The notes under the pieces are model-generated. The model saw only the letters and a program-made list of their open reading frames with translations, searched no databases and was not told the origin of the DNA. From IMG/VR virus record IMGVR_UViG_3300009146_000002, positions 1-64,000 of that record: a stretch of 64,000 bases of DNA; one strand, given 5' to 3'. The position numbers and the translations under genes were made by a program. This document shows, one piece after another, positions 1 through 64,000 of the stretch; within the stretch, counting starts at the first letter, position 1; every line of letters begins with the position of its first letter. Source of the stretch: a virus.

Positions 1-680
1 ACTGCCCGGCGGCCCCGACCTTCCTCGCGCGCGAGTGGGTCCAGGCGGCCTGGAAGCAGCTCCTGGCCGCGCGCCGCTGGGGCTTCATGCGCGCCGAGAT
101 CGCGCTGCCCCTCCTCGCCGGCCAGACGCACGTCGTCATGCCGCCCGACTTCGGCAGCTTCCTCATCGTGGTCGACGGGGCGCGGCAGGTCCGCATCCCG
201 TTCCGCTACACGATGGACGAGCTGCTGCGCGCCGACCCGGCGCTCAGCTCCACCGGGGCGCCGAACGCCCTGGTCGCCACCTCGCCCTCGACCGACCCGC
301 TGACCCTGGGCCAGGTGCGCTACGTGCTCTACCCCGTCCCGGGGGCTGCCACGACGCTCACGGCGGTCTACCACCGCCAGGGCGCGCGGCTCTCGGACGG
401 GGAGGTCTTCGCGGGGGTGCTGGCCGACGGGGGCGAGGTGCTCGTCGCTGGCGCGCTCGCGCAAGCCGCCCTCTGGCCCGGCACGGGCGAGAAGCCCAAC
501 CCCTACTTCAACGCCGGGCTCGCCCAGACCAAGACCAGCGAGTTCAAGTACGGCGTTCAGATGCTCTCGCTGCGCGACGACGAACAAGTCCCCGACGACC
601 TGTGGGACAGCTGGCCGGAAACGTGTCAGAGCGGGCTGGTGGGCGCCGACCCGCGCACCACCGATGCCTGCGCCTGCTAG
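1..680 (+). CDS. Adaptor-like virion protein, 5' truncated
   Basis: The frame is open from base 3 and ends in TAG at 678-680, so the true start lies before the window; an internal ATG at 87 is only a fallback start. The visible N-terminal part carries a helical WVQAAWKQLLAARRWGF segment, like the start of phage head-tail adaptor/neck proteins and of the two adaptor-like proteins at 7168 and 7915. The rest is beta-rich. Its position at the head of the late structural operon fits a neck or connector role. This is inference; no catalytic motif is visible. Confidence 0.5.
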   Translation, partial: CPAAPTFLAREWVQAAWKQLLAARRWGFMRAEIALPLLAGQTHVVMPPDFGSFLIVVDGARQVRIPFRYTMDELLRADPALSSTGAPNALVATSPSTDPLTLGQVRYVLYPVPGAATTLTAVYHRQGARLSDGEVFAGVLADGGEVLVAGALAQAALWPGTGEKPNPYFNAGLAQTKTSEFKYGVQMLSLRDDEQVPDDLWDSWPETCQSGLVGADPRTTDACAC

Positions 681-682
681 AT

Positions 683-690
683 GCATATGC
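683..690. promoter_or_regulatory. GCATATGC palindrome in the gap before the 708 gene
   Basis: Perfect 8-bp palindrome in the 27-bp gap between the adaptor-like gene and the next start. It is followed by a GAGGAG ribosome binding site at 695-700. One of seven exact copies in the window; see the findings for the operator hypothesis. Confidence 0.4.
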
Positions 691-707
691 GTGTGAGGAG
701 ATGACCT

Positions 708-1001
708 ATGGCTGACCTGAAGAGCTTCTGGGACAACCCCGGGATGCCGACCTCGACCGACCTCGGCGGCGACGGCGTCGTCAACAGCGGCACCGACCCG
801 AACGTCAACGTCGATGCCCCGAACGGCCTGCAGCCGATCTGGCAGAACGACCCGGTGCCGTCCATCTCGGCCGGCGGGTCGGAGTCGGAGAACTCGGTCT
901 CGGGCCTCCCGGCGCTGCCCAACCGCTTCGAGCCGACCGAGCAGCCGCCCCCGCCGCCGACGCTCCAGGACCGCCGGCCCGGCACGATCGACGAGAGGTA
1001 A
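708..1001 (+). CDS. Small acidic proline-rich structural-region protein
   Basis: 97 residues from an ATG preceded by a clear GAGGAG site. The protein is low in complexity, acidic and polar, with a PPPPP tract near the C-terminus and no recognisable domain. It sits between the adaptor-like gene and a small beta protein, 5 bases from the next start, so it is co-transcribed with virion genes. It may be a minor virion component or linker. I do not recognise the family. Confidence 0.6.
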   Translation: MADLKSFWDNPGMPTSTDLGGDGVVNSGTDPNVNVDAPNGLQPIWQNDPVPSISAGGSESENSVSGLPALPNRFEPTEQPPPPPTLQDRRPGTIDER

Positions 1002-1006
1002 GCGCG

Positions 1007-1327
1007 ATGCTGCGCCACTACGTGCTCACGCTCTCCGGCGCGACGCAGCGCCTCTCCGACGCGCTGCCGACGACCACGCCCGGGGGCCCCGACGACCTGA
1101 TGTGCGTGGCGATCCACCTCCAGGCGGGCGGGGCCAACGCGGCGGCGCTCTACCTGGGCGGCTACGGCCAGACGCTGACGAGCGCGATCTACGGCACGCG
1201 GGTGCCCGCCGCCGCCTCGGGGACGCCGTCGGCGCCCTACATCCTCGACGGGCCGGTCAAGCCGTCGCACGTCAGCGTGCTCGGCGCGAACGGCGAGAAG
1301 CTCTCGGTCCTCCTGGTGACCGCCTGA
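1007..1327 (+). CDS. Small beta-sandwich-like phage structural protein
   Basis: 106 residues. The pattern is that of small phage decoration or baseplate-like proteins: an aliphatic/Thr-rich sequence, AALYLGG in the middle and a terminal KPSHVSVLGANGEKLSVLLV strand pair. The stop TGA shares a base with the ATG of the next gene (TGATG), so translation is probably coupled. The fold is inferred from the residue pattern only. Confidence 0.55.
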   Translation: MLRHYVLTLSGATQRLSDALPTTTPGGPDDLMCVAIHLQAGGANAAALYLGGYGQTLTSAIYGTRVPAAASGTPSAPYILDGPVKPSHVSVLGANGEKLSVLLVTA

Positions 1328-2022
1328 TGGGACGGGGCTGGCGCTACGGGTACGCGCTGGACGCGGGGGGCGGCGGAGGGCCCGCGCCGGCCGCGCCCAT
1401 TGCGCTGGTCGTCGCGACCTCGGGGGCCCTCGGGACCGACGGCGGGACGACGGCTGCGATCAACACGACGGGCGCGACGCTCATCGCGGTGTCGGTGTCC
1501 TGGAGTGCGATCCTGGGCGGCAGCTTCAGTGCGGTGACCGACAGCAAGGGTAATCCCTACACCGGGCTGACGCGGCGGACGTCGCCCACCGAAAGTTCGA
1601 TCCAGCAGTGGTTCTACTGCCTGGCGCCGGCGTCGGTTGGCGCGGGCCACACGGTCACGGTCTCGGGCGGCAGCTTCGATCCCGTGGCTGTGGTGTATGC
1701 CTTTGCGGGCGTCGTCGCGTATGGCGCGGAGAGCGGCGCGGTCCTGGCGGCCGGGGCGAGTCTCGCCACGGGGCTGGTGACCCCGGCGAGGGCTGGCGCC
1801 CTGATCCTCACCGGCGTGTGCGGCCGGTACGCGACCTCGACGCACACCGTCGCGCCGGCCGGGTTCACGCTCAGGACGCACTATGCCGGCTTCCTCAATC
1901 TGCAGGGGTCGGCGGCGTACTACGTCCAACCGACGATCGCGGCGATCGATCCGACCTGGACCTTCGCGCCCGCTCATGCCGGGTCGGCGGCCGGCACGGC
2001 GGTCTTCCTGCCCGCGGCCTAG
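1327..2022 (+). CDS. Beta-rich surface/tail protein, first copy of a duplicated domain
   Basis: 231 residues from the ATG that overlaps the preceding stop. After a Gly-rich linker (residues ~10-18) comes a beta-rich domain with GGTTAAINTTGATL, DSKGN and PTIAAIDPTWTF. The first ~200 residues of the protein at 5299 repeat this domain with obvious identity, and the DNA is nearly identical around 1927-1956 versus 5827-5856. Such domains occur in phage receptor-binding or capsid-decorating proteins. The two copies bracket three lectin-like paralogs. Confidence 0.6.
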   Translation: MGRGWRYGYALDAGGGGGPAPAAPIALVVATSGALGTDGGTTAAINTTGATLIAVSVSWSAILGGSFSAVTDSKGNPYTGLTRRTSPTESSIQQWFYCLAPASVGAGHTVTVSGGSFDPVAVVYAFAGVVAYGAESGAVLAAGASLATGLVTPARAGALILTGVCGRYATSTHTVAPAGFTLRTHYAGFLNLQGSAAYYVQPTIAAIDPTWTFAPAHAGSAAGTAVFLPAA

Positions 2023-2035
2023 GAGGCCTCTCGCG

Positions 2036-3175
2036 ATGCTGCTCTTCATGGACGGGATGAGCCACTACGGGTCGGCCGAGATCGCGCACAAGTACACCTC
2101 TGTCGACGCCAGCTACGCCGCCTGGTCGATCGTCTCTGAGGGCCGCTTCGGCAACTGCCTGAAGCGGGTCTCGACGCACAACACCAGCAATGGCAGCCCC
2201 CTGGGGCTCGCGCCCTTCGTCACGCAGCCCGGCTACTGGACGCCCTCCTCGGGCGGGGTCTGCGGGTTCGCGATCAAGGTCGATGACCTGACGCGGATCG
2301 GGGGCTACCCGTCGTTGGGGCAGCCGCTCGGCTTTCTGGTGCCGATCGAGCCGGGGGTGGGGTCGCCGCTGGGCGCTGGGCCGTACCACATCCGCCTCCT
2401 GCTCAACGCCAACGGCACCTTCACGCTCCAGAAGCGCGCCTCCACCGTCGGCGGCGACAGCACGCTCGCCAACAGCATCGAAGGCCTGCAGTCGGGCGCC
2501 TGGGCCTACGTCGAGATCAAGTGGATCATCGATCACGCCGGCTACTTCGAGGTGCGCGTCAACACGATCCCGGTGATGACCTTCACCGGCGACACGCGCG
2601 TGACCGACGCGGCCAGCTTCGGCTACTGGACGAGCCTCAATCTCTTCGTCGTGGGGGGCGCGACGCCGCCGGCGGCGGTGACGATGCGGATCTGCGACTT
2701 CTATCTCGCGGACCTGACCGGCGGGGCCAGCGACGTCAAGGACTTCCTCGGCGACGGCATCATCCAGACCATCTTCCCGAACGCCCCCGGGCTGGCCGCC
2801 GGCTGGACGCCCTCGGGCGCCGTCAACTGGGACATGGTGAACGACAAGCCCATCCCCGACGGCGACGCGACCTACGTCGAGACCACGCCCTCGGGGACGC
2901 GCGACTGCCACCAGTTTGAGGACATCCCGGCGAGCGCCAGCGTCCTCGGCGTCCACTACAACATCCTGGCGCGCAAGGTCGAGGAAGGCGCGATGACGAT
3001 CAAGCCGATCGTCGGCCAGGGCGGCGTCCAATACGACGGCCCCACCCAGGGCGTCGCCTCGATCGTCTACGACCGCTATCTCACCCAGCCCTACGACACG
3101 AACCCGGCGACGGGCGCCCCCTGGACCGCGGCCGAGATCAACGCCGGCCAGTGGGGCCTCCTGAAGGTGACCTGA
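2036..3175 (+). CDS. LamG/lectin-like tail protein, paralog 1 of 3
   Basis: 379 residues from ATG 2036, with an AGGAGG-type site at 2021-2026. The N-terminus LLFMDGMSHYG is the family's LLFxDGFDHY signature. Residues ~30-235 look like a concanavalin/LamG-like jelly roll (FGYWTSLNLFVVGG, ICDFYLADLTG). The C-terminal ~140 residues (FLGDGIIQTIFPNAPG through AGQWGLLKV) are the usual second module of these phage proteins. Likely a tail or surface carbohydrate-binding subunit. TGA overlaps the next ATG. Confidence 0.65.
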   Translation: MLLFMDGMSHYGSAEIAHKYTSVDASYAAWSIVSEGRFGNCLKRVSTHNTSNGSPLGLAPFVTQPGYWTPSSGGVCGFAIKVDDLTRIGGYPSLGQPLGFLVPIEPGVGSPLGAGPYHIRLLLNANGTFTLQKRASTVGGDSTLANSIEGLQSGAWAYVEIKWIIDHAGYFEVRVNTIPVMTFTGDTRVTDAASFGYWTSLNLFVVGGATPPAAVTMRICDFYLADLTGGASDVKDFLGDGIIQTIFPNAPGLAAGWTPSGAVNWDMVNDKPIPDGDATYVETTPSGTRDCHQFEDIPASASVLGVHYNILARKVEEGAMTIKPIVGQGGVQYDGPTQGVASIVYDRYLTQPYDTNPATGAPWTAAEINAGQWGLLKVT

Positions 3176-4254
3176 TGGCGCTCCTCTTCATGGACAGCTT
3201 CGACCACTACGTCACCGCCGACCTGACGGAGAAGTGGTCCTCGGTGGTGATCTCCGGGACGTCGGGCGCCTTGAACACCATCAACACCACGGGCGGCCGG
3301 CGCAGCTCGGGGGCCTGGCGTTACACCCCCGGCAACGACACCCTCAACGCCTTCGGGTACATCCAGAAGAACCTCCCCGCGACCGGGGCGACTGTCGTGT
3401 GCGGGTTCGCGTTCAACCCGAGCGGGGCATCCGGGGGGAGTGGGATGCCGATCTTCTCGGTCTTGAACGGGGCGACCAGCCTCACCTATCTCCGCCTGAA
3501 CTCGGACCTGACGCTCTCGGTGGGCCGCGGCGGGCACTCGGGGAGCCCGACGCTCCTGGGCACGACCGCCGCGGTGACGGCGGGCGCCTTTACCTACGTC
3601 GAAATTAAGCTGCTCCTGTCGGCCACCGTCGGCACAGTCGACGTGCGCTTCAACGGCGTGTCGGTGCTCAGCCTGACGGCACAGAACACGGCCGCGGCCA
3701 CGACCTGGACGAACATCCGGCTCGGCCTCTTATCCGCGGCGGTGGGCAACAGCATCGTCAGCGGCCGCACGTATGACTACGACGACCTCTACGTCCTCGA
3801 CGGCGCTGGCGCCGCTCCCCTCAACGACCTCCTCGGCGACGTCCGCGTCGACGCGCGCCGCCCCACCGCCGCGGGCGCCGTGACCGGCTGGACGCCGCTC
3901 GCGGGCGCCAACTGGGATGCGGTCAACGACACCACGCCCGACGACGACACTACCTACACCTCGACTTCGACCGTCAGCGCGACCGACACCTTCGTGACCG
4001 AGGACGCCCCGATCGTCGGCGCGACGATCTTCGGCGTGCAGCACTGCCTCGCCATGAAGAAGGCCGACGCGGGCACCTGCACGGTCGCCCCGGTCATCCG
4101 CCACGGCACCACGAACTACCCCGGGGCGCCGATCTCGCCCGGCACCAGCTACAGCTACGGCGTCGCCATCGCGGCGACCAACCCCGGCACCGGCCTGGCC
4201 TGGACCGAAGCCGGCTTCAACGCCGCCGAGTTCGGCTACACGCGGACAGGCTGA
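3175..4254 (+). CDS. LamG/lectin-like tail protein, paralog 2 of 3
   Basis: 359 residues starting MALLFMDSFDHYV at the ATG overlapping the upstream stop. It has the same two-module layout as its neighbours: jelly-roll-like half with VEIKLLL and DLYVLDGAG, then a C-terminal half from LLGDVRVDARRP to EFGYTRTG. Divergence from paralogs 1 and 3 is large except at the N-terminal signature and the DDLYVL and NPGTG segments. This suggests old duplication with diversification of the binding face. Glycan binding is inference. Confidence 0.65.
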   Translation: MALLFMDSFDHYVTADLTEKWSSVVISGTSGALNTINTTGGRRSSGAWRYTPGNDTLNAFGYIQKNLPATGATVVCGFAFNPSGASGGSGMPIFSVLNGATSLTYLRLNSDLTLSVGRGGHSGSPTLLGTTAAVTAGAFTYVEIKLLLSATVGTVDVRFNGVSVLSLTAQNTAAATTWTNIRLGLLSAAVGNSIVSGRTYDYDDLYVLDGAGAAPLNDLLGDVRVDARRPTAAGAVTGWTPLAGANWDAVNDTTPDDDTTYTSTSTVSATDTFVTEDAPIVGATIFGVQHCLAMKKADAGTCTVAPVIRHGTTNYPGAPISPGTSYSYGVAIAATNPGTGLAWTEAGFNAAEFGYTRTG

Positions 4255-4258
4255 CCTG

Positions 4259-5293
4259 ATGGCGCTCCTCTTCGTCGACGGCTTCGATCACTCGGGTACC
4301 AACCTGACGATCCACGACACGAAGTGGCCGACCGCGACGGCGTCCTTCGGCAACGCCGCACTCGTGTCGACGCCGACCCGCACCGGGACGGGCGCGCTCC
4401 TGCTGGCGGGGGGCGTGGACACCATCAAGTACCGCACCATCCCGACGATCTCCGGCTCCAACTTCACGACCGGGTTCGCCTTTCGCAAAACGGCCAACCC
4501 CGCCTCCATCTACTACGTCCACGCGGTCATCGAAGCGGGCGTGGTGTTTCAGATTGGCGTGGCGCTCAATCCCGCCGGCACCCTGAGCGTCTTCAAGGGG
4601 ACGACGGCGACGCTCCTGGCGACGGGCGGGACGGTCCTCTCGAACAACACCTGGTACTACATCGAGTTCCAGGGGAGCATCAGCGGCCTGGGGTTCTACT
4701 CCCTCAAGATCGATGGCGTGGCGGAGGTGGGCGGCGGGGCCAACACCTTCGGCGGGTCGGGGATCATCAACATGGTCGGCTACGGCTCCTCGGGAAACAT
4801 CACCTCCTACTTCGACGACCTCTACGTCCTGGTCGACAACGGCACCGCGCCCACGACCTTCCTCGGGCCCGTCAAGATCGAGACGCTGCTCCCCCAGACC
4901 GACGCCGTGGCCGCCGGATCGAACGCCGGCCTCACCCCCTCGACCGGCACTGACCACGGGGCGCTGGTGGCGGAGACCCCGCCCAACACCACCGACTACA
5001 ACGGCAGCGGGACGGTCGGTGCGAAGGACACCTACAACTATCCGACCCCCACCATCGCCGGCACGATCGTCGGGATCCAGACGAACCTCTACGTCGCCAA
5101 GTCGGAGACGGGCACGCGGTCGGTCTGCGCTGTGGTCCGCACGAACAGCGTCGACTACGACGGGGCGAACGTGTCGCCAGCGACCACCTACGGCTACTTC
5201 TCTGAGGTGCGCGCGCTGAACCCCAACACCGGCGTGGCGTGGACGGGCGCCGACCTCACGGCCCTGCAGGCGGGGATGAAAGTCACGGTCTAG
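4259..5293 (+). CDS. LamG/lectin-like tail protein, paralog 3 of 3
   Basis: 344 residues starting MALLFVDGFDHSG. The bases around the start (CCTGATGGCGCTCCTCTTC) match those of paralog 2, so the start and junction were copied with the gene. Jelly-roll-like half includes YYIEFQGSISG and FDDLYVLVDNG; C-terminal half runs FLGPVKIETLLPQ to NPNTGVAWTGADL. Likely a virion surface adhesin. Confidence 0.65.
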   Translation: MALLFVDGFDHSGTNLTIHDTKWPTATASFGNAALVSTPTRTGTGALLLAGGVDTIKYRTIPTISGSNFTTGFAFRKTANPASIYYVHAVIEAGVVFQIGVALNPAGTLSVFKGTTATLLATGGTVLSNNTWYYIEFQGSISGLGFYSLKIDGVAEVGGGANTFGGSGIINMVGYGSSGNITSYFDDLYVLVDNGTAPTTFLGPVKIETLLPQTDAVAAGSNAGLTPSTGTDHGALVAETPPNTTDYNGSGTVGAKDTYNYPTPTIAGTIVGIQTNLYVAKSETGTRSVCAVVRTNSVDYDGANVSPATTYGYFSEVRALNPNTGVAWTGADLTALQAGMKVTV

Positions 5294-5298
5294 CCGCC

Positions 5299-7149
5299 GT
5301 GGCGATTACCCTCGTCGCCTCCACCTCCGCGGCGCTCGGGTTCTCGGGCGGGACGACCGCCGCGATCGACACCACCGGCGCATCCCTCCTGGCGGTCAGC
5401 CTGTCGTGGTGGACCGGCCTGGGCGGGACGCCGGTCTTCTCAGACAGCAAAGGGAACACCTACACCGCCCTCACCGCGCGGGTCCAGGGCGACATGGGGC
5501 ACCGGTGGTTCATCTGCCTGGGGCCGGCCTCGGTGGGCGCGGGGCACACGTTCTCGGCCACAGCCGGCGGCATCGCGCCGGTGATCGTGGCGTATGCGTT
5601 TGCTGGCGTCGGCATGTACAAGGCGGAGACCGGCGCCGTCAGTGCCGGTGGCGCGTCGCTGGCGACGGGCTCGGTCACGCCGACAGAAGCCGGCGCGCTG
5701 ATCCTGACCGGCGTCATCGGCAAGAACGCCTCGACCGATACCGTCACCCCATCTGGGTTCACGGTGGCGTCCCACTTCAGCAACAGCGCGGGGGAGAGCC
5801 TGCAGGGGTCCGCCGCCTACTACCTCCAACCGACGATCGCGGCGATCGATCCGACGTGGCAGTTCAGCCCCGCGCACGGGAACACGGCGGCCGGCACGGT
5901 GGTCTTCCAGGCGACCGCCGTGGCCGCCCGGCTCTCGCAGCTGCCGGTCGAAGTCGTCGTGCTCCCCGCAGCCGAGCTGCGCCTGTCTCAGCTGCCGCTG
6001 GAGGTGGTCGTCCTGCCGGCGGCCGGGGCCGGCAGCATCACCCGCATCCAGGCCACCACCAAGGGCACCGCGTTCGCGCAGGCGGTCTCGACCCCGGCGT
6101 TTACCGTCCCGCCGACCCTCGGCAACGCGATCATCGTGCCGGTGACGCTGCGGGGGAGCGCCTCCTTCGCGACCGCGACCTGCACCGACACCTACGGCAA
6201 CTCCTACGCCCGTGCGACGACGGCCCTCCAGACCGCGGGGACCGACACCGCCTGTGCGATCTACTACTGCGACACGGTGGTCGCCACCGGGGCCGGCTTC
6301 GTCGTCACGGTGGCGGGGATCGGCGGGTCGTCGAGCTGTACCATCTGCGCGATCGAGGTCAACCCGGGGACGTCCCTCGGCCTCGGCCTGGATCAGACCG
6401 CGACCGGGATCGGCACCAGCACCACCCCCGCGACCGCCGCGACCGCGCCGCTCACCGCGGCGGAGGTCTTCGTGGTCGCGGTCCACGTCCACGAGACCAA
6501 CCAGGCCTCGATCACGGTGGAGGCGGTCACCCCGTCCTGGACGCAGGAGTTCGAGCAGCTCAGTAGCGGCCCTGGTGAAGCGGACAGCCGCCGGCTGACC
6601 GGCGTCGCCGGCACCACGACCAGCGTGAGCTGGACCCTGCCGACGACCGGCAACTGGGCGGCGGCGCTCGCCGCCTTCCGCGCCGTCACCACCGCGCCGC
6701 CCACGCGCGTCACCCAGGCCGCCGTCGAACTCCTCAGCCTCCCGACCGCGCCCGCCCGCGTCACCCAGGGCCTCATCGAGGTGCTCGGCGGCGTTGCGAC
6801 CTCGGCCCCGCCCGCGGAAGGCTTGGTGACCCAGGCGCTGGTCGAGACGCTCGTGACCTCGCCGCCGCCCCTCGGGGCGCGCGTCACCCAGGTCGCGGTT
6901 GAGGTCTTCGCGCCGCGCGTGGTCCCGGGCCGCAGCACACAGACGGCGCTGGAGGTCTTCACCCCGACGCTCGTCCCCGGGCGCACGACCCAGACCGCGG
7001 TGGAACTCTACCGCGGCGATCACGCGCGCGGCCGCACCACGCAGCTGGTCGTGGAGGTCTTCCTCACCGTCCCGCCCTGCGTGCTCGGCGCCTTCCCGGT
7101 CGACGACGCGCCGGCCGGGGGATCTTGCCCCGCGCCGATCCTGCCCTGA
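5299..7149 (+). CDS. Multidomain tail/surface protein with C-terminal TQxxVEV repeats
   Basis: Start taken as GTG 5299, 5 bases after the upstream stop, giving 616 residues; the longer frame would overlap paralog 3. Residues ~1-205 repeat the domain of the 1327 protein. Then come two RLSQLPVEVVVL-type units, a second beta domain (~240-480) and seven more units of the form R(V/T)TQxxVE(V/L)(F/L), such as RVTQVAVEVF and GRTTQTAVEL. The tail ends in a short Cys-containing segment. A fibrous or surface-attached virion protein fits; substrate unknown. Confidence 0.6.
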   Translation: MAITLVASTSAALGFSGGTTAAIDTTGASLLAVSLSWWTGLGGTPVFSDSKGNTYTALTARVQGDMGHRWFICLGPASVGAGHTFSATAGGIAPVIVAYAFAGVGMYKAETGAVSAGGASLATGSVTPTEAGALILTGVIGKNASTDTVTPSGFTVASHFSNSAGESLQGSAAYYLQPTIAAIDPTWQFSPAHGNTAAGTVVFQATAVAARLSQLPVEVVVLPAAELRLSQLPLEVVVLPAAGAGSITRIQATTKGTAFAQAVSTPAFTVPPTLGNAIIVPVTLRGSASFATATCTDTYGNSYARATTALQTAGTDTACAIYYCDTVVATGAGFVVTVAGIGGSSSCTICAIEVNPGTSLGLGLDQTATGIGTSTTPATAATAPLTAAEVFVVAVHVHETNQASITVEAVTPSWTQEFEQLSSGPGEADSRRLTGVAGTTTSVSWTLPTTGNWAAALAAFRAVTTAPPTRVTQAAVELLSLPTAPARVTQGLIEVLGGVATSAPPAEGLVTQALVETLVTSPPPLGARVTQVAVEVFAPRVVPGRSTQTALEVFTPTLVPGRTTQTAVELYRGDHARGRTTQLVVEVFLTVPPCVLGAFPVDDAPAGGSCPAPILP

Positions 7150-7167
7150 GACTGGAGCCGAGCCGCG

Positions 7168-7911
7168 ATGGCCTACACCCAGACCACCCTCGCCGAGCTG
7201 CAGACCCTGATGGCGCAGCGCTGGGACAGCGTGGTCTTCTGGACCCCCGAGGAGGCCCGCCTGGCGCTCAACGAGGCGCTCCGCGACTGGAACCTCCTCA
7301 CCGGCCGCTGGCGCGAGCGCGTGCTCCTCTCCGTTGCCGCCGGCGACCCGGAGATCGCGCTCCCGGGCACGATCACCTACGGCCTGCGGCTGACCACCGC
7401 CGCCGGCTGGCCGCTCATCCCGTCCTCGCTCAGCGAACTCGACCTCGGCCACCCGCCCTGGCGGAGCGAGACCATCAGCACGCCCGGCGCGCCCGACCGG
7501 CCGATCGTCTTCGCGCCGCTCTCGCTCACGCGCCTGGCGATCTGGCCAACCTACCCGGTCGCGATGCCGCTCGCGCTCTACCTCGACGGCGTGATGGCGA
7601 CGCCCGTGCTCACGCTCCCGACCGACACCGTCAACCTCGGCGAGGAGATCGTCGACGTCATCTCAGACATGGCGCTGCACGTCGCGGCGTTCAAGGAAGC
7701 GGGCGACCGCTGGCGCGCCACGCGCCCCTACTTCGAGGCGTTCCTGCAGGCGGCCGCCGACGAGAACAGCCTGCTCAAGACCTCGCAGGCCTACCGCCGC
7801 TGGGCAGGCCTGGACCGCCGGCGCGATCTCCAACCCTCGACCGGCGCGCCCACGCAGCTGTCAGGCGTCGCGCAGCAGTTCAGCCGCCATGACCAGGCCG
7901 AGCAGGAGTAG
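7168..7911 (+). CDS. Head-tail adaptor-like protein
   Basis: 247 residues from ATG 7168. N-terminal helices TLAELQTLMAQRW and EARLALNEALRDWNLLTGRWR resemble phage adaptor/tail tubular proteins, which begin with a helical bundle followed by beta strands (RVLLSVAAGDPEIALPG). It is three bases upstream of a second protein of similar build, as expected for neck components. No enzymatic motif seen. Confidence 0.55.
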   Translation: MAYTQTTLAELQTLMAQRWDSVVFWTPEEARLALNEALRDWNLLTGRWRERVLLSVAAGDPEIALPGTITYGLRLTTAAGWPLIPSSLSELDLGHPPWRSETISTPGAPDRPIVFAPLSLTRLAIWPTYPVAMPLALYLDGVMATPVLTLPTDTVNLGEEIVDVISDMALHVAAFKEAGDRWRATRPYFEAFLQAAADENSLLKTSQAYRRWAGLDRRRDLQPSTGAPTQLSGVAQQFSRHDQAEQE

Positions 7912-7914
7912 CCG

Positions 7915-8550
7915 ATGACCGACCGCGAGCTGCTCTCCGAACTCCAGTACGTCCTGATCGAACCGCCCGACCAGGGCGACACCTGGCCGTCGCTCATCTG
8001 GACGCGCGACGAAGTCCTCGACGCCGTCAACGGCGGCGTGCGCGCGCTCGTCCACGACACGCATATGCAAGTGGCCCGGCTGGAGATCGCCGTGCCGGCC
8101 GACACCGCCCGCATCGACCACCCGGCCGACTGGCTCGCCACCGCGGCGCTGGTCTGGCGGGCGGCCGACGGGACGCGCACGCCGCTCGGGCCGGTGGACG
8201 GTCTGGAAGGCGATCTCGCGCAGCCCGGCTGGGAGACCACCCCCGGCCTCCCGCTCGGCTACGCGGACCTCGACGGCGAGACGCTCACCTTCCGCCTGGT
8301 GCCCACCCCGGCGGCCGCGGGCGTCGTCGAGCTGCTCTACATTGCGGTGCCGGCCCTCGCCACCGGCACCGCGCCTGGCGCGCCGCTCCCGCTCGCACCG
8401 GAGTTCACCTCCGGCCTGAAGTACGCCGCGCTCGGCACGCTCCTCCGCAAGGTCGGGCGTCTGCTCGATGACGAGCGGGCGCAGTACAGCGAGCGCCGCT
8501 ACCAGCTGACCACCACCGCCGCCGATCTCCTCCTCGGAGGCTTCAGCTAA
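7915..8550 (+). CDS. Second adaptor/neck-like protein
   Basis: 211 residues. Layout parallels the 7168 protein: N-terminal helix ELLSELQYVLIEPP, TRDEVLDAVNGGVRALVHD, then a beta-rich body and a C-terminal helix with LKYAALGTLLRKVGRLLDDERAQYSERRY. Probably a connector or tail-completion protein. Stop TAA overlaps the next ATG (TAATG). Codons at 8058-8072 spell T-H-M-Q-V around a GCATATGC palindrome with A/T-ending codons unusual for this gene. Confidence 0.55.
   Translation: MTDRELLSELQYVLIEPPDQGDTWPSLIWTRDEVLDAVNGGVRALVHDTHMQVARLEIAVPADTARIDHPADWLATAALVWRAADGTRTPLGPVDGLEGDLAQPGWETTPGLPLGYADLDGETLTFRLVPTPAAAGVVELLYIAVPALATGTAPGAPLPLAPEFTSGLKYAALGTLLRKVGRLLDDERAQYSERRYQLTTTAADLLLGGFS
8061..8068. 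promoter_or_regulatory. Intragenic GCATATGC palindrome
   Basis: Exact copy inside the 7915 gene, in the context CCACGACACGCATATGCAAG. The left part matches the promoter-embedded copy at 51686-51693 read on the minus strand (CCACGACATGCATATGCA) at all but one base. No -10-like hexamer follows here. Confidence 0.35.
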
Positions 8551-11500
8551 TGGCCGAACAGATCAGCCGCCGCGCGCAGAACGTCACCGACGCCAAGTTC
8601 GAGGGGGCGTTCGAGACGCAGATCGTGCGCTTCGGCTCGGGCTCGCTCAACCTCAAGGACTCGCTCGACACGCTCGAAGGCTGGGCGCGCCACACCAACG
8701 TCTGGCACGAGTCAGAAGGCGAGGCGACCGCGCGCCCCGGGCAGACCTCGCTCGCCACCCACGGCAGCGGCACGACCTGCCACTCCATCCGCAAGCTGCG
8801 CGATCCCAACAGCGCCGCCACCACCCGCCTGTGGGGCGTCGGTACCACGCTCCACCGCGGGCGCGACGGCGCGACCACCTCGATCGCCACCGGCTTCAGC
8901 GGCGACCCGCTGGCGCTCCTCCCGCACCGGCCGCCGCTCTCGGGCGAGCCGTGGATGTTCGTCGGCGACCGCCTCAAGATGGTGAAGGTCCGCGCCGACG
9001 GCCTCACGCTCCCGATCGGCCTGCCGGCCCCCGGGACGCCCGACACCGCGCTCCACACCGAGTACCGCACCGGCATCGCGATGTGCGAGGCGGGCGACAG
9101 CACCGCGGCGGCCGCCTGGGTGCCGGCGCCCGGGACGACCTCGGCGGGTGAACCGACCAGCACGCCCCTAGCCGCCACCGCCGACTTCGGCATCGCGCCC
9201 AGCGGCAGCGAGTCGATCTACTGCGTCACCGATCCGGGGCCGCTCCCCGAGCCCGAGCCCGGGGCGGGCGGCGTCGCCTACGACTCCTGGTGGGGGGTGC
9301 CGGTCGACCGCAACCTGACCACCGTGACCGAGGTCGGCGGGAGCGACACCCGGCCGGCGACCGATGACGACCTCATCCACATCTCGATGAAGACGTCGTC
9401 GCCGGCCGAGCTGGCGGAGATCCGCCTGTATCTCGTCTGCGCCGCCACCTTCGACCCGCTCATCCTGCCGGGCCTCGGGGAGGCTAACCAGGATGCCTAC
9501 GTCAAGGCGTTCCGCCCGAACGACTACGTGCAGTTCGTGCAGGCGGCCCAGGCGCAGATCGACGCGGCCGAGTCGGCGCGCATCCACGCGCTGCGCGACC
9601 GCGACAGCCAGGCGCGCGGCTTCGACGACGTGCGCGGCAGCTGGGCCACCCAGCGCGAGATCAGCGACCCGGCTCGCGCGCAATCCTTCCAGATTGGGCT
9701 GGGCGCGCACCAGTGGTTCAGCTACGGCCTGACCGGCTCGCCCTTCCGTCGCGGCGACTTCCAGCGCATCGGCTCGACCCCCGGCCGCAACTGGTCGACG
9801 ATCACCGGCGTCATCGTCTACCTGCGCACGATGCCCGGGACCGGCCCCATCGCCATCGGCGTCGACGACATCTACCTGACCGGCGGCTGGGGCCCGGACA
9901 CGGCCGAGGCTGGCGCACAGCCCTACGACTACCGGGCCACGCACTACGACCCGCGCACCGGCTGTGAGAGTAACGGCAGCGAGGAGCAGGAGACGCTGGT
10001 CGTCATCGACCCGCTCCGCCGCGCCGTCGACGTCACCCCGCCCGCCTTCGGCGACGCGGCGGTGCGTCAGCGCATCTACCGGCGCGGCGGCTCGCTCATC
10101 GACGACTGGTACTACTGCGGCGAGAACGACGGCGACGGCGCGACCTTCGTCGACGGCCTGCACGACTCGGAGATCGTGGCGGCCGGCATCCTCCCGACCG
10201 ACCACTACCAGCCGGTGCCCACCATCGACGATGCCACCGGCGACACGGTCCTGGCGCAGCCGGTCCCGTCGCTCTGGGGGCCGGTCGACGGGCTGCTCTT
10301 CGCCTGCGGCGATCCGCACCGCCCCGGGCATGTCTACTACTGCGTTGGCGGCCAGCCCGACCACTGGTCGGCCTCGGGGAACGTCGAAGTCTGCGCGCCC
10401 TCCGAAGAGCTGATGAACGGCGGCGTCGCCGGCCACCAGGCGTTCGTCTTCAGTCGCTCGCGGATGTACTTCCTCTACCCGAACCTCTCGGGCAGCGAAG
10501 GCGTCACCGCCGCGCCCGCGCTCTGCACGCGCGGCCTCCTGGGCCGCTGGTCCTACTGCACCGGCCCGGGCGGGCTCATCTTCTTCGTCGCCGAGGATGG
10601 CGTCTTCGCGACCTCGGGCGGGCCGGAGGAGTGGCTGTCGGAGGCGATCAACCCGCTCTTCTACGGCACGGCGGTCAACGGCTACGCCCCGATCGACAAG
10701 AGCCTGACGACCTCCATCCGCTTGACCTGCTGGGAGAACGACCTCTTCTTCCTCTACCAGGACACGGGCGGCGCCTACCAGGTGCTGGTCTTCTCGATCC
10801 TGCAGAAGTTCTGGCGCCACTACCGCTTCGGCCAGCCGCCCGCCGTCGTCCAGGGCGAGGACGAGCCCATCCTCCTCTTCGGCGGCCACCTCACCGGCGC
10901 CAGCTACACGCACGACGGCACCTCGGACGCCGGCCTGCCCATCGCCTGCACGATCCGCACGGGCTCAGCCTCGGGCGGCCGGCGCGAAGAGAAGCTCTAC
11001 GGCGACATCTTCCTCGACGCCGACCCGGGCGCCGCGTCGATCGACGTGCAGGTGTACCTGAACGAGGAGACGCATATCGATCTTCCGATCCCGGTCAGCT
11101 CGGCCGTCGCCGGCCGGCAGCGCTTCCTGCTCGACCCCTTCGGCGTCAACCCGCAGAAGGCGCACTCGATCGCCACCGAGCTGCGGTGGTCGACCGCCGG
11201 CGCGCCGCCGACGATCTTCCAGCTTGGCTACGCGATGACGCTCCAGCCCGACATCACCAACAAGCGGGTGACCAACTGGGACGACCTGAACAGCCCCGAC
11301 GAAGTCTGGCTCACCGGCGTGACGCTCGACTGCGATACGGGCGGGGCGGACAAGACGATCCTGGTCGAGCGCGACTTCCACGGCGAGCGGATCCTGGTCG
11401 ACACGCTCACGGTCAACTCAACCAACCGGCACAAGTTCAAGTTCAGCTGGCCGGCGGTGCCCGCCAACATGGTGCGCCTGCGGCCCGACGCGATCGACTG

Positions 11501-12560
11501 CGCGACCTGGATCCTCTACCGCGCCGACTGGATCTACGTCCAGGAGCCGCCGCGCATCGCGCACTGGGACATCCACTTCGAGAACGCCTGGGACCAGTAC
11601 TACACGGGCCTCGACCTCTACTGCGACACGGGCGGCGCCGAGAAGTTCATCGAGGTCTGGGTCGACGAGGTCCGCCTCACGCATCCGCACACCGGCGAGA
11701 CGTTCTGGCGCGTGACCGCCAACGGGCGCAAGACGGTCCACCTGACCCTCCCCTGGGGCCGGGGCCATGTCTTCCGCTTCCTGGCGATCGACGAGAACGC
11801 CGGCCTGCTCTACACGCACCGGTGGCACCTCCAGGCTGAGCCGTCCGAGCAGGCCAACTGGAACCAGAACTTCAGCATCCTGGGTACCCGCGCCGACAAG
11901 TGGCTGAAGGCGGTCATCTTCGAGTGCGACACGTACGGCGCCGACAAGCAGGTCCAGATCGAAGTCGACGGCACGGTCGTCGAGACGCTCACGGTGAACA
12001 CCACCGGCCGCCGCGTCGTGCAGCTCGCCCTCAACCAGCAGGCGCTCGGGCGCGTCTGGCGCATGTTCCCGGTCGACGCCTTCCCGGGCCGGCTCTACTC
12101 GGCCGAGCCGCTCTTCGATGAGGAGCCGTTCCAGCTCGACCGCTGGGAGACGCAGGAGACCAACCACGGGCTGCCCGGCTGGTTCTACCCGCTCTACGGG
12201 CACCTCACCATGAAGTCGACCGCCGACGTCACGCTCACCACCACCGTGCAGCACAACCAGGTGGGCGGGACGACGATGCATAGCTATGTCATCCCGGCCA
12301 CCGGCGGGCAGAAGCAGCGGCGCTTCCTGAACGGCTTCCAGGCGGTCAAGGGCGTGCTGATCAAGTACGTCCTGACCTCGCCCAACCCGTTCTGGCTCTA
12401 CCGCGACGAGACGACGCTCGTCATCCAGCCCTGGGGCGCGGCGCGCGCCATCACCGTGTCGCCCTTCGGCAACGACGATCTCGACCCCTCCCGGCCCATG
12501 ACGCACGCGGTCCTGGCCGCGCAGGCCAGCGGGGGCGCGCCAGGCGGGGAGGCGGGCTAG
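8550..12560 (+). CDS. Very large tail hub/tip protein with three C-terminal repeats
   Basis: 1336 residues. N-terminal ~750 residues resemble phage tail-stopper/hub proteins with propeller-like blades (RFGSGSLNLKDSLDTLEGW, RLTCWENDLFFLYQ, ILQKFWRHYRFGQPP). From about residue 900 there are three successive beta units, each with an LxCDTGGADK-type motif (TLDCDTGGADKTILVE, DLYCDTGGAEKFIEVW, IFECDTYGADKQVQIE) followed by a TLTVN/RKTVHL strand. The module is likely surface-exposed at the tail tip. Function is inferred from size, position and repeat pattern. Confidence 0.55.
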   Translation: MAEQISRRAQNVTDAKFEGAFETQIVRFGSGSLNLKDSLDTLEGWARHTNVWHESEGEATARPGQTSLATHGSGTTCHSIRKLRDPNSAATTRLWGVGTTLHRGRDGATTSIATGFSGDPLALLPHRPPLSGEPWMFVGDRLKMVKVRADGLTLPIGLPAPGTPDTALHTEYRTGIAMCEAGDSTAAAAWVPAPGTTSAGEPTSTPLAATADFGIAPSGSESIYCVTDPGPLPEPEPGAGGVAYDSWWGVPVDRNLTTVTEVGGSDTRPATDDDLIHISMKTSSPAELAEIRLYLVCAATFDPLILPGLGEANQDAYVKAFRPNDYVQFVQAAQAQIDAAESARIHALRDRDSQARGFDDVRGSWATQREISDPARAQSFQIGLGAHQWFSYGLTGSPFRRGDFQRIGSTPGRNWSTITGVIVYLRTMPGTGPIAIGVDDIYLTGGWGPDTAEAGAQPYDYRATHYDPRTGCESNGSEEQETLVVIDPLRRAVDVTPPAFGDAAVRQRIYRRGGSLIDDWYYCGENDGDGATFVDGLHDSEIVAAGILPTDHYQPVPTIDDATGDTVLAQPVPSLWGPVDGLLFACGDPHRPGHVYYCVGGQPDHWSASGNVEVCAPSEELMNGGVAGHQAFVFSRSRMYFLYPNLSGSEGVTAAPALCTRGLLGRWSYCTGPGGLIFFVAEDGVFATSGGPEEWLSEAINPLFYGTAVNGYAPIDKSLTTSIRLTCWENDLFFLYQDTGGAYQVLVFSILQKFWRHYRFGQPPAVVQGEDEPILLFGGHLTGASYTHDGTSDAGLPIACTIRTGSASGGRREEKLYGDIFLDADPGAASIDVQVYLNEETHIDLPIPVSSAVAGRQRFLLDPFGVNPQKAHSIATELRWSTAGAPPTIFQLGYAMTLQPDITNKRVTNWDDLNSPDEVWLTGVTLDCDTGGADKTILVERDFHGERILVDTLTVNSTNRHKFKFSWPAVPANMVRLRPDAIDCATWILYRADWIYVQEPPRIAHWDIHFENAWDQYYTGLDLYCDTGGAEKFIEVWVDEVRLTHPHTGETFWRVTANGRKTVHLTLPWGRGHVFRFLAIDENAGLLYTHRWHLQAEPSEQANWNQNFSILGTRADKWLKAVIFECDTYGADKQVQIEVDGTVVETLTVNTTGRRVVQLALNQQALGRVWRMFPVDAFPGRLYSAEPLFDEEPFQLDRWETQETNHGLPGWFYPLYGHLTMKSTADVTLTTTVQHNQVGGTTMHSYVIPATGGQKQRRFLNGFQAVKGVLIKYVLTSPNPFWLYRDETTLVIQPWGAARAITVSPFGNDDLDPSRPMTHAVLAAQASGGAPGGEAG

Positions 12561-12563
12561 CGC

Positions 12564-15029
12564 GTGCCCTACATCAACAGCGTCGGCAGCGTGTGCCACG
12601 GGGTGGGGGGCGGCAACGCCCACCTCAACAACGTGGCGTTCTCGCCGGGGGCGGTCCTCGGCTGGATGAACGACACCACGGTGGCGTTCACCAACGCGAG
12701 CGACAGCTACCTGGTCTCGAAGTACGACGTCCCGACGACCACGATCACGCGCCTCACCCCGAACGCCTCCGCGAACAACGGCGGCGCGGGGGGCAACCAC
12801 GCCGCCTGGTGGCTGGCGCCGGCGGGGACGGCGGGGCTCTACGCGACGACGGGCCTCCGCCTGCCGTCGGCGGGGATGCTGGCGATGGGGCCCGACGGGG
12901 CCATCGCCTACAAGCCGAGCTACAGCTCCAGCGGCCCGACGCGCGTCCGCGAACTCTCCGGCGCCGACTGGCAGCTCACCCCCAACCACGCCTACGCGCT
13001 GCAGCTGCTCGGCGCGGGACGCGCGATCTGGATCGACAGCGTCCTGGGCCTGCGGACGATCGGCATCCCGACACCGGCCGTCCTGGCTGGTCCGATCGGC
13101 TTCCCCTATGCCTTCCTGATCGGCGGCGTGTGGTGGATCGGGTACTGGAGCGAGCTGAACGGCACGGTCATGCATCCGTTCACCACCCCGAACCTCGACC
13201 ACGTCCTGGTCCCGGCGGGCGTGGACAACTGGCCAGCCTTCCGCGCGCTCAGCAACAACACCGTCCGCTTCGCCTGGTCGAGCACCGAAGCCGAGCAGGC
13301 CGGCCAGATCACCGCCACCACGATCACGATCGCGGGCGTGCCCTCGGGGCCGACCGGGCCGGTCACCGGGGGCGGCGGGCCCGCGCACTGGCCAGTCGTC
13401 TTCCCCGACGGCCTGGTCGCGCGCGTCGAGGCGTCGCAGGCGGGCGGCGCAGCGACCGTCACCTTCGGCAGTGACGCGCCGATTGCCCTGCCCTCGCACG
13501 GCCTCTATCCGGTGGGCGCGATCATCTCGGGCGTCCACACGATCATCCTGCAGTCGAACGATGACATCGCGCGCACCGTCACGCGCGCCGGCACCATCAC
13601 CGCGCGCGGGCCGACGTTTGGCACCGACGGCGTGTGGATCGACAACACGAACGTGATCGTCAACGTCGAGTCGGCGTCGCTCGTGCGCTACAACGGGACG
13701 CCGCAGACCCATCCCTACCCCGGCGGCCAGGGCATCGCCGAGGCTGGCAACCGCCCGTTCGCCTCCATCACCTGGATGGACACGCATCTCTCCGGTACGG
13801 TCCTCGGCCGCGCCGTCGCGCGCTGGTCGCGGGTCGGCGTCTACACCGTCGCGCAGGACGCGGCGACCGGCTACGGCGTCGTCCACGACGGCACCCAGTG
13901 GCACGTCGCGATCCCCGCCGCGCTGCTCGTCGCTCCGCGCCTCACCGTGCTCGCGAGCGACGGCAGCGCGGTGGTGACCTGCTTCCCCGGCTACGTCGTC
14001 ACCAGTGCGTCGTGGGCGACGCCCGGCGGCGGCACCGGCGGCACCGGCGAGACGCTCCCGGGCGGCGTCGGCTCGGTCGCCCCGCGCGCGCAGATCGCGC
14101 CCCGCCCCCGCCTCACGCGCCAGTACCCGCACGTCGACGCCATCACTGACTGGCGCGCGCAGCAGACCTCGCGCCTGCTGTGGGACCGGGTGTTCGATCT
14201 CGAAGAGCGGCTGCAGGCCTCCGAGCAGACGGCGGGGGATCTTGTGCCCATCTCAAACTCGCAGGACGCTTACCTCGCCTCGCTTCAGGCGCTGTCGGGC
14301 GAGGCGCTCACGCTGGCGCAGATCACGCGGAGCCAGCTGGAGTCCGCCGCCGGCGCGGGGAACCTGCCGGCGCAGGCGCCCAATATGTTCGCCACCGTCC
14401 AGGCGCGCCTGACGGCGGGCGTCCCGGGCGGCGGCACCTGGGATCTGACGGTGCAGCTCGGGCCGACCGGGCAGAGCAAGTTCGTCGAGGCGGTGGTCGA
14501 TGACCTGCACGCGATCGATGTGCGCTGGGGGCATGTGCATAAGTCGGGCGGGCAGAACGGGTCGGTCGAGACGGGCGGGGACGGGCACGCCGTCGATGCG
14601 ATCAACTGGAAGAACCCCGACGGGGTGACCGCCGAGGTGTACGACATCGTCAGCGGTGGCGGGGCGATCCAGTGGCTGTTCCAGAACCGGGACACCGACG
14701 CGCTGGCGCGGTGGAAGTATCCGGCCTCGGGCGTCCCGATCGGCGGGCCGCTGGGCGGGTCGGCGAGTAACCCCATCATCGCCATGAGCAGCGTGCCGGC
14801 GAACATCGAGGCGTCGGTCGCGGCCAGCATGGCGTGGTACGTGGCGAACACCACCGGGCCGAGTAACCCGAGCGCGGCCTACTGGGTCGGGCTGGCGAGC
14901 ACGCCCACCGCCTTCAGCAACGGGAAGTGGTACCTGGGCTGGAACAAGTACTGGGAAGACCGGATGAGCCCGACCAACACGGGCAGTGCGGATCCGAACG
15001 GCGGCGGGCTGCCCGCCGTGCATACCTGA
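12564..15029 (+). CDS. Large tail fibre/tip protein
   Basis: 821 codons with GTG start, 3 bases after the upstream stop. Residues ~1-460 look like a propeller or blade-repeat region (repeated GYWSEL, LSNNTVRFAWSS, DGVWIDNTNVIV). A helical linker follows (WDRVFDLEERLQASEQ, ~530-550). The C-terminal module contains WGHVHKSGGQNGS and ends GGGLPAVHT. Likely host-recognition fibre. No depolymerase motif recognised. Confidence 0.5.
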   Translation: MPYINSVGSVCHGVGGGNAHLNNVAFSPGAVLGWMNDTTVAFTNASDSYLVSKYDVPTTTITRLTPNASANNGGAGGNHAAWWLAPAGTAGLYATTGLRLPSAGMLAMGPDGAIAYKPSYSSSGPTRVRELSGADWQLTPNHAYALQLLGAGRAIWIDSVLGLRTIGIPTPAVLAGPIGFPYAFLIGGVWWIGYWSELNGTVMHPFTTPNLDHVLVPAGVDNWPAFRALSNNTVRFAWSSTEAEQAGQITATTITIAGVPSGPTGPVTGGGGPAHWPVVFPDGLVARVEASQAGGAATVTFGSDAPIALPSHGLYPVGAIISGVHTIILQSNDDIARTVTRAGTITARGPTFGTDGVWIDNTNVIVNVESASLVRYNGTPQTHPYPGGQGIAEAGNRPFASITWMDTHLSGTVLGRAVARWSRVGVYTVAQDAATGYGVVHDGTQWHVAIPAALLVAPRLTVLASDGSAVVTCFPGYVVTSASWATPGGGTGGTGETLPGGVGSVAPRAQIAPRPRLTRQYPHVDAITDWRAQQTSRLLWDRVFDLEERLQASEQTAGDLVPISNSQDAYLASLQALSGEALTLAQITRSQLESAAGAGNLPAQAPNMFATVQARLTAGVPGGGTWDLTVQLGPTGQSKFVEAVVDDLHAIDVRWGHVHKSGGQNGSVETGGDGHAVDAINWKNPDGVTAEVYDIVSGGGAIQWLFQNRDTDALARWKYPASGVPIGGPLGGSASNPIIAMSSVPANIEASVAASMAWYVANTTGPSNPSAAYWVGLASTPTAFSNGKWYLGWNKYWEDRMSPTNTGSADPNGGGLPAVHT

Positions 15030-15065
15030 GCAGCAGGCGGCAGGCAGCAGGAGCAGAAGCGAGCG

Positions 15066-16889
15066 ATGGGCTTCCTCGGCATCAAGGGCGACACCTGGAA
15101 GAAGGTCGGCAAGATCGCGCTGAAGGCCGCGCCGATCGTCGCTGCGCCCTTCACCGGGGGGCTGTCCCTGCTCGCGCTCGGGGCGACCACCGGCGCGATC
15201 TCCGGCGCGATGGACGGCGGCGGCTGGAAGGGCGCGCTGATGGGCGCGGGCCTGGGCGCCATCCCGGGCGGCGGCGGCGCGGGCGCGGCGGCCGGCGGAG
15301 TCGCCAAGGCCGGGCTGAAGGAGATTGCCAAGGGCGTCGCGAAGGGCGCGGCGACCAACTTCGCCACCGGCACGGCGACGGGGCTGGCGACCGGCCAGGG
15401 CCTGAAGAAGTCGCTCCAGGGCGGCGGGACCAGCGCGCTCACGAACTTCGGATCGACCGGCGCGAGCGGCGGCCTCAAGGGCGCGCTCACCAGTGGCGCG
15501 AAGACGGTCGGGATCAACGCCGGGCTGGGCCTCGGCGCCAAGGCGCTCGCGGGCAACGGCAACAACGCGGCCGGCCAGAACATCTACCAGAACTACCTGC
15601 CACAGCAGCAGGGATCGGCGAAGAGCTCAGGCACGTCAGGGGGCGGTATGGACTGGAAGAGTGCGCTCATCCAAGGGGGCCTCGGGGCGGCCGGCGGCGC
15701 GGCAGGCGGTGGCGGCTGGCGGGGCGCGATCCAGGGCGGCACCGGGGGCGCGGCCAACGGCCTCACCGCCCCGGGCGGCGGGGGCAGCCAGGGCGGCAGC
15801 GCCTACCCGAACTTCGTCTCGGGCGGGGCTGGCCAGGGCGGTCAGGATCCCCCCGGCACCTTCCGCTCGACCACCGTCGCCCCGCCGCAGTCGCCCGGCA
15901 ACCTGCCGCAGTACACCGGCCCGTGGGGCGCGGCGTCCACGCCCGCCGCTCAACAGGAGCAGCCGTCGGGCGACCGGCCCGCCAGCTGGGCCGAGCGCTG
16001 GGGCCCGCTCATCGCCCAGGGCGCCGGCGTGGCCGCAGGCGCGCTGGTCGGGCGGCAGGCGCAGAAGAACGCGCTGAAGCGCTCGCCTGAAGAGCAGGCC
16101 GCGCTCAAGGGTGCCCAGGGGGCGGCCAACCAGCTCGGGCGGGTCGGGGGCGAACTCACCCAGCAGGGCCAGGACTACCAGCGCAAGCCCGGGCAGTACT
16201 TCGAGACGCTCCTCAACGGCAATCGCGCCGCGATGTCGCAGGCGGTCGCCGGCCCGACCGCGCAGATCACCGGCAACTACCGGGGCGCCGAGCGCAACCT
16301 CCAGCAGCAGGGCATCCGGGGCGCGGCGCGGGACCAGGCGGCCGCCGATCTCAACCGCCAGCGCGTCAGCCAGATCGCCGGCCTGACCACCGGGATGCAG
16401 CCCTACGCGGCCGAGCAGCTCGCCAAGCTCGGGCAGGACAACATCTCGACCGGGGTCAACGCGCTGGGCCAGGGCGGCCAGCTCCACAGCGGCCTGCTCG
16501 GGCAGGGCTACACCAACCGCGTCTACTCCCGCAAGGAAGGCGCTGATACCGCCTCGGCGATCGGCGGGCTGGCGCGTGACGTCGGCGAGGTGGCCTTCAA
16601 GAAGTCGCCGGGCGGCGCGACCACGACCAAGCCGAAGACCACGACCAAGAAGACGCCCGGGCCGAACGACCTGCCCATCAACCGGGGCACGGTGCCGATG
16701 GGGCCGGGGGTCGACATCGGCAATTCGCCTGGGACGCTGCCCGTCGGCGACTACCAGGTGCCGACCGGGCCCGGTGTCTCGATCGGCACGCCGCCCCCGG
16801 CCGCGATGCCGTTCAACGTCGGCCAGGTCGACTTCTCGGGCCGGCAGACGACGCAGATGCCGTTCGCGCGCAGCAGCTACGGTTACTGA
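15066..16889 (+). CDS. Glycine/alanine-rich internal virion protein
   Basis: 607 residues. Begins GFLGIKGDTWKKVGKIALKA and runs into long Gly/Ala-rich amphipathic stretches resembling glycine zippers (GALMGAGLGAIPGGGGAGAA), then a helical middle (residues ~330-480) and a Thr/Lys/Pro-rich tail. Such proteins just upstream of transglycosylase-bearing proteins in podoviruses are ejected with DNA and can insert in membranes. Ejection protein is inference from composition and position. Confidence 0.5.
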   Translation: MGFLGIKGDTWKKVGKIALKAAPIVAAPFTGGLSLLALGATTGAISGAMDGGGWKGALMGAGLGAIPGGGGAGAAAGGVAKAGLKEIAKGVAKGAATNFATGTATGLATGQGLKKSLQGGGTSALTNFGSTGASGGLKGALTSGAKTVGINAGLGLGAKALAGNGNNAAGQNIYQNYLPQQQGSAKSSGTSGGGMDWKSALIQGGLGAAGGAAGGGGWRGAIQGGTGGAANGLTAPGGGGSQGGSAYPNFVSGGAGQGGQDPPGTFRSTTVAPPQSPGNLPQYTGPWGAASTPAAQQEQPSGDRPASWAERWGPLIAQGAGVAAGALVGRQAQKNALKRSPEEQAALKGAQGAANQLGRVGGELTQQGQDYQRKPGQYFETLLNGNRAAMSQAVAGPTAQITGNYRGAERNLQQQGIRGAARDQAAADLNRQRVSQIAGLTTGMQPYAAEQLAKLGQDNISTGVNALGQGGQLHSGLLGQGYTNRVYSRKEGADTASAIGGLARDVGEVAFKKSPGGATTTKPKTTTKKTPGPNDLPINRGTVPMGPGVDIGNSPGTLPVGDYQVPTGPGVSIGTPPPAAMPFNVGQVDFSGRQTTQMPFARSSYGY

Positions 16890-16901
16890 AGGAGCACACA
16901 G

Positions 16902-19055
16902 ATGGGCTGGCTAGAGGGGGTGCTCACCGGGTACGCCGACCGCCACTACGAGATCCAGAAGGAGAAGATGCGCGAGGCTCAGGTCGCGGCCGAGCGGGAG
17001 GGGCGTGTCTACCAGGCGCTGCTCAACTCGGGCGACGACGAGCTGAAGGCGCTCGCCGGCGCCGGCATCCTCGACCTGGCCAACCCCCGCCGCCGGAAGG
17101 GCGGCATCGCCGGCTGGATGGGCGAGATCGAACAGTCGCCCTACCTGGAGATGATCCGGCGGGTGCAACAGCGTCCGGTGGACGACCCCGAGGCCGGCGG
17201 CTCGGCGCCCCCGACCCCGTCGATCCCGACGGCCGGCTCGGTCCCGGGCCAGCCCTCGGCCGCGCTCCCCGAGAAGGCGCTGACGGAAGGTGGGACCGGC
17301 ATCGCGCCGACCCCTGCGCCGATCCCCGGCAGCGTCGCGCCGCCCCGGCCGCAGGCGAGCTTCGCACCTGGGGTCGACGCGGGGAGCGGCGCCACCTCGC
17401 CGCCCGTCAGTTTCGCGCCGCCGACGCCTCCGGGGGTCCAGGCCGCGCAAGCCGCCGGCGCCGCCCCGCCCCAGGCGGGCCCGTCGATGGCGCCCGCCGG
17501 AGGCCCGCCGCCGCCGCCCCCCGCCGGGCCGGTCCCGACGCCCGGGCAGGTCGGGCGCGGGCAGCCCGGGGCCGTCACCCAGGCCGTCGGGCCCCAGGCG
17601 CCCGTGCCCTCGTCCCGCACGACGCTCCGGCCGATCTTCCCCACCCAGTCGGAGCTCACGCAGCAGGACGCGGTCGCTCGGGCGGCCGGGACGGACCTGG
17701 GCGAGCAGCAGAGCTACATCCGGGTCGCCCGCGCGCAGGGGCTGTCCGACGCCGAAGGCCTGCAGATGTGGGCGGAAGCCCAGATGAAGGCGCGCGGCGG
17801 CGCAGGAGCCGCCAGCCCCTACGCCTGGCGCACGATGGAGTACACCGATGCGCAGGGCAACAGGAAGCGCATCCTGGCCCGCACCAACCGGACGACCGGC
17901 GCGATTGAAGACGTCAACGGGCAGCCGCTCCCAGCCAACGCGCAGCCGGTCACCCCCGGCCTCTACCCAGCCGAGGTGGCGGCGCGTCGGCAGGCGCAGA
18001 ACCCGCTGCTCTGGAACCAGGCGCTGACCCAGGCCCGATCCGTGCTCGGGGTGAACGCCACGGCCGAGGAGGTCATCGACTTCGCCGACCAGCTGTTCAC
18101 CCAGTCGCAGTCGATGGCGCCGACCGGGTCGGGTGGGGCCGTCGCCCCGCCGCCGACGACGGTCCCGCCGCCGGGGGGTGCGCCGCCGGTCGCCCCCGGC
18201 GCGACGCCCCAGCCTGGCGAGAAGACGTTCGCCCAGAACCCGGCCGGCGCCCCCCCGGCCAGCGCCACGGCGCCCGAGGCCGCCCCGCCGGCGACCCCCG
18301 TCGCCCCACCGTCGCCGACCGCCCCCGGCACGCCCGGCGCGGCGCTCAAGGAGGGGCTGGCGGCCTCGGGCGCGGGCAACAGCCTCACCCGCCGCCGCGA
18401 CGAAGGCCGCCCGGCGACCTCCCCCGAGAAGGACATCCTCGGGTTCTACCTGCGCGCCCGCCAGCCGATGGACGCCATCATGGCGCCGGACAAGGAGACG
18501 GGGCTGAGCGTTGAGGACCGGATCGCCAGCCAGCCGCTCGGCCAGCAGCTGGCGCGGCGGTTCACGCCCGACACGTTCGACTTCCTGCTGGGCGCCGATG
18601 CACAGCTCTACAAGACCGCCTCCGAGCGCTTCACCGAAGCCCGTGTGCGGCGGGTGTCCGGCGCCACGATCCGCCCCGACGAGTACGAGATGGATCGGAA
18701 GCTGTTCTTCGCCCAGCCGGGGGACACCAAGGAGCGCATCGCCGAGAAGCGACGCCAGCGCGAGGCGGAGCTGGACGCGGCGGTGTTCGCGTCCGGGCCG
18801 GCCTACAACGAGTACTTCAAGCAGCCCTACACGCCGTCGTTCATGCGGGAGGATCCGCGCGTGGTCGGGCGGCTCCCTCCCGCGATGCCGCCGCCGCCGG
18901 TCAACCGCGCCGTGCCCCGGCCGCCCAGCGGACTACCCACGCCGGTGCCCTCGCACGGGGCCGCGCCGCCTCCCCCGCCCGCGGCGGCTGGAGCCCCGGC
19001 CGGCACGCCGACCTCCGTCTTCCGTGACGGCAAGTGGTACATCGTCATCCAGTGA
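16902..19055 (+). CDS. Proline-rich internal virion protein
   Basis: 717 residues with AAGGAGC ribosome site before ATG 16902. The N-terminus (GWLEGVLTGYADRHYEIQ, REGRVYQALLNSGDDELKA) is helical and of a type common in podovirus internal proteins. Residues ~90-230 and ~400-500 are extremely Pro/Ala/Gly-rich linkers. Between and after them are helical blocks (QSYIRVARAQGLSDAEGLQ; DFLLGADAQLYKTASER). Likely an ejection protein or tail-core component. No enzymatic motif. Confidence 0.5.
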   Translation: MGWLEGVLTGYADRHYEIQKEKMREAQVAAEREGRVYQALLNSGDDELKALAGAGILDLANPRRRKGGIAGWMGEIEQSPYLEMIRRVQQRPVDDPEAGGSAPPTPSIPTAGSVPGQPSAALPEKALTEGGTGIAPTPAPIPGSVAPPRPQASFAPGVDAGSGATSPPVSFAPPTPPGVQAAQAAGAAPPQAGPSMAPAGGPPPPPPAGPVPTPGQVGRGQPGAVTQAVGPQAPVPSSRTTLRPIFPTQSELTQQDAVARAAGTDLGEQQSYIRVARAQGLSDAEGLQMWAEAQMKARGGAGAASPYAWRTMEYTDAQGNRKRILARTNRTTGAIEDVNGQPLPANAQPVTPGLYPAEVAARRQAQNPLLWNQALTQARSVLGVNATAEEVIDFADQLFTQSQSMAPTGSGGAVAPPPTTVPPPGGAPPVAPGATPQPGEKTFAQNPAGAPPASATAPEAAPPATPVAPPSPTAPGTPGAALKEGLAASGAGNSLTRRRDEGRPATSPEKDILGFYLRARQPMDAIMAPDKETGLSVEDRIASQPLGQQLARRFTPDTFDFLLGADAQLYKTASERFTEARVRRVSGATIRPDEYEMDRKLFFAQPGDTKERIAEKRRQREAELDAAVFASGPAYNEYFKQPYTPSFMREDPRVVGRLPPAMPPPPVNRAVPRPPSGLPTPVPSHGAAPPPPPAAAGAPAGTPTSVFRDGKWYIVIQ

Positions 19056-19064
19056 GTCCCGCCG

Positions 19065-22000
19065 ATGCCGCAGCAGCCCCAAGTCATCGCGGTTGACGAC
19101 CTGATCCGGCGCGAAGCGCTGGCCGCCGGCGTCCCGCCCGAGCTGGCCCTGGCCGTCGCCGAGCAGGAGTCGGGCTTCAACCCCACGGCGGTCAACCCGA
19201 CGCGCGTGGCCGGCGGCCAGCAGGCCACCGGGACGTTCCAGCTCCTGCCCTCCACGGCCAAGACGTTCGGGGTCGACCCGACCAACCCGGTCCAGAACAT
19301 CCAGGGCGGCGTGAAGTACCTCCGGCAGCTGATGGACCGCCACCAGGGCGACCTGTCGAAGGTGCTCGCCGAGTACGGCGGCGTGAAGACCGACACCACC
19401 TACGTGCCCCAGGTGCTGGGGCGGATCCCGAAGTTCGCGAGCGGTGGGAGCGCGCCCCCCGCAGCGGCCCCCGCCGCGGGCCCGGCGGCAGGCGCGGGGG
19501 GTCCGGGCGCCAGTCCGCCCCCGCCGCCCCCCGGGAGCTTCGCGGCCAATCATCCCTACCTGAACGAGATGGTGCAGGGGCTCGACCCGCACGAGCAGGG
19601 CGGGCGACGCAACATCGCCGGCGGCATCGGCGGGGTCATCGGCGGCGGGGTCGGCGCGATCATCGGGGGCGCTGGGGGGCTCGTGGCAGGCGCCCCGACC
19701 GGGCCGGGGGCCGTCGCCACGACGGGGGCGGGCGCGACCGGGGGGGCGGGCGTCGGGAGCGTCGCCGGGGCGGGCCTGTTCGGGGCGGCTGAGGATCTGC
19801 TCCTCGAACAGACGGGCATCGGGCCCTGGATCGGCCGGAACCTGCCGTGGGGCTCAGTCGATCAACCCGTGCAGACGCTCGGCCCCAACGCTACCGCCGG
19901 CGATCGGGCCTGGCAGGCGGCGGGGGTCGGCGGCGAGCAAGCCGTCTACGACGCGCTCGGCCAGGTCGTCTTCGCGCCGCTACGCTACGGCGCCCGCGCG
20001 GCGCTGGAGTCGCGCATCGGGCGGGCGGCCAGCGACGCGATCGGCGCCCGCAAGCAAGCCGCCGTCGCCGGGCTGCGGAACACGGTTGACCACCTGCGCG
20101 GCGCGCGTGAGGCGGCCACGGTCGCCAACGCGCAGACCAGCCGCTTGCTCGGGGACGACGTCGCGTCGCAGATCGCCGCGGCGCGCGAGGCCGCCCGCCT
20201 GCAGCTCGAAGGGGTCCGCACGGCGCAGGGCGAGGCGGTCACCGGGGCGATGGCCGACAAGCGGCAGGCGGTGCGCACCGCCGCCCGCACCGGTATGGAA
20301 GAGCGCAGCGCCGTGCAGGCCGAGGCGGCCGCCGCCGAAGCCCAGGCGCGTGCCGCCGCGGAGGCCGAAGCGCGGGTTGCCGCTGCCCAGGTGGAGGCGG
20401 CACGCGAGGCCGCCCGGGTCGCGGTCGAAAGCACCCGCACCGCCGCCGGCGAACAGGTCGCCGAGGCCAGCCTCGGCAAGCGGCAGGGTGTGCGCGAGGC
20501 GGTCAAGACCGGACAGGCCGCCCGTGAGGCGGCGAAGCGCGAAGCCGAGGCCCAGGTCGAGGCGACCCGCGCCGCCTACCAGGCGAAGCTGCAGCGCGAC
20601 GCCGAGGCGGGCGCGGTCGCCCGGCCGCCGCTCGGCACGCCCTCGGAAGTGGCCGCCGGGCGCGCGACCTCGGAGGTCTTCGAGGGGCCCGCGCGCGAGG
20701 CGCTCGACACGGCCGGCCGCGCGGTCAGCGAGGCGGCCGCGACCGGCCCGGTGCGCTCGGTCAGTGCCGTGCAGGCCGAAGCGCGCCGCATCCTGGAGAC
20801 GGAGCTGGCGCCGACGCAGGTCGGCCAGCCGGGACGCGGCGCCGCCGGGCCACGGCCGCGCATCGGCACGAAGCTGCGCGAGATCCTTGCGCGGATCGAC
20901 GACGCGCAACTGCAGGAGCTGGTCAAGCACCCGGCGGTGAAGGTGCTGAGCCGCATCCTGAACATGCCGGAGGCGCTCGACTTCGCGACGCTCCACCAGA
21001 TCGAGTCGCAGCTGCGTCGCTCGGTCCAAGGCAGCGGCGACAAGGTGATCAACTCCTACGTCACCGACACCACGCGCCACCTGGTCGGCCTCCTGCGCGA
21101 CACCTTGGCTGGCAACCTGGAGAAGGGCGCCGCCCCGCACCTGCCGTTCGAGGAAGCGACCAAGCGCTACGCCGACGTCGTGAAGCTCTTCACCGAGGGG
21201 CACGCCCAGCTCATCAAGGACGCCACGCACGCGCCCGAGAAGATCGTCCAGGCGCTCCGCCCCGACGACCCCACCCCGGCACGGATGCTCGTGCGCGTCC
21301 TGACCGAACAGGCCACCGAAGGCGGCGGCAAGGAAGGCCAGAAGGCCGGCGCCGAAGCGCTCCAGCGCATCCAGGACGCCTGGGTCCACCGGAACGTCCT
21401 GGAGGGCCCGCTCGACACGCTGGCCGAGCGCGTGGCCCAGCTGCGGCAGCGCCCCGAGTTCGTGAACGCGCTCTTCGACGCGACCCCCTACGGCAAGGGG
21501 CTCCTCGAACGCACCGAGCAGCTCGGCAAGGCGTTCAAGGAAGCGGCCGCGCAGGGCACCGAGCGCGTGGGCCAGGCCCGCGAGGCCGCGCGAACCGCCG
21601 TCGGCCAGGCGACCGAGTCCGGCGAGGCGGCCATCGCGGCCGCCCGTCGCAAGGCGGCCGAAGCGATCCGCAGCACGCGCAGCAGCGGACGCGCGGAGGT
21701 CAGCCGCGTGCGCGGCGAGAGTGCCGCCAAGCTCGCCGAGCGCGAAGCGGCGGTCGAGACGGCACGCACCGCCGGCAAGGCGCGCGTCGGGGCCGTCCGC
21801 GAGTCCGGCCGCGAAGGCATCCGCAAGGCGACCGAAGCTGGCGAGCGCACGGTCGCCGAGACGCGATCGAAGGCCGCCGCCGCCATCCGGGGCGAGCGCA
21901 CGGCTGGCCGCACGCGGGTCGCCGGTGAACGGGCGGCCGGCGCTACGCGGCAGGAAGCGCATCAGCAGACGGTCGAAGCGGCCCGCCTGCGCGCGAGCCA

Positions 22001-22418
22001 GGCCATCCGCCAGGCCGGCGCCGATGTCCGCTCGCGGATCGGCTCCCTCGGGAAGTCCGCCGTCGAGCAGGAGGAGCGCGCCTTCGCCACCTCGCCGCTC
22101 AACCCGAAGGTCGCGTCCCAGGGCCGGAGCGCCCAGGGCAAGCAGCTGGAGTGGGTCGCGCGCGCGGCGCTGGCCAGCGCCGGGGTCAACGCCTTCGGCC
22201 CGGCGGGCATCCTGCTCGGGACCGCCTTCCGCAGCGGGCGCAAGGTGCCCGAGGCCGAGCTACTGCGCTATGTCGTCCACTCGCCGGCGCTGACCCGCGG
22301 GGTGATCAAGGGCCTCTTCCACCCGGCGGCCAAGCTGGGCGCGAACACGGTGGGCGGCGTGGGCGTGCGGGGCGTGGGCGCGGCGCTGAAGCAGCCCCCG
22401 CCCGATCGGGACCGGTAG
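19065..22418 (+). CDS. Virion lytic transglycosylase / ejection protein
   Basis: 1117 residues. Residues ~12-130 form an SLT-type lytic transglycosylase domain: ELALAVAEQESGFNP carries the catalytic Glu (about E35), followed by GTFQLLPSTAKTFGVDP and GVKYLRQLMDRH. It would cleave peptidoglycan during DNA entry. Residues ~180-250 are a glycine-zipper-like membrane segment. From ~330 the protein is a long Ala/Arg/Glu coiled coil, with a second coiled block at ~830-1010. This is the only recognisable peptidoglycan-cleaving domain in the window. Confidence 0.75.
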   Translation: MPQQPQVIAVDDLIRREALAAGVPPELALAVAEQESGFNPTAVNPTRVAGGQQATGTFQLLPSTAKTFGVDPTNPVQNIQGGVKYLRQLMDRHQGDLSKVLAEYGGVKTDTTYVPQVLGRIPKFASGGSAPPAAAPAAGPAAGAGGPGASPPPPPPGSFAANHPYLNEMVQGLDPHEQGGRRNIAGGIGGVIGGGVGAIIGGAGGLVAGAPTGPGAVATTGAGATGGAGVGSVAGAGLFGAAEDLLLEQTGIGPWIGRNLPWGSVDQPVQTLGPNATAGDRAWQAAGVGGEQAVYDALGQVVFAPLRYGARAALESRIGRAASDAIGARKQAAVAGLRNTVDHLRGAREAATVANAQTSRLLGDDVASQIAAAREAARLQLEGVRTAQGEAVTGAMADKRQAVRTAARTGMEERSAVQAEAAAAEAQARAAAEAEARVAAAQVEAAREAARVAVESTRTAAGEQVAEASLGKRQGVREAVKTGQAAREAAKREAEAQVEATRAAYQAKLQRDAEAGAVARPPLGTPSEVAAGRATSEVFEGPAREALDTAGRAVSEAAATGPVRSVSAVQAEARRILETELAPTQVGQPGRGAAGPRPRIGTKLREILARIDDAQLQELVKHPAVKVLSRILNMPEALDFATLHQIESQLRRSVQGSGDKVINSYVTDTTRHLVGLLRDTLAGNLEKGAAPHLPFEEATKRYADVVKLFTEGHAQLIKDATHAPEKIVQALRPDDPTPARMLVRVLTEQATEGGGKEGQKAGAEALQRIQDAWVHRNVLEGPLDTLAERVAQLRQRPEFVNALFDATPYGKGLLERTEQLGKAFKEAAAQGTERVGQAREAARTAVGQATESGEAAIAAARRKAAEAIRSTRSSGRAEVSRVRGESAAKLAEREAAVETARTAGKARVGAVRESGREGIRKATEAGERTVAETRSKAAAAIRGERTAGRTRVAGERAAGATRQEAHQQTVEAARLRASQAIRQAGADVRSRIGSLGKSAVEQEERAFATSPLNPKVASQGRSAQGKQLEWVARAALASAGVNAFGPAGILLGTAFRSGRKVPEAELLRYVVHSPALTRGVIKGLFHPAAKLGANTVGGVGVRGVGAALKQPPPDRDR

Positions 22419-22427
22419 GAGTCGCGC

Positions 22428-25400
22428 ATGGCTGGCGAACCACAGAAGCCTGCTGCCCCGCCCCCGCCCGCCGGCGCGTCCTTCTGGCGCCGCGTCGCGC
22501 AGCTGGCCGGCGTCGATGACGAGATCGACGCAGTCTCCGCCGCGGTCATCGCGGCGCAGAACTGGGCGCAGTCGAAGCTCCCACCCCCCGCCGCGCTCCC
22601 GACGATCGCCGCCGACCTGCAGGCGCGCCAGGCCGCCCTCGACCAGCGCAAGCAGCAGCAGTGGGACGCGATCTCCGCGCCCGTCTCGCGCTTCTTCGGC
22701 TCCGCCCCGGTGCAGCAGGCGGGCCGCCACCTGAAAGAGAAGTACTACGACGTGCCGGCTGACGTCCAAGGCCTGAGCGAGCGGCTGCAGTCCACCGTCA
22801 CCGAGCGGGGCGACACGCGCCGGGCGGAGCTGGAGGCGGCCGGCCTCTCGGCGCTCGACCCGATGTTCGCGCTGCGTGACGAGTGGCTGCCGAACCTCGC
22901 CATCGGCACGGCGGCGGATAGCACCTCGGCGTTCGGCGCGGCGAGCAACCTGGACCTGCCGATCGGGCCAGCGGCCAAGGCGGTCGGCGGGGTGGCCTCG
23001 CACGCCGGGATGCTGCCGGGCTTCTTCTCGCGGGTCGAGCGGGTCGCGGCGAAGGTGCCGGCCAAGGGCATCCATCCGAACAAGCTGCTCTCAGAGCTGC
23101 GGTCGGGCGCCAGCCAGGAGGAGATCCTCTACCGGAAGATCAACGACCTGATCGCGGGGAAGGGCAACCAGCTCATCACGAAGGCGGAGCTGGACGCGCA
23201 CCTGGCGGCGCACCCGGCGCCGGAGATCGGGCAGACGGTGCTCGGCGGGCCGAACCCCGCACGTCTGTCGACCCTGCCTCCCGGCCACTCGATCCAGCCC
23301 CTCGCCACGGACCCGCTCACCCAGGGAGGCCAGGAGTACGCCTGGGTCGATCCGTCCGGGGTGGGGCGACGCTTGCACTCCAGCTCGCCGGAGGACGCCG
23401 CGCAGTTCGCGCTCGACATCCTTAACCGGGAACGGCCGCGCACCCTGCCGACCAGGCACGGCTCCTACACCCTCCCGGGCGGCGAGAACTACCGCGAGGC
23501 GCTCACTACCCTGCCGGTCGAGCAGCAGAAGCAGGGGATGTATCGCGCCCACATCACGCGCCCGTCCGATGGCCGGACCACCTGGAAGAGCGACGACTCG
23601 GGCGGCTTCGTCAGCGGCAGCCAGCTCAACCGTCTGCGGAGCGAGTACGAGCCGAAGGGGTACACGGTCCACGCCGAGGAGGTGCCGACCCCCGCGCCGG
23701 CCTACCAGTCCACTCACTGGGACCAGCCGAACGTCCTCCTCCACACCCGCAGCAACGAGCGCACCCTCGCGCCCGCGCCGATGCGCTCGATCCCGGAGAT
23801 CGAGCGGATCGTCCAGGACGTCGTCGGGGCGCAGTTCCCCGAGCACATCGCGTGGAACGGGCCGCACCAGGCCGTCCGCCAAGGCCTGATCAGTTACGAC
23901 GAGGCGGCACTCTACGGCCAGTCGCGCGGCTTCACTAACTACCCGCACGCACCGACCGGGCCACGCGGGCGCTTCATCGAGGAGGTGCAGAGCGACCTGC
24001 ACAAGCAGGGGGAGAAGGAGGGCTACCAGCCGCCAGGCGCCCGCCGAGCCGTCAATGAGACCCGGGCGCGACTCGACGAGGTGGACGCGCAACTGCGCGC
24101 CTACCGGTCCCGCTTCGATGCGGAGTACACCGCGGCGCATCCGCCCGACCCCCTGAGTTATGAGCAGTGGCTCGCCGACGAGATCCTCCCCGCCTACCGC
24201 GGGCCGGAACACGACGCGACGAACCGCCGGGTCTACAACTCGGACATCACCCAGGGGAAGCACTCGGCGCAGAACCGCCTCGCCCGGGAGCGTGCCGACG
24301 CCTACTACGGCGATCCGACGGCGCAGGCGCTGGCCGACCAGCAGCGGGACGCGCAGCTCGCGCACGACCAGGCCCGCATCGCCGCGTCGACGGGCGTCCC
24401 CGACGTGCCCTTCAAGGACACCTGGCCCGACCTGGCGCTGAAGCAGCAGCTGCTCGACGCGGCCCACCGCCAGGATCTCGACTGGCTGGGGCTCAGCGGG
24501 GCGCAGACACACGTCGATCGGTATGGCACCGAACGGCTGACCTGGGTGCCCGAGGGCCGTGGCTTCCGCGTCAAGTGGGAGCCCCAGGTGGGCGGCGACG
24601 CGCTCGGCGGGGATCAGGACATCGGCCAGGCGGCGCTGGCGCGGGGGCTGATCGAGAACACCGACGCCTATGTCGAGACCCCCGAGCAGCTCGATGCACT
24701 CCTCGGCTACGGGTCTGACCTGAAGCTAGAGAAGGCCTGGAAACGGATCCAGGCGTCGCCCGAGGGCGGTACCTACCTGCCCCGCAAGGAGGGCATGGAG
24801 GCCTTCTACGACCGGGCGCTGCCGGCCAAACTCCAGCGGCTCCTCAAGCCGTTCGGCGGCACGGTCGAGCGGGGTGCGGTCCCAGTTCAGAAGGACGTGG
24901 TCATCCCCAACGGCCGAGAGGTGTTCTACGTCACGGATGAAGAGGGGGCGCGGATCACGCCCTACTACGCTACCGAAGCGGCGGCGGAGAACTACATCCG
25001 CACGGGCAATCAGGGCGAGTGGCCGGAGGAGTTCAGCATGGCCTCCATGCGGCGCGACCTCCCCACCACGCAGACGGTCGACGAGCCCGCCTGGATCGCC
25101 CGCCTCTCCCCCGAGATGAAAGAGCGCATCCGGCAGCAGGGCTTCCCGCTGATGTCGTTCGTCCCGCCGGTCGCCGTCGGCGCAGGCGCAGCGGCCGCAG
25201 CCTCTGCCTCCGGCGAGGAGGGCGAGGGCTCGGGGCTCACCGCCGGCCTGATGGCCGCCGCGCCCTTCCTGCCCGGCGTCGGGGGCGACCTGGCCGGCCT
25301 GGCGCGCCGGGAGCGCCAGGGGCTGCGCGCCTTCCACGGCTCACCGCACGACTTCGATCGCTTCGACCTCTCGAAGCTCGGCACCGGGGAGGGGGCGCAG

Positions 25401-26291
25401 GCCTTCGGGCATGGGCTCTACTTCGCGGAGAACGAGGGTGTGGCGCGCGACTATCGCAACCGGCTCGCACGCGGCATCCTCGTCAACAAGGAACCGCCGC
25501 CGGATCCGCTGCGCAAGGCGCTGGAGTTTGTCGACGCGAACGTCCTGCGCACCGAGGGGCCGGAGCGGGCGCTGCAGCACGCGATTGCCCGGATGGAGGA
25601 GCAGTCGAAGTTCTACCGCTCGGCCTACATGGTGCCCGAGGACACCAGCGAGAACCTGTACGACCTGGCGGCGAAGCGACTGCGCACGGTCGACCCAGCG
25701 TCGCTCTCACAGCCCGGCAAGATGTACGAGGTCAACCTCGACGTCGACCCGCAACACCTGCTCAACTGGGACCGCCCGATCGCCGAGCAGTCCCGCCTGG
25801 TGCAGAACGCCGTGGTGCCGCACCTCCGCGACCTCGACCAGCACATGAAGGCCGAACGCGCCCGACAGCTCGCGCGCGGGACCGACGCCTTCGGCAAGCC
25901 GTTCAAGGCGGATCGGCTCGCGCGGCTGCAGGCGATGGTCCCGGACCCGATCGACCGTCCTGGGAGTGACGCCTACCGGATGATGGGCTTCGCCCCAGGC
26001 GACGCCCCGCTCAACCAGGAGGTGGGCTACCAGCGGTCTTCTGAGGCGCTGCGCAAGCTCGGCATCCCGGGCTTGAGCTACCTCGACGGGGCGTCCCGCG
26101 GCGCCGGGACCGGCACACGCAACTACGTGATGTTCGACGACGCGCGGGTCGACATCCTGCGCAAGTACGGCTTCCTCCCGCCGCTGGCCGGCGCAGCCGC
26201 CGCCGCGCAGTTCGGCCAGTTCAACGCGCCCGATCCCGCGGCGCCGCCGGTCCCGCCGCTCACGCCTCCCGATCGCGACAGCCCCTACTAA
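22428..26291 (+). CDS. Polyvalent virion protein with ADP-ribosyltransferase-like domain
   Basis: 1287 residues. Residues ~420-820 match the large polyvalent-protein module common in phages and conjugative elements (STHWDQPNVLLHTRSN, FIEEVQSDLHKQGEKEGY, VPFKDTWPDLALKQQLL, HVDRYGTERLTWVPEG, YLPRKEGMEAFYDRALP). From ~965 an ART-PolyVal-like domain follows: AFHGSPHDFDRFDLSKLGTG, GHGLYFAENEGVARDY, and later LSYLDGASRGAGTGTRNYVMFD. Such domains are thought to be delivered into the cell and modify host targets. Activity and target are inference. Confidence 0.7.
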   Translation: MAGEPQKPAAPPPPAGASFWRRVAQLAGVDDEIDAVSAAVIAAQNWAQSKLPPPAALPTIAADLQARQAALDQRKQQQWDAISAPVSRFFGSAPVQQAGRHLKEKYYDVPADVQGLSERLQSTVTERGDTRRAELEAAGLSALDPMFALRDEWLPNLAIGTAADSTSAFGAASNLDLPIGPAAKAVGGVASHAGMLPGFFSRVERVAAKVPAKGIHPNKLLSELRSGASQEEILYRKINDLIAGKGNQLITKAELDAHLAAHPAPEIGQTVLGGPNPARLSTLPPGHSIQPLATDPLTQGGQEYAWVDPSGVGRRLHSSSPEDAAQFALDILNRERPRTLPTRHGSYTLPGGENYREALTTLPVEQQKQGMYRAHITRPSDGRTTWKSDDSGGFVSGSQLNRLRSEYEPKGYTVHAEEVPTPAPAYQSTHWDQPNVLLHTRSNERTLAPAPMRSIPEIERIVQDVVGAQFPEHIAWNGPHQAVRQGLISYDEAALYGQSRGFTNYPHAPTGPRGRFIEEVQSDLHKQGEKEGYQPPGARRAVNETRARLDEVDAQLRAYRSRFDAEYTAAHPPDPLSYEQWLADEILPAYRGPEHDATNRRVYNSDITQGKHSAQNRLARERADAYYGDPTAQALADQQRDAQLAHDQARIAASTGVPDVPFKDTWPDLALKQQLLDAAHRQDLDWLGLSGAQTHVDRYGTERLTWVPEGRGFRVKWEPQVGGDALGGDQDIGQAALARGLIENTDAYVETPEQLDALLGYGSDLKLEKAWKRIQASPEGGTYLPRKEGMEAFYDRALPAKLQRLLKPFGGTVERGAVPVQKDVVIPNGREVFYVTDEEGARITPYYATEAAAENYIRTGNQGEWPEEFSMASMRRDLPTTQTVDEPAWIARLSPEMKERIRQQGFPLMSFVPPVAVGAGAAAAASASGEEGEGSGLTAGLMAAAPFLPGVGGDLAGLARRERQGLRAFHGSPHDFDRFDLSKLGTGEGAQAFGHGLYFAENEGVARDYRNRLARGILVNKEPPPDPLRKALEFVDANVLRTEGPERALQHAIARMEEQSKFYRSAYMVPEDTSENLYDLAAKRLRTVDPASLSQPGKMYEVNLDVDPQHLLNWDRPIAEQSRLVQNAVVPHLRDLDQHMKAERARQLARGTDAFGKPFKADRLARLQAMVPDPIDRPGSDAYRMMGFAPGDAPLNQEVGYQRSSEALRKLGIPGLSYLDGASRGAGTGTRNYVMFDDARVDILRKYGFLPPLAGAAAAAQFGQFNAPDPAAPPVPPLTPPDRDSPY

Positions 26292-26303
26292 GAGGAGATA
26301 CCT

Positions 26304-26489
26304 ATGGATCTCGTCGTCCTCGTCCTCGTGCTCGCGCTCATCGGCTTCCTCGTCTGGCTGATCACCGTCAAGATCCCGATGCCACCCTACTGGGCCACCG
26401 CGCTCCAGATCCTGGCGCTCGCCGCGGTGGTCATCTACCTGATCACGCGCTTCATGGGCCGGCTGCCGAACGTCCTCCCCGGGGGCTGA
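26304..26489 (+). CDS. Small two-helix membrane protein, holin candidate
   Basis: 61 residues with two hydrophobic segments (residues ~2-23 and ~33-52) separated by a short loop containing KIPMPPYW. A strong AGAGGAGA site precedes the ATG. Size, topology and position at the end of the late operon fit a holin. It also resembles short phage membrane proteins of unknown function annotated as Thivi_2564-like. No separate endolysin gene is seen beside it. Confidence 0.55.
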   Translation: MDLVVLVLVLALIGFLVWLITVKIPMPPYWATALQILALAAVVIYLITRFMGRLPNVLPGG

Positions 26490-26495
26490 CCTGCC

Positions 26496-26687
26496 ATGCC
26501 CCGCCCGATGGTCGACCAGCTCCGGGACCACCTCGCCTACACCCAGGTGGTCCCGCTCCGCCGCCTGCCTCCGGGCCGGCACCCGCTCGCCCACATCCGG
26601 CCGGAGGTGATCAAGCTCGCGCTCCGCCGGCTGAGCGAGCGGGCGCCGCTCCCGCGCCTACCGCTGTTCCCGACGGGGGGCGGCTGA
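26496..26687 (+). CDS. Small basic protein at end of late operon
   Basis: 63 residues, Arg/Pro-rich, 6 bases downstream of the holin candidate. Its 3' end overlaps the 3' end of the convergent minus-strand gene by 30 bases. No recognised family; it may be a real late gene because spacing and frame follow the operon, but codon evidence is weak. Confidence 0.4.
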   Translation: MPRPMVDQLRDHLAYTQVVPLRRLPPGRHPLAHIRPEVIKLALRRLSERAPLPRLPLFPTGGG

Positions 26688-26915
26688 GCCCTCCGCGCCC
26701 TTGCGGCGCGTCCAGCTCTCGACCAGCTGCAGCAGCACCTGCCGCTTGGCGATGTGCTCGCGCTTGGCGCGGGCGGTGAACGAGATCCAGAGTCCGGCCG
26801 GGATGCCGCTCAGCAGGTAGCGGCGCGGGGTGCCGGCGGCGGTGTACTTCAGGGAGTAGGGGCGCGCCGGCTTCTTCGGTGTCGCCTTGGTCGGCTTCTT
26901 AAAGGTCGTCGCCAT
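26658..26915 (-). CDS. Ribbon-helix-helix-like small protein
   Basis: 85 residues. A Lys/Pro-rich N-terminus is followed by RRYLLSGIPAGLWISFTARA and KRQVLLQLVESWTRR, the strand-helix-helix pattern of Arc/MetJ/CopG-type DNA-binding proteins, where the beta strand contacts DNA. It lies in a two-gene operon behind the 27238-27266 promoter that contains a GCATATGC palindrome, so autoregulation is plausible but unproven. Confidence 0.5.
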   Translation of the reverse strand: MATTFKKPTKATPKKPARPYSLKYTAAGTPRRYLLSGIPAGLWISFTARAKREHIAKRQVLLQLVESWTRRKGAEGSAAPRREQR

Positions 26916-27195
26916 CCGCGTCCTCCCCCAGCTCGGTGAGCGTGCAGACGATCGTGTCGCCGGCGATGTAGTCGTCGGCCGCCAGCCGCCGCCGCACCAC
27001 CACGGTGGCCCGTGGGTTGACAGGCAAGCCGATCAGCTTGCCTTCCTCGTTCAGCACGAGGACGCGCGTCTCGTCGATGCGCACGATCTCGATGTAGCCG
27101 CCGACGACGGCGTGCAGCTCGTCGAGGGTGAAGGACGTGCCCGCAGCCGGCTGGACTTCTTGGACAGCACCGACGGCGGGGATGAGGGTCGCCAT
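26899..27195 (-). CDS. DUF3846-like protein
   Basis: 98 residues from ATG 27195, preceded by GAAGGAGA. LDELHAVVGGYIEIVRI, VLNEEGKLIGLPVNPRATV and IAGDTIVC match the DUF3846 pattern of small phage/plasmid proteins of unknown function. The C-terminus is Asp/Glu-rich. It is the first gene behind a well-formed sigma70 promoter; its 5' leader holds a CCCGTG/CACGGG hairpin next to the ribosome site. Its stop overlaps the start of the RHH gene by ATG-proximal bases. Confidence 0.6.
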   Translation of the reverse strand: MATLIPAVGAVQEVQPAAGTSFTLDELHAVVGGYIEIVRIDETRVLVLNEEGKLIGLPVNPRATVVVRRRLAADDYIAGDTIVCTLTELGEDADGDDL

Positions 27196-27237
27196 ATTCA
27201 GTCTCCTTCCCGTGGGAACGCGCTCACGGGTCACGGC

Positions 27238-27266
27238 ATCCTACCGGACTTGCATATGCATGTCAA
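27238..27266 (-). promoter_or_regulatory. Sigma70-type promoter with GCATATGC in its spacer
   Basis: Read on the minus strand: TTGACA (27266-27261), 17-bp spacer, TAGGAT (27243-27238), then the leader of the DUF3846-like gene. The spacer begins TGCATATGCA, so the palindrome sits just downstream of -35, an ideal position for a repressor to block RNA polymerase. A variant GCATAGGC lies 16 bases further upstream. Confidence 0.7.
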
Positions 27267-27284
27267 CCGCCGCTTGCATAGGCA

Positions 27285-30200
27285 TCACGCCAGCACCCGC
27301 CCCAGGTCGCTCCAGTCCTCATCGTCCTCGGCTTCCATCGCTTCCGCCACCCACTCGCTCTCGTACCCCGGCACCGCAATTTCCTCCATCGCCTGCCAGT
27401 CGTGCCCCGCCTTGGCCGCCACCCCGATCGCCACGCACTCCCCCGCCGGCCGCCCCCACCCGCCCGGCAGCGGCTGCTCGATCACCGGCCGCTGCATCTC
27501 CTGACAGACGATCTCCACCGTCCGGTCCCACGCCCGCTCCGGGATCTCCAAGAGCAAGCTGTCGTGGATCGGCGCGCGCAGCGGCGTCCGCCCGTAGTAC
27601 ACATTCCCGATGTAGCTCGGCGAGTCGCGCTCCGCAAACAGCCGCAGCATCGCTTCCTTCAGGATGCCCGACGCAATCGACTGCGGGTAGAACGCCAGCA
27701 CCCGCTTGCCGTCTTCCCCCAGGCTCACCCGGAACCACTGGCCGTTGATGCTCACGCACGGCGGCTCCTGCCCGACCTTCTGCGCCTTCGCCACCAGCCG
27801 GTAGTACTGCGTCGCGGTGAGCCGCTTGTAGCTGTAGACGCTCCAGAACCAGTGCTTGTACGCGAACGGGTGGTCGCCCGCGCCGCCGAGGTAGTGCTGC
27901 CGCTGCGCCTTGACCTGCGTCTCGGTCTGCCACTTCGACACGCCCGGCGCCATCCGCTCGAACACGCGCGCGAACTTCTCGGCGCTCGCCTGGGTCGGAA
28001 ACAGGTGCGGGAACTGCAGCACCATCCCAGCCACGGTGAGCCCGTAGCTCCTTCCGTGGATGTACCGCTTCGCCGGGTCGTACACCTCGGGGTACTTGTG
28101 CTTGGTCGCCTTGAAGAGCTTCCGCAGCTCCTCGTCGCTCGCCGCCGGATCGTACGGCAGCCCGATCGCATGGGTGACCAGCGCCGCGTGGACGCCCAGC
28201 TTCGCCAGCCGGTAGTACTCCGCGTCCCGCGCACACCAGCCGGTCTCGACCGCTTCGATCGCCGCGAAGTCGACCTCCAGCAGCCGGCAGCCCGGGCTGG
28301 CGACGATGCACTTCCTGAAGCCTGCGGCCAGCCCCGCCGGCCCGCCCTTATCAGCGACGACGTTCGTGATGTTCGGGTTCACGTAACTCAACCGCATCGT
28401 GCTCGGCTTGAACGTCGGCTGCGGGTGCAGGCGGTCCTCGCCGTCCAGCCGTCTTAACGTGCCGTCGACATACGTGCCCTGGATCTTCCCCACCGCGCGG
28501 TAGTCCAGCAGCGCCGCGTAGAACGGATCCTGCGTCGTGCGGCTGAGCCGCTCTAACGTCTCGCGGTTGGTGGACTCGGCGCTCGCGCTCTTCTTCGCCC
28601 GCCCGGGCTTGTGCTTCCGCCACTTGATGTAGGCGAGGACTTGGGGGACGGAGTCGGGGTTGAAGGGCTCCTGCCAGTACCACCGCTTGACGGTCGCAAC
28701 AACCAGATCAAGTCGAGGAGCTCCAGCCGCAGCTGCAGCAGCGGGAGCAGGGCTGCATCGGTGGCGGCGAGCGACCTCTGTAGCGCCGCAGCCCGTGCAG
28801 ACGAGGACTTCCCGGAGGACGAGCTTCTCGATGACGATGGCTTTCGCATACAGCTCCTGCTTGACCTCGGCGGTCGGCTTGCCCTTCCGTGGCAGCCCTC
28901 TCCGCGTGAACGCCGACGCCTTCACATGGAGCACGCTAGCCGCCGGCGCGCGCGTCAGCCCCGCCTTCGGGGTGAGCGGCGCGAGCTGCTCGGGCACGCA
29001 CGCCTGCAGCGCCTGGATCCGCTCCCGCGCCTTCTCGCTCAGCTCATCTCTGAACACGAGTAGCCGCTCGCGGTTGACCTTCAGGCCAATCAGCTGCGCG
29101 GGCCGCAGCACCTCGCTGAGCAGCGTGTGCGTGTGCCTGAGCGCCATCCGGTACTGCCCCTGCTGCTGCAGGTCGCCGACCACCCCGAACCCCACCCGGT
29201 GCGTCTGCAGCCCGTCGATCGCGCCGTACTTCTCCGGCTCATCCCCCGCCAGGTGTTTCCACGGCCCGTAGTTGCTGTAGAACGGCGCCCAGAACCCGAG
29301 CCCCCGCGGGACATCGCTCTGCAGGAAGTGCGCGAGCCACATCAGGTCGACGACCTTCCCCGAGTCCTCCTCGCGCATCAGCCCCGCGTGGACCTGCCGA
29401 CCGAAGTCGTACTCGCGGTTCCACATCCAGATGTGCCCGGGGCTGGCGTACAGCCGCTTCAGCTCATCGAGGTACGGGCCGGCGTGCGGCACGGTGATGC
29501 CCTCGTCGGGGTGACACGCCAGGTTGTGCCGCAGCAGCTGGTAGCTGACATCGTCCGCCGTGATCTCGCCTTCGTCCTTGCCGCCCGCCTTATCCGGCGT
29601 CTCGACGTCGCTGCTCAGCGGGTACGCCCCCGGATCCTGCTGGCGTGCCGCGACCACCTGATCGACCCACCGGCGGAACCACTCGACCGGCGGATCGATC
29701 ACCAGCGTGTGATCACTCGGCGGCTTCCCGCCGTCCCGCGCGGCCTCCGCGCGCTTCAGATCCCAGAGCACCGTGCCGATCATGTTCGTGGCGCCGCGCT
29801 GCAGGAAGCTCGGGTGATAGGTCGGCACCACCCAGAAGCGATCCGTCGGGTCGCGCATCACCGCGCCGTGGAAGTTCTGCACGAGGATCTTCTTCTTGTG
29901 CTCCAGGTGCATCACCCGCCGCAGCGCCGTCAGCCCCATCGGCACCACGACCGGATGCCGCTCGGCGAGCGTCTGCTCCAGGTACGGGCAGTGCGCCATC
30001 GCGTTGTAGTACCAGGGCGCGCGCTCGTCGAACCAGTCGTTCGGCGGGTGACAGCTCACCGTGTTGTGGATGCGGATCGCATCGCGCTGCCAGCCGAGCA
30101 GGTTGAGCAACCGCGTGAGCATCCCGCCCGCGTCGCCCATGAACGGGCGGCCGGTCATCGCTTCCACCACGCCGAGCGACTCGCCCACGAGCAAGAGCCA

Positions 30201-30287
30201 GCTGCCCGACGGGCCATCGGCCGGCGCGAAGCCGGTCCCCCGCTGCTCCAGCGCGCAGCCGCGGCAGGCGGGCGGCTTAGCGAGCAC
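27285..30287 (-). CDS. UDG-like domain fused to family A DNA polymerase
   Basis: 1000 residues from GTG 30287, which overlaps the upstream TAG; a longer frame would run into the upstream gene. Residues ~8-190 are a family 4/5 uracil-DNA glycosylase-like domain: CxxC plus two later Cys (SCHPP, HCPYL) as in 4Fe-4S UDGs, GESLG, GRPFMGDAGGML and THYHPS-like YHPS. An exonuclease-like LSSDVETP follows (~224). The polymerase palm has motif A LLEVDFAAIE (~671), motif B AKRYIHGRSYG (~737, His where Phe/Tyr is usual) and motif C IHDS instead of HDE (~907). A CxxC...HRC ribbon sits near 495. Main replicative polymerase of the phage by inference. Confidence 0.85.
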   Translation of the reverse strand: MLAKPPACRGCALEQRGTGFAPADGPSGSWLLLVGESLGVVEAMTGRPFMGDAGGMLTRLLNLLGWQRDAIRIHNTVSCHPPNDWFDERAPWYYNAMAHCPYLEQTLAERHPVVVPMGLTALRRVMHLEHKKKILVQNFHGAVMRDPTDRFWVVPTYHPSFLQRGATNMIGTVLWDLKRAEAARDGGKPPSDHTLVIDPPVEWFRRWVDQVVAARQQDPGAYPLSSDVETPDKAGGKDEGEITADDVSYQLLRHNLACHPDEGITVPHAGPYLDELKRLYASPGHIWMWNREYDFGRQVHAGLMREEDSGKVVDLMWLAHFLQSDVPRGLGFWAPFYSNYGPWKHLAGDEPEKYGAIDGLQTHRVGFGVVGDLQQQGQYRMALRHTHTLLSEVLRPAQLIGLKVNRERLLVFRDELSEKARERIQALQACVPEQLAPLTPKAGLTRAPAASVLHVKASAFTRRGLPRKGKPTAEVKQELYAKAIVIEKLVLREVLVCTGCGATEVARRHRCSPAPAAAAAAGAPRLDLVVATVKRWYWQEPFNPDSVPQVLAYIKWRKHKPGRAKKSASAESTNRETLERLSRTTQDPFYAALLDYRAVGKIQGTYVDGTLRRLDGEDRLHPQPTFKPSTMRLSYVNPNITNVVADKGGPAGLAAGFRKCIVASPGCRLLEVDFAAIEAVETGWCARDAEYYRLAKLGVHAALVTHAIGLPYDPAASDEELRKLFKATKHKYPEVYDPAKRYIHGRSYGLTVAGMVLQFPHLFPTQASAEKFARVFERMAPGVSKWQTETQVKAQRQHYLGGAGDHPFAYKHWFWSVYSYKRLTATQYYRLVAKAQKVGQEPPCVSINGQWFRVSLGEDGKRVLAFYPQSIASGILKEAMLRLFAERDSPSYIGNVYYGRTPLRAPIHDSLLLEIPERAWDRTVEIVCQEMQRPVIEQPLPGGWGRPAGECVAIGVAAKAGHDWQAMEEIAVPGYESEWVAEAMEAEDDEDWSDLGRVLA

Positions 30288-30691
30288 TACGTCGCCTCCG
30301 ACGTCGCGCGCTTCCACTCCACGATCCAGTCGTGCAGCTCGCTGTCGGTCACGGCCGGCTCGTTGAAGATCGGCAGGCCGAGCTGCTGGGCCGCGCGATA
30401 CTCCGCGCTCGCGCCCTGGCTGTACTGCCACTTGCCCATCATCAGGATCGCGTCGCTCCGCCGCAGCAGCTCCAGATCCCCCTGCAGCCAGACCTCATCG
30501 GGGCACTCGCCGTCGAACAACCCCGTGTTGCTGTGCGGGCACAGCGCCACCGCGCCCATCTTCCACACGGCGAGCGCGACCTCCTGCGCGGCGCGGACAT
30601 TCGCGAGCACCTGCCACGGCGTGGGGGCGCGGTACGGACCCGCGATGTAGATGACCGGCAGGATCACCGGTGTGGGCTGAAGCGCAGACAT
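30287..30691 (-). CDS. DUF4406 / nucleoside deoxyribosyltransferase-like protein
   Basis: 134 residues. VIYIAGPYRAPTPWQVLANV, ALAVWKMGAVALCPHSNTG, RRSDAILMMGKW and SQGASAEYRAAQQLGLPIF follow the Rossmann-like pattern of the DUF4406/nucleoside 2-deoxyribosyltransferase superfamily. Phage members are often near nucleotide or DNA-modification genes. It sits between a DNA methyltransferase-like gene and the polymerase, overlapping both, so it is co-translated with replication functions. Enzymatic activity not established. Confidence 0.65.
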   Translation of the reverse strand: MSALQPTPVILPVIYIAGPYRAPTPWQVLANVRAAQEVALAVWKMGAVALCPHSNTGLFDGECPDEVWLQGDLELLRRSDAILMMGKWQYSQGASAEYRAAQQLGLPIFNEPAVTDSELHDWIVEWKRATSEAT

Positions 30692-31212
30692 GGGCGGCCT
30701 CCTTCGCGATACACAATCCAGCAGCAGGTGACGCTGTCGGTCTGGCGCTTGCCCGCGTCGTTCAACCGGAACGAGTAGCGCGGCAGCACGATCAGATCGG
30801 TCGGCGGATGCGCGGCCCAGAAGGCGGCGCGTGTCAGCGTGGGTTCGAGGAAGCTCAGCCGGGCGAGGAAGGCGACGTTGCGGGAGTTCGCGAGCGCGTG
30901 CTGCAGGATCACCAGCTCATCGCTGAAGGGCGGGTTGGTGATCGTCCAGTCGACGCGGAAGTCGTCATCGGGGTCGGCGTGCGCGAACGGCCAGGCGCGC
31001 TCCGATCGCGCGTCCTCGTGGATCGTCGCGGCACACTGCGGATCGAGATCGTTGGTCGAGAGGTGCCCCGCGCCGGTGAGGAACTGCGCGATGTGCCACT
31101 TGCCGACACACGGCTCGTAGACCGTGAGCCCGGTGAGCGGCCCGATCAGATCGAGCAGCGGCTGCACATAGTGGGGCGGCGTTTCATATTGGTCGAGCGG
31201 CCGGCGCGGCAT
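30664..31212 (-). CDS. DNA (adenine-N6) methyltransferase-like protein
   Basis: 182 residues. LTVYEPCVGKWHIAQFL corresponds to SAM-binding motif I (a variant lacking the usual GxG) and DWTITNPPFS is the NPPF catalytic motif of adenine/amino methyltransferases. Short for a stand-alone enzyme with its own recognition domain, so specificity is uncertain. It may modify phage DNA against restriction. TGATG overlap with the upstream gene, 28-bp overlap with the downstream one. Confidence 0.65.
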   Translation of the reverse strand: MPRRPLDQYETPPHYVQPLLDLIGPLTGLTVYEPCVGKWHIAQFLTGAGHLSTNDLDPQCAATIHEDARSERAWPFAHADPDDDFRVDWTITNPPFSDELVILQHALANSRNVAFLARLSFLEPTLTRAAFWAAHPPTDLIVLPRYSFRLNDAGKRQTDSVTCCWIVYREGGRPCLRFSPHR

Positions 31213-31511
31213 CAGCGCCGCCCTTCGTACCGCCGCGCGCGCCAGCCGTCGTCCCGCCCGTCGCGCTTGCTCGCCTCGATGTTCCCCACCGCCCGCTGCT
31301 GCGCCTCACTCACCCGCCGCGTCTTCAGCACCGTGTCGCGGATGCCGCCGAGCGTGCCGAAGGCCCAGTCGTACTCGCCGCTCGCGAGCAGCGCCTCGAT
31401 CACGCCGACGAATTGGTACCAGTGCTGGTTCGGATCCAGGGCTTCCACCTGGCGCTCAATGAGTTGATCTAACTCGTCGAGCTTTCGGAGATCCTCGATG
31501 CGTTTGCCCAC
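31212..31511 (-). CDS. Small helical phage protein of unknown function
   Basis: 99 residues, largely helical and charged (RIEDLRKLDELDQLIERQVEAL, YQFVGVIEALLASGEYDWAFGTL, QQRAVGNIEASKRDG). It opens the operon leading to the methyltransferase and polymerase, and couples to the methyltransferase by TGATG. I recognise the pattern from other phages but know no function. Confidence 0.6.
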   Translation of the reverse strand: MGKRIEDLRKLDELDQLIERQVEALDPNQHWYQFVGVIEALLASGEYDWAFGTLGGIRDTVLKTRRVSEAQQRAVGNIEASKRDGRDDGWRARRYEGRR

Positions 31512-31621
31512 CGCCGGCCCCCAGTTCCTACTCGCGTCACGTCAAGTAATGACAGCTCGTGACAGGTCAGGAGGCTGGAGGCGGCCGTGCAGAAAACGCT
31601 AGGAATACCGGTGTTTGGCGA

Positions 31622-31660
31622 GCAAATTCGTAAGACGTTGGGCGAATTTGTAAGTCGTTG
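31622..31660. repeat. Tandem 19-bp imperfect direct repeats, attP arm-site candidates
   Basis: GCAAATTCGTAAGACGTTG at 31622-31640 and GCGAATTTGTAAGTCGTTG at 31642-31660, identical at 16 of 19 positions and 20 bp apart, in an AT-richer stretch. They lie 55 bp before a tRNA gene and near the integrase 3' end, the usual location of integrase arm-type sites. Confidence 0.55.
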
Positions 31661-31715
31661 CAGGCGCAGTAGTTAGCAATTTCCAGTTGGGAGGTTGGGA
31701 GCCAGCTGGAAGCAG

Positions 31716-31792
31716 GCCGACGTAGCTCAGTTTGGTAGAGCACCGCACTCGTAATGCGGGGGTCACCAGTTCGATCCTGGTCGTCGGCTCCA
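31716..31792 (+). tRNA. tRNA-Thr (CGU anticodon), CCA encoded
   Basis: Complete cloverleaf. Acceptor arms GCCGACG/CGTCGGC pair fully, discriminator T, CCA encoded. D arm GCTC...GAGC; anticodon stem CCGCA/TGCGG with loop CTCGTAA, anticodon CGT; T arm ACCAG TTCGATC CTGGT. It reads ACG Thr codons. It ends 13 bp from the 3' end of the convergent integrase gene, so it probably contains or reconstitutes the bacterial attachment site as well as being a functional tRNA. Confidence 0.95.
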
Positions 31793-31805
31793 CTCCTCCG
31801 CAGGC

Positions 31806-33095
31806 TCATTCCTCGCCGCCCTTCGCCACGTCGAAGATGTTCCGGTCGGCCAGCCGCAGCCACTTCACGTAGTGGTCCTGCGTCGTCTTCACATTCGCGT
31901 GCCCGAGCATCATCGACACCTCGCCCAGCGCCTTGCCTTCGAGCAGCGCGAGGCTCGCGAACGTGTCCCGCAGGCAGTGGATCGTGAACGGCTTGCCGGT
32001 CTCGCCTCGGAGCTGCAGCGCGTCGCAGCCTTCGCGGAACGCCCGGTAGAGTTTCTTGTCGGGGCGGCGCGGCAGCAGGTCGCGCGTCAGGAAGCAGTGG
32101 ACCGGTTCCTTGCCGTACCGGCCGCGCGCCATCCACGCTTCGAGGTTCGCCGCCTTCCGCGCGCGCATCCGCACGACCACGCGCCGGGTGAGATCGATCC
32201 ACTGATCGGTGCGGTGCGTCTTCGTGTCCTTCTCGCCGAGCCCGCGCTCGTCGCCGTCCTGCCGCTCCTGCCAGCGCGTCGCCGAGGAGAACGCCTCGAC
32301 GATGTTCGCCTTGCCGCGATCGAGGGTGTCGAGCTTCAGGTGCGCCCACTTCAGCGCGCACACCTCACCGATGCGCGAGCCTTCGTCGGCCAGCCACAGG
32401 AACAGATCCGCCAGCTCGGGATAGTGCTGCTCCTGCCAGGTGAGGAACGCCTCGACCTGCACGCGCGTCATGGGGTTAGGCTGCGGCTTCAGGATGACGT
32501 GCTTCTCGTCCTTCTGCCGGAGGAACTTGCCGAGCTTGCTCGCCGGGTTGCGCGTGAGGAGGCCGCCCGGCAGCTCGCTCTCGATCCAGTTGAAGCAGGC
32601 GCTCAGGCAGCGCTGACACGCGCGGCGCGTCGGCAGCGGCACGCCTGCCTTGTACAGCTGCTCGCGGAGCACGAACTTGATCCGCGTCTTCTCCATCGTC
32701 CGATCGTCGACCGGCCAGCTGCGCATGATCGGCAGCAGGTAGCGATCGAGCAGCCCCTTGTAGTTCCGGTACGTCGCCGCGGTGAACGACTCCTTGACGT
32801 ACTCGTCGAGCCACTTGGTGGTGAGCGTCTCGAAGAGCACCTTGCCCCTGGGGGCCTCGGGCAGCACCGGGACGTTGAGCGCCTTCTGCAGCGCCGCCTG
32901 CTGCTCGGCCTGCGTGCGCCGCCGGGTGATGTCGGCCGCCGCCACCGGGTACTGCGCTTCGGCCTCCGCCTCGGTGGCGAAGAACTTCGTGCCGCTCACC
33001 CGCTCGCCGCCGATGCGCGCGTCGACGTACAGTCCCCAGGGCAGCGCCCGCTTGGGCTCGTGGCGCACCGTGACGCCGATGACACGCGCGCTCAT
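31806..33095 (-). CDS. int: Tyrosine-family integrase
   Basis: 429 residues with GGAGG before ATG 33095. N-terminal arm-binding region (residues ~1-75), core-binding SAM-like domain (~85-190, TTKWLDEYVKESFTAATYRNY), then catalytic domain with EGSRIGEVCALKW (Arg I), HCLRDTFASLAL (HxxR) and LGHANVKTTQDHYVKW ending in the nucleophilic Tyr. All key residues are present, so it looks functional. Catalyses site-specific integration; the adjacent tRNA-Thr is the likely att target. Confidence 0.92.
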   Translation of the reverse strand: MSARVIGVTVRHEPKRALPWGLYVDARIGGERVSGTKFFATEAEAEAQYPVAAADITRRRTQAEQQAALQKALNVPVLPEAPRGKVLFETLTTKWLDEYVKESFTAATYRNYKGLLDRYLLPIMRSWPVDDRTMEKTRIKFVLREQLYKAGVPLPTRRACQRCLSACFNWIESELPGGLLTRNPASKLGKFLRQKDEKHVILKPQPNPMTRVQVEAFLTWQEQHYPELADLFLWLADEGSRIGEVCALKWAHLKLDTLDRGKANIVEAFSSATRWQERQDGDERGLGEKDTKTHRTDQWIDLTRRVVVRMRARKAANLEAWMARGRYGKEPVHCFLTRDLLPRRPDKKLYRAFREGCDALQLRGETGKPFTIHCLRDTFASLALLEGKALGEVSMMLGHANVKTTQDHYVKWLRLADRNIFDVAKGGEE

Positions 33096-33104
33096 CGCGA
33101 CCTC

Positions 33105-33416
33105 CTAGTGCGACGTCTTGCGCGACTTGATCCAGCTGACGTCGTCGGGGTCGGCTGCCACTGGCGCGCCGACACGGAAGTGCTCGATCCACCGATCGAA
33201 CGCGCGCTTGCTGACCAGCACGCGGCCCTTCTTCTTCCCCGGGATGCAGACCTGCCAGTGCGGCAGCTGGTGATCGTCGGTGCGCTTGAGATGGCGCTGC
33301 AGCGTCCGCACCGAGAGGCGGCTGTAGCGGGCGAGCTCGTCGAGGTCGAGGTAGTCCGTGCGTCCGTCGTCGTCGTCGTCGTCATGGCTACGCACCCGTC
33401 CTGGTAGCTGTGACAT
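33105..33416 (-). CDS. xis: Excisionase-like HTH protein
   Basis: 103 residues from ATG 33416. An Asp run encoded by GAC repeats (33364-33384) is followed by LDLDELARYSRLSVRTLQRHL and GRVLVSKRAFDRWIEHF, the winged-helix pattern of MerR/excisionase-type (HTH_17) proteins. It ends 9 bases upstream of the integrase start, the classic recombination directionality position. Symbol is by role, not by homology I can name. An out-of-frame ATG at 33385 is rejected because the domain reads in this frame. Confidence 0.65.
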   Translation of the reverse strand: MSQLPGRVRSHDDDDDDGRTDYLDLDELARYSRLSVRTLQRHLKRTDDHQLPHWQVCIPGKKKGRVLVSKRAFDRWIEHFRVGAPVAADPDDVSWIKSRKTSH

Positions 33417-33603
33417 GGGAGGCCTCGATGCCCTTCTCTTTCGCCCAGAGCGCGACCGCGCGGTCGACCTGGGCACTGTAGGGGACGCCGTCCCTGTCCA
33501 AGATCGCCTTGAGCAGGTCGCTCGTCTCCAGCGTGATGTGAACGTTCAGTTGGCGCTTGCCCGGGGCACTCGCCGGCTTCGACTTGCGTGTCGGTGTTGT
33601 CAT
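33388..33603 (-). CDS. Ribbon-helix-helix regulator of the integration module
   Basis: 71 residues. RQLNVHITLETSDLLKAILD and YSAQVDRAVALWAKEKG give the strand-helix-helix of CopG/Arc-like DNA-binding proteins. Its 3' end overlaps the excisionase-like gene by 29 bases. Just upstream are 10-bp spaced TGTCTAGC repeats within a promoter, a typical RHH operator layout, suggesting autoregulation of the xis-int operon. Confidence 0.6.
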   Translation of the reverse strand: MTTPTRKSKPASAPGKRQLNVHITLETSDLLKAILDRDGVPYSAQVDRAVALWAKEKGIEASHVTATRTGA

Positions 33604-33612
33604 GTATCCGAC

Positions 33613-33656
33613 AATATCACCGAGTGTCTAGCGATGTCTAGCCTAGCGTCTGCTAG
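33613..33656 (-). promoter_or_regulatory. Promoter and TGTCTAGC repeat operator for the RHH/xis/int genes
   Basis: Minus-strand TAGACA (33640-33635), 16-bp spacer and GATATT (33618-33613). TGTCTAGC occurs at 33625-33632 and 33635-33642 with 10-bp period, and a related GTCTGCTAGC at 33647-33656. Repeats one helical turn apart are typical for RHH dimers. Promoter strength is moderate because -35 is imperfect. Confidence 0.5.
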
Positions 33657-33757
33657 CGCCGCCGGCTCAGCGCGTAGTGCCACCAGCGCTCGATCACCGC
33701 CGAGAGCACCACCGCCAGGATCGCCGTCAACAACCGTGCGCCGATCTCGATCTCCAT
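33653..33757 (-). CDS. 34-residue single-helix membrane peptide
   Basis: ATG 33757 with GGAGGG ribosome site 7 bases upstream, stop TAG 33655-33653. The peptide is MEIEIGARLLTAILAVVLSA then VIERWWHYALSRRR: one hydrophobic helix with a positively charged end. Its start lies immediately after the stop of the small zinc-ribbon gene. Possible inner-membrane regulator or lysis accessory; no family recognised. Confidence 0.5.
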   Translation of the reverse strand: MEIEIGARLLTAILAVVLSAVIERWWHYALSRRR

Positions 33758-33931
33758 TCAGCGTCCCTCCGTCACTCCCCACCCCTGCCAGTTGATCCGA
33801 AAGCACCGCCGGCACACCGCGCCCCGCACCGGCTCGGGCGTCGTGGTCACGATCACCGCCACCCGCCCGGGCGCCTTCCCGCAGTCGAGACAGATCGGCT
33901 CAGTCGCTTGCGCTGCCGCTGCCGCTGCCAT
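33758..33931 (-). CDS. 57-residue zinc-ribbon-like protein
   Basis: ATG 33931 with GGAGGAGGGG just upstream; stop TGA 33760-33758 abuts the next small gene. After an Ala run, CLDCGK and CRRCF form a CxxC...CxxC pair spaced ~23 residues, a typical small zinc ribbon. Overlaps the 3' end of the methyltransferase-like gene by 32 bases. Function unknown. Confidence 0.55.
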   Translation of the reverse strand: MAAAAAAQATEPICLDCGKAPGRVAVIVTTTPEPVRGAVCRRCFRINWQGWGVTEGR

Positions 33932-34505
33932 CGCCCCCTCCTCCGCTCCCGCGTTTCGTCAGCACCAGACTCGCCAGCGAGTGGTCGTCCAGCCAGTCGC
34001 CGTGGTACGTCCAGTCCACCCCGCCGAAGTGCTTGAACCCCACCTTCCGCGCATCCCGGATCAGCCGCTGGTAGCTGTGCGCCGAGTAGATCCGCCGCCG
34101 CTCGCCGCGCCCGCTCGCCGTATCCCGGCCCTCGGCGGCCCAGTAGGCGAACGTCAACACCAGCAGCCCCTCGGGCCGGAGGATCTCCGCCGCCTGGTGG
34201 AGGAACCGCACGGGCGCCTCCACGCGGTCGAGCACGCACAGCCCGTAGACCGCCGGCACGCCGCCCTGCTGCCCGTCGACCAGCTGCGCTTCCCCCGGGT
34301 ACCAGTAGGTCGCGGTCGGCCCCGGCGCCTGGAAGAGCACCTCCGAGTAGTTCACGACCAGGCCGCCGTCGCGGACGCGCAGGTGGGTCGCCTCCACCCA
34401 GCGGGCCCAGGCCGCCTCGGCCAGCCGCTGCTGCCACTGCGCCACGCTCAGGCACCCGGGGAAGTCCCGGAGGTTGCAGGTGCGGGAGAGGGCCAGGGTG
34501 GACAT
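33900..34505 (-). CDS. Methyltransferase-like protein
   Basis: 201 residues. GGVPAVYGLCVLDRVEAPVR, AAEILRPEGLLVLTFAYW and KVGFKHFGGVDWTYH follow the class I SAM-methyltransferase pattern from motif IV onward, but the glycine-rich SAM motif I is not evident, so it may be degenerate or binding-only. Ends in a Gly/Ser-rich tail overlapping the next gene. Start context is GATGCATAGGTATG, a variant of the recurrent palindrome, with no conventional ribosome site at normal spacing. Confidence 0.5.
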   Translation of the reverse strand: MSTLALSRTCNLRDFPGCLSVAQWQQRLAEAAWARWVEATHLRVRDGGLVVNYSEVLFQAPGPTATYWYPGEAQLVDGQQGGVPAVYGLCVLDRVEAPVRFLHQAAEILRPEGLLVLTFAYWAAEGRDTASGRGERRRIYSAHSYQRLIRDARKVGFKHFGGVDWTYHGDWLDDHSLASLVLTKRGSGGGGDGSGSGSASD

Positions 34506-34514
34506 ACCTATGCA

Positions 34515-35141
34515 TCACGCCCCGGCCACATCGGGCGACTCGAAGTCGAAGCAGCCGGGCACCGGCCCTTCGCGGTAGCCCTGACCGCGCACGGGCGCGA
34601 GGATCTCCAGCGTGGGATGGAGCGTGACGCACTGGTAACACGGCCCGTGGCCCAGATCCTCGATCGGCGAGGCGAGCACCTCCGCGTGGGTCGTCCAGCC
34701 GGCGACGGTGAAGACCAGCCAGCCGCGCGTGGTCGGCACGCCGTCGCCGGTCAGCACGAGGTAGAGGTCGGGAGCCTCCTTCTTCGCCTTCACGCGCGCC
34801 GCTTCCCGCGCGCAGTCCAGCTTGATGACGCCGTGGGGGTGGTCCCACACGACGTTGAGGAGATCGCCGCTCGGCAGCCGCAGGTTGTAGTGGTAGTAGC
34901 TGTCGAACTGGATCATCGGGCAGACATTCGCCGCGACGGCCACGGCGGTCTCCACCAGGCCGCCGCCGCGGTCGTTTCCCAGGATTGCGAAGTGATCCTG
35001 AATGACGCGCGGCCGGTAGCCGCGCGCCCGATTGATCCCGTAACGGTAGTCGCCGATCAGGCAGCCGAAGGGTTGCTGGCGTTCGCTGAGCCAGATCCGC
35101 TGGCCGCGTGTGAACGACACCGCCACCTTCAGGTCGATCAC
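34515..35141 (-). CDS. Conserved-looking early protein of unknown function
   Basis: GTG 35141 overlaps the helicase stop (TGTGA), giving 208 residues. It contains DHFAILGNDRGGGLVETAVAV, FDSYYHYNLRLPSGD, HGVIKLDCAREAARVKAKKE and GWLVFTVAGWTTH. The IKLD...KAKKE stretch hints at a nuclease-like fold but no complete PD-(D/E)XK triad is convincing. Sits between helicase and methyltransferase-like genes. Confidence 0.5.
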   Translation of the reverse strand: MIDLKVAVSFTRGQRIWLSERQQPFGCLIGDYRYGINRARGYRPRVIQDHFAILGNDRGGGLVETAVAVAANVCPMIQFDSYYHYNLRLPSGDLLNVVWDHPHGVIKLDCAREAARVKAKKEAPDLYLVLTGDGVPTTRGWLVFTVAGWTTHAEVLASPIEDLGHGPCYQCVTLHPTLEILAPVRGQGYREGPVPGCFDFESPDVAGA

Positions 35142-36142
35142 AGCCACGCCTTCAGCCGCGGATCGGTCGTACACCGCTCGATGATCGCCGCCCGGCTCCC
35201 CACCAGCCGCAGCCCCGCCGCGGTGCGACTGCGGCTCAGCGCGACATACATCATCCCGGGCGACTTGAAGAAGGCGTCCCGGACGTTGACCTGCACCTTA
35301 TCCAGGCTCAGCCCCTGGCTCTTATGAACCGTACTTGCATATGCAATTCTCAACGGCATGTAGGTGATCTCGCCGGCAATCTCCCACCGCTCCTCGATGC
35401 GGTCCTCGTGCCCCGCCGCGCGCAGCTCCTTCCGCCGCGTGCTATCGGCCGGCAGCTTCACCTTCCGCGACACCGGGATCACAAACTCGACCAGGCCCGT
35501 CCGCTGCAGCCGCACGTAGGCCCCCCGCACCCGCCGCTCGTGCCCCTTGCCGTCCACGACGTAGTCGTCGCCGACGTCTTCCAGCGTGCCGAGGTCGCCG
35601 TTCACATAGGTGAGCGCGCCGGCCTCGCGGCGGTTGGCGAGGATCATCACCAGCGCCCCTTGCTTGAGCGGCAGCTCCTGGGGGATGCCCCAGGTCGACG
35701 GCGGCTTGTCGGGATTGCCCCACTCGCTGCGCTGCTTGCCCCAGCGGGAGGAGCTGAAGGTCACCGGCGCGCCCGGCAGCCGCGAGAGCCGCAGCGCGTT
35801 GTAGCGGTCGACGCTCTCGTTCTTCGCGTGGATGGTCGGCCCCTCGAAGTGGTCGTCGGTCTCAGTCGCGATGGCGTTGCGTGCGAGGAAGTAGTCGGCG
35901 ACCTGCTCCCCCTGGCCCGCGCGGGCCGCGCGCAGCATCGCGATGAACTCGGGATCGGACTGCCGGCGGATCTCGGTGAGGGTGATCGTGTTGGCCTGGA
36001 ACCGCCCCCACTCGCTCGCCTCAAACGCATAGGTCGCCTTCACCGGCGACAGCTGGCAGAAGTCCCCGACCAGCGTCAGGCCCATCGCTGGCGGCCCGCT
36101 CTCACCCTCATCAGCGTCCTTGTCCTTCTTGGTCGACAGCAC
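35138..36142 (-). CDS. Pif1/RecD-like helicase, C-terminal part in a separate frame
   Basis: 334 codons from GTG 36142. GLTLVGDFCQLSPVKATY is helicase motif III, LTEIRRQ motif IV, and YASTVHKSQGLSLDKVQV with MYVALSRS motifs V-VI of SF1B helicases. It lacks the Walker A and B motifs, which lie in the overlapping upstream frame (36111-36710), so the two form one helicase separated by a frameshift or two interacting chains. The A-Y-A-S codons at 35336-35347 are GCA TAT GCA AGT, A/T-ending and unlike the rest. Confidence 0.8.
   Translation of the reverse strand: MLSTKKDKDADEGESGPPAMGLTLVGDFCQLSPVKATYAFEASEWGRFQANTITLTEIRRQSDPEFIAMLRAARAGQGEQVADYFLARNAIATETDDHFEGPTIHAKNESVDRYNALRLSRLPGAPVTFSSSRWGKQRSEWGNPDKPPSTWGIPQELPLKQGALVMILANRREAGALTYVNGDLGTLEDVGDDYVVDGKGHERRVRGAYVRLQRTGLVEFVIPVSRKVKLPADSTRRKELRAAGHEDRIEERWEIAGEITYMPLRIAYASTVHKSQGLSLDKVQVNVRDAFFKSPGMMYVALSRSRTAAGLRLVGSRAAIIERCTTDPRLKAWL
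35337..35344. promoter_or_regulatory. Intragenic GCATATGC palindrome in the helicase
   Basis: Exact copy in the codons for A-Y-A of helicase motif V. The minus-strand context TTGAGAATTGCATATGCAAG has a weak -35-like hexamer, as in the promoter copies, but no good -10. Confidence 0.35.
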
Positions 36143-36710
36143 ATAGCCGGCTGTTGACCTCCTCGATCGCCTTCACGATGAAGTCGAGCTGATCGCCGGC
36201 AAGCATCGACACCTCGTCGAGCACCAGCCGGCGCACGCCCATCTTCCAGAGCTTGCCGAGCTTCGCGCTGAGGAAGCCGTTGAGGTAGCTCTCCTGCAGG
36301 CTGGCCGTGTCGAAGTACCCGAGGACCGCGTTGATCGTCTCGCCGCCGAGGTTGATCGCCGCGATGCCGGTGGTGGCGCAGAGCAGCAGCCCGCGCTCCT
36401 CCTCGGCCCAGGCCTTGGTGTAGAAGGTCTTGCCGCTGCCGGCCGCGCCCAGCAGGCAGGAGAACGGCTGGCGGAGCGTGGCGCGGATCGGGTCGGTGGT
36501 CTCCGGCGGCAGAGGCTCGGGCGTCGCAGCGGCGGTGGCGGCGCGGGCGTCGACGATCGCGTCGTGCCGCGCCTCCCGTGCCAGCGCCTCGTCGAACATC
36601 GCCATCTGCGCCGCGTCGGTCATGTCGTCGACGGCCTCCTTGATCGCCTCGTCGACCAGGTCATCGCCGAAGCGGAGGGTGCGATCGGTGGGGGTGCGTT
36701 GGCGGATCAT
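36111..36710 (-). CDS. Pif1/RecD-like helicase, N-terminal part
   Basis: 199 residues from ATG 36710 with GGAG upstream. LLGAAGSGKTFYTKAWAEEE is Walker A (~86-95) and VRRLVLDEVSMLAGDQLDF is motif II (~160-175). The frame then continues AIEEVNS and ends out of helicase context at 36111. The expected continuation, motif III onward, is in the +1 frame from about 36150. The whole would be a ~530-residue DNA helicase for replication or recombination. Confidence 0.8.
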   Translation of the reverse strand: MIRQRTPTDRTLRFGDDLVDEAIKEAVDDMTDAAQMAMFDEALAREARHDAIVDARAATAAATPEPLPPETTDPIRATLRQPFSCLLGAAGSGKTFYTKAWAEEERGLLLCATTGIAAINLGGETINAVLGYFDTASLQESYLNGFLSAKLGKLWKMGVRRLVLDEVSMLAGDQLDFIVKAIEEVNSRLCAVDQEGQGR

Positions 36711-36886
36711 GGCTGCTCCGCCTTCGCCCCGAACTTCCCTTGCCCAGAGCTGAGGTGAACGGCTACCGGCTTGACCACGTTCGGCGCATAGGACCGGTCG
36801 CAGAACGGGCAGTCGAAGTACACGTCCACGTCGCCGTGCTTCTTCAGAAGCGTCTGCAGCTGGACGACGGCTTCGCTGATCGTCAT
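36707..36886 (-). CDS. Small conserved phage protein with CxxC
   Basis: 59 residues; start ATG 36886 chosen for the GAGGAGGGCGAG site rather than a longer frame. AVVQLQTLLKKHGDVDVYFDCPFC is a pattern I know from small phage proteins near helicases and nucleases. One CxxC (CPFC). ATGA overlap couples it to the helicase N-terminal gene. Function unknown. Confidence 0.6.
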   Translation of the reverse strand: MTISEAVVQLQTLLKKHGDVDVYFDCPFCDRSYAPNVVKPVAVHLSSGQGKFGAKAEQP

Positions 36887-36899
36887 CTCGCCCTCCTCG

Positions 36900-37232
36900 C
36901 TAACGCGCCAGGGAGACACGCTCCGCCCGCTTGCCCCGTGGCACCTGCCGCGGCTCGAACTCGACGAGGATCCCCGGCAGCAGCTCGGCGAGCTCGACGT
37001 CGATGAGGCCGGTGGTGTGAAAGAAGAAGTCCTTGCCGACGTCGCCTGCGGCGCCCTCGGTACACCGGATGAACCCGAACCCGCGCTCGGGATAGATGTG
37101 CTGGACGGTGCCGCGCGCGTGCCCGGTGCTGAGCGTGCTCTCTGCGGCGTCGGTCTTCGGTTGCTTGCTGCCCACGGTCGCCTCCCTCTGAAGTCCTGCG
37201 GTCGTTGTCGCGGTCGTTGTCATGGTCATCAT
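36900..37232 (-). CDS. Cold-shock-domain protein
   Basis: 110 residues from ATG 37232, 8 bases after GGAGG. The start region is a Thr/Met-rich leader from ACG/ACA/ACC codons. The C-terminal CSD has GTVQHIYPERGFGFIRC (RNP1-like GFGFI) and DFFFHTTGL (RNP2-like), binding single-stranded nucleic acid. A phage copy could act as RNA chaperone or antiterminator. An inverted repeat CACTTGCA/TGCAAGTG lies just upstream. Confidence 0.8.
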   Translation of the reverse strand: MMTMTTTATTTAGLQREATVGSKQPKTDAAESTLSTGHARGTVQHIYPERGFGFIRCTEGAAGDVGKDFFFHTTGLIDVELAELLPGILVEFEPRQVPRGKRAERVSLAR

Positions 37233-37256
37233 CGTCGTGGCCTCCCCCGGGCCCAC

Positions 37257-37280
37257 TTGCACATCCATATGCAAGTGAGC
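37257..37280. promoter_or_regulatory. Inverted repeat CACTTGCA-N8-TGCAAGTG before the cold-shock gene
   Basis: Perfect 8-bp arms in the short gap upstream of the cold-shock gene. The loop contains CATATG, so the element is a split version of the GCATATGC sites. Suggests a regulatory protein site in the leader. Confidence 0.45.
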
Positions 37281-37299
37281 CCACCCCCTACCCACCGTC

Positions 37300-37497
37300 C
37301 TACGCCCCCTGGCTGCCGCTCGCCATCGGTGGCGTCGGCGTGCCCGCCTTCTTCGGCACCGCCCGCGGCCGCGCCGTCTCCGCCGCCCGAGCCCGCAGCG
37401 TCTGCTGCACCAGGCTCAGCGCCTGCTGCGCCAGCGGCAGCTCGGCCTCCTGGAAGTACTTGAGGACCGCGATCACCGGATCACGTTTCTTCGACAT
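37300..37497 (-). CDS. Small conserved phage protein
   Basis: 65 residues from ATG 37497. DPVIAVLKYFQEAELPLAQQ is a helical signature I recognise in small phage proteins; the rest is Ala/Arg/Pro-rich. Overlaps the upstream gene by 17 bases. Function unknown. Confidence 0.55.
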   Translation of the reverse strand: MSKKRDPVIAVLKYFQEAELPLAQQALSLVQQTLRARAAETARPRAVPKKAGTPTPPMASGSQGA

Positions 37498-37948
37498 CAG
37501 TCGTCTCCTTGGTCTCCTCGGCCCCCGGCTCCCAGGGGCGGGTGAGAAAGCGGGGCGTCGCGTCGCCGAGGTGCGCCCCGATCGTGTTGAACCCGAACCA
37601 GTCGGCGACATCGTCGGCATCCGCACCGTCGGCCGCCATCGCTTCGAGCACCTTGTCCTCGTCGTAGAGCACCGCGAACTCCTGGCCGAACCCGTGAACC
37701 AGCCCGAGGATCGCGTGGTCGAAGTGCTCCGGTGGGTCGAAGAAGATGAGCTCGAACTCGTTCTCCTCCGCCCACGCCGTCAGCTCCGCGCGGGTCGGCG
37801 GCTTCCTCGCCCCCGGCCCCGCCGTCACCGGCGGCGGCATCGCCGACTCGTCGAGCGTGATCGCCAGCGGCTCCCCCGCCCGCTGGCGCCGCTCGGCGTC
37901 GAACAGCTCCAGCTGCGACTCCTCGAATTTCTCGTGAAGGTCGCTCAT
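37481..37948 (-). CDS. Conserved acidic phage protein
   Basis: 155 residues. After a low-complexity segment, FELIFFDPPEHFDHAILGLV and ADWFGFNTIGAHLGDATPRF form a conserved-looking block seen in phage proteins of unknown function. Ends in a Glu/Thr-rich tail. Co-transcribed with the ATPase/SSB-like segment of the early operon. Confidence 0.6.
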   Translation of the reverse strand: MSDLHEKFEESQLELFDAERRQRAGEPLAITLDESAMPPPVTAGPGARKPPTRAELTAWAEENEFELIFFDPPEHFDHAILGLVHGFGQEFAVLYDEDKVLEAMAADGADADDVADWFGFNTIGAHLGDATPRFLTRPWEPGAEETKETTDVEET

Positions 37949-37960
37949 GGCCCTGCCCCC

Positions 37961-38626
37961 TCACCCGCGCAGGTTGTCGAGGTTGGCGAACGCCCGCAGC
38001 AGCGCGCCGCAGTTGCTGCAGGTCACCTCGTAGGGCACCTGGCCCGTGGCGTCCTTCGGCACGTCCTCCTGGTAGTAGGCTTCCCCGCAGCCCTTCTTGC
38101 CCTCGATGACCTGGACCGCGCCCGCGCCGTCCCGGGCGCGGATGTCGCGGTCCTTGCTGCAGCGCCAGCTGTAGCGGAGGTCGCCCCCGAACTGCTTGCC
38201 CGCGTGCCGCTGGACGACCTGGATGTACTCCCGGTTGCTCTTCGGCTTGGTCTTCTCGCCGAGCGCGCGCAGCAGGTAGTCCATGTCGCTGGCGGTCACC
38301 TCGCCGCCCTTGCCGCGCTTCCGCTCGTTGTTCGTCAGCCGCGTCTCGAACGGCTCGTTGTTGCTCTTGCCCCCCGGCGACTGCACGATCAGCAGCGGGT
38401 GGTCGCGGTCGAACGAGGCCTTGACCCGCTGGGGCGGCGTCTTCTCCGGCGTGTCGAACAGATCCCAGATCGACGAGAGATCGGCCGGCAGCTGGAAGCG
38501 GTACGCCCCGGGGGGCGGTGGCGGCGTGAACGATCCGAAAGTCGGGAGATCGTCGAGATCCTGCCCGCTGGTCGGGAGTACCTCATCCTTCAGCTCGCCT
38601 GCGAGTTCCTGAATACTCTTGCCCAC
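37961..38626 (-). CDS. Early protein with C-terminal Cys cluster
   Basis: 221 residues, GTG start 38626 with GGAGG upstream. N-terminal helix and Pro-rich stretch, a basic middle (RLTNNERKRGKGGE) and four Cys (WRCSK, KKGCGE, CSNCG) that may bind zinc. It lies directly downstream of the RecA-like ATPase, where single-strand binding or annealing partners are often encoded; this role is a guess. Confidence 0.55.
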   Translation of the reverse strand: MGKSIQELAGELKDEVLPTSGQDLDDLPTFGSFTPPPPPGAYRFQLPADLSSIWDLFDTPEKTPPQRVKASFDRDHPLLIVQSPGGKSNNEPFETRLTNNERKRGKGGEVTASDMDYLLRALGEKTKPKSNREYIQVVQRHAGKQFGGDLRYSWRCSKDRDIRARDGAGAVQVIEGKKGCGEAYYQEDVPKDATGQVPYEVTCSNCGALLRAFANLDNLRG

Positions 38627-38685
38627 GATGCACCTCCGAAACGATGAACGGGTATCCGCAGCACGGGTGTGCTGAGGGGTCGCGC

Positions 38686-38712
38686 CGTCGTCGTCGTCGG
38701 AGTCGTCGTCGG
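38686..38712 (-). repeat. GAC/ACG triplet tract in leader
   Basis: In the 122-bp gap between the ATPase stop and the 38626 start, the minus-strand leader carries two blocks of GAC triplets separated by TCC. It is one of nine such tracts near early starts. Nothing else is evident in this gap. Confidence 0.4.
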
Positions 38713-38748
38713 AGATCGAAGTGGCCGTCTCTCCGGCCTGTCACGCGC

Positions 38749-40182
38749 TCAGCTGCTGAGCAGCTTCGCTGGCGGCCGCATCCCGGGAGGCGGCACGCCG
38801 AGTCCACTGGCCACCGGCTCGGGCGGTGTCGGCGGCGGTTCGGCGACCGCGACCGCTGAGGCCGCTGCCGGCTGCGGACGCTTCCGCGCCGTGGCGACCG
38901 GAGGCGCCGAGGCCGAGGGCGGCGCGGGCATCGCGCCTGGCGCTGGGGGCGTGAGCCCAGGCAGCGTGGCTGGCGCAGCCGCCGCCGCCGTTGCAGCAGC
39001 CGCCGGGGCCGCCGCACTCGGCGTCACCGAGAACGTCTCGCCGTAGCGGCTCGGCGTCTGCGAGAGGCCCGGCGCGCCGGGAATATCCTCGGCCAGCGCC
39101 TTCTGCAGATCCTGATCGAGCAGCGAGAACACCAGGCCCAGGTTGGCCTGCGCCCACGGCTGACCGATCGGGTCGATGAGCATATCCGGCAGCCCGGTGG
39201 GCGAGCTGCTCGTCTTCAGCAGGTGGCGCCGGTTCTGCGCATCGGTGAAGGGGCGGAGGAACAGCGTGAAGTGTTCCTTGCCCGCCTCGTCGGTCGTCTT
39301 GCCCATCTCATACACATTGCCGAACCAGCTGCTCGCTTCGTCGGTCGCGGCGCGTCCCGGCAGCTTGCAGCCTACGATCGGCAGCCCGCCTTCGTCGGTC
39401 GCTTCCATACTCAATCCCGTGAAGACCGGGCCCTCGACCAGGTGCGGGATACTCAAGGAGTTATTGACGAACTCCCGGCCGCGTGACTGGCCGAGCCCGA
39501 TGTCCGCGCGGTTGGTGCCGCCGAGCTTCACACTCCCCGAGATCACCACGCCGCCAAACGCACTCTTCTCGCCGCCCACCTGGCCGGCGCCGCGTGCGTG
39601 ATCCATGAAGCTCAGCACCTCGTTCGTCATGCTGGTCAGTCCATCGAACGCCACCCCGCCGACCATCTCGAAGCCCGGCGTGCGCTTGACCGTCTCGGCG
39701 ACGTTCAGCTCCCCCTGCGGGTGCAGCGTCTTGCACGCCGCGCAGTAGGTCGGCGTGATGACCCCCCGCGTGGGCAGCGTCGCCAGCAGCTCGCCGGTCT
39801 TCCGGCAGCTGAGCGTGTAGAGCGTCGTGACCGGCGGCACCAGGTCGACGCCTGGCGAGGTCTCGCCGGTGACGTTGTTGATCTCACGCGGCCAGTAGCC
39901 CTTGGTCGCCTGGTAGAGCGTCTCGATCGCCAGCCCTTCGGCTGACCTGGTGCGGCAGCGCCAGAAGCGAATGAGCCCCTGCTTCATCAGCTTCTGCAGG
40001 TCGGTCGGGATCGCCCCGCCGTCCCAGCTGTACAGGAGCAGCACGCGCTGGTGGCTGTCCCAGAGGTAGCGCGCGAAGCTGGCGAGCAGCGACGTCTTGC
40101 CGGCGCCCGGGACGCCGAGGATGAGTGTGGCGGTGAAGATCCGACGCGCGGGGCTAGCGGGGCTGGCGGCCTGGTCAGGCAT
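38749..40182 (-). CDS. RecA-like P-loop ATPase, Sak4-like candidate
   Basis: 477 residues. TATLILGVPGAGKTSLLASF is Walker A (~18-32); MVGGVAFDGLTSM looks like Walker B. CAACKTLHPQG may be part of a zinc element. The last ~110 residues are Pro/Ala-rich and probably disordered. The ATPase core and its neighbourhood (nuclease, helicase) fit phage RecA-like recombination ATPases such as Sak4, but it could also be another AAA-type replication factor. Confidence 0.65.
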   Translation of the reverse strand: MPDQAASPASPARRIFTATLILGVPGAGKTSLLASFARYLWDSHQRVLLLYSWDGGAIPTDLQKLMKQGLIRFWRCRTRSAEGLAIETLYQATKGYWPREINNVTGETSPGVDLVPPVTTLYTLSCRKTGELLATLPTRGVITPTYCAACKTLHPQGELNVAETVKRTPGFEMVGGVAFDGLTSMTNEVLSFMDHARGAGQVGGEKSAFGGVVISGSVKLGGTNRADIGLGQSRGREFVNNSLSIPHLVEGPVFTGLSMEATDEGGLPIVGCKLPGRAATDEASSWFGNVYEMGKTTDEAGKEHFTLFLRPFTDAQNRRHLLKTSSSPTGLPDMLIDPIGQPWAQANLGLVFSLLDQDLQKALAEDIPGAPGLSQTPSRYGETFSVTPSAAAPAAAATAAAAAPATLPGLTPPAPGAMPAPPSASAPPVATARKRPQPAAASAVAVAEPPPTPPEPVASGLGVPPPGMRPPAKLLSS

Positions 40183-40711
40183 GAGCGACTTCTCCTGTCG
40201 TGGTGAGCTGGTGAATGAGGTTCCGCACTTCCTCGACGCTGCACCACTCGCCGCTGGCGACTTCCGGTGGCGCCTGGCTGAGGATCTGATCGGTGAAGTA
40301 GCCGAGCGCGGCGACGATGGTGCGGGCGATCTTGCTCTCCGGGTCGAGCGGTCCTTCGGTCGCGCGCGGCCGCTGCGCTAGTTGTTCGCGCCGCATCGCG
40401 CGCACCCCTTCGATGTAGCCGGCCGTGAAGGCCTCTTCGAGCGTGGCCTCCTGGTGGCTGAGCGCCCAGCGATCGAAGACGCCGAGCTGCTCCTGGTCAA
40501 CGGGTGGCGGCGCAGGGGGCGGCGGGGCGGCTGGCTCGGGCGGCACGCTCTGCTCCCGCCCGATGTGGCGGCCCGGCTTCCCGGCGCCACACACCACACA
40601 GCCCTGCGCAATCGGCCCGCCGTTCTCGTTGCCGCAGCTGGGGCAGTTCCAGCCGGCCTCCATCCCGAGGCCCCCGCCGTCGTAGTGCCGGCTGCCGCCG
40701 ACGGGCGACAT
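40175..40711 (-). CDS. Zinc-ribbon protein with helical C-terminus
   Basis: 178 residues from ATG 40711, which overlaps the upstream TGA. WNCPSCGNENGG plus GCVVCGAGK form a four-Cys zinc ribbon. A Pro-rich linker and a helical domain (LEEAFTAGYIEGVRAMRREQ, IARTIVAALGYFTDQIL) follow. Overlaps the ATPase start by 8 bases. Function unknown. Confidence 0.55.
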   Translation of the reverse strand: MSPVGGSRHYDGGGLGMEAGWNCPSCGNENGGPIAQGCVVCGAGKPGRHIGREQSVPPEPAAPPPPAPPPVDQEQLGVFDRWALSHQEATLEEAFTAGYIEGVRAMRREQLAQRPRATEGPLDPESKIARTIVAALGYFTDQILSQAPPEVASGEWCSVEEVRNLIHQLTTTGEVAHA

Positions 40712-40956
40712 CACTGCACCTCCGAGCGCGAGCGGTAGCTGCTGACCGTGCTGTTGGCGCCAATCAACGAGATCAGCTCGGCCTGCATCGTGTCCTCGGT
40801 CTCGCCGGCGAAGATGACCAGCTTGGTCGTGCCGTCCAGCTCGCCGAGGTTCAGTTCGATCGGACTGCCCAGCACCAGCCGCCGGCGGTTCTCCGCCGAG
40901 AGCCCGAGCAGCAGGATGTTGCGGTTGTCGTGGGTGAGCACGCGCGCGACCAGCAT
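40711..40956 (-). CDS. Small conserved phage protein
   Basis: 81 residues; ATG 40956 follows AGAGGAG. ILLLGLSAENRRRLVLGSPI and TKLVIFAGETEDTM make a compact alpha/beta pattern known from short phage ORFs. Coupled to both neighbours (ATGA overlaps). Function unknown. Confidence 0.6.
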   Translation of the reverse strand: MLVARVLTHDNRNILLLGLSAENRRRLVLGSPIELNLGELDGTTKLVIFAGETEDTMQAELISLIGANSTVSSYRSRSEVQ

Positions 40957-40958
40957 GG

Positions 40959-41255
40959 CTAGTTCTCCTCTTGTGTGACGGGCGTCCGCTCGGCCTGCCG
41001 GGCCTCGACCCACGCGGTGACATGGGCCGGCGAGCCCCAGCAGGCCCAGGGGGCCCGGTTGTAGAGGAACCGCACATAGACCGGCAAGATCGCCTGGTTG
41101 GCCAGGTCGGCGTGGGCCACCGCCGCCTTCAGGTCATTGCGCAGCACGGCGAGCAGGAAGTTCCCCGGCGCGTAGCCGTGCGCGATGTACCGCTGCAGCG
41201 CCTCCATCAGGTACGGCGGGATGGCGGCATACTCATTCGTGGGTAGCTCGGTCAT
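40959..41255 (-). CDS. Small conserved phage helical protein
   Basis: 98 residues from ATG 41255 with GAGGAGGAG upstream. IPPYLMEALQRYIAHGYAPG, NFLLAVLRNDLKAAVAHAD and ILPVYVRFLYNRAP look like a small helical phage domain. Between nuclease and ATPase genes. Function unknown. Confidence 0.6.
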   Translation of the reverse strand: MTELPTNEYAAIPPYLMEALQRYIAHGYAPGNFLLAVLRNDLKAAVAHADLANQAILPVYVRFLYNRAPWACWGSPAHVTAWVEARQAERTPVTQEEN

Positions 41256-41256
41256 C

Positions 41257-42699
41257 TCACTCCTCCTCGTCGACGACGTCCGCTTCGGCGGGGAGCAGCC
41301 CGCGCGCAATCGCCTGATGTAGTTCCGGGTCGTGGTGCGGCAGGCGGGGCTGGTAGTGCCCCGTGCCGAGTGGGTCTTGCCAGCCTTCGTGCCGGTGGCA
41401 GACCGGGACGAACTCACACTGATGCTCTTTCCCGAACGGCCGGCACGCCCAGCTGCAGGGGACCAGCTCATCGAGGCGCGCCTGGAAGGTCTCGCTCGCC
41501 CAGCCGTGCCCCGCCGCCTGCAGCTCATAGAGCGTCCAGAGCACCTCCTGCCAGCGGCGCTCTTCGCCGAGGAACCCTCTGAGCAGGCCCTGCAGCTGCT
41601 GGTCCTGGCGGTTCATCGGCCCGAGGATGAAGCACACCTTGTCGAGCACCGACTCGGGCAGGAACCGCACCCAGAACTCTTCAGGTGTCAGCCCCGGGTT
41701 GCTCGCTTGATACGCCTTCCACACGGGCCAGTCGCTCTCAGCCAGCGTGGTGACCAGGGCCCGCTTATGCGCCCGGCTGGCGCGCTTCGTCTCGCCGTGC
41801 TCGTTGACCCACTCGTAGGTGGGGAGCCAGTCGTCAGTCGCCAGCGGCGGGTTGCCCTCACGCTTGTAGCCGTAGCAGAGCGGCGAGGACTGCTTCTTCC
41901 GGGTGTCGCTGCTGTCGCCGTACCGATCCCGCACGCGCCGCCCTTTGTTCAGGCCGACGATGTACAGCTCGGTGACTTCAGCGCCCCACTTCTTCTCCGC
42001 ATCCACCGTGCCCAGCGCCAGCTGGGCGTCCGTCTCCCACTGTTCCGCCCAGGCCTCGCTCTCCCAGCCGGTCGTCTTGCACTCGAAGTAGGCGAGGTTC
42101 GATCCGCCGCGCCGCTGCGCCAGGAGATCAGTCCTGAGCATGATCGCCTTGCCCACGCAGCCCCGGCGGATGTGTTCATCCCCATCGAGCGGCGGCGCCC
42201 CGCAGCTGCAGTCGAGCAGATGGAGTCGCTCCTCTTCGACCGCGACCACCTGGTAGTTCGCGTGCAGCCAGGGCAGGAACTTCAGCCGCAGCGCCCAGGC
42301 CAGTCCGCTGATCAGGGCGGCCTGCTCGGCGATCGTCTCTTCGGTGTCGGGCCCGCCGAGGATCCCCCGGTAGCCGCGCGCGTCGACCTGCGCGACATAC
42401 TCGGCGACCAGGCTGGCGATGATCCCGCGCGTTTCTTCGAGCGTCGGCACGCGGTCGTGCTGCTTCAGGATCGATGCATAGGCTTCTAACACCCGGTGGA
42501 CGTAGATGCCGGTGACCAGCGGCAGGGCGTGCTTCCTGAGCGTCATGCCGTAGCTGTTCCCACTGTGGTAGCTGAGATAGCGGGCGCGGGCACAGCGCGA
42601 GGTGCCGAGCTTGAACCGGGATCGATCGGTGAACCAGAGCAGGGGGGCGATAGGCGTGGGCGTCGTCGTCGTCGTCGTCGGTGGCGGAGTGGTCGTCAT
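41257..42699 (-). CDS. Cas4/RecB-like PD-(D/E)XK nuclease
   Basis: 480 residues. Starts with a run of Thr from ACG/ACC repeats. Contains an N-terminal Cys (TSRCARARYLSY), RTDLLAQRRG and LAYFECKTTGW (D...ExK active site), and a C-terminal Cys set (VPCSWACRPFGKEHQCEF, VPVC) as in 4Fe-4S Cas4/AddB-type nucleases. Likely a 5'-3' or end-processing exonuclease acting with the RecA-like ATPase in phage recombination. Confidence 0.75.
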   Translation of the reverse strand: MTTTPPPTTTTTTPTPIAPLLWFTDRSRFKLGTSRCARARYLSYHSGNSYGMTLRKHALPLVTGIYVHRVLEAYASILKQHDRVPTLEETRGIIASLVAEYVAQVDARGYRGILGGPDTEETIAEQAALISGLAWALRLKFLPWLHANYQVVAVEEERLHLLDCSCGAPPLDGDEHIRRGCVGKAIMLRTDLLAQRRGGSNLAYFECKTTGWESEAWAEQWETDAQLALGTVDAEKKWGAEVTELYIVGLNKGRRVRDRYGDSSDTRKKQSSPLCYGYKREGNPPLATDDWLPTYEWVNEHGETKRASRAHKRALVTTLAESDWPVWKAYQASNPGLTPEEFWVRFLPESVLDKVCFILGPMNRQDQQLQGLLRGFLGEERRWQEVLWTLYELQAAGHGWASETFQARLDELVPCSWACRPFGKEHQCEFVPVCHRHEGWQDPLGTGHYQPRLPHHDPELHQAIARGLLPAEADVVDEEE

Positions 42700-42734
42700 A
42701 GTCGCCTCCCGTTGACGTGGTCAGTCGTGGTGGA

Positions 42735-43040
42735 TCAGGGCGTGCTACTGCCGAGCGCTGGATCGCCGCGGGCCGGGGCCCTGGGGCGTTTGTGTTTGGG
42801 GTTCGCCGGCAGCCGCTGGGCCAGGAGCGTCTGGAGCGGGACGCCGGTCACCGCGTGCAGCTTCACCGCCAGGCGCGCCGACGGCGCCCGCTTGCCCTTG
42901 GCCAGCATCGAGATCATCGACTGGTTGCACCCGACCGCCGCGGCCAGGGCGCGCTGGCTCACGGCCGGCGGTCCTTGGAGGAACGCACGCAGGCTGCGCA
43001 CGGGCGAGCGGCGGGCGGCGGGCGTGATGAACTTTGTCAT
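42735..43040 (-). CDS. Cro-like XRE helix-turn-helix regulator
   Basis: 101 residues from ATG 43040. SQRALAAAVGCNQSMISMLA is a clear helix-turn-helix, followed by RLAVKLHAVTGVPLQTLL. C-terminus is basic and Pro-rich. It is the first gene of the minus-strand early operon, divergent from a CI-like gene 243 bp away, the classic Cro position. Promoter with consensus -35 lies at 43076-43105. Confidence 0.75.
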   Translation of the reverse strand: MTKFITPAARRSPVRSLRAFLQGPPAVSQRALAAAVGCNQSMISMLAKGKRAPSARLAVKLHAVTGVPLQTLLAQRLPANPKHKRPRAPARGDPALGSSTP

Positions 43041-43075
43041 GGCTGGGTGATGACGTGTGTTATCAGGAAGGCGAG

Positions 43076-43105
43076 ACTCTACACGCGCGCCTCGCCAGCT
43101 GTCAA
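43076..43105 (-). promoter_or_regulatory. Early leftward sigma70 promoter
   Basis: Minus-strand TTGACA (43105-43100), 18-bp spacer, TAGAGT (43081-43076), about 36 bp before the Cro-like start. Consensus -35 and a good -10 suggest a strong early promoter. Confidence 0.65.
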
Positions 43106-43131
43106 GCGGGTATTTACAGAAAATTGCGGGA

Positions 43132-43182
43132 GCACCCACGACATCTCGTGGCGGGTGGCGTAACCGCACACACGCCCACGAC
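43132..43182. promoter_or_regulatory. Candidate operator region of the lysogeny switch
   Basis: Contains CCACGA-CATC-TCGTGG, a 6-bp inverted repeat with 4-bp centre, and a second copy of its left arm (CCCACGAC) about 39 bp on, between two divergent regulator promoters. Typical operator arrangement; binding protein unknown. Confidence 0.45.
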
Positions 43183-43211
43183 TTAGCACCCGCTGATGAC
43201 GGGATGCCATC

Positions 43212-43241
43212 TTGCGCGATGATGACTGGTAGTGATATGGT
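43212..43241 (+). promoter_or_regulatory. Rightward promoter for the CI-like gene
   Basis: TTGCGC (43212-43217), 18-bp spacer, TATGGT (43236-43241), about 42 bp before ATG 43284. Weaker than the divergent promoter, as expected for a maintenance promoter. Confidence 0.45.
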
Positions 43242-43283
43242 GCGGGCGAACACGACTGCGGCACTCAACACCTCGGAGCCTGG

Positions 43284-43955
43284 ATGGCACACTCCGACCG
43301 ATCGACGACGACGACGGCAGCAGCTCCCCCTCTCACGTTGTCGCAAGCACTGAACGAGCGTATCCGGCAGCTGTTGAAACGGGAGCGGTGGTCACAGCGG
43401 GACTTCGCCAAGCGGCTGGGGGTGACCCAGGGCGCGGTGAGTTATCTCCTGGCAGAGAAACGGCGGGCGGCGGCGTTGGACTACTACGAACGCCTGGCGG
43501 GGGTGTTCGGGGTATCCCTCAGCGTCCTGATCGCGGACCTGGAACAGCAAGTCGGGCACGTTGGGCACGTTGGGCAAGCTGCGCACGCTGGAAAGGGAGT
43601 CCTGGATGCCGCCTCGTCGTCGCCCGCAATCTTCATGTCCTCCGCCGCCGTTGAAGGCAGTCGCGAAGAAACTGTGCTCCTCCGCACCCTCCTCGACGCC
43701 CTCCTCCGCGCTCAACTCGCCGCCAGCGACGCGCGCATCGACGCTCGTGTTGCAGCGGCCTTCACGGCCTTCACTGAGCGCGATGGGCGAAGCGCGCCTG
43801 CGCCAGATCCGCACGACCGCCGTCACCGAGCGCCGAAGAAGCGGGCAGACGGTCGACGCGCGGATGAACCTGCTGTGTCAGCGGATGCGGGCGCTGATCA
43901 CCAACTACCCCCTGGACGGCATCAATCTGCTGGCGGTGTGCGAAGGGCTGGCTGA
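43284..43955 (+). CDS. CI-like XRE repressor candidate
   Basis: 223 residues. After a Thr run from ACG repeats, LNERIRQLLKRERWSQRDFAKRL and VTQGAVSYLLAEKRR form an XRE helix-turn-helix (~24-62), followed by YYERLAGVFGVSLSVLIADL. The middle has a GHVGHVG repeat. From ~165 the sequence becomes low-complexity and looks out of frame, while a good reading continues in the +1 frame, so the true C-terminus may be the 43783-43989 segment. Confidence 0.65.
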   Translation: MAHSDRSTTTTAAAPPLTLSQALNERIRQLLKRERWSQRDFAKRLGVTQGAVSYLLAEKRRAAALDYYERLAGVFGVSLSVLIADLEQQVGHVGHVGQAAHAGKGVLDAASSSPAIFMSSAAVEGSREETVLLRTLLDALLRAQLAASDARIDARVAAAFTAFTERDGRSAPAPDPHDRRHRAPKKRADGRRADEPAVSADAGADHQLPPGRHQSAGGVRRAG

Positions 43956-43989
43956 CCGCGTCGAGCTGGAGCTGGACGTCGCCACGTGA
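43783..43989 (+). CDS. C-terminal segment in +1 frame, or overlapping small gene
   Basis: 68 residues: RLRQIRTTAVTERRRSGQTV, NLLCQRMRALITNYPLDGIN and LLAVCEGLADRVELELDV. It looks more protein-like than the frame it overlaps for 173 bases. The ribosome site before ATG 43783 is weak. Either a separate coupled gene or the displaced end of the CI-like protein after a frameshift. Confidence 0.45.
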   Translation: MGEARLRQIRTTAVTERRRSGQTVDARMNLLCQRMRALITNYPLDGINLLAVCEGLADRVELELDVAT

Positions 43990-44002
43990 CAGACGATCAC
44001 CA

Positions 44003-44018
44003 CGGGCCGGTCGGCCCG
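44003..44018. terminator. Hairpin between convergent genes
   Basis: CGGGCCG-GT-CGGCCCG, a 7-bp perfect stem in the 60-bp gap between convergent genes. No long U tract follows on either strand, so it may act weakly or with Rho. Confidence 0.4.
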
Positions 44019-44049
44019 CAGGATCCTCTGTATCTGTCGTGACCTCGGG

Positions 44050-44493
44050 CTAGTCGCCCTCGCGCTGCTCCACGACCCGGTAGCGCGTCTGGCCCTTCTG
44101 GCCTGACACGCGCAGCAAGCCGCCCCGCACGTACGACACGATCCCGGTGAGCGAGTCGATCCCCTGGGCGCGGGCGGCTGCGCGGAGCTTCGCGATCGGC
44201 ATCGGCTTCCCGTAGGCCTGGATGATGGCCAGCACCTGCTCACGCTTGGCGGTGCGAGCCGCGGTGCGCTTCGCCCACTTCCCCGACGCCGGCGGCGCCT
44301 CGACCACCGCGTGGCCGTTCTTCTGCGCCTTTCTCAGCGCCACCGCGCCGGTGAGCGTGCGGCTCACGGCGCCGCGCTTCTCCTCGCGCAGCTCCTGTTC
44401 CAGCACCGTCGCCGTGAGGCGGAACGCCTCGGCCTGAATGTCCAGCGCCGCCGCCTTCGCGCGCAGCTTCTCTACAATCGTCATCATCGCCAT
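44050..44493 (-). CDS. Winged-helix-like early protein
   Basis: 147 residues, start in an ACG-rich context. N-terminal coiled segment (VEKLRAKAAALDIQAEAFRL, LEQELREEKRG), then a basic linker and a C-terminal domain REQVLAIIQAYGKPMPIAKL, GIVSYVRGGLLRVSGQKGQT that reads like a winged helix. Possible DNA-binding regulator or replication accessory near the RepA-like gene. Confidence 0.5.
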   Translation of the reverse strand: MAMMTIVEKLRAKAAALDIQAEAFRLTATVLEQELREEKRGAVSRTLTGAVALRKAQKNGHAVVEAPPASGKWAKRTAARTAKREQVLAIIQAYGKPMPIAKLRAAARAQGIDSLTGIVSYVRGGLLRVSGQKGQTRYRVVEQREGD

Positions 44494-44511
44494 CGTCGTC
44501 GTCTCCGTCGG

Positions 44512-44946
44512 TTAAGCCGCGTGCCGCTTGCGTCGGTGCTTGCGTTCCTTCGCCACCTCGGCCAGCTCGCGGCGCTTCATCGTGTGGAAGGTGACCATCG
44601 CCGTCTCAGGCGGCGCCCACTTCTGCGCCCAGCTCTCCAGCGGCGTCTCGCCGCCGATGCCCTTGGCCTCGAACGCCGCGCCCAGCACCGCCAGGCTGAT
44701 CACGCCGACTGACGGCAGCGCCACGGCGCTCGGCGCGTAGTGCGCGAACAGGTCGGCCAGGCTCTTGACGGGCAGCGCGGCGAGCTGCGCGCTGAGGAGC
44801 CGCGCCGCGTGGAAGTTATAACAGCCGACGGCCGCCAGCTGCCCGCGCGTCAGGCGGTCGTGGCCGACCACGAGCACCCAGGCGCTGCTCGACGCCTGGA
44901 GCTGTTTGACGGCGGTGGAACCGAGGATGCGTGTCGAGAGGTTCAT
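44512..44946 (-). CDS. Early protein of unknown function
   Basis: 144 residues; ATG 44946 selected because AGGAG precedes it and the longer frame covers the promoter. LTRGQLAAVGCYNFHAARLL, VKSLADLFAHYAPSAVALP and FEAKGIGGETPLESWAQKW suggest helical repeats. Ends in a basic KERKHRRKRHAA tail, possibly nucleic-acid binding. Its leader has CAC/GAC triplets. Confidence 0.5.
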   Translation of the reverse strand: MNLSTRILGSTAVKQLQASSSAWVLVVGHDRLTRGQLAAVGCYNFHAARLLSAQLAALPVKSLADLFAHYAPSAVALPSVGVISLAVLGAAFEAKGIGGETPLESWAQKWAPPETAMVTFHTMKRRELAEVAKERKHRRKRHAA

Positions 44947-45022
44947 ATGGGCGGTGCTCCTGTCCCGTGGTCGTGGTCGTGGTGGTGGTGGGTAGCACCG
45001 GGGAGCCTGTGCTACGGGGGGC

Positions 45023-45051
45023 AGCGTAGTTGAGTGATGACACGGCGTCAA
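45023..45051 (-). promoter_or_regulatory. Sigma70-type promoter for the 44946 gene
   Basis: Minus-strand TTGACG (45051-45046), 17-bp spacer, TACGCT (45028-45023). Leads into a ~77-nt leader with CAC/GAC triplets. This and the next two entries account for most of the 44947-45292 gap. Confidence 0.5.
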
Positions 45052-45143
45052 CCAATTTGATGACAAACACCGCTGCCTGCAGCTGCGCGCAGCCGCCTAT
45101 GTTGGGGGTGCCGGCGGACCGACCGCTACGGGCTGGGAGGATC

Positions 45144-45171
45144 TTGATCTGGGCTAGGCGAGAGGGATACA
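45144..45171 (+). promoter_or_regulatory. Possible promoter for the RepA-like gene
   Basis: TTGATC (45144-45149), 16-bp spacer, GATACA (45166-45171). Transcription from it would include the whole 45214-45271 hairpin in the mRNA leader. Confidence 0.35.
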
Positions 45172-45213
45172 AGGGGCGCTTTCCTGCCCGGCTCAGGCAG
45201 GCCGTACGCCACG

Positions 45214-45271
45214 AAGGGGGCGGTACCGACGCTGATCTTCCCGAGCAAGAAGATCCGGTACCGCCCCCCTT
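45214..45271 (+). promoter_or_regulatory. Very strong leader hairpin before the RepA-like gene
   Basis: Outer arms AAGGGGGCGGTACCG (45214-45228) and CGGTACCGCCCCCCTT (45256-45271) pair over 15 bp with one extra C; inner arms GATCTTC (45234-45240) and GAAGATC (45249-45255) add 7 bp; 8-nt loop. It ends 21 nt before the ATG, leaving AAGGA free. Could be an attenuator, a protein-bound translational operator or a replication element. Confidence 0.75.
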
Positions 45272-45292
45272 AACCCGACCAAGGACAGAACG

Positions 45293-46288
45293 ATGAAGCA
45301 CAAGGATGAACTAGCTCCGGCTACCCTGTCAATCCCCACCCCCGTGCCGGCAGCTGCGCCCGCTGCAGGCCCGCTCGACCTGCTGCCGAACATCATTCCC
45401 TACGGCAGCGTGTCGCTCCTCTCCGGGGCGCCTGGGCTGGGAAAGACGGCGCTGCTGGCGACCATCGCCAAGGCCTTCCGCGACCAGACGCCGCTCTTCG
45501 GCCACCAGCCGAACCCGGTCGCCGACATCGGGATCATCAACGCCGACCGGGGCTGGGAGCGCGGTGGGAAGGTGTGGTTCCAGCGCGCGGGGTTCCCCGA
45601 CATCAAGTGCTACTCGATGCCCGATGATGCGAAGTTCGACCCCCGCTGCCTGCGGAAGAAGCACGAACGCACGGCGCTCCTGGCGGAGTTCATCGACAAG
45701 CTGAAGCTGCCGCCGGGATCGCTGCTCTTCGGCGACCCGATGGGGCTGTTCCTCGGCGGCAACCTGCTCGACTACGACGGGTGCGCGGTCGCCTGCCACG
45801 AGATCCGCGCCATCCTGCGCGCGCGGGGGCTCACGCTCATCGCCACGGCGCACAGCAGCAAGCTGAAGGCGGACCCGAAGGACCGCTACCACCGGCTGCA
45901 GGATCAGATCCTGGGCTCGACCGCGCTGCTCGGCTTCTCCGACACGCAGCTCGTCCTCGCCAGCCCCGAGGAGACGGGCCAGCGGTTCTACACGTTCATG
46001 TGGGCGTCGCACCTGGCCCCGCCCGAGACGTTCCTGCTGGAGCGCAACGAGGTGGGCATCTTCGCGCTGGCCGATGGGACCGACCAGGGCAGCGCCGGCC
46101 AGATCCTGGCCTACTTCCCCGCCGACGGCAGCGAGATCACGGCCGGCGAGCTGGGCACGCTCGCCCTGGCGGTGCCCCTGACCCTCAAGACCGTCCACCG
46201 CGCGCTCAACCAGCTGGTGGCCGACGGCAAGGTGGAGAAGGTCCGCCGGGGCACGTACCGGCGGATGCACGCGCTGATCCTGCACTAG
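45293..46288 (+). CDS. RepA-like (AAA_25/RecA-fold) replication ATPase
   Basis: 331 residues. VSLLSGAPGLGKTALLATIA is Walker A (~45-52), IGIINADRGWERGG and GSLLFGDPMGLFLGG (Walker B region), LTLIATAHSSKLKADPKDRY and ILGSTALLGFSDTQLVL are typical of RepA-type hexameric replicative helicases. The C-terminus (DGSEITAGELGTLALAVPL, HRALNQLVADGKVEKVRRGT) is a winged helix likely binding DNA. The repeat-rich region just downstream is a natural origin target. Confidence 0.75.
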   Translation: MKHKDELAPATLSIPTPVPAAAPAAGPLDLLPNIIPYGSVSLLSGAPGLGKTALLATIAKAFRDQTPLFGHQPNPVADIGIINADRGWERGGKVWFQRAGFPDIKCYSMPDDAKFDPRCLRKKHERTALLAEFIDKLKLPPGSLLFGDPMGLFLGGNLLDYDGCAVACHEIRAILRARGLTLIATAHSSKLKADPKDRYHRLQDQILGSTALLGFSDTQLVLASPEETGQRFYTFMWASHLAPPETFLLERNEVGIFALADGTDQGSAGQILAYFPADGSEITAGELGTLALAVPLTLKTVHRALNQLVADGKVEKVRRGTYRRMHALILH

Positions 46289-46297
46289 CTTTCGCCT

Positions 46298-46339
46298 ACA
46301 GCGGGAGGGGGAGCCCCCATATATACCCCCTCCCGCTGT
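46298..46339. terminator. Strong 14-bp stem after the RepA-like gene
   Basis: ACAGCGGGAGGGGG (46298-46311) pairs perfectly with CCCCCTCCCGCTGT (46326-46339), loop includes ATATATA. No run of T follows; may be a bidirectional terminator between convergent genes or part of the origin. Confidence 0.6.
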
Positions 46340-46356
46340 CTCTGATGGGCTGTTAC

Positions 46357-46555
46357 CCCTGTATGTACATAGAGTTAATACAGGGACATAACTTGGGACA
46401 GTGTCCCTTGTACGTCCCTAACTCCCCCCTGATCGGGTACTTCGGGACAGCTCAGGACATGGGGTCTGTCTTTACCTAAGTCCTTTGCCCCGCAGGGCTT
46501 AAGTGGCGAAGGGACACAAAACAGGGGGGTGTGCCGGGGGTGCCCTGACGGGACA
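46357..46555. other. Putative replication origin with GGGACA repeats
   Basis: AT-richer non-coding stretch with CCCTGTAT/ATACAGGG inverted repeat (46357-46364, 46378-46385), a perfect GGGACA-G-TGTCCC palindrome (46395-46407) and GGGACA at 46383, 46395, 46402 (reverse), 46444, 46511 and 46550. Multiple short repeats plus AT-rich DNA beside a RepA-like gene is the usual picture of an iteron origin. It fills the 46289-46573 gap. Confidence 0.5.
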
Positions 46556-46573
46556 GGCCCCCGTCAGCCAGGC

Positions 46574-47167
46574 TCACTCACTTTCGCCCCCCTTCGCCGC
46601 CGCTTTCTCCGCCTCAGCCGCCCGCACGTACTCGGACGCATACGGGGAGCGGGGCAGCTTCACCGGCACCGGCCGGCCCAGCACCTCCTCGCCGTGGAGC
46701 GGGCAGCTCGGGGCGGTGCCCAGGTGCGGGCACCGGCACTCGTCCGTGACGTGCAGGTTCGCGTACGCGCCGGCCGCCTTGCCGCCGGTCACGAACCAGC
46801 CGCCGCCCAGCCGGCGCATCTCGGCGACTTCCTCCGGGGTGGGCACGATGTCGGGGGCCGCCGTGGTCACGCGCCGGCCCCGGTGCTGCACCGGGTAGAT
46901 GACCACGCCCACCGTGTAGATGCGCCCGCACCAGGGGCAGCACAGCCGCTGGGTGTGCGGGTTCCAGAACAGCTTGCTCACCGACTCGCACGTCGGGCGC
47001 TGCTTGGCGGCGGCGCGCGCGCGGCTGACGTCACTCATGCGCTTGGGCAGGTGCTTGCGGTCCAGGTCCGCGAAGATCAGCTGCCCGCAGGCCGGGCAGG
47101 CGCACTCGAAGCGGTCGATGCGGGCGAACAGCCGCCGGCCGGGCGGCATCCGGGGCAGGTCAGGCAT
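46574..47167 (-). CDS. Cys-rich zinc-ribbon phage protein
   Basis: 197 residues from ATG 47167 with GGAGGAG upstream. FECACPACGQLIF, RLCCPWCGRIY and ECRCPHLGTAPSCPLHG give at least three CxxC elements. VAEMRRLGGGWFVTGGKAAG forms a helix-strand segment. Resembles Cys-rich phage proteins of unknown role; multiple zinc ribbons suggest nucleic acid or protein contacts. Confidence 0.6.
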   Translation of the reverse strand: MPDLPRMPPGRRLFARIDRFECACPACGQLIFADLDRKHLPKRMSDVSRARAAAKQRPTCESVSKLFWNPHTQRLCCPWCGRIYTVGVVIYPVQHRGRRVTTAAPDIVPTPEEVAEMRRLGGGWFVTGGKAAGAYANLHVTDECRCPHLGTAPSCPLHGEEVLGRPVPVKLPRSPYASEYVRAAEAEKAAAKGGESE

Positions 47168-47327
47168 GGGCTCCTCCCACGTACGGGCGCGGGGCGGGAC
47201 TGCACCGAGGCCCAGTACAGCTGAGGGTAGGTACGTACGGCTGGGACGGTAGCACGCCTCGCCTCCCTCGCTCGCCTGCGGCTCGCTCAGTCGTGCTCGG
47301 CCCGGGCGGGAGTGGTGAGGCGGGCGG

Positions 47328-47741
47328 TCACGCAGATCCCTCGTCATCGCCTCGGGACGGCGCCCCGGGCTCGCCGTGGCGCGGCTCGGCTGCCTGCCGC
47401 CGCGCCTGCTGGTGCTCGTGCCACCGTCGCCGATGGTAGGCCCGCAGGCCCGCCGCCGCGCAGCTGGGCGAACAGTAGAGCTGCTTGTGGTGGGTGGGGA
47501 CGAACACGGGCGAGGCGCACAGCGTGTTCTGACAGAGGCGCGTGGGCTCGTCCGGGATCCAGCGCCCGGCCGCTTGCCACGCTTCCCACGCCAGCTGCAC
47601 GGCGTAGCTGAAGTACTGGCCCGGCCAGCTGGGGTCGTCCGGGCCGCGCCGCCCCACTTGCGCCTCGATGGGCGGCGCGGTGATCCAGGCCTCGAAGGCG
47701 GCGCGCTCGGGATCAGGCTCGGGATTAGGGTCGGTCGGCAT
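47328..47741 (-). CDS. Small accessory protein with Cys cluster
   Basis: 137 residues; GGAGGGG before ATG 47741. AAFEAWITAPPIE and YAVQLAWEAWQAAGRW is a pattern common in small phage proteins; CQNTLCASPVF and YCSPSC form a four-Cys ribbon in the C-terminal half. Function unknown. The 160-bp gap downstream (47168-47327) has no gene and only GC-rich inverted repeats. Confidence 0.5.
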   Translation of the reverse strand: MPTDPNPEPDPERAAFEAWITAPPIEAQVGRRGPDDPSWPGQYFSYAVQLAWEAWQAAGRWIPDEPTRLCQNTLCASPVFVPTHHKQLYCSPSCAAAGLRAYHRRRWHEHQQARRQAAEPRHGEPGAPSRGDDEGSA

Positions 47742-47765
47742 CGGTTCACCCCTCCGGCGGCGGGA

Positions 47766-48212
47766 CTAGCCGCCGACCGCCCGCGCCACCGGCTTGCCGG
47801 ACCGCGCCTCGATGATCGCCACGATGCGCGGGGCCACGCCCTTCTCCATCTCCACCTCGACGAAGTCGCCCCGCCCGCTCGCGTCCTTGAACTGCACGGT
47901 GAGGAAGTGATCGAGCGCGGCGCCCATGCGCGGGTTCATCTTGCGGACCTTCGCGCGGCGGTCATAGGTGATCGTCGTGATGTTCGCGTAGAGGATGATC
48001 GTCGGGTCGCCCTTGCGCGGCTGCACGACCAGGTGCGCCGCGTCGAAGATCAGGCTGACATCCCGGCGGTCGGTGTCCTCGCCGCGCATGAGGTACTGCC
48101 GCACGTCGTCCTTGAAGGTGACGGGCGCGGCGGACTGCGCCGCCAGCGGGGCGGCGAGGGAGGCGGCGAGGGTCAGGGCGAGGGTCAGGGTCAGGGTCAG
48201 GGCGCGTGTCAT
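47766..48212 (-). CDS. Secreted protein, possible lysogenic-conversion gene
   Basis: 148 residues. N-terminal signal peptide MTRALTLTLTLALTLAASLA with AxA-type cleavage near LAAQSA; its DNA is a run of near-perfect AGGGTC hexamers (48173-48204). The mature part (VSLIFDAAHLVVQPRKGDPT, FLTVQFKDASGRGDF) resembles soluble bacterial proteins of unknown function. An exported product in a phage accessory region suggests host-envelope modification. Confidence 0.6.
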   Translation of the reverse strand: MTRALTLTLTLALTLAASLAAPLAAQSAAPVTFKDDVRQYLMRGEDTDRRDVSLIFDAAHLVVQPRKGDPTIILYANITTITYDRRAKVRKMNPRMGAALDHFLTVQFKDASGRGDFVEVEMEKGVAPRIVAIIEARSGKPVARAVGG

Positions 48213-48264
48213 CGGGGAGTCTCCATCTGGGTCAGCGATCGGGAACGTGAGAGGCGGAACTGTC

Positions 48265-48534
48265 TTACTCGGACGACCGCCGCCGCAGGTGGCGGGCGGC
48301 CTCGGGCACCCAGAGGCAGGGCTGCCCGGCGTCGGCCCGGGCCAGACTGCACAGCGGGCAGAAGCCGAACTGCAGCAGCTCGCCCAGGTCGTTCAGCTCC
48401 GGCTCAGAGGCCACGACGGCACAACCGCACGCGCAGCGCAGCGCCGCTAGCTCGCCGGGCGCGAACAGGAACTCGCGGCGCGGGTAGGCGGGAGAGGAAG
48501 ATGGGCGGCGCGGGCGGTGGCGGCGGGGCGGCAT
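48265..48534 (-). CDS. Small zinc-ribbon protein
   Basis: 89 residues from ATG 48534 overlapping the upstream TGA. RCACGCAVV and FCPLCSLA supply four Cys. N-terminus is Arg/Pro-rich. Part of the coupled accessory operon; function unknown. Confidence 0.5.
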   Translation of the reverse strand: MPPRRHRPRRPSSSPAYPRREFLFAPGELAALRCACGCAVVASEPELNDLGELLQFGFCPLCSLARADAGQPCLWVPEAARHLRRRSSE

Positions 48535-48860
48535 CACACCGGCCTCGCCGCGTAGCGCGTGCAGGGCTCACACACGCCAACGTGCAGCGCCGGGGCGCCC
48601 ACGCCGATCAGCGTGCCGCAGAGATGACAGCGATCCTCGGTCACGCCCGCCGGCAGCCCCTCGCCCAGTGCGCGGGCGGCGAACGTGTGCGCGGGCGCCT
48701 CGTCCTCGCAGGTCTGGCACACGCCGTCAGCGGCCGGGAGGTATTGCGGGCAGACGAACGGGCCGTCTGGCGTCACCAGCCCGCCGCAGACGAGGCAGCG
48801 CCAGCTCACGAGGTGTGGGACGCCCGACTTGGCGAACTGCTGGCAGCGGCAGCCGCTCAT
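48534..48860 (-). CDS. Multi-CxxC protein
   Basis: 108 residues. Contains CRCQQF, CLVCGG, CQTCED, CHLCGT and CEPC, about four to five CxxC units, so likely two or more zinc sites. ATGA overlap with the upstream membrane-protein gene. Function unknown. Confidence 0.55.
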   Translation of the reverse strand: MSGCRCQQFAKSGVPHLVSWRCLVCGGLVTPDGPFVCPQYLPAADGVCQTCEDEAPAHTFAARALGEGLPAGVTEDRCHLCGTLIGVGAPALHVGVCEPCTRYAARPV

Positions 48861-49102
48861 CGGGGGAAGCCCTCGGGCGGCATCGGGCCTTTGCCGTGCA
48901 GGAACGCGGTGAAGCGGCGCTCGTAGTCGCGCCGGGCGCGGCCCACGCCGAGCAGCCGCCCGACCACGACGACCGGTAGGGCCAGCAGCCCGACCAGCGC
49001 CATGTAGGCCAGCAGCGCGAGCAGCATCCCGGCCGCCGCCGGGATGAGCCACCACGCGCCGAGCAGGGTCAGCAGGATCGCCAGCAGCAGCAGGACGATC
49101 AC
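48857..49102 (-). CDS. Small membrane protein
   Basis: 81 residues with GTG 49102 overlapping the upstream TGA. Two to three hydrophobic segments (IVLLLLAILLTLLGAWWLIP and ALLAYMALVGLLALPVVVVG), then a basic RARRDYERR tail. Likely inner-membrane protein. Confidence 0.5.
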   Translation of the reverse strand: MIVLLLLAILLTLLGAWWLIPAAAGMLLALLAYMALVGLLALPVVVVGRLLGVGRARRDYERRFTAFLHGKGPMPPEGFPR

Positions 49103-49338
49103 GGCCGCGCCCCGCTCACCAGCACCAGCAGGACGACGCACAGGATCAGCAGCAGCAGCCCCCAGGTGACGATGAACTCCCACCGCAGGGCGCGCAGGTC
49201 CGCGCGCAGCGCCTGCAGCTGGGCGGCGGTGGCAGGCGCCTCGCTCGCCCGCATCGCCGTCGCCGCCGCGCGGGCCTCGTCCTCGGGGACGCCCACCGAT
49301 CGCAGGGCCGTGTACAGCTCGCTGACGATCAGGCTCAT
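49099..49338 (-). CDS. Coiled-coil membrane-anchored protein
   Basis: 79 residues. Helical region with ALRSVGVPEDEARAAATAMR and AAQLQALRADLRALRWEF followed by one C-terminal membrane segment (VTWGLLLLILCVVLLVLV). Reminiscent of CCDC90/DUF1640-like coiled coil-plus-TM proteins in phages. Paired with the other membrane protein just downstream. Confidence 0.5.
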   Translation of the reverse strand: MSLIVSELYTALRSVGVPEDEARAAATAMRASEAPATAAQLQALRADLRALRWEFIVTWGLLLLILCVVLLVLVSGARP

Positions 49339-49556
49339 GGCGTGTGCAGCTCCACCGGGGGCGGCGCGTTCAGGTTCGTCAGCGCCCGATCCATCGCCGC
49401 GTTGATCAGCGTGGCGAACCGGACGCGGGTCGTCGGGTCTTTCAGGATCTCGACGGCGATCTCCTCCGCCGCGCGGTCGATGTACCGCGTGAGCGTATGG
49501 ACGACGCTTCGGTCCACCGCTTGCTGCACGAGTAGCTCTAGTTGGGTCGTGGTCAT
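49335..49556 (-). CDS. Small helical accessory protein
   Basis: 73 residues from ATG 49556 with GGAG upstream (an earlier ATG at 49577 has none). QLELLVQQAVDRSVVHTLTR and AAEEIAVEILKDPTTRVRF suggest helices. Opens the membrane-protein sub-operon. Function unknown. Confidence 0.45.
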   Translation of the reverse strand: MTTTQLELLVQQAVDRSVVHTLTRYIDRAAEEIAVEILKDPTTRVRFATLINAAMDRALTNLNAPPPVELHTP

Positions 49557-49638
49557 GCCGTCATCACTCCGTGTCATCAGGCTAGCAGAACTCTCACAGG
49601 TACGCAGGACGCCCGCAGCTGCTCGCAGCGGGGCGCAG

Positions 49639-50091
49639 CTAGAAGCTCGTGGGTCGATAGCTTGCCGCCGGAGCCAGCGTGCGGCGCAGGGACTGGTACG
49701 CAGGCGATTGCTGCGACCGGACCAGCCACTGTGACCGCCGTTGCGCCTCGTCGGCTTGCATATGCGAGTCGTACATGCGGCAGCCGTACGGCGCCACCGC
49801 GTGGATCGTGCAGCGGTCGTCCGCGCTGAGAAAGACGCACCGCCCGCCAGCCAGGCGCGGCGTGATCGTGCCCACGCGGAACACCTCGCCGGTCGCGCGG
49901 TTCCCTACCAGCGCCCCCGGGCTGGCCCAGAACTTCGCCAGCACAGCCGCGACCGGCCGCGCCAGGTACGCGGCGATCTGCTCCAGCTCCCCGGCGGCAA
50001 GGCTGCCGGGCTGCTCGTGGCAGCCACGGCGGCACTCGTCGCAGGCGCAGACCGTGCGGGCGAACGGCGGGCCGTCCGGGGGCGACGTCAT
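49639..50091 (-). CDS. YkgJ-like zinc/iron-chelating domain protein
   Basis: 150 residues. CACDECRRGC in the N-terminus and RCTIHAVAPYGCRMYD match the CxxCxxxC...C...C pattern of YkgJ/PF03692 metal-chelating proteins. Codons around 49755-49769 encode S-H-M-Q with a GCATATGC palindrome. ATGA overlap with the upstream gene. Metal chelation is family knowledge; role in phage unknown. Confidence 0.6.
   Translation of the reverse strand: MTSPPDGPPFARTVCACDECRRGCHEQPGSLAAGELEQIAAYLARPVAAVLAKFWASPGALVGNRATGEVFRVGTITPRLAGGRCVFLSADDRCTIHAVAPYGCRMYDSHMQADEAQRRSQWLVRSQQSPAYQSLRRTLAPAASYRPTSF
49758..49765. promoter_or_regulatory. Intragenic GCATATGC palindrome
   Basis: Exact copy inside the YkgJ-like gene, encoding part of S-H-M-Q-A with CAT and CAA codons. 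Minus-strand context ACGACTCGCATATGCAAG resembles the promoter copies on the -35 side only. Confidence 0.35.
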
Positions 50092-50555
50092 CGCGCGGCC
50101 AGCGGCGCGGCCAGCGGCAGGGACAGCTCCCGCAGCAGTACTTCGGCTTCGCCGCCGCTGTCCAGCCGCAGCGCGATGATCGTCTCGTCGGGGTCGATGG
50201 AGTCGCCGGGGTCGACGCCGATGGAGACGACGGTGCCATAGCCGCTAGCGACGTCGTCGCCCGGGTCGTGCCAGTAGACGCGCGCCCCGATGGCCACGGT
50301 GGGCAGCCGGGGCGGTTCCGGGAACACCCAGACCATCCCGTGCTTCACTGCCCCGCCGATCAGGCTCTCGCCGCCGGGCCAGTCCATGCGCTGGCACAGC
50401 GCCACCGCCGCCGCCCGGTGGGCGCCGTTGTGGCCGTCGTACGGGAAGTCGCCGTCAGCTGGCACGGTGACGCGGTTACCGTCTAGGTCGCTCGCAATGA
50501 TGCGGGCGGGGCGCCGATCCGTGGCGCCAACGTAGCGCGTGGTGATGGCCTTCAT
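50088..50555 (-). CDS. Conserved phage accessory protein
   Basis: 155 residues. MKAITTRYVGATDRRPARII and PYDGHNGAHRAAAVALCQRM are familiar from small phage/plasmid proteins of unknown function; a second half (GARVYWHDPGDDVASGYGTV) looks like an SH3-type small barrel. Coupled at both ends by ATGA overlaps. Confidence 0.6.
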   Translation of the reverse strand: MKAITTRYVGATDRRPARIIASDLDGNRVTVPADGDFPYDGHNGAHRAAAVALCQRMDWPGGESLIGGAVKHGMVWVFPEPPRLPTVAIGARVYWHDPGDDVASGYGTVVSIGVDPGDSIDPDETIIALRLDSGGEAEVLLRELSLPLAAPLAAR

Positions 50556-50743
50556 CGCGCGCCCCCAGCTGCCGGGTCGATGCCCGCCGCCGCCAGCTCC
50601 ACCTCATCGTCGGTCGGGTCGACGATCAGGCTCGGATCGTCGTACGGGGCGTGGATCAGCGATCCGTCCGCCCGCTCCAGAAACAGTCCGCCGCCGTCGT
50701 CGTCCATGACGTGCCACAGCTTGCCCTGATAGATCGCCTTCAT
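50552..50743 (-). CDS. Small accessory protein
   Basis: 63 residues from ATG 50743. MKAIYQGKLWHVMDDDGGG, FLERADGSLIHAPYDDP: a short beta protein sharing the MKAI start with its downstream neighbour. Ends DPAAGGAR, encoded by the recurrent junction sequence that supplies the next ribosome site. Confidence 0.5.
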   Translation of the reverse strand: MKAIYQGKLWHVMDDDGGGLFLERADGSLIHAPYDDPSLIVDPTDDEVELAAAGIDPAAGGAR

Positions 50744-51138
50744 CGCCCGCCCCCCGTCGTCCATGCCGCGCGCACAGCCGCGCGGAGTTCCTCGGTTGCC
50801 GTGTCGTTCCACTCGTCCGGGTCCGTGTCCTCGTGGGCGGCGAACCGTGCCACCTCATCGGGCCACGTCTCGGCGCGCTCCGCGAAGTGGTTCGGCCCGC
50901 TCGTGTGCGCCGCCAGCCAGCGCAGGCACGCGGGCGCGTCCCAGTCGTCCACCTCTGCCTGTTCCAGCTCGCGCTCGGCGTCCCACGCTTCGAGCACCGC
51001 GTTGTTGCACTCCTCGGCGAGTAGCTCGTACACGCCCGCCACGGCCAACAGCTGGCTCGGGGCGGTGTACGTCTCGTCAAGGTGGGCGGCGAGTAGCCGA
51101 TCAAAGTCGGCCGTGGTCATCGCGTCGTAGCGGCTCAT
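50740..51138 (-). CDS. Helical acidic accessory protein
   Basis: 132 residues from ATG 51138. MTTADFDRLLAAHLDETYTA, AECNNAVLEAWDAERELEQA-type helices and an acidic C-terminal part (EDTDPDEWNDTATEELRAAV). No recognised domain. Coupled at both ends. Confidence 0.5.
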   Translation of the reverse strand: MSRYDAMTTADFDRLLAAHLDETYTAPSQLLAVAGVYELLAEECNNAVLEAWDAERELEQAEVDDWDAPACLRWLAAHTSGPNHFAERAETWPDEVARFAAHEDTDPDEWNDTATEELRAAVRAAWTTGGGR

Positions 51139-51602
51139 CGCGCGCCCCCAGCGGCGGGCGCCGCGTTCGGGTCGGTCCACGGGTGGGCGTCCGGGTACTC
51201 GCTCAGGTAGCGCCGCACGCCCGGGTCGTACTGCTCACGCGCGATCAGCCGGTAGACCTCCGCGCGGTCCACGCCCCGGAAGATCACGCCCGTGTAGCCC
51301 TCCGGCACGGTCGGGTGCCAGCTGCCATAGGCGCTTGTCACTTCCAGCTCGCCGGCGGCCAGCCGCGCGTGCTTCGCCGCCTCTTCAGCCGTGCGCTTCG
51401 CCGCGCCGTCCTTGCAGCCGGTGTGAAGCGTGGCCTTGTGCTTCGCGTAGCAGCCCGGGCACAGGGCGCTCGGGTAGCAGTACGGCAGGGCGCCGCCGCT
51501 CGCGTAGTGAACCTTGTGCGGGCAGGTCCGCTTGCGGGTCTGGCCGCAGGCGCCGCAGCTATCGCAGGCCAGCCGCCCGCGCAGATCGTATGAGTATCCC
51601 AT
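51135..51602 (-). CDS. Zinc-finger accessory protein, first gene behind a GCATATGC promoter
   Basis: 155 residues; GAGGAGAGAG before ATG 51602. N-terminus has CDSCGACGQ, RTCPHK, YCYPSALCPGCYAKH, likely two zinc sites; C-terminal part GVIFRGVDRAEVYRLIAREQ. Ends AAPAAGGAR from the shared junction. The ~70-nt leader is rich in ACGACC/ACAACG triplets. Confidence 0.55.
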   Translation of the reverse strand: MGYSYDLRGRLACDSCGACGQTRKRTCPHKVHYASGGALPYCYPSALCPGCYAKHKATLHTGCKDGAAKRTAEEAAKHARLAAGELEVTSAYGSWHPTVPEGYTGVIFRGVDRAEVYRLIAREQYDPGVRRYLSEYPDAHPWTDPNAAPAAGGAR

Positions 51603-51670
51603 GTCGTTCTCTCTCCTCGGTTCGTGGTCGTTGTGGTCGTTGTCGTGGCCGTGTCTCGCGGCCTGTTAGC

Positions 51671-51700
51671 ATCCTAACACAGGATGCATATGCATGTCGT
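51671..51700 (-). promoter_or_regulatory. Second promoter with GCATATGC in its spacer
   Basis: Minus-strand ACGACA (51700-51695), 18-bp spacer starting TGCATATGCA, TAGGAT (51676-51671). Same -10 and same palindrome placement as the 27238-27266 promoter 24 kb away, so the two are probably co-regulated. Confidence 0.6.
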
Positions 51701-51734
51701 GGCGCCGTCAGCTGGCGCAGACTGGCGCGCGCGC

Positions 51735-52469
51735 TCAGAACTTCATGGGCATGATCGCGATCGCGGTCTGCTCCGCCGCCGCCGTGAAGATCAGCACGCC
51801 GCCCGCCCCGCCGCTCTGCGCCACGTCCCACGCCCGCCCGCGCAACGGGTACGCGTACTCATCGGCCAGCATGATCGCCACGGGCGGAAAGACCGCCGCG
51901 CCGTCAGCCAGGGGCAGCCACTCGCTCGCCTCGCAGCCGTTCTCCGGGTCGCTCGCCGTGAGCGTGAGGCAGCCGCCGCCCCACGCCCACGTCACCGCGC
52001 CAGACGACTTTCGGCGGCAGGTGCGTACGCGGGCGTACGCCGCCCACGCTTCGACCGGCAGGGCGGGCAGGCTGACCGGGGCGGGGTACATCGCCGCCCG
52101 CGCCCGGTCGTCGGTCTCGCGGGCGGGCGTCAGCAGCGCGAAGTGGCCATCGGTCGCCCGGACGTGCCAGCCCGGGATCAGCTGCCGCCCCGCCGCCCGG
52201 GCAATGCGCCCGGCGGTATCGTCGGCCTTCGCGGCCAGCTGCCCGTAGTCGCGGGCAATGGTACCGATGTCCCGCGCGCCCCCAGCCGCCGGGCGCGTCG
52301 ACGGCGTGGGCGGGTCGGGGCGGAACGCGCGCACCCGCCCGGTCACGGCGCGGTACGCCTTCAGGATGGCCGCTTGCCGCGCCGCGTCGACGTCGGGGCG
52401 GAACGTCACGCCGTGGTCGGGCGTGGGCGGTAGGGCGTTCGTGGGGGCGGAGTGGTAGCTCGGGATCAT
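51735..52469 (-). CDS. Sliding-clamp-like protein (short)
   Basis: 244 residues; GAGAGGA before ATG 52469. Residues ~1-95 helical. Then RATDGHFALLTP, CLTLTASDPENGCEASEWLP, PVAIMLADEYAYPLRG and the terminal TAIAIMPMKF resemble the bacterial beta-clamp C-terminal region (ATDGHRLAL; GEA; NxxYL; VMPM). It is much shorter than a 366-residue clamp. Could serve the UDG-polymerase as a processivity factor; homology is by eye only. Confidence 0.45.
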   Translation of the reverse strand: MIPSYHSAPTNALPPTPDHGVTFRPDVDAARQAAILKAYRAVTGRVRAFRPDPPTPSTRPAAGGARDIGTIARDYGQLAAKADDTAGRIARAAGRQLIPGWHVRATDGHFALLTPARETDDRARAAMYPAPVSLPALPVEAWAAYARVRTCRRKSSGAVTWAWGGGCLTLTASDPENGCEASEWLPLADGAAVFPPVAIMLADEYAYPLRGRAWDVAQSGGAGGVLIFTAAAEQTAIAIMPMKF

Positions 52470-52708
52470 GGCTCGGTCCTCTCGTTGCCGGGGGTAGTCG
52501 AAATTGGGTCGACGTTCGTACGCGGGTACAGCGCCAGGTACCGCCGCCCGGCGTCCTCCGCCGTGGCGCCGTGGCCGGGGTGCCAGCTCAGGCGCGGGCA
52601 GCCCTCGCGCCAGTACGCCGGGCAGTACTGGCAGCCACAGTCGGGGCAGACCGTGTACGGCCGGTCGTGGCACTTGCAGCGGTAGACGCGGGCGGGGCGG
52701 GCGCTCAT
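52466..52708 (-). CDS. Small Cys-rich protein
   Basis: 80 residues. YRCKCHDRPYTVCPDCGCQYCPAYW-type region (positions ~9-33) has seven Cys, enough for two metal sites. Coupled to the clamp-like gene by ATGA. The start ATGAGCGCCCG is also that of the next upstream gene. Function unknown. Confidence 0.5.
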   Translation of the reverse strand: MSARPARVYRCKCHDRPYTVCPDCGCQYCPAYWREGCPRLSWHPGHGATAEDAGRRYLALYPRTNVDPISTTPGNERTEP

Positions 52709-52944
52709 CGCGCCCCCCGCCAGCTGCCAGCCCGCCGCGCCAGCCGCGCCAGCCGGGGCGCCGCCAGCTGGCAGCCCGCCAGCCCGCCCGCCGCCAGCAT
52801 GATCGCCACGCCCGCCAGCCCGGCGCCCGCCGCCGCCCGCCAGACGGGCTCAGCGACCGCGCCGCCCGCCGCCAGCCACGCCAGCGGCGCCAGACTGGCC
52901 AGCTGGACCGCGTAGCCCGCCAGTGCTACCCGCCGGGCGCTCAA
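52705..52944 (-). CDS. Small membrane protein
   Basis: 79 residues using TTG 52944 (overlapping the upstream TGA). Two Ala/Leu-rich hydrophobic helices (LAGYAVQLASLAPLAWLAAG; GAGLAGVAIMLAAGGLAGC). Ends GSWRGAR at a shared junction. Function unknown. Confidence 0.45.
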   Translation of the reverse strand: MSARRVALAGYAVQLASLAPLAWLAAGGAVAEPVWRAAAGAGLAGVAIMLAAGGLAGCQLAAPRLARLARRAGSWRGAR

Positions 52945-53435
52945 AACAGATCCTCAGCCGCCAGCCGCGACGCGGGCGCCACGGGGGGCAGCCAGACCGG
53001 GGCGGGCGCTTGCGCCGCCGGGCGGGGCGCGTCGACCGTCAGACCGCCCGCCGGCGGCCGTGGCGTGACCGGGGCGGGGCGCAAGGGGGCGCCCGGGCCT
53101 TGACGGTCCGCCGGGGGGGCGATCGCGTCCCCTAGGGGCGCGTGGGCCGTTTCCGGGGCAGTCTCCGCCGCCCGCCGCGCCAGCCCGGCCAAGATCAGCC
53201 GGTTGACGTCCGCCAGCCGCTCAGCGCCCGCCGGGCTCAGCTCACGGTTACAGACCGCTAGCCGGTAGGCATGGGCGGCCAGCTGCAGCCCTTCTAGGTC
53301 GACCGTGGCCGTCTGGCGCTCAGCGGTCACGAATAGCAGCGCCCGCAAGCCGTAGCACTCTGCAGACTCCCCGGGCGCCCGGGGGGCAAGCTCCGGCAAG
53401 CGTGGGTAGGTTGTCGTCGTCGTCGTCGTGATCAT
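52941..53435 (-). CDS. Accessory protein with Thr leader and C-terminal DLF
   Basis: 164 residues. MITTTTTTTYPRLPELAP from ACG repeats, a helical core (ECYGLRALLFVTAERQTATV, AAHAYRLAVCNRELSPAGAE) and a Pro-rich tail ending AAEDLF. The terminal DLF resembles clamp-binding peptides and the clamp-like gene is two genes downstream; that link is speculative. Confidence 0.45.
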   Translation of the reverse strand: MITTTTTTTYPRLPELAPRAPGESAECYGLRALLFVTAERQTATVDLEGLQLAAHAYRLAVCNRELSPAGAERLADVNRLILAGLARRAAETAPETAHAPLGDAIAPPADRQGPGAPLRPAPVTPRPPAGGLTVDAPRPAAQAPAPVWLPPVAPASRLAAEDLF

Positions 53436-53555
53436 CGGTCCTCAATCGGTCAGTGGGGAGCAACGGCGCTCCCGGTTGCCCACGGTCGCCCGTGGGCATC
53501 CGGCAATGCCGGGGGGCAGCTGGCAGGGGTCGACCCGCCAGCGCCCCCGCGCCCG

Positions 53556-54584
53556 CTAGGCCGCCACCAGCTGGCGCGCCAGCTGCAGGGCGCCGATCTT
53601 CAGGTCAGCATTGCCGCCAAACAGCGCCGACGCATGGGCCTTGCGCAGCCCTTCCGGGCTCTGGGCCTCAGCGGGCCGGACGTGGTCGACGTACTCAGTG
53701 ATCGCATTGTAGGCAGCCCAGATCGACGCCTCACCGGCGGCCACGTTCGCGCCCTGATTGGCCATCGCGGCGCCGCGCCCGTAGAACACTAGCCGCGCCA
53801 CGGTGTCACGCCGGGCGACAATCACGGGCGACACGGGGCCGGTTGTCGTGGTGTTAGGGATCGCGGCATTGATGAACGCCTGCAGCCCGCGTGCGTCCAA
53901 GTTCTTGCGCGCCATGCTGGCAAACGTTTCGCCCGTGGCCTGTAGCGTGCTCATCAGCGTTTTCATGAGCTTTGCGGCGTCGTCGAGTCGGGCGCCCGCG
54001 TTGGTCGTATGGCGGACCGTGATCCACGCCTTGCGGCCGTTGGTGGCAGCGGTCAAGGTGTTCTGACAGACGACCCGGATCAGCGATGCCAGCCCGGAGA
54101 TCGCCAGCTGGCCATCGTGCCCCCAGCTGAGCAGAAAGTACCCGTTGCAGTCGTCGCCGTCGAGCGGCGTTACCTTGCTGTCAGCAAGGCGCATGAGCAC
54201 CCAGCACCGCTCACCGTTGCCCAGCACCCCGGCGGACGCCGGAACGCAGCCAAACTCCGTCGCCAGTACCTGCAGGATGTCTGTCGCTTGTGCGTTGCTC
54301 ACGTGGGTATAGCCCGCGCCCACTACGCCCAGCTGCGCGGCCACCAGCCCGGCCGCGTCGAAGCGTACTGAGGCCTTATGGCCCTGTACCTCAGTGCCAT
54401 CGGCTAGATACAGGGGCAGGCTGCCCACGTTCCAATCCATGTTGGCGGCCTTGAGCGCCGCCGCGATGCGCTCAGCGGGCGGTACGTCCTTCAGGTTCAG
54501 CCGCTGCCCCAGCCCGTGCCACGGGGTCTGATCCAAGTAGGCGATCGCGTCTAAGCCGTTGATCGTTGCGAGATTGTGCGCCAT
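53556..54584 (-). CDS. DUF932 / phage-plasmid-like protein
   Basis: 342 residues from ATG 54584. TPWHGLGQRLN near the N-terminus, YTHVSNAQATDILQVLATEF, ISGLASLIRVVCQNTLTAAT and VRHTTNAGARLDDAAKLMKT match the DUF932/TIGR03299 family of phage and plasmid proteins. Function not established for the family. First gene of this minus-strand cluster, with no good ribosome site at normal spacing. Confidence 0.7.
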   Translation of the reverse strand: MAHNLATINGLDAIAYLDQTPWHGLGQRLNLKDVPPAERIAAALKAANMDWNVGSLPLYLADGTEVQGHKASVRFDAAGLVAAQLGVVGAGYTHVSNAQATDILQVLATEFGCVPASAGVLGNGERCWVLMRLADSKVTPLDGDDCNGYFLLSWGHDGQLAISGLASLIRVVCQNTLTAATNGRKAWITVRHTTNAGARLDDAAKLMKTLMSTLQATGETFASMARKNLDARGLQAFINAAIPNTTTTGPVSPVIVARRDTVARLVFYGRGAAMANQGANVAAGEASIWAAYNAITEYVDHVRPAEAQSPEGLRKAHASALFGGNADLKIGALQLARQLVAA

Positions 54585-55050
54585 GTCTGTAAGCCGTCCT
54601 ATCAGTCGGTTAGTGGGCACCGTTTCCGGTGTCCCGGTTGCGTGTCTGGCGTGCGGGTGGCGTGTCTCGCGCCTAGGTGATCCCGCCGCCACCCCGGACC
54701 CCGGGGCACTGGCGATCAATGCATAGCCCATGCCACGGGCAGCTGCCAGCCGATAGCTATAGATAGCGCCAGCCGCTAGCAGATAGTCGCCCCCGGGGGC
54801 GCCTTATGTCCACTTGTCGCCAGCCCGCGCCAGCCCGCCGCCGCGCCGCCCGGGCGCCAGTTGGAACACCCGCTTATTGGGGATCAGTCGGTCGATCCCG
54901 CTAACCGCCGCCGCCGCAACGGGATACCGCGCCGGGCTCACGGTCGCCCCGTCCGCCGTTCCAACCTAGCCCGCCCGGGCGCCCGGTTCGCGCGCCTAGT
55001 GAGCATGGGGGGCGCGGGCGGCTAGGCGCGGGGCGCGGGCAGCTGGCAGG

Positions 55051-55074
55051 GCGCCCCCAGCTGGCAGGGGGCGC
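55051..55074. terminator. GC-rich hairpin in the boundary region
   Basis: GCGCCCCC (55051-55058) pairs with GGGGGCGC (55067-55074) around AGCTGGCA. The sequence is the same as the gene junctions of the accessory region read on the other strand. Terminator or processing site; no T tract. Confidence 0.35.
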
Positions 55075-55218
55075 ATTGTCCGCGTGGATGGGGCGGGGGG
55101 GTCGAGGAGAGCACGCGCCTGACGTCAGATCGTTGTGAATTGGTGAAATTTCGTTGAAATTCCTCAGCAATTTCGCCACTTCCTCCCCCGTGTCTGTTGG
55201 TTGCCGCAGGTGCCGACA

Positions 55219-55234
55219 GGGGGATCTAGACAGC
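55219..55234 (+). repeat. Direct repeat copy 1 flanking the nuclease gene
   Basis: GGGGGATCTAGACAGC, 30 bp before the nuclease ATG. The identical 16-mer recurs at 56015-56030, 2 bp after the nuclease stop. Confidence 0.75.
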
Positions 55235-55263
55235 GCGCCACAGCTAGCGGATCCTGCCACGCG

Positions 55264-56013
55264 ATGCTCCACCTCTCGCGACAACGCGGGGCGCTCGCCG
55301 AACTCCTGGTCGCCTACCGGTTCCTCGAAGCCGGGCGCCTGGTGAGCTGGCCGATGGTGCCCTGCGCCTACGACCTGGTGGTCGACGGGGGCGATCGGCT
55401 CTACCGGGTGCAGGTTAAGCAGGCGCACGAGGAGCAAGGCGAGCGGCACTTCGGGCACTGGCGGGTCCGCCTCACCAAGCGCAACATCGAGACCGGCGAC
55501 AAGCCCATCGCGGCCAGTGCGATCGACGTCCTGGCGGTGGTCACCACGCCCGACGTCGTGTTCGTCATCCCGGCGGGCGCCTGCACCTCGCCGGTGGACG
55601 AGCGCTACCTCAACGCGAGGATCGAGATCGGCCCGGAGAGCAAATACCAGCTCTTCCGCAACCGCTTCGCGCTGGGCACGGGCGCGACCCAGGAAGTCGC
55701 CCCGGTCCCGATCCGTCCCCCGCTGGGCACCGCGCACGGCGACTATCACCGCCGCCACAACCGGAGCGGGCCCCAGCGCAAGCCGCACGTCCGCCTCACC
55801 TCGGCACAGGTCGAGCAGATCCGACAGCTGCCCATCCGCTGGTTCAAGCACCAGGCCCCCGAGGGCCTGATCCCGCTCGACGACGCGGCGCGGCAGTTCA
55901 ACGTCTGCCCGAACACGCTGCGGAAGGTGTGCCTCGACGGCGACCGGCAGGATCTGGGGAATTTCGGGGGCCCCAGGCTCGGTGTGACCCCGCCTGACAC
56001 ACCCCCCGCCTAG
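55264..56013 (+). CDS. PD-(D/E)XK endonuclease with C-terminal HTH, possibly mobile
   Basis: 249 residues from ATG 55264. RGALAELLVAYRFLEAGRLV, AYDLVVDGG and YRVQVKQAHEE supply the E...D...QVK active site of the PD-(D/E)XK family close to group-I-intron-type and resolvase-like nucleases. C-terminal VRLTSAQVEQIRQLPIRWF, DDAARQFNVCPNTLRKVC is an HTH for DNA recognition. Flanked by 16-bp direct repeats. May be a free-standing homing endonuclease or a resolvase used in packaging. Confidence 0.65.
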   Translation: MLHLSRQRGALAELLVAYRFLEAGRLVSWPMVPCAYDLVVDGGDRLYRVQVKQAHEEQGERHFGHWRVRLTKRNIETGDKPIAASAIDVLAVVTTPDVVFVIPAGACTSPVDERYLNARIEIGPESKYQLFRNRFALGTGATQEVAPVPIRPPLGTAHGDYHRRHNRSGPQRKPHVRLTSAQVEQIRQLPIRWFKHQAPEGLIPLDDAARQFNVCPNTLRKVCLDGDRQDLGNFGGPRLGVTPPDTPPA

Positions 56014-56014
56014 A

Positions 56015-56030
56015 GGGGGATCTAGACAGC
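56015..56030 (+). repeat. Direct repeat copy 2 flanking the nuclease gene
   Basis: GGGGGATCTAGACAGC, identical to 55219-55234. GGATCC also occurs shortly downstream of both copies. Confidence 0.75.
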
Positions 56031-56072
56031 CCGCGGATCCGCCCCCATCCTGCCTGGCAGGCCCTGGCCCCC

Positions 56073-56435
56073 ATGTTCAAGCGACTCGCGACCGCGCTCC
56101 TCTTCCGCCGCATCAGCCGCGACCTGGCGGCCCTGGCCGGCGGGCTGGAGCGGCAGAACGCCCTCCTGCTGCGCCTGGTCGACCGCCTGGCGCCTGTCGA
56201 CCCGACCACCCTGCGGAAGGACGTCACGGCCGACACGGGCGTCAGCCACCTCGATGCGAACGAGGCCTACCTGGCCTTGCAGTTCATCGAGCGCACCCAG
56301 CGGGACACCGGCCACACGCCCGACGATGACGAGCTGCTGGTCTACCTGGCCGATGAGAAGACGGTCGACCTGCACCAGCGCCTCTCGGCGCGGCAAGACG
56401 AGCTGGAGCGCCTGCAGCAGGAGCGGCAGTGGTGA
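56073..56435 (+). CDS. Small protein upstream of terminase
   Basis: 120 residues. Hydrophobic/basic N-terminus (FKRLATALLFRRISRDLAAL), helix ERQNALLLRLVDRL and acidic helical C-terminus. No ribosome site of standard form. Possibly a packaging-operon accessory. Its stop overlaps the next GTG. Confidence 0.5.
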   Translation: MFKRLATALLFRRISRDLAALAGGLERQNALLLRLVDRLAPVDPTTLRKDVTADTGVSHLDANEAYLALQFIERTQRDTGHTPDDDELLVYLADEKTVDLHQRLSARQDELERLQQERQW

Positions 56436-56674
56436 AGCGCGAGCCCCCGGTCGCCGATGCGCTCGGGCTGCGGCACGACCGCTGTCACGAGGACGGGCGG
56501 CTGCTGCGCGCGACACCGCTGCAGTCAGCCCTGCCCCCGCGGTCGCGCCCCCCGCGGGAGGCCGATCGGCTGTCGCGCCCGCAGCCCCCGCGGCCCATCC
56601 CCCCGCGGGTCCGCCCCACGCCCACGCCCGGGATGGTGGCCTACCCGCTCCTCGGCGCCCGGGTGGTCAAGTGA
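56432..56674 (+). CDS. Small Pro/Arg-rich protein
   Basis: 80 residues from GTG 56432 (GTG 56429 is an alternative). Low complexity, RPPREADRLSRPQPPRPIPP; no domain recognised. Overlaps the terminase small subunit start by GTGA. Confidence 0.35.
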   Translation: MKREPPVADALGLRHDRCHEDGRLLRATPLQSALPPRSRPPREADRLSRPQPPRPIPPRVRPTPTPGMVAYPLLGARVVK

Positions 56675-57330
56675 GTCGCCCCCGCGGGCGGCCGGCGAAT
56701 TCCACCTCGGCCCTGGTGCCGGCGGCGGCGCGCACCGACGCGGCGCTGGGCGATGTCGAGGCGGTGCTCAACCACCAGGCGATCGAGGTGTTTGCCCGAG
56801 CGGTCGGCGGGCGCGACCAGCTGGCCGATGTCCTGGCGGTGGCCGGCACGGGCGGCGAGATCGAGCGGGTGACGACCCTGCTCCTCGACCCGCGGTATGC
56901 GCACTGGACCCTCGCGCGCCTCTGCACGACGGTCGGCATCACGGTCGCGGATCTGTTCGCCAGCTACCGCAAGGCGATGATCGTCCGCGCGCAGATCGAG
57001 GCGACGCACACGATCGCCGCCCGGCTGCCGGGCGTGGTCACCGATGTGATGGACAAGGCGATCAGCGACCCCACCGTCGAGCGCCACAAGCTCGCGCTCG
57101 AACTCGGGCAGCTCCTGGAGAAGAAGGGCGGGCTGATCGTCCAGCAGAACAACCTGGCCGCCACGGTCGGCGCGACCGGATCCGGCTCGCTCGAACAGCT
57201 CCAGCAGGCGGTGGGCGATCTGCTCTTCGGGGACCGGCGGGGCCAGGACGCGGCCGAGGCGGAGGTCATCGAGGCCGAGCCGGTGCCCGTCGACCCCGAG
57301 CCCCCCGCGGACGACGCCGCTGAGGCGTAG
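56671..57330 (+). CDS. terS: Putative terminase small subunit
   Basis: 219 residues from GTG 56671, overlapping the upstream stop. WTLARLCTTVGITVADLFAS reads as an HTH, followed by helices KAMIVRAQIEATHTIAARLP and VERHKLALELGQLLEKKG, and an acidic C-terminus. Position immediately before the large terminase supports DNA recognition and oligomerisation roles. Call rests on position and helical/HTH build. Confidence 0.6.
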   Translation: MSRPRGRPANSTSALVPAAARTDAALGDVEAVLNHQAIEVFARAVGGRDQLADVLAVAGTGGEIERVTTLLLDPRYAHWTLARLCTTVGITVADLFASYRKAMIVRAQIEATHTIAARLPGVVTDVMDKAISDPTVERHKLALELGQLLEKKGGLIVQQNNLAATVGATGSGSLEQLQQAVGDLLFGDRRGQDAAEAEVIEAEPVPVDPEPPADDAAEA

Positions 57331-57340
57331 CGGCAAGCAT

Positions 57341-59638
57341 ATGTATCACCCGGATGTGATCGCCGAGCGCGAAGCGGCCGCGACCCGCCAGTTCGGGAGT
57401 GCGTTCCCGAACGGCGTGATCCCGCGCTACAGCGTGCGCGACAGCGCGGCGCTGACCGCCTCGGCGATGGCCGCGGTCGACGAGACCGGCGCGCCCATCC
57501 GCCCGCTCACCGAGGACGAGGCGCTGTTTGTCACCAGCTCGCGCCTGCGGGTGATCTACGACTTCCCCTACTTCGCCGAGCGCTTCTGCTGGATCGACAT
57601 GGAAGGCCACGGGCTGCGCCGGCTGACCCCCTTCTGGGAGTCGCAGAAGCTGGTCCTGGATCAGCTGGGGCGGATCGAGAAGGCCAACCAGGCGAACGGG
57701 TCGCCCGATGGGCTGCTCCTGAACATCCTGAAGGCCCGGCAGCTGGGCGTCTCGACCCTCAGCGAGGCGCTGGTCGCGCACCGCATCGTCACGCGCGCGC
57801 ACATCCGGGCGCTCAGCGCGGCGGACGTCGAGGACCAGGCCGGGTACCTGTTCCGCATGGTCGTGCGCATCTACGACCAGCTGCCCTGGTTCGTCCGCCC
57901 GGGGAAGGTCTACTTCAACAAGAACCGCGAGCTCAGCCTCGCCAACCAGTCGTTCCTCAAGACCGCCTGGGGCAAGTCCACCCGCGGCGCGCTCCAGGCC
58001 CAGACCGGCCTCGAAGGCTCCAAGGGCTCGATCGGCCGCGGCCAGACGTACTCGGTCGTCCACATCTCCGAGCTCCCGACCTGGGAGAACCCCGAGCAGC
58101 TCGACACGGCGCTCCTGCCCGCCATCCCCTACGCCCCGGACACCCTGGTCCTCTACGAAGCGACCGCGGAGTTCGCCGGCGACTGGTGGCACAAGCACTG
58201 GCTGGCCTCCGGCGAGGGCGAAGGGCGCTTCAAGAACATCTTCATCCCCTGGTCGGCCGAGCCGAAGAAGTACTCGCTCCCCGCCCCGCTCGACTGGTCG
58301 CCCTCGGTCACGACCCTGGCGCACGCGGTCAAGGCCGAACGGGACTCGCCCAAGTGGTTCGCCGGCGAGACGCGCGTCCTCAGTCGCGAGCAGCTCTACT
58401 GGTACGAGAAGACGCGCGGCTTCTACGAGAAGAAGGGGCAGCTCTACAAGTTCCTCAAGGAGTACCCGGCCGACGACCTGGAGTGCTTCCAGTACGCCGG
58501 GCGGAGCATCTTCACACTCGAACAGCTGGAGCAGATCGACCAGGCGGGCTCCCGCCCGCTCCTCGACGTCTGGGCGGTCGAGCCGGCCCTCGGCATCGCG
58601 CAGCTGCGCCGCGACCACAGCACCGACAAGCCCTCAGCCGACCTGCAGGCCAAGCGCGTCGTCCCGCCGCTCGCGCCGCACGTCTCGCGCCTCTCGACCC
58701 TCGTCTCGCACGAAGTCGAGCCCGTCCCGCCGGGCTACGGCTTCCGCCGGCTCGACAAGGCCGCGCTCGCCTCGCTGCCCAACCTGCGCCAGGGCGTGCT
58801 CGCGATCTGGGAGTACCCGCGGGTGCGCGGCAGCCGCAGGTACATCCTCGGCGTCGACGTCTCCGACGGCCTGGGCCAGGACTACTCCGTCATCGACGTC
58901 ATCCGCCAGCCGACGATCGAAGAGCCCGCCGAGCAGGTCGCGCAGTACGTCACCAACGTGCTCGACCCGAAGGCGCTCGCCTTCGTCTGTGACGCGATTG
59001 GCCGCTACTACGCCGACCCGGACGGCATCGAGGCGCTGGCCGCGATCGAGACGAACAACCACGGCCTGGCGACCCAGGACACGCTGCAGCTGCACCTGGG
59101 CTACAGCCACTTCTACGTCTGGGAATATGCGGATGCCGCTTCAGCCGAGCGGCGCTATTCCACCCGCATCGGCTGGGTGACCTCCCCCCGGACGCGCCCG
59201 CTGCTCCTGGCCAGCTTCCACAACGCGGTGACCGCGTTTGACCCGATCACCGCGCGGCCCGACTTCGTGCTCAACAGCCCGATCACCCGCGGCGAGCTGC
59301 GCCACTTCATCACCGCCTCGACGATCGGCGAAGCCGAAGCCGCGCGCGGCCAGCACGACGACTGCGTGTTCGCCGCCGCGATCGGCTTCTACGTCTCCTG
59401 GCGCATGTCGGGCGGCGAGGTGGAACCGGTCGCCGAGCGGCGCCGCCGCAAGACGGCGTTTGACGCGCTCACGGCTGAGGCGCAGATCGACCGCCCCGAC
59501 TACCGCAACAGCCCGGCCTCCGCCGAGGACGCCGACGACCTGGAGACTGACCATGAAGAACGCGCCAGCCCCGACGACTACTACAGCCTCAGCGACGACA
59601 CCGCGGGGCTCTTCTTCGACGACCGCACGCGCGCCTGA
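57341..59638 (+). CDS. terL: Terminase large subunit
   Basis: 765 residues, long for TerL. LLLNILKARQLGVSTLSEAL (~126-145) is the variant Walker A of TerL; VVHISELPTW (~238) fits motif II. The nuclease RNase H-fold has ILGVDVSDGLGQDYSVIDVI (~502), AIETNNHG and QHDDCVFAAAIGFYVSW acids. Acts as packaging ATPase/nuclease at the portal. The ATG sits in CAAGCATATGTATCACC, overlapping a palindrome variant, without a normal ribosome site. Confidence 0.9.
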   Translation: MYHPDVIAEREAAATRQFGSAFPNGVIPRYSVRDSAALTASAMAAVDETGAPIRPLTEDEALFVTSSRLRVIYDFPYFAERFCWIDMEGHGLRRLTPFWESQKLVLDQLGRIEKANQANGSPDGLLLNILKARQLGVSTLSEALVAHRIVTRAHIRALSAADVEDQAGYLFRMVVRIYDQLPWFVRPGKVYFNKNRELSLANQSFLKTAWGKSTRGALQAQTGLEGSKGSIGRGQTYSVVHISELPTWENPEQLDTALLPAIPYAPDTLVLYEATAEFAGDWWHKHWLASGEGEGRFKNIFIPWSAEPKKYSLPAPLDWSPSVTTLAHAVKAERDSPKWFAGETRVLSREQLYWYEKTRGFYEKKGQLYKFLKEYPADDLECFQYAGRSIFTLEQLEQIDQAGSRPLLDVWAVEPALGIAQLRRDHSTDKPSADLQAKRVVPPLAPHVSRLSTLVSHEVEPVPPGYGFRRLDKAALASLPNLRQGVLAIWEYPRVRGSRRYILGVDVSDGLGQDYSVIDVIRQPTIEEPAEQVAQYVTNVLDPKALAFVCDAIGRYYADPDGIEALAAIETNNHGLATQDTLQLHLGYSHFYVWEYADAASAERRYSTRIGWVTSPRTRPLLLASFHNAVTAFDPITARPDFVLNSPITRGELRHFITASTIGEAEAARGQHDDCVFAAAIGFYVSWRMSGGEVEPVAERRRRKTAFDALTAEAQIDRPDYRNSPASAEDADDLETDHEERASPDDYYSLSDDTAGLFFDDRTRA

Positions 59639-59993
59639 GCCAGAGCTGGGGCGCACGCCGGCGTCGATCCTGGCCGAGATCGAGGCGCTAGCCTCGGTCG
59701 CCCGCCGGCAGGTCGCCTCACCGGCGCCGGCGCCCGGGCTGCACCTCAGCGTGGTCGAGTGCGACCAGCTGGCCGCCGTGCTCGGCCTGGGCACGCGCCC
59801 CACCGCCGCCTCGATCCTGCGCGCCATCGACCACCTGGCCTCGCTCCGCATCGGCGAGGTGCGCATCCCGCTCACGCCCGGCCAGATGGCCGAGCTCGCG
59901 CACCGCGCCAGTAAGCGCGGGCGGACGGTCGAGGCCGAGATGCGCGCGGTGGTCGCGCGGGTCGAGACCGAGCTGTTCCACCACGGAGGCTAG
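59553..59993 (+). CDS. Small protein with RHH-like C-terminus
   Basis: 146 residues if ATG 59553 (GGAG upstream) is used, overlapping the terL 3' end by 86 bases; the N-terminal ~28 residues are low complexity, so a later start is possible. VRIPLTPGQMAELAHRASKR and GRTVEAEMRAVVARVE look like an RHH/FitA-type DNA-binding segment. May regulate late genes or be structural. Confidence 0.45.
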   Translation: MKNAPAPTTTTASATTPRGSSSTTARAPEPELGRTPASILAEIEALASVARRQVASPAPAPGLHLSVVECDQLAAVLGLGTRPTAASILRAIDHLASLRIGEVRIPLTPGQMAELAHRASKRGRTVEAEMRAVVARVETELFHHGG

Positions 59994-59995
59994 TG

Positions 59996-60382
59996 ATGGC
60001 GAAGAAGACGCCCAAGCAGTCGCTCCCCACCGCCGCCCCGGCTCACGCCCCGAAGGCCCACGCGCCGGCCGCCGAGCGCGCGCTCGCCGCGCCCACCGTC
60101 CTGGTGCCGAACACCGCGCCGAGCGTGGTACTCGAGTTCTCGCTCGACGAGGACGGCGACCTGGAGGTCGCCACCCACACGGTCGTCGCCTGGCAGATCG
60201 GATCGATGGTCGAGCCGGTCATCGTCGCGCGGATGCTCGCGCCGCGCCTCTACTGCCTGGTCGAGGCGCACGGCTCGGAGATGAGCTACACGTTCCTCGA
60301 CGACGGCGAAGACGAGCCGCTCCGCTTCACCACCATCACCGCCGCCCGGCTGCACGCGCGCGCGGCGCTCGGAGGGGCATGA
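59996..60382 (+). CDS. Small structural-region protein
   Basis: 128 residues from ATG 59996, just after the upstream TAG. Lys/Pro/Ala-rich N-terminus, then VVLEFSLDEDGDLEVATHTV, MLAPRLYCLVEAHGSEMSYT beta strands. Coupled to the next gene by ATGA. Function unknown. Confidence 0.5.
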   Translation: MAKKTPKQSLPTAAPAHAPKAHAPAAERALAAPTVLVPNTAPSVVLEFSLDEDGDLEVATHTVVAWQIGSMVEPVIVARMLAPRLYCLVEAHGSEMSYTFLDDGEDEPLRFTTITAARLHARAALGGA

Positions 60383-60873
60383 TGGCGCTCCACGACTTCT
60401 GGTGCCCCCGCTGCGGCCAGGTGCTGGTCGACGTGAACGTGCCGATCACGATCGGCGCGACCGCCGGCGCGCCCGAGCACTGCGGGTTCCCCGCCACCTG
60501 GATGCCCGCGGTCGGCCGCATGGATGCGGCCAATGGCCCCGGCTTCACCGCGTTCGAGGCCTACGACGGGCAGAACCGCAAGGTCACGGTCGACAGCCTC
60601 AGCAAGCTCCGGCAGATCGAGCGGACCTCGGAAGCCGACTCGCGCAACGGCGAGGGCCAGCCGATCGTCTGGCGCCGCTACGCGCAGGACAACTCCAACC
60701 GCCACACGCACGCGCTCGCCCCGGGGTGGACCGGCGGGGCGCAACCCGACCCGGCGTTCGTGAAGAAGCACGGCGCGCGCATCCGCCGCGACGCCGAGGT
60801 CGCCAACACCGAGTACGGGCCGGGGGTGAGCGACGCCACGCCCTCCGCGCTCGATCACCTCTCGAAGGACTAG
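60379..60873 (+). CDS. Zinc-ribbon protein upstream of portal
   Basis: 164 residues. HDFWCPRCGQVLVDVNVP and EHCGFPATW form an FmdB-like zinc ribbon; the rest is polar. Proteins of this sort are frequent between terminase and portal genes; role unknown. Confidence 0.6.
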   Translation: MMALHDFWCPRCGQVLVDVNVPITIGATAGAPEHCGFPATWMPAVGRMDAANGPGFTAFEAYDGQNRKVTVDSLSKLRQIERTSEADSRNGEGQPIVWRRYAQDNSNRHTHALAPGWTGGAQPDPAFVKKHGARIRRDAEVANTEYGPGVSDATPSALDHLSKD

Positions 60874-60892
60874 GAAGCATAGGCATCTCCCA

Positions 60893-63046
60893 ATGGCAGA
60901 CTTCTCCAAGTCCGGTGTGCTCGACCTGCCCCGCTCGACCGCCGAGGCGCTCACCCACGGCGACCCGCGCGTCCTGGGCTGGCTGCGCGAGTGGATCCAG
61001 GAAGGCGACATGATCAATCGCCAGGATCCCTCCTACGACCTGATCGGCAAGGCCCAGGACTACATCGTCGGCAACCAGCTCAGCGCCGATCAATGCAAGC
61101 TCAAGTACCTCCCGCAGGTCGTCATCAACGAGACCCGGAAGGCGATGCAGGCGCACGTCGCGGCGATTACCGACCTGAAGCCGGTGGCGGGCTGGAAGAC
61201 CAACCCCGAGTTCCAGGTCCAGGCGAACATGCTGAACCAGTACCTCATGGCCGAGTGGATGACGACCATGATGGACCTGGACCTGGGCGACTGCGTCAAA
61301 TACAGCCTCGCGGGAGGGACCGGCGACCTGGTCATCGACTGGGATCCGCACGCCCCCCACGGCGGCGCGCACCAGCTGACCGCCCGCGACCCGCGCGACA
61401 CGCTCCCGCTCCGCCCGTCCTTCGGCCGATCGAACCAGCTGTGGGAGGGCGCCTGCTTCCGCGAGGAGCACACCGTCAACGTGCTGCGCGGCATGTACCC
61501 GATGCAGGCGCACGCCTTCAAGGCCTCCCCCGACACGCTGCTCGGCCAGGTCATGGGCCGCTTCCGCACGGGCCTCTCGCGGCTGATCTCGCCCGCCGAC
61601 CCGCTCGACTCGATCGCCTGGCCGGGATCCGCCTCCACCACTCGCCGCGCGCGCTCGGGCGCGATCGTGCTCTACCGCGCCTACTTCAAGGACCGCACGC
61701 GCAATCTCACGACCAAGCCGATCGTGATGGGCACGCCCGGCGCCAACTGGTCCTACGTGGTGCAGCCGCAGCAGCCGCTCTACCCGCGGGGGCGCCTCCT
61801 GGTCGCGACCGAAGACACGATCATCTACGACGGCCCGAACACCTACTGGCACGGCATGTTCCCCTTCTGCCGGCTGAAGCTCTGGTCGGTCCCCTGGCAG
61901 TTCCTCGGCGTGCCGCTCTTCAACGATCTCCTGCCGCTCCAGGACGCGATCAACGACACGATGCACGACATCCGCCTGGCGATGCGGCAGTGGACGAACC
62001 CCGACATCACCTACAACCGCACGGCGGTCTCTGAAGCGACGATGAAGCTGATGGACCCGCGCCGCCCCGGCAAGCGGGTCAAAGTGATGCCCGGCTTCGG
62101 CGACCCGTGGAAGAAGGAAGACGGCCCCAACCCCGCCATCATCCAGATGGGGATCGAGATGTGGGAGAAGCTCACGCAGAAGTTCACCGACCTCTCCGGG
62201 ACGGCGAACCTGCAGGCGCTCCTGCAACTCCGCCAGATGCCCTCGGCCGACACGATCCAGAAGTACTACGAAGCGCTCACGCCCGAGATCCGCTCCGAAG
62301 CGCGCCAGGTGGAACTCTTCCTGCGCGACTTCAGCGAGATGGTGAAGATCAACTACTTCCAGTTCCTCAGCCAGTCCAAGCGCGTGCAGATCCTCGGGCA
62401 GGGCGGCAACACGCTCAACGAGTTCGACTTCGATCCCGAGCAGTTCGTCCCCAGCTTGCGCCCCGGCGATCCCGGCTACACGCCCGAACTCGACGGCCAG
62501 ACCACCTCGCGCGACCAGCGCGCGCAGTACTTCCACAAGCAGTTCGTCTTCATCGTCCAGCCGAACTCCGTCCTGGCGATGGACGCGACCGAGCGGAAGA
62601 TGATGCGCGTCCAGCTGGCCCGCATGGGCTACTACGACTTCTGGTCGCTGCACGAGACGCTCGAAACACCGAACGTCGGCGCGCCGCCCGCCCTCCCGCT
62701 GCCGCCGCTCACGCCCCCGCCGGCCGATGTCCTCACGCAGATGCTCGCGCAGGTGCAGAACACGCCCGGCGCGCTCGGCGCGATGTCGACCGGCGCGATG
62801 GGCCTGCCGCAGTACACCGACCCGGCCAGCCAGCGCACCTTCACGATGGACGTGGCCTCGGGCCAGATCCTCGAAGTGCGCGTGCCGGTCACGGTCACCG
62901 AGCGGCTGCAGGCGCAGTCGTCCCTCGGCATCGGCCAGACGGTCAATCCCGCCGGCCGGAAGGCCAGCGGCCAAGCGGCCCCGCAGAGCGAAACGAAGAA
63001 CGACGAGCCGGGCGGGCGGCAGACGATCACCGAGAGCGACAAGTAG
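60893..63046 (+). CDS. Portal protein
   Basis: 717 residues, typical for podovirus portals. N-terminus RVLGWLREWIQEGDMINRQD, wing/crown regions with KYLPQVVINETRKAMQAHVA, GDLVIDWDPHAP, FCRLKLWSVPWQFLGVPLF and LLPLQDAINDTMHDIRLAMR; C-terminal barrel-like helices TIQKYYEALTPEIRSEARQV. Forms the dodecameric DNA-entry channel and docks TerL. The start follows GCATAGGCAT, another motif variant, rather than a close Shine-Dalgarno. Confidence 0.85.
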   Translation: MADFSKSGVLDLPRSTAEALTHGDPRVLGWLREWIQEGDMINRQDPSYDLIGKAQDYIVGNQLSADQCKLKYLPQVVINETRKAMQAHVAAITDLKPVAGWKTNPEFQVQANMLNQYLMAEWMTTMMDLDLGDCVKYSLAGGTGDLVIDWDPHAPHGGAHQLTARDPRDTLPLRPSFGRSNQLWEGACFREEHTVNVLRGMYPMQAHAFKASPDTLLGQVMGRFRTGLSRLISPADPLDSIAWPGSASTTRRARSGAIVLYRAYFKDRTRNLTTKPIVMGTPGANWSYVVQPQQPLYPRGRLLVATEDTIIYDGPNTYWHGMFPFCRLKLWSVPWQFLGVPLFNDLLPLQDAINDTMHDIRLAMRQWTNPDITYNRTAVSEATMKLMDPRRPGKRVKVMPGFGDPWKKEDGPNPAIIQMGIEMWEKLTQKFTDLSGTANLQALLQLRQMPSADTIQKYYEALTPEIRSEARQVELFLRDFSEMVKINYFQFLSQSKRVQILGQGGNTLNEFDFDPEQFVPSLRPGDPGYTPELDGQTTSRDQRAQYFHKQFVFIVQPNSVLAMDATERKMMRVQLARMGYYDFWSLHETLETPNVGAPPALPLPPLTPPPADVLTQMLAQVQNTPGALGAMSTGAMGLPQYTDPASQRTFTMDVASGQILEVRVPVTVTERLQAQSSLGIGQTVNPAGRKASGQAAPQSETKNDEPGGRQTITESDK

Positions 63047-63061
63047 CCCGAGGGAGGCTCT

Positions 63062-63520
63062 ATGCATATGCGACGACGGCTGACACTCCTGCTCGTGACC
63101 GCGACGCTCGCGCTCGCTCCGGCCTGCACCAAGGTCTACACCGACGACGATCGCAATAACGGCGCGGTGGTCACGCCGACGCCCCTGCCCACGCCCACCC
63201 CGACCCCGGCCCCGGTCGTCAAGACCGACCGGATCGAGTTCCGCGTCCTCGGCGCGGGGCTCGCCGCCTTCACCCCGGTCATCGTCCGCCACACCGATGC
63301 GGTCAACGGCCTGACCCTCTATGCCGGGGCGACGCCCTACTTCGTGCAGTTCGACTCGACCGAGTCGACCGTCTTCCTCTACATCGAGGCGTCGGGGAGC
63401 GGGTCGCTCCTCCAAAGCACGCTCCAGGTCCAGATCTACGTGAACGGCAAGCTGTTCCGCGAAGGCTACGCGCAGGGCGTCACCCTGAGCGCGACGGCCA
63501 GCGGCACCTATCGTCGGTAG
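63062..63520 (+). CDS. Lipoprotein, lysogenic conversion candidate
   Basis: 152 residues from ATG 63062; the second ATG at 63068 is possible, and the GCATATGC palindrome lies across the start. Signal peptide RRRLTLLLVTATLALAPAC with a LAPA-C lipobox, a TPTPLPTPTPTPAP linker, then a beta domain (IEFRVLGAGLAAFTPVIVRH, LYIEASGSGSLLQSTLQVQI). Probably anchored in the outer membrane; could alter adsorption or be superinfection exclusion. Role is inference. Confidence 0.65.
   Translation: MHMRRRLTLLLVTATLALAPACTKVYTDDDRNNGAVVTPTPLPTPTPTPAPVVKTDRIEFRVLGAGLAAFTPVIVRHTDAVNGLTLYAGATPYFVQFDSTESTVFLYIEASGSGSLLQSTLQVQIYVNGKLFREGYAQGVTLSATASGTYRR
63064..63071. promoter_or_regulatory. GCATATGC at the lipoprotein start
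   Basis: Exact copy directly overlapping the start codon region (TATGCATATGCG) 15 bp after the portal stop. Ribosome site GGGAGG lies just before. Confidence 0.4.
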
Positions 63521-63531
63521 AGGAGCCCCCC

Positions 63532-63783
63532 ATGACCAAACGACACGTCGCGATCGTGCTGCTCGGCTGCGCGCTGGGATCGATGAGCTGCTCGCTGAAC
63601 GTCACCCCGACCACGCCCAAGGTCTGCAGCGACCAGGCGCCGCCCAAGCTCATCCTCAACGACCAGTGCAAGGACGGCGTCTGCGGCTTCACCTGCGAGC
63701 CCGGCCGCTGGGCGCCGGTGCATCTCATCATCGACGACCGCCCGTTCCCGCGCGAGCCGCTCGCCTCCGCCGGGGGATCTTGA
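63532..63783 (+). CDS. Second small lipoprotein
   Basis: 83 residues with GGAG upstream. KRHVAIVLLGCALGSMSCSL is a lipoprotein signal with candidate lipobox Cys at the end of GSMSC. Cys-rich mature part (CKDGVCGFTCEPG) may form disulfides. Ends at GGGGGATCTTGA. Pairs with the preceding lipoprotein as an exported module inside the head operon. Confidence 0.6.
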   Translation: MTKRHVAIVLLGCALGSMSCSLNVTPTTPKVCSDQAPPKLILNDQCKDGVCGFTCEPGRWAPVHLIIDDRPFPREPLASAGGS

Positions 63784-63820
63784 CGAGTCCAGGATCTGGC
63801 TCGACGCTAGACGCCGAGCC

Positions 63821-63985
63821 ATGCCCCTCTCCGCGTCCGGCACGAAGGTGCTCAGCACCATGAAAGCGCAGTACGGCGCGGGGAAGGGCGAGCGCATCTT
63901 CTACGCGACCGCCACCAAGCAGCCCGCGCTCGGCAAGAAGTGGCACGGCACGTCGACCTCGAAGCGGAGCCTGTCGAAGCGATGA
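63821..63985 (+). CDS. Small conserved phage protein near the portal
   Basis: 54 residues. MPLSASGTKVLSTMKAQYGA, GKGERIFYATATKQ is the familiar short phage protein (MPLT-GK...MKxQYGxxKGExVFYAS) found beside capsid genes. It ends in a basic KRSLSKR tail. Stop overlaps the next ATG. Function unknown. Confidence 0.7.
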   Translation: MPLSASGTKVLSTMKAQYGAGKGERIFYATATKQPALGKKWHGTSTSKRSLSKR

Positions 63986-64000
63986 GCAAAGAGACCTTCG
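63982..64000 (+). CDS. Start of next gene, truncated by window end
   Basis: ATG 63982 overlaps the preceding TGA (ATGA); only MSKETF is visible. By position a head gene such as a scaffold or protease is expected. Confidence 0.4.

Follow-up and report, generated by a model that had tools for sequence, protein, structure and literature searches.

The palindrome GCATATGC very probably forms the centre of a 16-bp operator whose reader is a small phage-encoded ribbon-helix-helix (RHH) protein; this protein would be an autoregulated repressor acting also at dispersed stoperator-like sites. This reading was obtained from sequence comparison of the window (the whole 64,000-nucleotide stretch of viral DNA analysed here, part of the 69,732-bp record G000) with relatives in its source family, a portal-defined group of uncultured soil phages.

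Palindromic sites in the window and in related phages

The original prediction named seven exact copies of GCATATGC, and all seven were found exactly where it had placed them: two in promoter spacers (27252 and 51686), three within genes (8061, 35337, and 49758), and the remaining copies at gene starts (683 and 63064). Its expectation of fewer than one chance copy per 64 kb was also borne out, with 0.1-0.3 copies expected; dinucleotide shuffles of the window gave a mean of 0.32 (maximum 3) and a second-order Markov model gave 0.11. Shuffled sequences did not reproduce the counts, and GCATATGC was the top over-represented 8-bp palindrome in both the window and the whole record. The GC content, put earlier at about 67%, was measured as slightly higher (70-71%). 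One-mismatch variants, proposed as a further class to count, were not above chance (19, including the 7 exact copies, vs 14 ± 3.6).

When the sites were pooled with those of relatives, a 16-bp palindrome, A-S-W-W-GCATATGC-W-W-S-T, was obtained from 63 distinct sites. About 0.3 matches per 70 kb are expected by chance at a motif score of at least 12, and the relaxed sites predicted after the polymerase (27276), at gene 33900-34505 (34506), at terL (57337), and at the portal gene (60877) all matched this motif. Two additional sites, at 37265 and 42476, were observed in the window. The sites are as follows.

683-690: GCATATGC, exact copy between two structural genes, 22 bp 5' of the ATG of gene 708-1001
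8061-8068: GCATATGC, exact copy within structural gene 7915-8550
27252-27259: GCATATGC, predicted auto-operator 1, score 27.0
27276-27283: GCATAGGC, predicted auto-operator 2, 24 bp from auto-operator 1, score 15.2
34506-34513: variant site where gene 33900-34505 starts, reading GCATAGGT on the minus strand, score 12.3
35337-35344: GCATATGC within helicase gene 35138-36142 (minus strand), at codons GCA TAT GCA of the conserved PLRxAYASTVHKSQG
37265-37272: CCATATGC, upstream of gene 36900-37175 (minus strand), score 20.5
42476-42483: GCATAGGC, within gene 41257-42699 (minus strand), score 19.5
49758-49765: GCATATGC, exact copy within ORF 49639-50091 (minus strand)
51686-51693: GCATATGC between ACGACA (-35-like) and TAGGAT (-10), upstream of gene 51135-51602 (minus strand)
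57337-57344: GCATATGT, including the terL start codon ATG (57341), score 16.0
60877-60884: GCATAGGC, just 5' of portal gene 60893-63046, score 17.3
63064-63071: GCATATGC, exact copy at the start of gene 63068-63520

The longer motif-bearing phages had 10-18 motif sites per genome, and relatives without the motif had mostly 0-1. With genes called by a simple in-house gene caller, promoters and gene starts held 53 of the 79 sites (9.9% expected), and promoter scores at sites located at least 40 bp upstream were above those of random positions (p = 1.5e-9). In relatives that encode the putative regulator, several of these gene boundaries and codons again carry a site, and relatives without the regulator lack them. 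These comparisons, together with the shuffle counts, support the predicted scheme of one phage regulator acting at many sites. Over-representation of a palindrome would, by itself, also fit a word used in methylation, restriction, or packaging, or a signal that the host reads independently of any phage regulator; such an origin is highly improbable in view of the extended 16-bp flanks, the promoter-spacer placement, and the covariation with RHH residues described below.

As a separate observation, the exact 16-mer ACTTGCATATGCAAGT matches 19 stretches in viral contigs.

The original prediction also proposed selection for the DNA word in the copies that lie within genes, and comparative evidence, including synonymous shuffling, agrees with it. 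G000 has 3 within-gene copies of GCATATGC vs 0.27 after synonymous shuffling, and ten motif-bearing records together have 16 vs 1.51 (maximum of 6 in 300 shuffles). All six motif-bearing records in which the helicase protein motif occurs have GCATATGC at it; the AYA residues are encoded by GCA TAT GCA in motif-bearing phages and elsewhere by GCG TAT GCG or GCC TAC GCA. Furthermore, an Ile of the polymerase is encoded by the rare codon ATA in G002, G003, G015, G018, and G019, and by ATC in the others. As judged from these comparisons, GCATATGC inside genes is preserved through codon choice.

The RHH protein as the putative reader

GCATATGC is probably read by an Arc-like RHH protein of 85 residues, whose gene follows that of the DNA polymerase. 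The operon of this protein and the other candidate readers in the window are listed below.

27238-27266, minus strand: operon promoter TTGACA-t-GCATATGC-aagtccgg-TAGGAT, with the palindrome inside the 17-bp spacer
26899-27195, minus strand: DUF3846 protein, 98 aa, first gene of the RHH operon (Pfam PF12957, E = 4.7e-14)
26658-26915, minus strand: RHH (Arc-like) protein, 85 aa, proposed GCATATGC reader, with recognition strand RRYLLSGIP (residues 31-39)
33388-33603, minus strand: another small RHH-like protein, encoded close to the integrase, rejected as reader
42735-43040, minus strand: Cro-like XRE protein (Pfam HTH_3), rejected as reader
43284-43955, plus strand: CI-like XRE protein, 223 aa, divergent partner of the Cro-like protein, rejected as reader

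In the phages with sequence for the RHH region or the region downstream of the polymerase, all seven with a YLLSGIP RHH protein had 3-10 exact sites, and all five with another strand or no RHH protein had 0 or 1. The arrangement TTGACA-(GCATATGC)-TANNNT was found at the RHH operon in many phages.

The Cro/CI-like XRE pair, which the original prediction had named for binding tests along with RHH proteins, would make the sites part of a classical lysogeny switch, and the pair is indeed present both here and in several other motif-bearing phages. Co-occurrence nevertheless contradicted it: G018 and G015 have no divergent pair, yet contain 18 and 16 motif matches, and G012, with a CI-like gene and a Cro-like tblastn match, has essentially no sites. 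Operators of the lambda type were not found in the divergent Cro/CI spacer of G000, which contains no site, and no motif match scoring at least 9 occurs between 42476 and 49758. The operator sequence instead tracks the RHH strand, and the XRE pair is therefore a most improbable reader. The RHH-like protein near the integrase was likewise rejected, being missing from G015 with its 16 motif matches.

The PHROG match of the homologues (phrog_6506, Arc-like repressor, E of 7e-6 to 7e-4) and the list of similar folds suggest that the proposed reader belongs to the RHH superfamily (Arc/MetJ/CopG). The window protein itself gave neither a Pfam match nor the Arc-like PHROG match, Pfam RHH models matched below cut-off only, and no HTH match was found in Pfam or PHROG. 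An AF2 monomer model predicted helices at 40-53 and 57-76 after the conserved segment 31-38, the strand not being built. The Foldseek search returned mostly RHH proteins, including ParG and MatP, each with an E of at least 1, and a PDB profile search gave weak matches only, the best RHH match being ParG (E = 0.37). No relative was found with the RHH profile in the genome contigs, and no close homologue was found in isolated phages.

The ParG and MatP matches, and the dispersion of sites of which some are intragenic and conserved, would suit a centromere or macrodomain protein that serves genome organisation or partition, with the promoter sites being only autoregulatory. We consider this unlikely: the sites cluster at promoters and gene starts, none of the listed neighbours of the RHH gene was recognised as a ParA-type ATPase, and D-group phages for the most part keep the operator only at or near their own promoter.

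Since the site lies between -35 and -10, the RHH protein is likely a repressor rather than an activator. In its own operon, the palindrome occupies the -35/-10 spacer, and a second site frequently lies about 21 bp from it; the bound protein should thus exclude RNA polymerase and repress the operon. Promoter occlusion alone leaves the intragenic and start-codon sites unexplained. In the portal-defined family, the operator appears to have spread to 10-18 places, comprising promoters, late-gene start codons, and positions inside the helicase and polymerase genes, where the protein most likely represses initiation or roadblocks elongation in a stoperator-like manner. DNA binding, repression, and roadblocking, as well as the infection stage of action, are inferred. 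Sites do cluster where terL, portal, and other structural genes begin, which could also mean that the protein activates or times late genes, the start-codon sites marking a stage-specific switch-on; for the RHH protein AmrZ, both activation and repression have been reported (PMC3325190). Such activation is quite improbable, as binding between -35 and -10 should block the polymerase and any promoter of those genes lies upstream of the start-codon sites.

Covariation of strand residues and operator bases

A recognisable, predicted autoregulatory operator was found for 37 of the 44 non-redundant RHH homologues, and none for the other seven (L157, L159, L168, L172, L207, L214, and L219). An automatic rule blind to the protein chose 28 of these operators, and nine were assigned by eye; the rule fired at 28/44 RHH loci, compared with 30/880 shuffles and 3/128 other regions. 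The strand types and their operators are as follows.

S36-G37: GCATATGC
D36-[QSAEN]37: TCATATGA
T34: TCCATGGA
[MT]34-K37: TACATGTA
[LV]34-R37: TACTAGTA
E34-R37: TACCGGTA

S36-G37 was accompanied by G at -4 (18/18 half-sites), K or R at 37 by A at -3 (24/24; otherwise C, 50/50), and residue 34 by the base at -1 (L/V with T, 52/52; T/M with A, 8/8; E with C, 14/14), although these counts overstate independence because many homologues are related. With residues 36-37 masked, L145 (G005) groups among the S36-G37 proteins, yet it has D36-S37 and a TCATATGA operator, indicating that the strand/operator change occurred at least twice.

From this covariation, residues 34, 36, and 37 are proposed to contact operator bases and would set base specificity, the dimer placing two antiparallel strands, one per half-site, in the major groove. 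Such strand-in-groove recognition is the known mode of RHH proteins (cf. 1par). The evidence points to a protein-DNA recognition rule that may in part be readable from sequence: across relatives, a change in the putative contact residues goes with a change in the DNA word. We lean towards the view that this RHH family has a compact readable code (34, 36, and 37 vs -1, -3, and -4) and that, in one lineage, an autoregulator gave rise to a stoperator-like regulon spanning the genome, with sites kept in conserved coding sequence by codon choice.

Relation to known dispersed regulons

The protein would resemble P22 Arc, as well as CopG, ParG, AmrZ, and MatP, in being a small RHH DNA-binding protein, as suggested by the homologues' PHROG match and the RHH-dominated fold list. 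Arc acts at few sites, whereas the 10-18 sites predicted here are dispersed.

In cluster A mycobacteriophages (L5 gp71 and the TipsytheTRex repressor), one repressor acts at 20-30 stoperators genome-wide, some in promoters and most near gene boundaries, and the repressor has diverged in step with its sites (PMC9283540, PMC6550527). The predicted sites likewise are many within one phage and fall in promoters and short intergenic gaps, with the same joint divergence. However, L5 sites are 13-bp, asymmetric, and orientation-dependent rather than 16-bp palindromes, their repressor is a monomer with HTH and stoperator domains rather than an 85-aa RHH-like protein, and the present sites are fewer, some of them lying in conserved codons. 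The Bacillus prophage SPbeta carries a repeated 15-bp element, SPBRE, in many phage promoters, which is bound by the master repressor MrpR (PMC10516654). One phage repressor with a repeated promoter element is also proposed here, but MrpR has a tyrosine-recombinase fold instead of an RHH-like one, and SPBRE has been described in promoters and intergenic regions, not in start codons or conserved codons. In the open-access literature, we found no account of a residue-base code for RHH proteins drawn from natural phage homologues, or of an RHH regulon dispersed over a phage genome.

Few phages are known to have dispersed repressor sites. Here, the site number among relatives ranges from one auto-operator to about 18, which makes it possible to trace how a regulon spreads. 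The coding copies would represent regulatory DNA words kept within conserved codons of a phage through synonymous selection. In nature, six or more strand types each occur with a matching operator, providing a directly testable RHH recognition code, which may offer a way to predict the operators of uncultured phages from protein sequence. If specificity follows residues 34, 36, and 37, the code would, in addition, sort these phages into immunity or compatibility groups.

Occurrence of the palindrome and placement of its sites

All seven copies of GCATATGC that the original prediction had listed were present at exactly its coordinates. Fewer than one copy had been expected by chance, and this was confirmed by dinucleotide shuffling (mean 0.32, maximum 3) and by a second-order Markov model (0.11), under which GCATATGC was the most over-represented 8-bp palindrome. 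The window covers positions 1-64000 of the 69,732-bp record (G000). Relaxed variants had also been proposed as sites; as a class, the one-mismatch variants occurred at the chance level of the null, and the individual relaxed sites that had been named scored 12–17 on a 16-bp position matrix.

Using the portal protein as the query, 44 related loci were retrieved. GCATATGC was present in 14 of the 23 related records, with up to 10 copies in the longer motif-bearing records and zero in other records of 46–72 kb, bearing in mind that virus records may be fragments. The pooled sites (n = 63 distinct) gave a 16-bp palindrome, in which the core is bordered at either end by two bases with a strong A/T preference, followed outward by S and then A. 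At a threshold with an expectation of 1.4 matches per 70 kb, the matrix matched 10–18 times per longer motif-bearing record and mostly 0–1 times in motif-lacking records (exceptions: G012, 3; G010, 4); because it was derived from exact sites, exact copies score high by construction.

Among the 79 distinct sites scoring at least 15, 40 were promoter-proximal and 13 lay at start codons, together 67% versus 9.9% for random positions, based on gene calls from a simple caller written for this analysis. Many of the promoter sites showed the layout TTGACA, 1–3 bases, GCATATGC, about 8 bases, and TANNNT, indicating that the palindrome occupies the promoter spacer. Tandem pairs recurred at a spacing of 20–22 bp (24 in G000 and, once, 28 in G018). 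At start codons, the ATG was often within the palindromic word, for example at terL (57337). Sites were expected at the same gene boundaries in related phages; six motif-bearing records (G002, G019, G003, G018, G015, and G013) had a site 5' of the structural gene cl9, and no relative without the motif had one there. Sites at other boundaries were common to fewer genomes, indicating that the site set turns over.

Selection for the DNA word inside genes, as originally suggested, was supported by synonymous codon shuffling: ten motif-bearing records contained 16 within-gene copies versus 1.51 after shuffling (maximum 6 in 300). The AYA of the helicase motif PLR(V/I)AYA(S/A)TVHKSQG was encoded by GCA TAT GCA in G000, G002, G003, G015, and G018, and G009 carried the same word at this position; the codons were GCG TAT GCG in G005 and GCC TAC GCA in G012. 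The polymerase segment SPGxIWMWN used ATA in G002, G003, G015, G018, and G019, and ATC in G000, G005, G007, G010, G012, and G013.

Other repeats were also observed. The whole record of G010 (loci L080-L083) contained 31 copies of CACGCGTG versus 2.8 expected, one per approximately 2 kb and mostly intragenic, with A...T flanks in about half; other records compared had 0–2 copies. This is a second dispersed palindrome, unrelated to GCATATGC, in a relative with only three GCATATGC sites. G007 (L105-L107) had 27 copies of GGCCnnnnnGGCC versus 5.4 expected, a level not matched in other relatives. In G020 (L109, record positions 37079-37201), AGTTAACT occurred three times in approximately 120 bp, with 0.03 expected per record, possibly as a replication or partition repeat.

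A candidate ribbon-helix-helix reader

The candidate reader is a probable ribbon-helix-helix (RHH) protein.

Candidate reader and sites in its promoter
26658-26915, minus strand: candidate RHH reader, 85 aa, in the operon behind the DNA polymerase
27252 and 27276: two sites in the promoter of this operon

Orthologues with the YLLSGIP strand were found in all motif-bearing genomes covering the polymerase-downstream region (G000, G002, G013, G015, G018, and G019), and also in G010, which has three GCATATGC sites. The RHH gene was absent from G007, G012, and G022, and G005 and G020 had an RHH protein with another recognition strand. At least three exact sites were present in 7/7 YLLSGIP genomes versus 0/5 others (Fisher's test, p = 0.0013, relatedness ignored). 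This test left out G003, the record of which ends inside the polymerase gene as judged from site positions, and G006, G009, G016, and G021, in which no polymerase gene was seen.

The strand segment precedes two helices that AF2 predicted with confidence (residues 40–53 and 57–76); AF2 did not build the strand, which is expected to form only in the dimer. Foldseek matched ParG, CopG, Arc, MatP, AmrZ, CdbA, PutA, and several antitoxins, every E-value being at least 1. The PHROG 'Arc-like repressor' matched RHH homologues with E-values down to 7e-6, and Pfam gave no match above the cut-off for the RHH protein. Judged from sequence and from covariation, the RHH superfamily is the best filing of the candidate reader, pending a structure.

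G000 also carries an integrase, and its Cro/CI pair is distinct from the RHH protein. The tyrosine integrase gene (31806-33095) adjoins a tRNA-Thr (CGT) at 31716-31792, a possible attachment-site arrangement. The divergent XRE pair consists of a Cro-like (42735-43040) and a CI-like (43284-43955) protein; in the latter, the long C-terminal part matched no family. This gene order is kept in several relatives, and cl46, a gene of another family, lies nearby in others.

Covariation of recognition strand and operator

Five scans gathered 44 non-redundant RHH homologues. Candidate operators were found at 37 of them, nine by eye and 28 by an automatic protein-blind search, which was positive in 30/880 shuffles and 3/128 other regions.

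Recognition strands and paired operators
YLLDSIP (G005): AATCATATGATT, promoter position unchanged
YTLDQIP (G020): AATCCATGGATT
VYFMLDKIP or VAFTVDKIP: TACATGTA
VQL(L/V)IDRIP: TACTAGTA
E34 and R37: TACCGGTA
DL or DD: CCATATGG-like sites

In half-site counts, which are inflated by the relatedness of the homologues, S36-G37 corresponded to G at -4 (18/18), K/R37 to A at -3 (24/24), and every other residue at 37 to C (50/50); residue 34 corresponded to base -1, with L/V for T (52/52), T/M for A (8/8), and E for C (14/14). With residues 36-37 masked, the protein of locus L145 (G005) still groups with proteins of the S36-G37 type, yet its operator is D-type, indicating that the strand and operator switched at least twice; support for the branch joining L145 to L132 is only 60–71%, and the wider placement with S36-G37 proteins is the relevant point. 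As in known RHH proteins, residues 32, 34, and 36 would share one face of the strand; residue 37 also matters, which a dimer-DNA model would have to explain.

Proposed mode of action

RHH dimers most likely bind the palindrome, and adjacent sites may be filled cooperatively. Considering the site position and established repressor biology, a dimer bound between -35 and -10 would most likely block initiation at the promoter of the RHH operon and at other promoters. By analogy with the L5 stoperators (PMC9283540, PMC6550527), the start-codon and intragenic sites would most likely be roadblocks to elongating polymerase. The likeness to the L5 stoperators and to SPBRE/MrpR lies in the way of working; however, its palindromic sites and RHH-like protein set the GCATATGC system apart, and it belongs to neither.

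Follow-up and report, generated by a model that had tools for sequence, protein, structure and literature searches.

DNA polymerases fused to a uracil-DNA glycosylase (UDG) domain are common in phages. The architecture in which a UDG domain, an exonuclease and a family A DNA polymerase (PolA) follow each other on a single chain is already established in phages such as SPO1 gp31, phiLo and others. In Bacillus phage SPO1 gp31 and in LysYB1, both from the Herelleviridae, the order is UDG (PF03167), exonuclease (PF01612) and PolA. The polymerase of the Thermus phage phiLo (PDB 9qhs, released 2026-03, "with modified template") has about 1140-1180 aa, carries the same N-terminal UDG followed by the exonuclease on one chain, and possesses intact CxxC, GEAPG, TN and HPS..R motifs in its gene. 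A tblastn search with the UDG and exonuclease parts as the query found 193 phage records, 81 of which covered at least 80% of the query, and a number of phage polymerases in BFVD matched the model of these parts across both domains. In a literature search of partial coverage, no paper testing the role of the UDG part was found, and prior work on the function of UDG-PolA fusions or on His762 may exist. The family 4 UDGs TM0511 (1vk2), TthUDGa (1ui0) and StoUDG (4zbx), as well as UdgX, share the fold (Z 22-25), the four Cys and the Glu, Asn, His and Arg positions with the domain described here, but they are stand-alone enzymes with Pro in motif A. The vaccinia D4/A20/E9 holoenzyme offers the closest working analogy, which is functional only and not one of descent; it consists of separate subunits with a family B polymerase, and D4 belongs to another UDG family than the present domain. 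In this holoenzyme, as in the present chain, the replicative polymerase of the virus and a UDG are physically coupled; D4 belongs to the processivity factor of the polymerase and connects synthesis to base excision repair (PMC5682278).

The chain studied here is encoded in the window, i.e., the whole stretch of 64,000 nucleotides that was analysed. The virus record has 69.7 kb, a GC content of 70% and an integrase beside a tRNA-Thr; the phage is temperate-looking because it bears this integrase. The gene and its neighbours were located as follows.

27285-30287, minus strand: gene for the UDG, 3'-5' exonuclease and family A DNA polymerase chain, 1000 aa, one open frame
30287-30691, minus strand: DUF4406 or nucleoside 2-deoxyribosyltransferase-like gene (PF14359, phrog_355)
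30664-31212, minus strand: phage DNA methyltransferase-like gene (phrog_799)
31212-31511, minus strand: 99-aa gene without family match, near the polymerase in 20/33 related loci
31716-31792, plus strand: tRNA-Thr(CGT) next to the integrase, likely an attachment site or remnant

The coordinates given in the initial annotation were correct. The polymerase gene lies on the minus strand, starts with GTG (30287-30285) and ends at 27285; in the sequence TAGTG, its start codon overlaps the TAG with which the upstream DUF4406 gene terminates. The start point was supported by the relatives, whose readings begin a few codons or less from the GTG position. The 1000 residues were read without internal stop or frameshift; the possibility of separate proteins produced through an internal start or frameshift was thus not borne out by this single open reading frame. 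When the host was sought in genome_contigs, the 3' 53 nt of the tRNA-Thr gave no exact match and the family alignment gave no relative. Elsewhere in the window, a Dda-like helicase lies in two frames on the minus strand (36111-36710 and 35138-36142, overlapping at 36111-36142). By coordinates, its halves share one frame in the related loci L002, L005 and L011, and the split in the window may be a frameshift or a sequence error. In addition, positions 19065-26291 (plus strand) hold two very large proteins of 1117 and 1287 aa, the latter with a stretch resembling, by eye only, a phage ADP-ribosyltransferase-like polyvalent protein.

The single chain has three folds with conserved catalytic residues, and purifying selection acts on its UDG domain. 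In Pfam, the UDG family PF03167 matched residues 25-167 (E = 1.5e-16; 61.2 bits against a curated cut-off of 24.3) and DNA_pol_A PF00476 matched residues 539-799 (E = 5.9e-23, above the curated cut-off), while the PHROGs label for the 1000-aa chain was DNA polymerase. Pfam, PDB and structure comparisons agreed on a UDG, an exonuclease and a PolA on one chain, as the initial annotation had claimed, and the domain order is of the SPO1 type. When IMG/VR was scanned twice, 32 further distinct family members were obtained from 33 loci, two of which had the same sequence, with UDG identities of 36-88%; a UDG-only profile was too variable to serve in the locus search. The number of members readable at each position was 32 for the N-terminal UDG sites, 33 for H158 and R164, and 31 for the polymerase sites. 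The dN/dS of the UDG, obtained by a simple counting method, was similar to that of the exonuclease and the palm, and it was higher in the thumb insertion. Together with the conserved sites, this indicates that the UDG domain is a maintained part of the enzyme.

The UDG domain and its motifs, all on the minus strand, were assigned as follows.

29730-30284, minus strand: UDG domain, residues 2-186, with a family-4-type fold (PF03167; 1vk2/1l9g, E about 1e-17; model)
30255-30266, minus strand: C8-x2-C11, the first two predicted Fe-S ligands, both in 32/32 readable members
30171-30185, minus strand: UDG motif A, G35-E36-S-L-G39, with E36 as the catalytic-type Glu (family 4: GE(A/G)PG)
30063-30065, minus strand: N75, the uracil-recognition Asn position, in 32/32 readable members
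30053-30051, minus strand: C79, predicted Fe-S ligand, in 29/32 readable members
29990-29988, minus strand: C100, predicted Fe-S ligand, in 32/32 readable members
29796-29816, minus strand: UDG motif B, H158-PSFLQ-R164, with H158 and R164 in 33/33 members

In a sequence comparison with the PDB, the N-terminus matched family-4 UDGs best (E about 1e-17). Residues 1-400, covering the UDG and the exonuclease, were modelled with 36 sequences, and this model had a pLDDT of 92.8 and a pTM of 0.88. In this model, residues 2-186 superposed on 1vk2 over 175 residues (Z 24.6, rmsd 2.0), and other family-4 UDGs also matched. Membership in the UDG superfamily is therefore seen both in the PF03167 score and in the alpha/beta fold, and a UDG core of the family-4 type is present in the predicted fold, a point that the initial annotation had named for checking. 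The four Cys that it had reported (C8, C11, C79 and C100) were confirmed; by alignment and conservation they are placed for a predicted [4Fe-4S] cluster, as in family 4. At least three of them were present in every readable member, and C79 with its loop is gone in three relatives (L031, L032 and L038). The positions critical in UdgX and family 4 (PMC10359453) are those conserved here, namely E36, E42, N75, H158, R164 and the Cys, and both E36 and E42 were found in 32/32 readable members. Across 32-33 members, with UDG identities as low as about 35-45%, the five non-Cys residues were invariant, these counts being derived from related sequences.

The motif A of family 4 is GE(A/G)PG (PMC10359453), whereas that of the window copy is GESLG, in which the Glu is retained and the Pro is replaced by Leu. 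Among 32 members, this position was Leu in 19, Ala in 5 and Pro in 8. Since the Glu is kept and the Pro is replaced, the domain was named family-4-like. Compared with the family 4 motif B, HPS(S/A)(L/V)(L/V)R, the HPSFLQR of the window has the same H, P, S and R, but the middle residues differ. UdgX is characterized by a KRRIH R-loop, a GEQPG motif A and Gln53; the window chain has neither KRRIH nor Gln53, and its loop is CHPPND. The fused domain is the only UDG-family match in the window genome.

Several related genes were interrupted. In L004 (1141-1953), and at the same site in L005, an in-frame intein of 271 aa (PF14890, E = 7.8e-10) lies exactly before C79, so that its +1 residue is the Fe-S cysteine. 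An intein-like stretch of 253 aa follows residue 283 of the reading in L033, at the exonuclease II motif (WN|C...HN|CQYDF), and L051 has an intein-like insertion near the PolA R668 motif (site GRLA|C...HN|CREPN). In L037 (9947-10030), L036 (9941-10817) and L015 (7114-9521), the polymerase gene is broken at an identical point just before motif A. The break in L037 consists of two overlapping ORFs, and the breaks in L036 and L015 hold other ORFs, of which, by eye, one is NADAR-like and one, in L015, is HNH nuclease-like. Splits also occur in the polymerase genes of L017 and L058. A search of L015 against Rfam showed no intron. It is possible that the loci with broken genes encode two-piece family A polymerases.

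The exonuclease and polymerase features were assigned as follows.

29091-29714, minus strand: 3'-5' exonuclease, residues 192-399, with D227, E229, N290, D294, Y354 and D358
28755-28799, minus strand: C497-x2-C500...H509-x-C511 cluster at the thumb-palm junction, predicted metal site, in 33/33 members
27408-28670, minus strand: family A palm/fingers, residues 540-960 (PF00476; Foldseek to Pol I structures)
28254-28283, minus strand: motif A, LLEVD673FAAIE678, with D673 and E678 in 31/31 readable members
28041-28070, minus strand: motif B, K740-RYI-H744-GRSYG, with H744 at the 762 position
27558-27566, minus strand: motif C, H908-D909-S910

For residues 192-399 of the model, the structural matches were the 3'-5' exonuclease domains found in RNase D and PolA-type enzymes (Z about 17-18). 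The motifs D227xE229, N290xxxD294 and Y354xxxD358, together with this fold, are those of a DEDDy proofreading exonuclease, and D227, E229, D294, Y354 and D358 were invariant among the members. The full-length model was built from 15 sequences and had a pLDDT of 55.8; only its polymerase part was used, which matched Pol I structures in Foldseek (E about 1e-14), and the UDG and exonuclease were remodelled with the 36 sequences mentioned above. Besides the PF00476 match, equivalents of R668, D705, E710, K758 and D882 are present, as in family A polymerases. R632, D673, E678 and K740 occurred in 31/31 readable members, and the exonuclease and polymerase catalytic residues were retained across the members with few exceptions.

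The residue at the Phe/Tyr762 position is His in the window (H744), in agreement with the initial annotation. Among 31 readable members, it was His in 24, Tyr in 5 and Asn in 2. Because the five members with Tyr group in a single nested clade, His seems to be the older state in this family. Published viral PolA classes are defined by Phe, Tyr or Leu at residue 762, and His744 falls in none of them. In their virome screen, Keown et al. 2022 retained sequences with F, L or Y at this position and no others (PMC9069017), and thus the His762 branch would have been filtered out.

Compared with the known fusions, the window chain is similar in architecture and different in several residues. The Herelleviridae SPO1, EalM132 and LysYB1 have altered UDG catalytic positions (e.g., QENP, HPN) and Phe at 762, and SPO1 and EalM132 have no CxxC. 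The ctfzr933/L045-type and vir526 polymerases have the architecture of the window, intact Cys and a GEAPG motif, but their UDG identity to the window is about 26-28%, with Phe at 762 and no C-C-H-C insertion. The phiLo polymerase shows only remote sequence similarity to the window and retains the motif A Pro. The HDS of motif C had been regarded as unusual, but it also occurs in SPO1, LysYB1, ctfzr933 and ctLwi270, while vir526 has HDQ. SPO1 and LysYB1 lack the C-C-H-C insertion; SPO1-type and other reference fusions have a gap where the cluster 497-511 lies. The real departures from known fusions are His762, the replacement of the Pro in UDG motif A by Leu, and the invariant C-C-H-C insertion. 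Among other fused polymerases selected by hand, one or more of the catalytic positions of the UDG were lost and the domain kept in SPO1, EalM132, LysYB1, Serbin, YenP744, Lebethron, Huwbert, KimJongPhill, UF_RH6 and VS-ABTNL-3, and they were largely kept in vir526, ctfzr933, L045, L051, ctLwi270, StAshley, RHph_Y65 and phiLo. The domain persists where its catalytic positions are lost, and it is therefore useful without excision in some phages.

On balance, we consider it fairly probable that the chain replicates the phage DNA and that the family-4-like uracil glycosylase tethered to it, probably an active one, guards the fork against uracil. The phage is soil-type and belongs to a temperate-looking, GC-rich lineage of about 70 kb, in which the chain would be the replicative polymerase with proofreading. 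Its UDG domain, with a predicted [4Fe-4S] cluster, would excise, or at least capture, uracil in DNA at the fork or close to it. In this way, uracil that arises when cytosine is deaminated or dUTP is incorporated would be removed from the 70% GC genome of a phage which itself has no recognisable dUTPase, and the abasic site left by excision may be handed to host repair. An active UDG is favoured by the presence of E36, E42, N75, H158 and R164 in every readable member, by a UDG dN/dS close to that of the exonuclease and palm, and by phiLo (9qhs), which has the same domain order and intact motifs. The GESLG of the window copy, the loss of C79 and its loop in three relatives and the many fused phage polymerases that retain a catalytically altered domain count against it. 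Moreover, the benefit of active excision at the fork is not obvious, since a single-stranded template from which uracil has been removed would carry an abasic block. By analogy with vaccinia D4, the UDG domain likely also contributes to holding the DNA (processivity).

The UDG fold might instead be kept mainly as a DNA-holding module, with excision weak or irrelevant. The SPO1-type polymerases with lost catalytic positions, the Leu in motif A of the window and the role of vaccinia D4 as a processivity subunit (PMC5682278) would all suit this explanation. However, a pure clamp needs none of the five residues that are invariant over 32-33 members, and we regard the explanation as unlikely, though still the strongest of the alternatives. 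Uracil capture without excision is known in another setting, as archaeal family B polymerases have a uracil pocket for the read-ahead capture of template uracil. A similar sensor, in which the UDG pocket captures template uracil and stalls synthesis, would be in keeping with the conservation of the uracil-contact positions N75 and H158 and with the direct tethering of the UDG domain to the exonuclease. Mere capture would tolerate changes of E36, but this general catalytic position is invariant too, which makes a sensor quite improbable. A probably active glycosylase tethered to the polymerase remains the preferred reading.

From the neighbouring genes, the initial annotation had also put forward a modified-base hypothesis, in which the adjacent DUF4406 enzyme and methylase would help to make modified bases and the fusion would act on such DNA. 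In the window, both genes lie next to the polymerase, and some other fusions sit by hydroxymethylase, ThyA and deaminase genes or by 7-deazaguanine genes. However, DUF4406 was near the polymerase in only 5/33 related loci and the methylase in 2/33, these counts being lower bounds because some loci are cut by contig ends, and DUF4406 occurred in 2/15 whole near-70-kb records. The most conserved upstream neighbour was the 99-aa gene at 31212-31511. No recognisable dUTPase (two families), thymidylate synthase (ThyA) or cytidine/dCMP deaminase was found in the 15 near-70-kb records, in a search whose controls were good for three of the four families and weak for dUTPase_2. These results argue against a conserved modified-base pathway, and we consider this explanation very improbable. 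Among other fusions, the UDG-PolA genes of L020, L053, L054, L055 and L057 adjoin thymidylate synthase, pyrimidine hydroxymethylase, dCMP deaminase or dUTPase genes; in most of them the UDG catalytic residues are changed, and in ctfzr933 (L020) they are unchanged. A rule by which a hydroxymethylase in the phage goes with the loss of UDG catalysis was rejected, since ctfzr933 has both a hydroxymethylase and intact UDG motifs. Overall, the earlier interpretation held for the three-domain chain, the four-Cys UDG and His762, and was not supported for the HDS motif, the novelty of the fusion, given SPO1 gp31, phiLo and many other phage polymerases, and the modified bases.

It is conceivable, but rather doubtful, that the His762 polymerase and the intact UDG form one uracil-excluding replicase, in which His would alter nucleotide discrimination and the UDG would remove uracil as it is met, in a distinct lineage missed by surveys keeping only F, Y or L. 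The His762 branch would have dropped out of at least one published PolA survey through its filter. A lineage with all catalytic UDG residues under strong selection contrasts with the phages whose same domain has lost them. With the intact lineage beside the degenerate ones, the roles of excision and DNA holding may therefore be told apart by single-residue changes.
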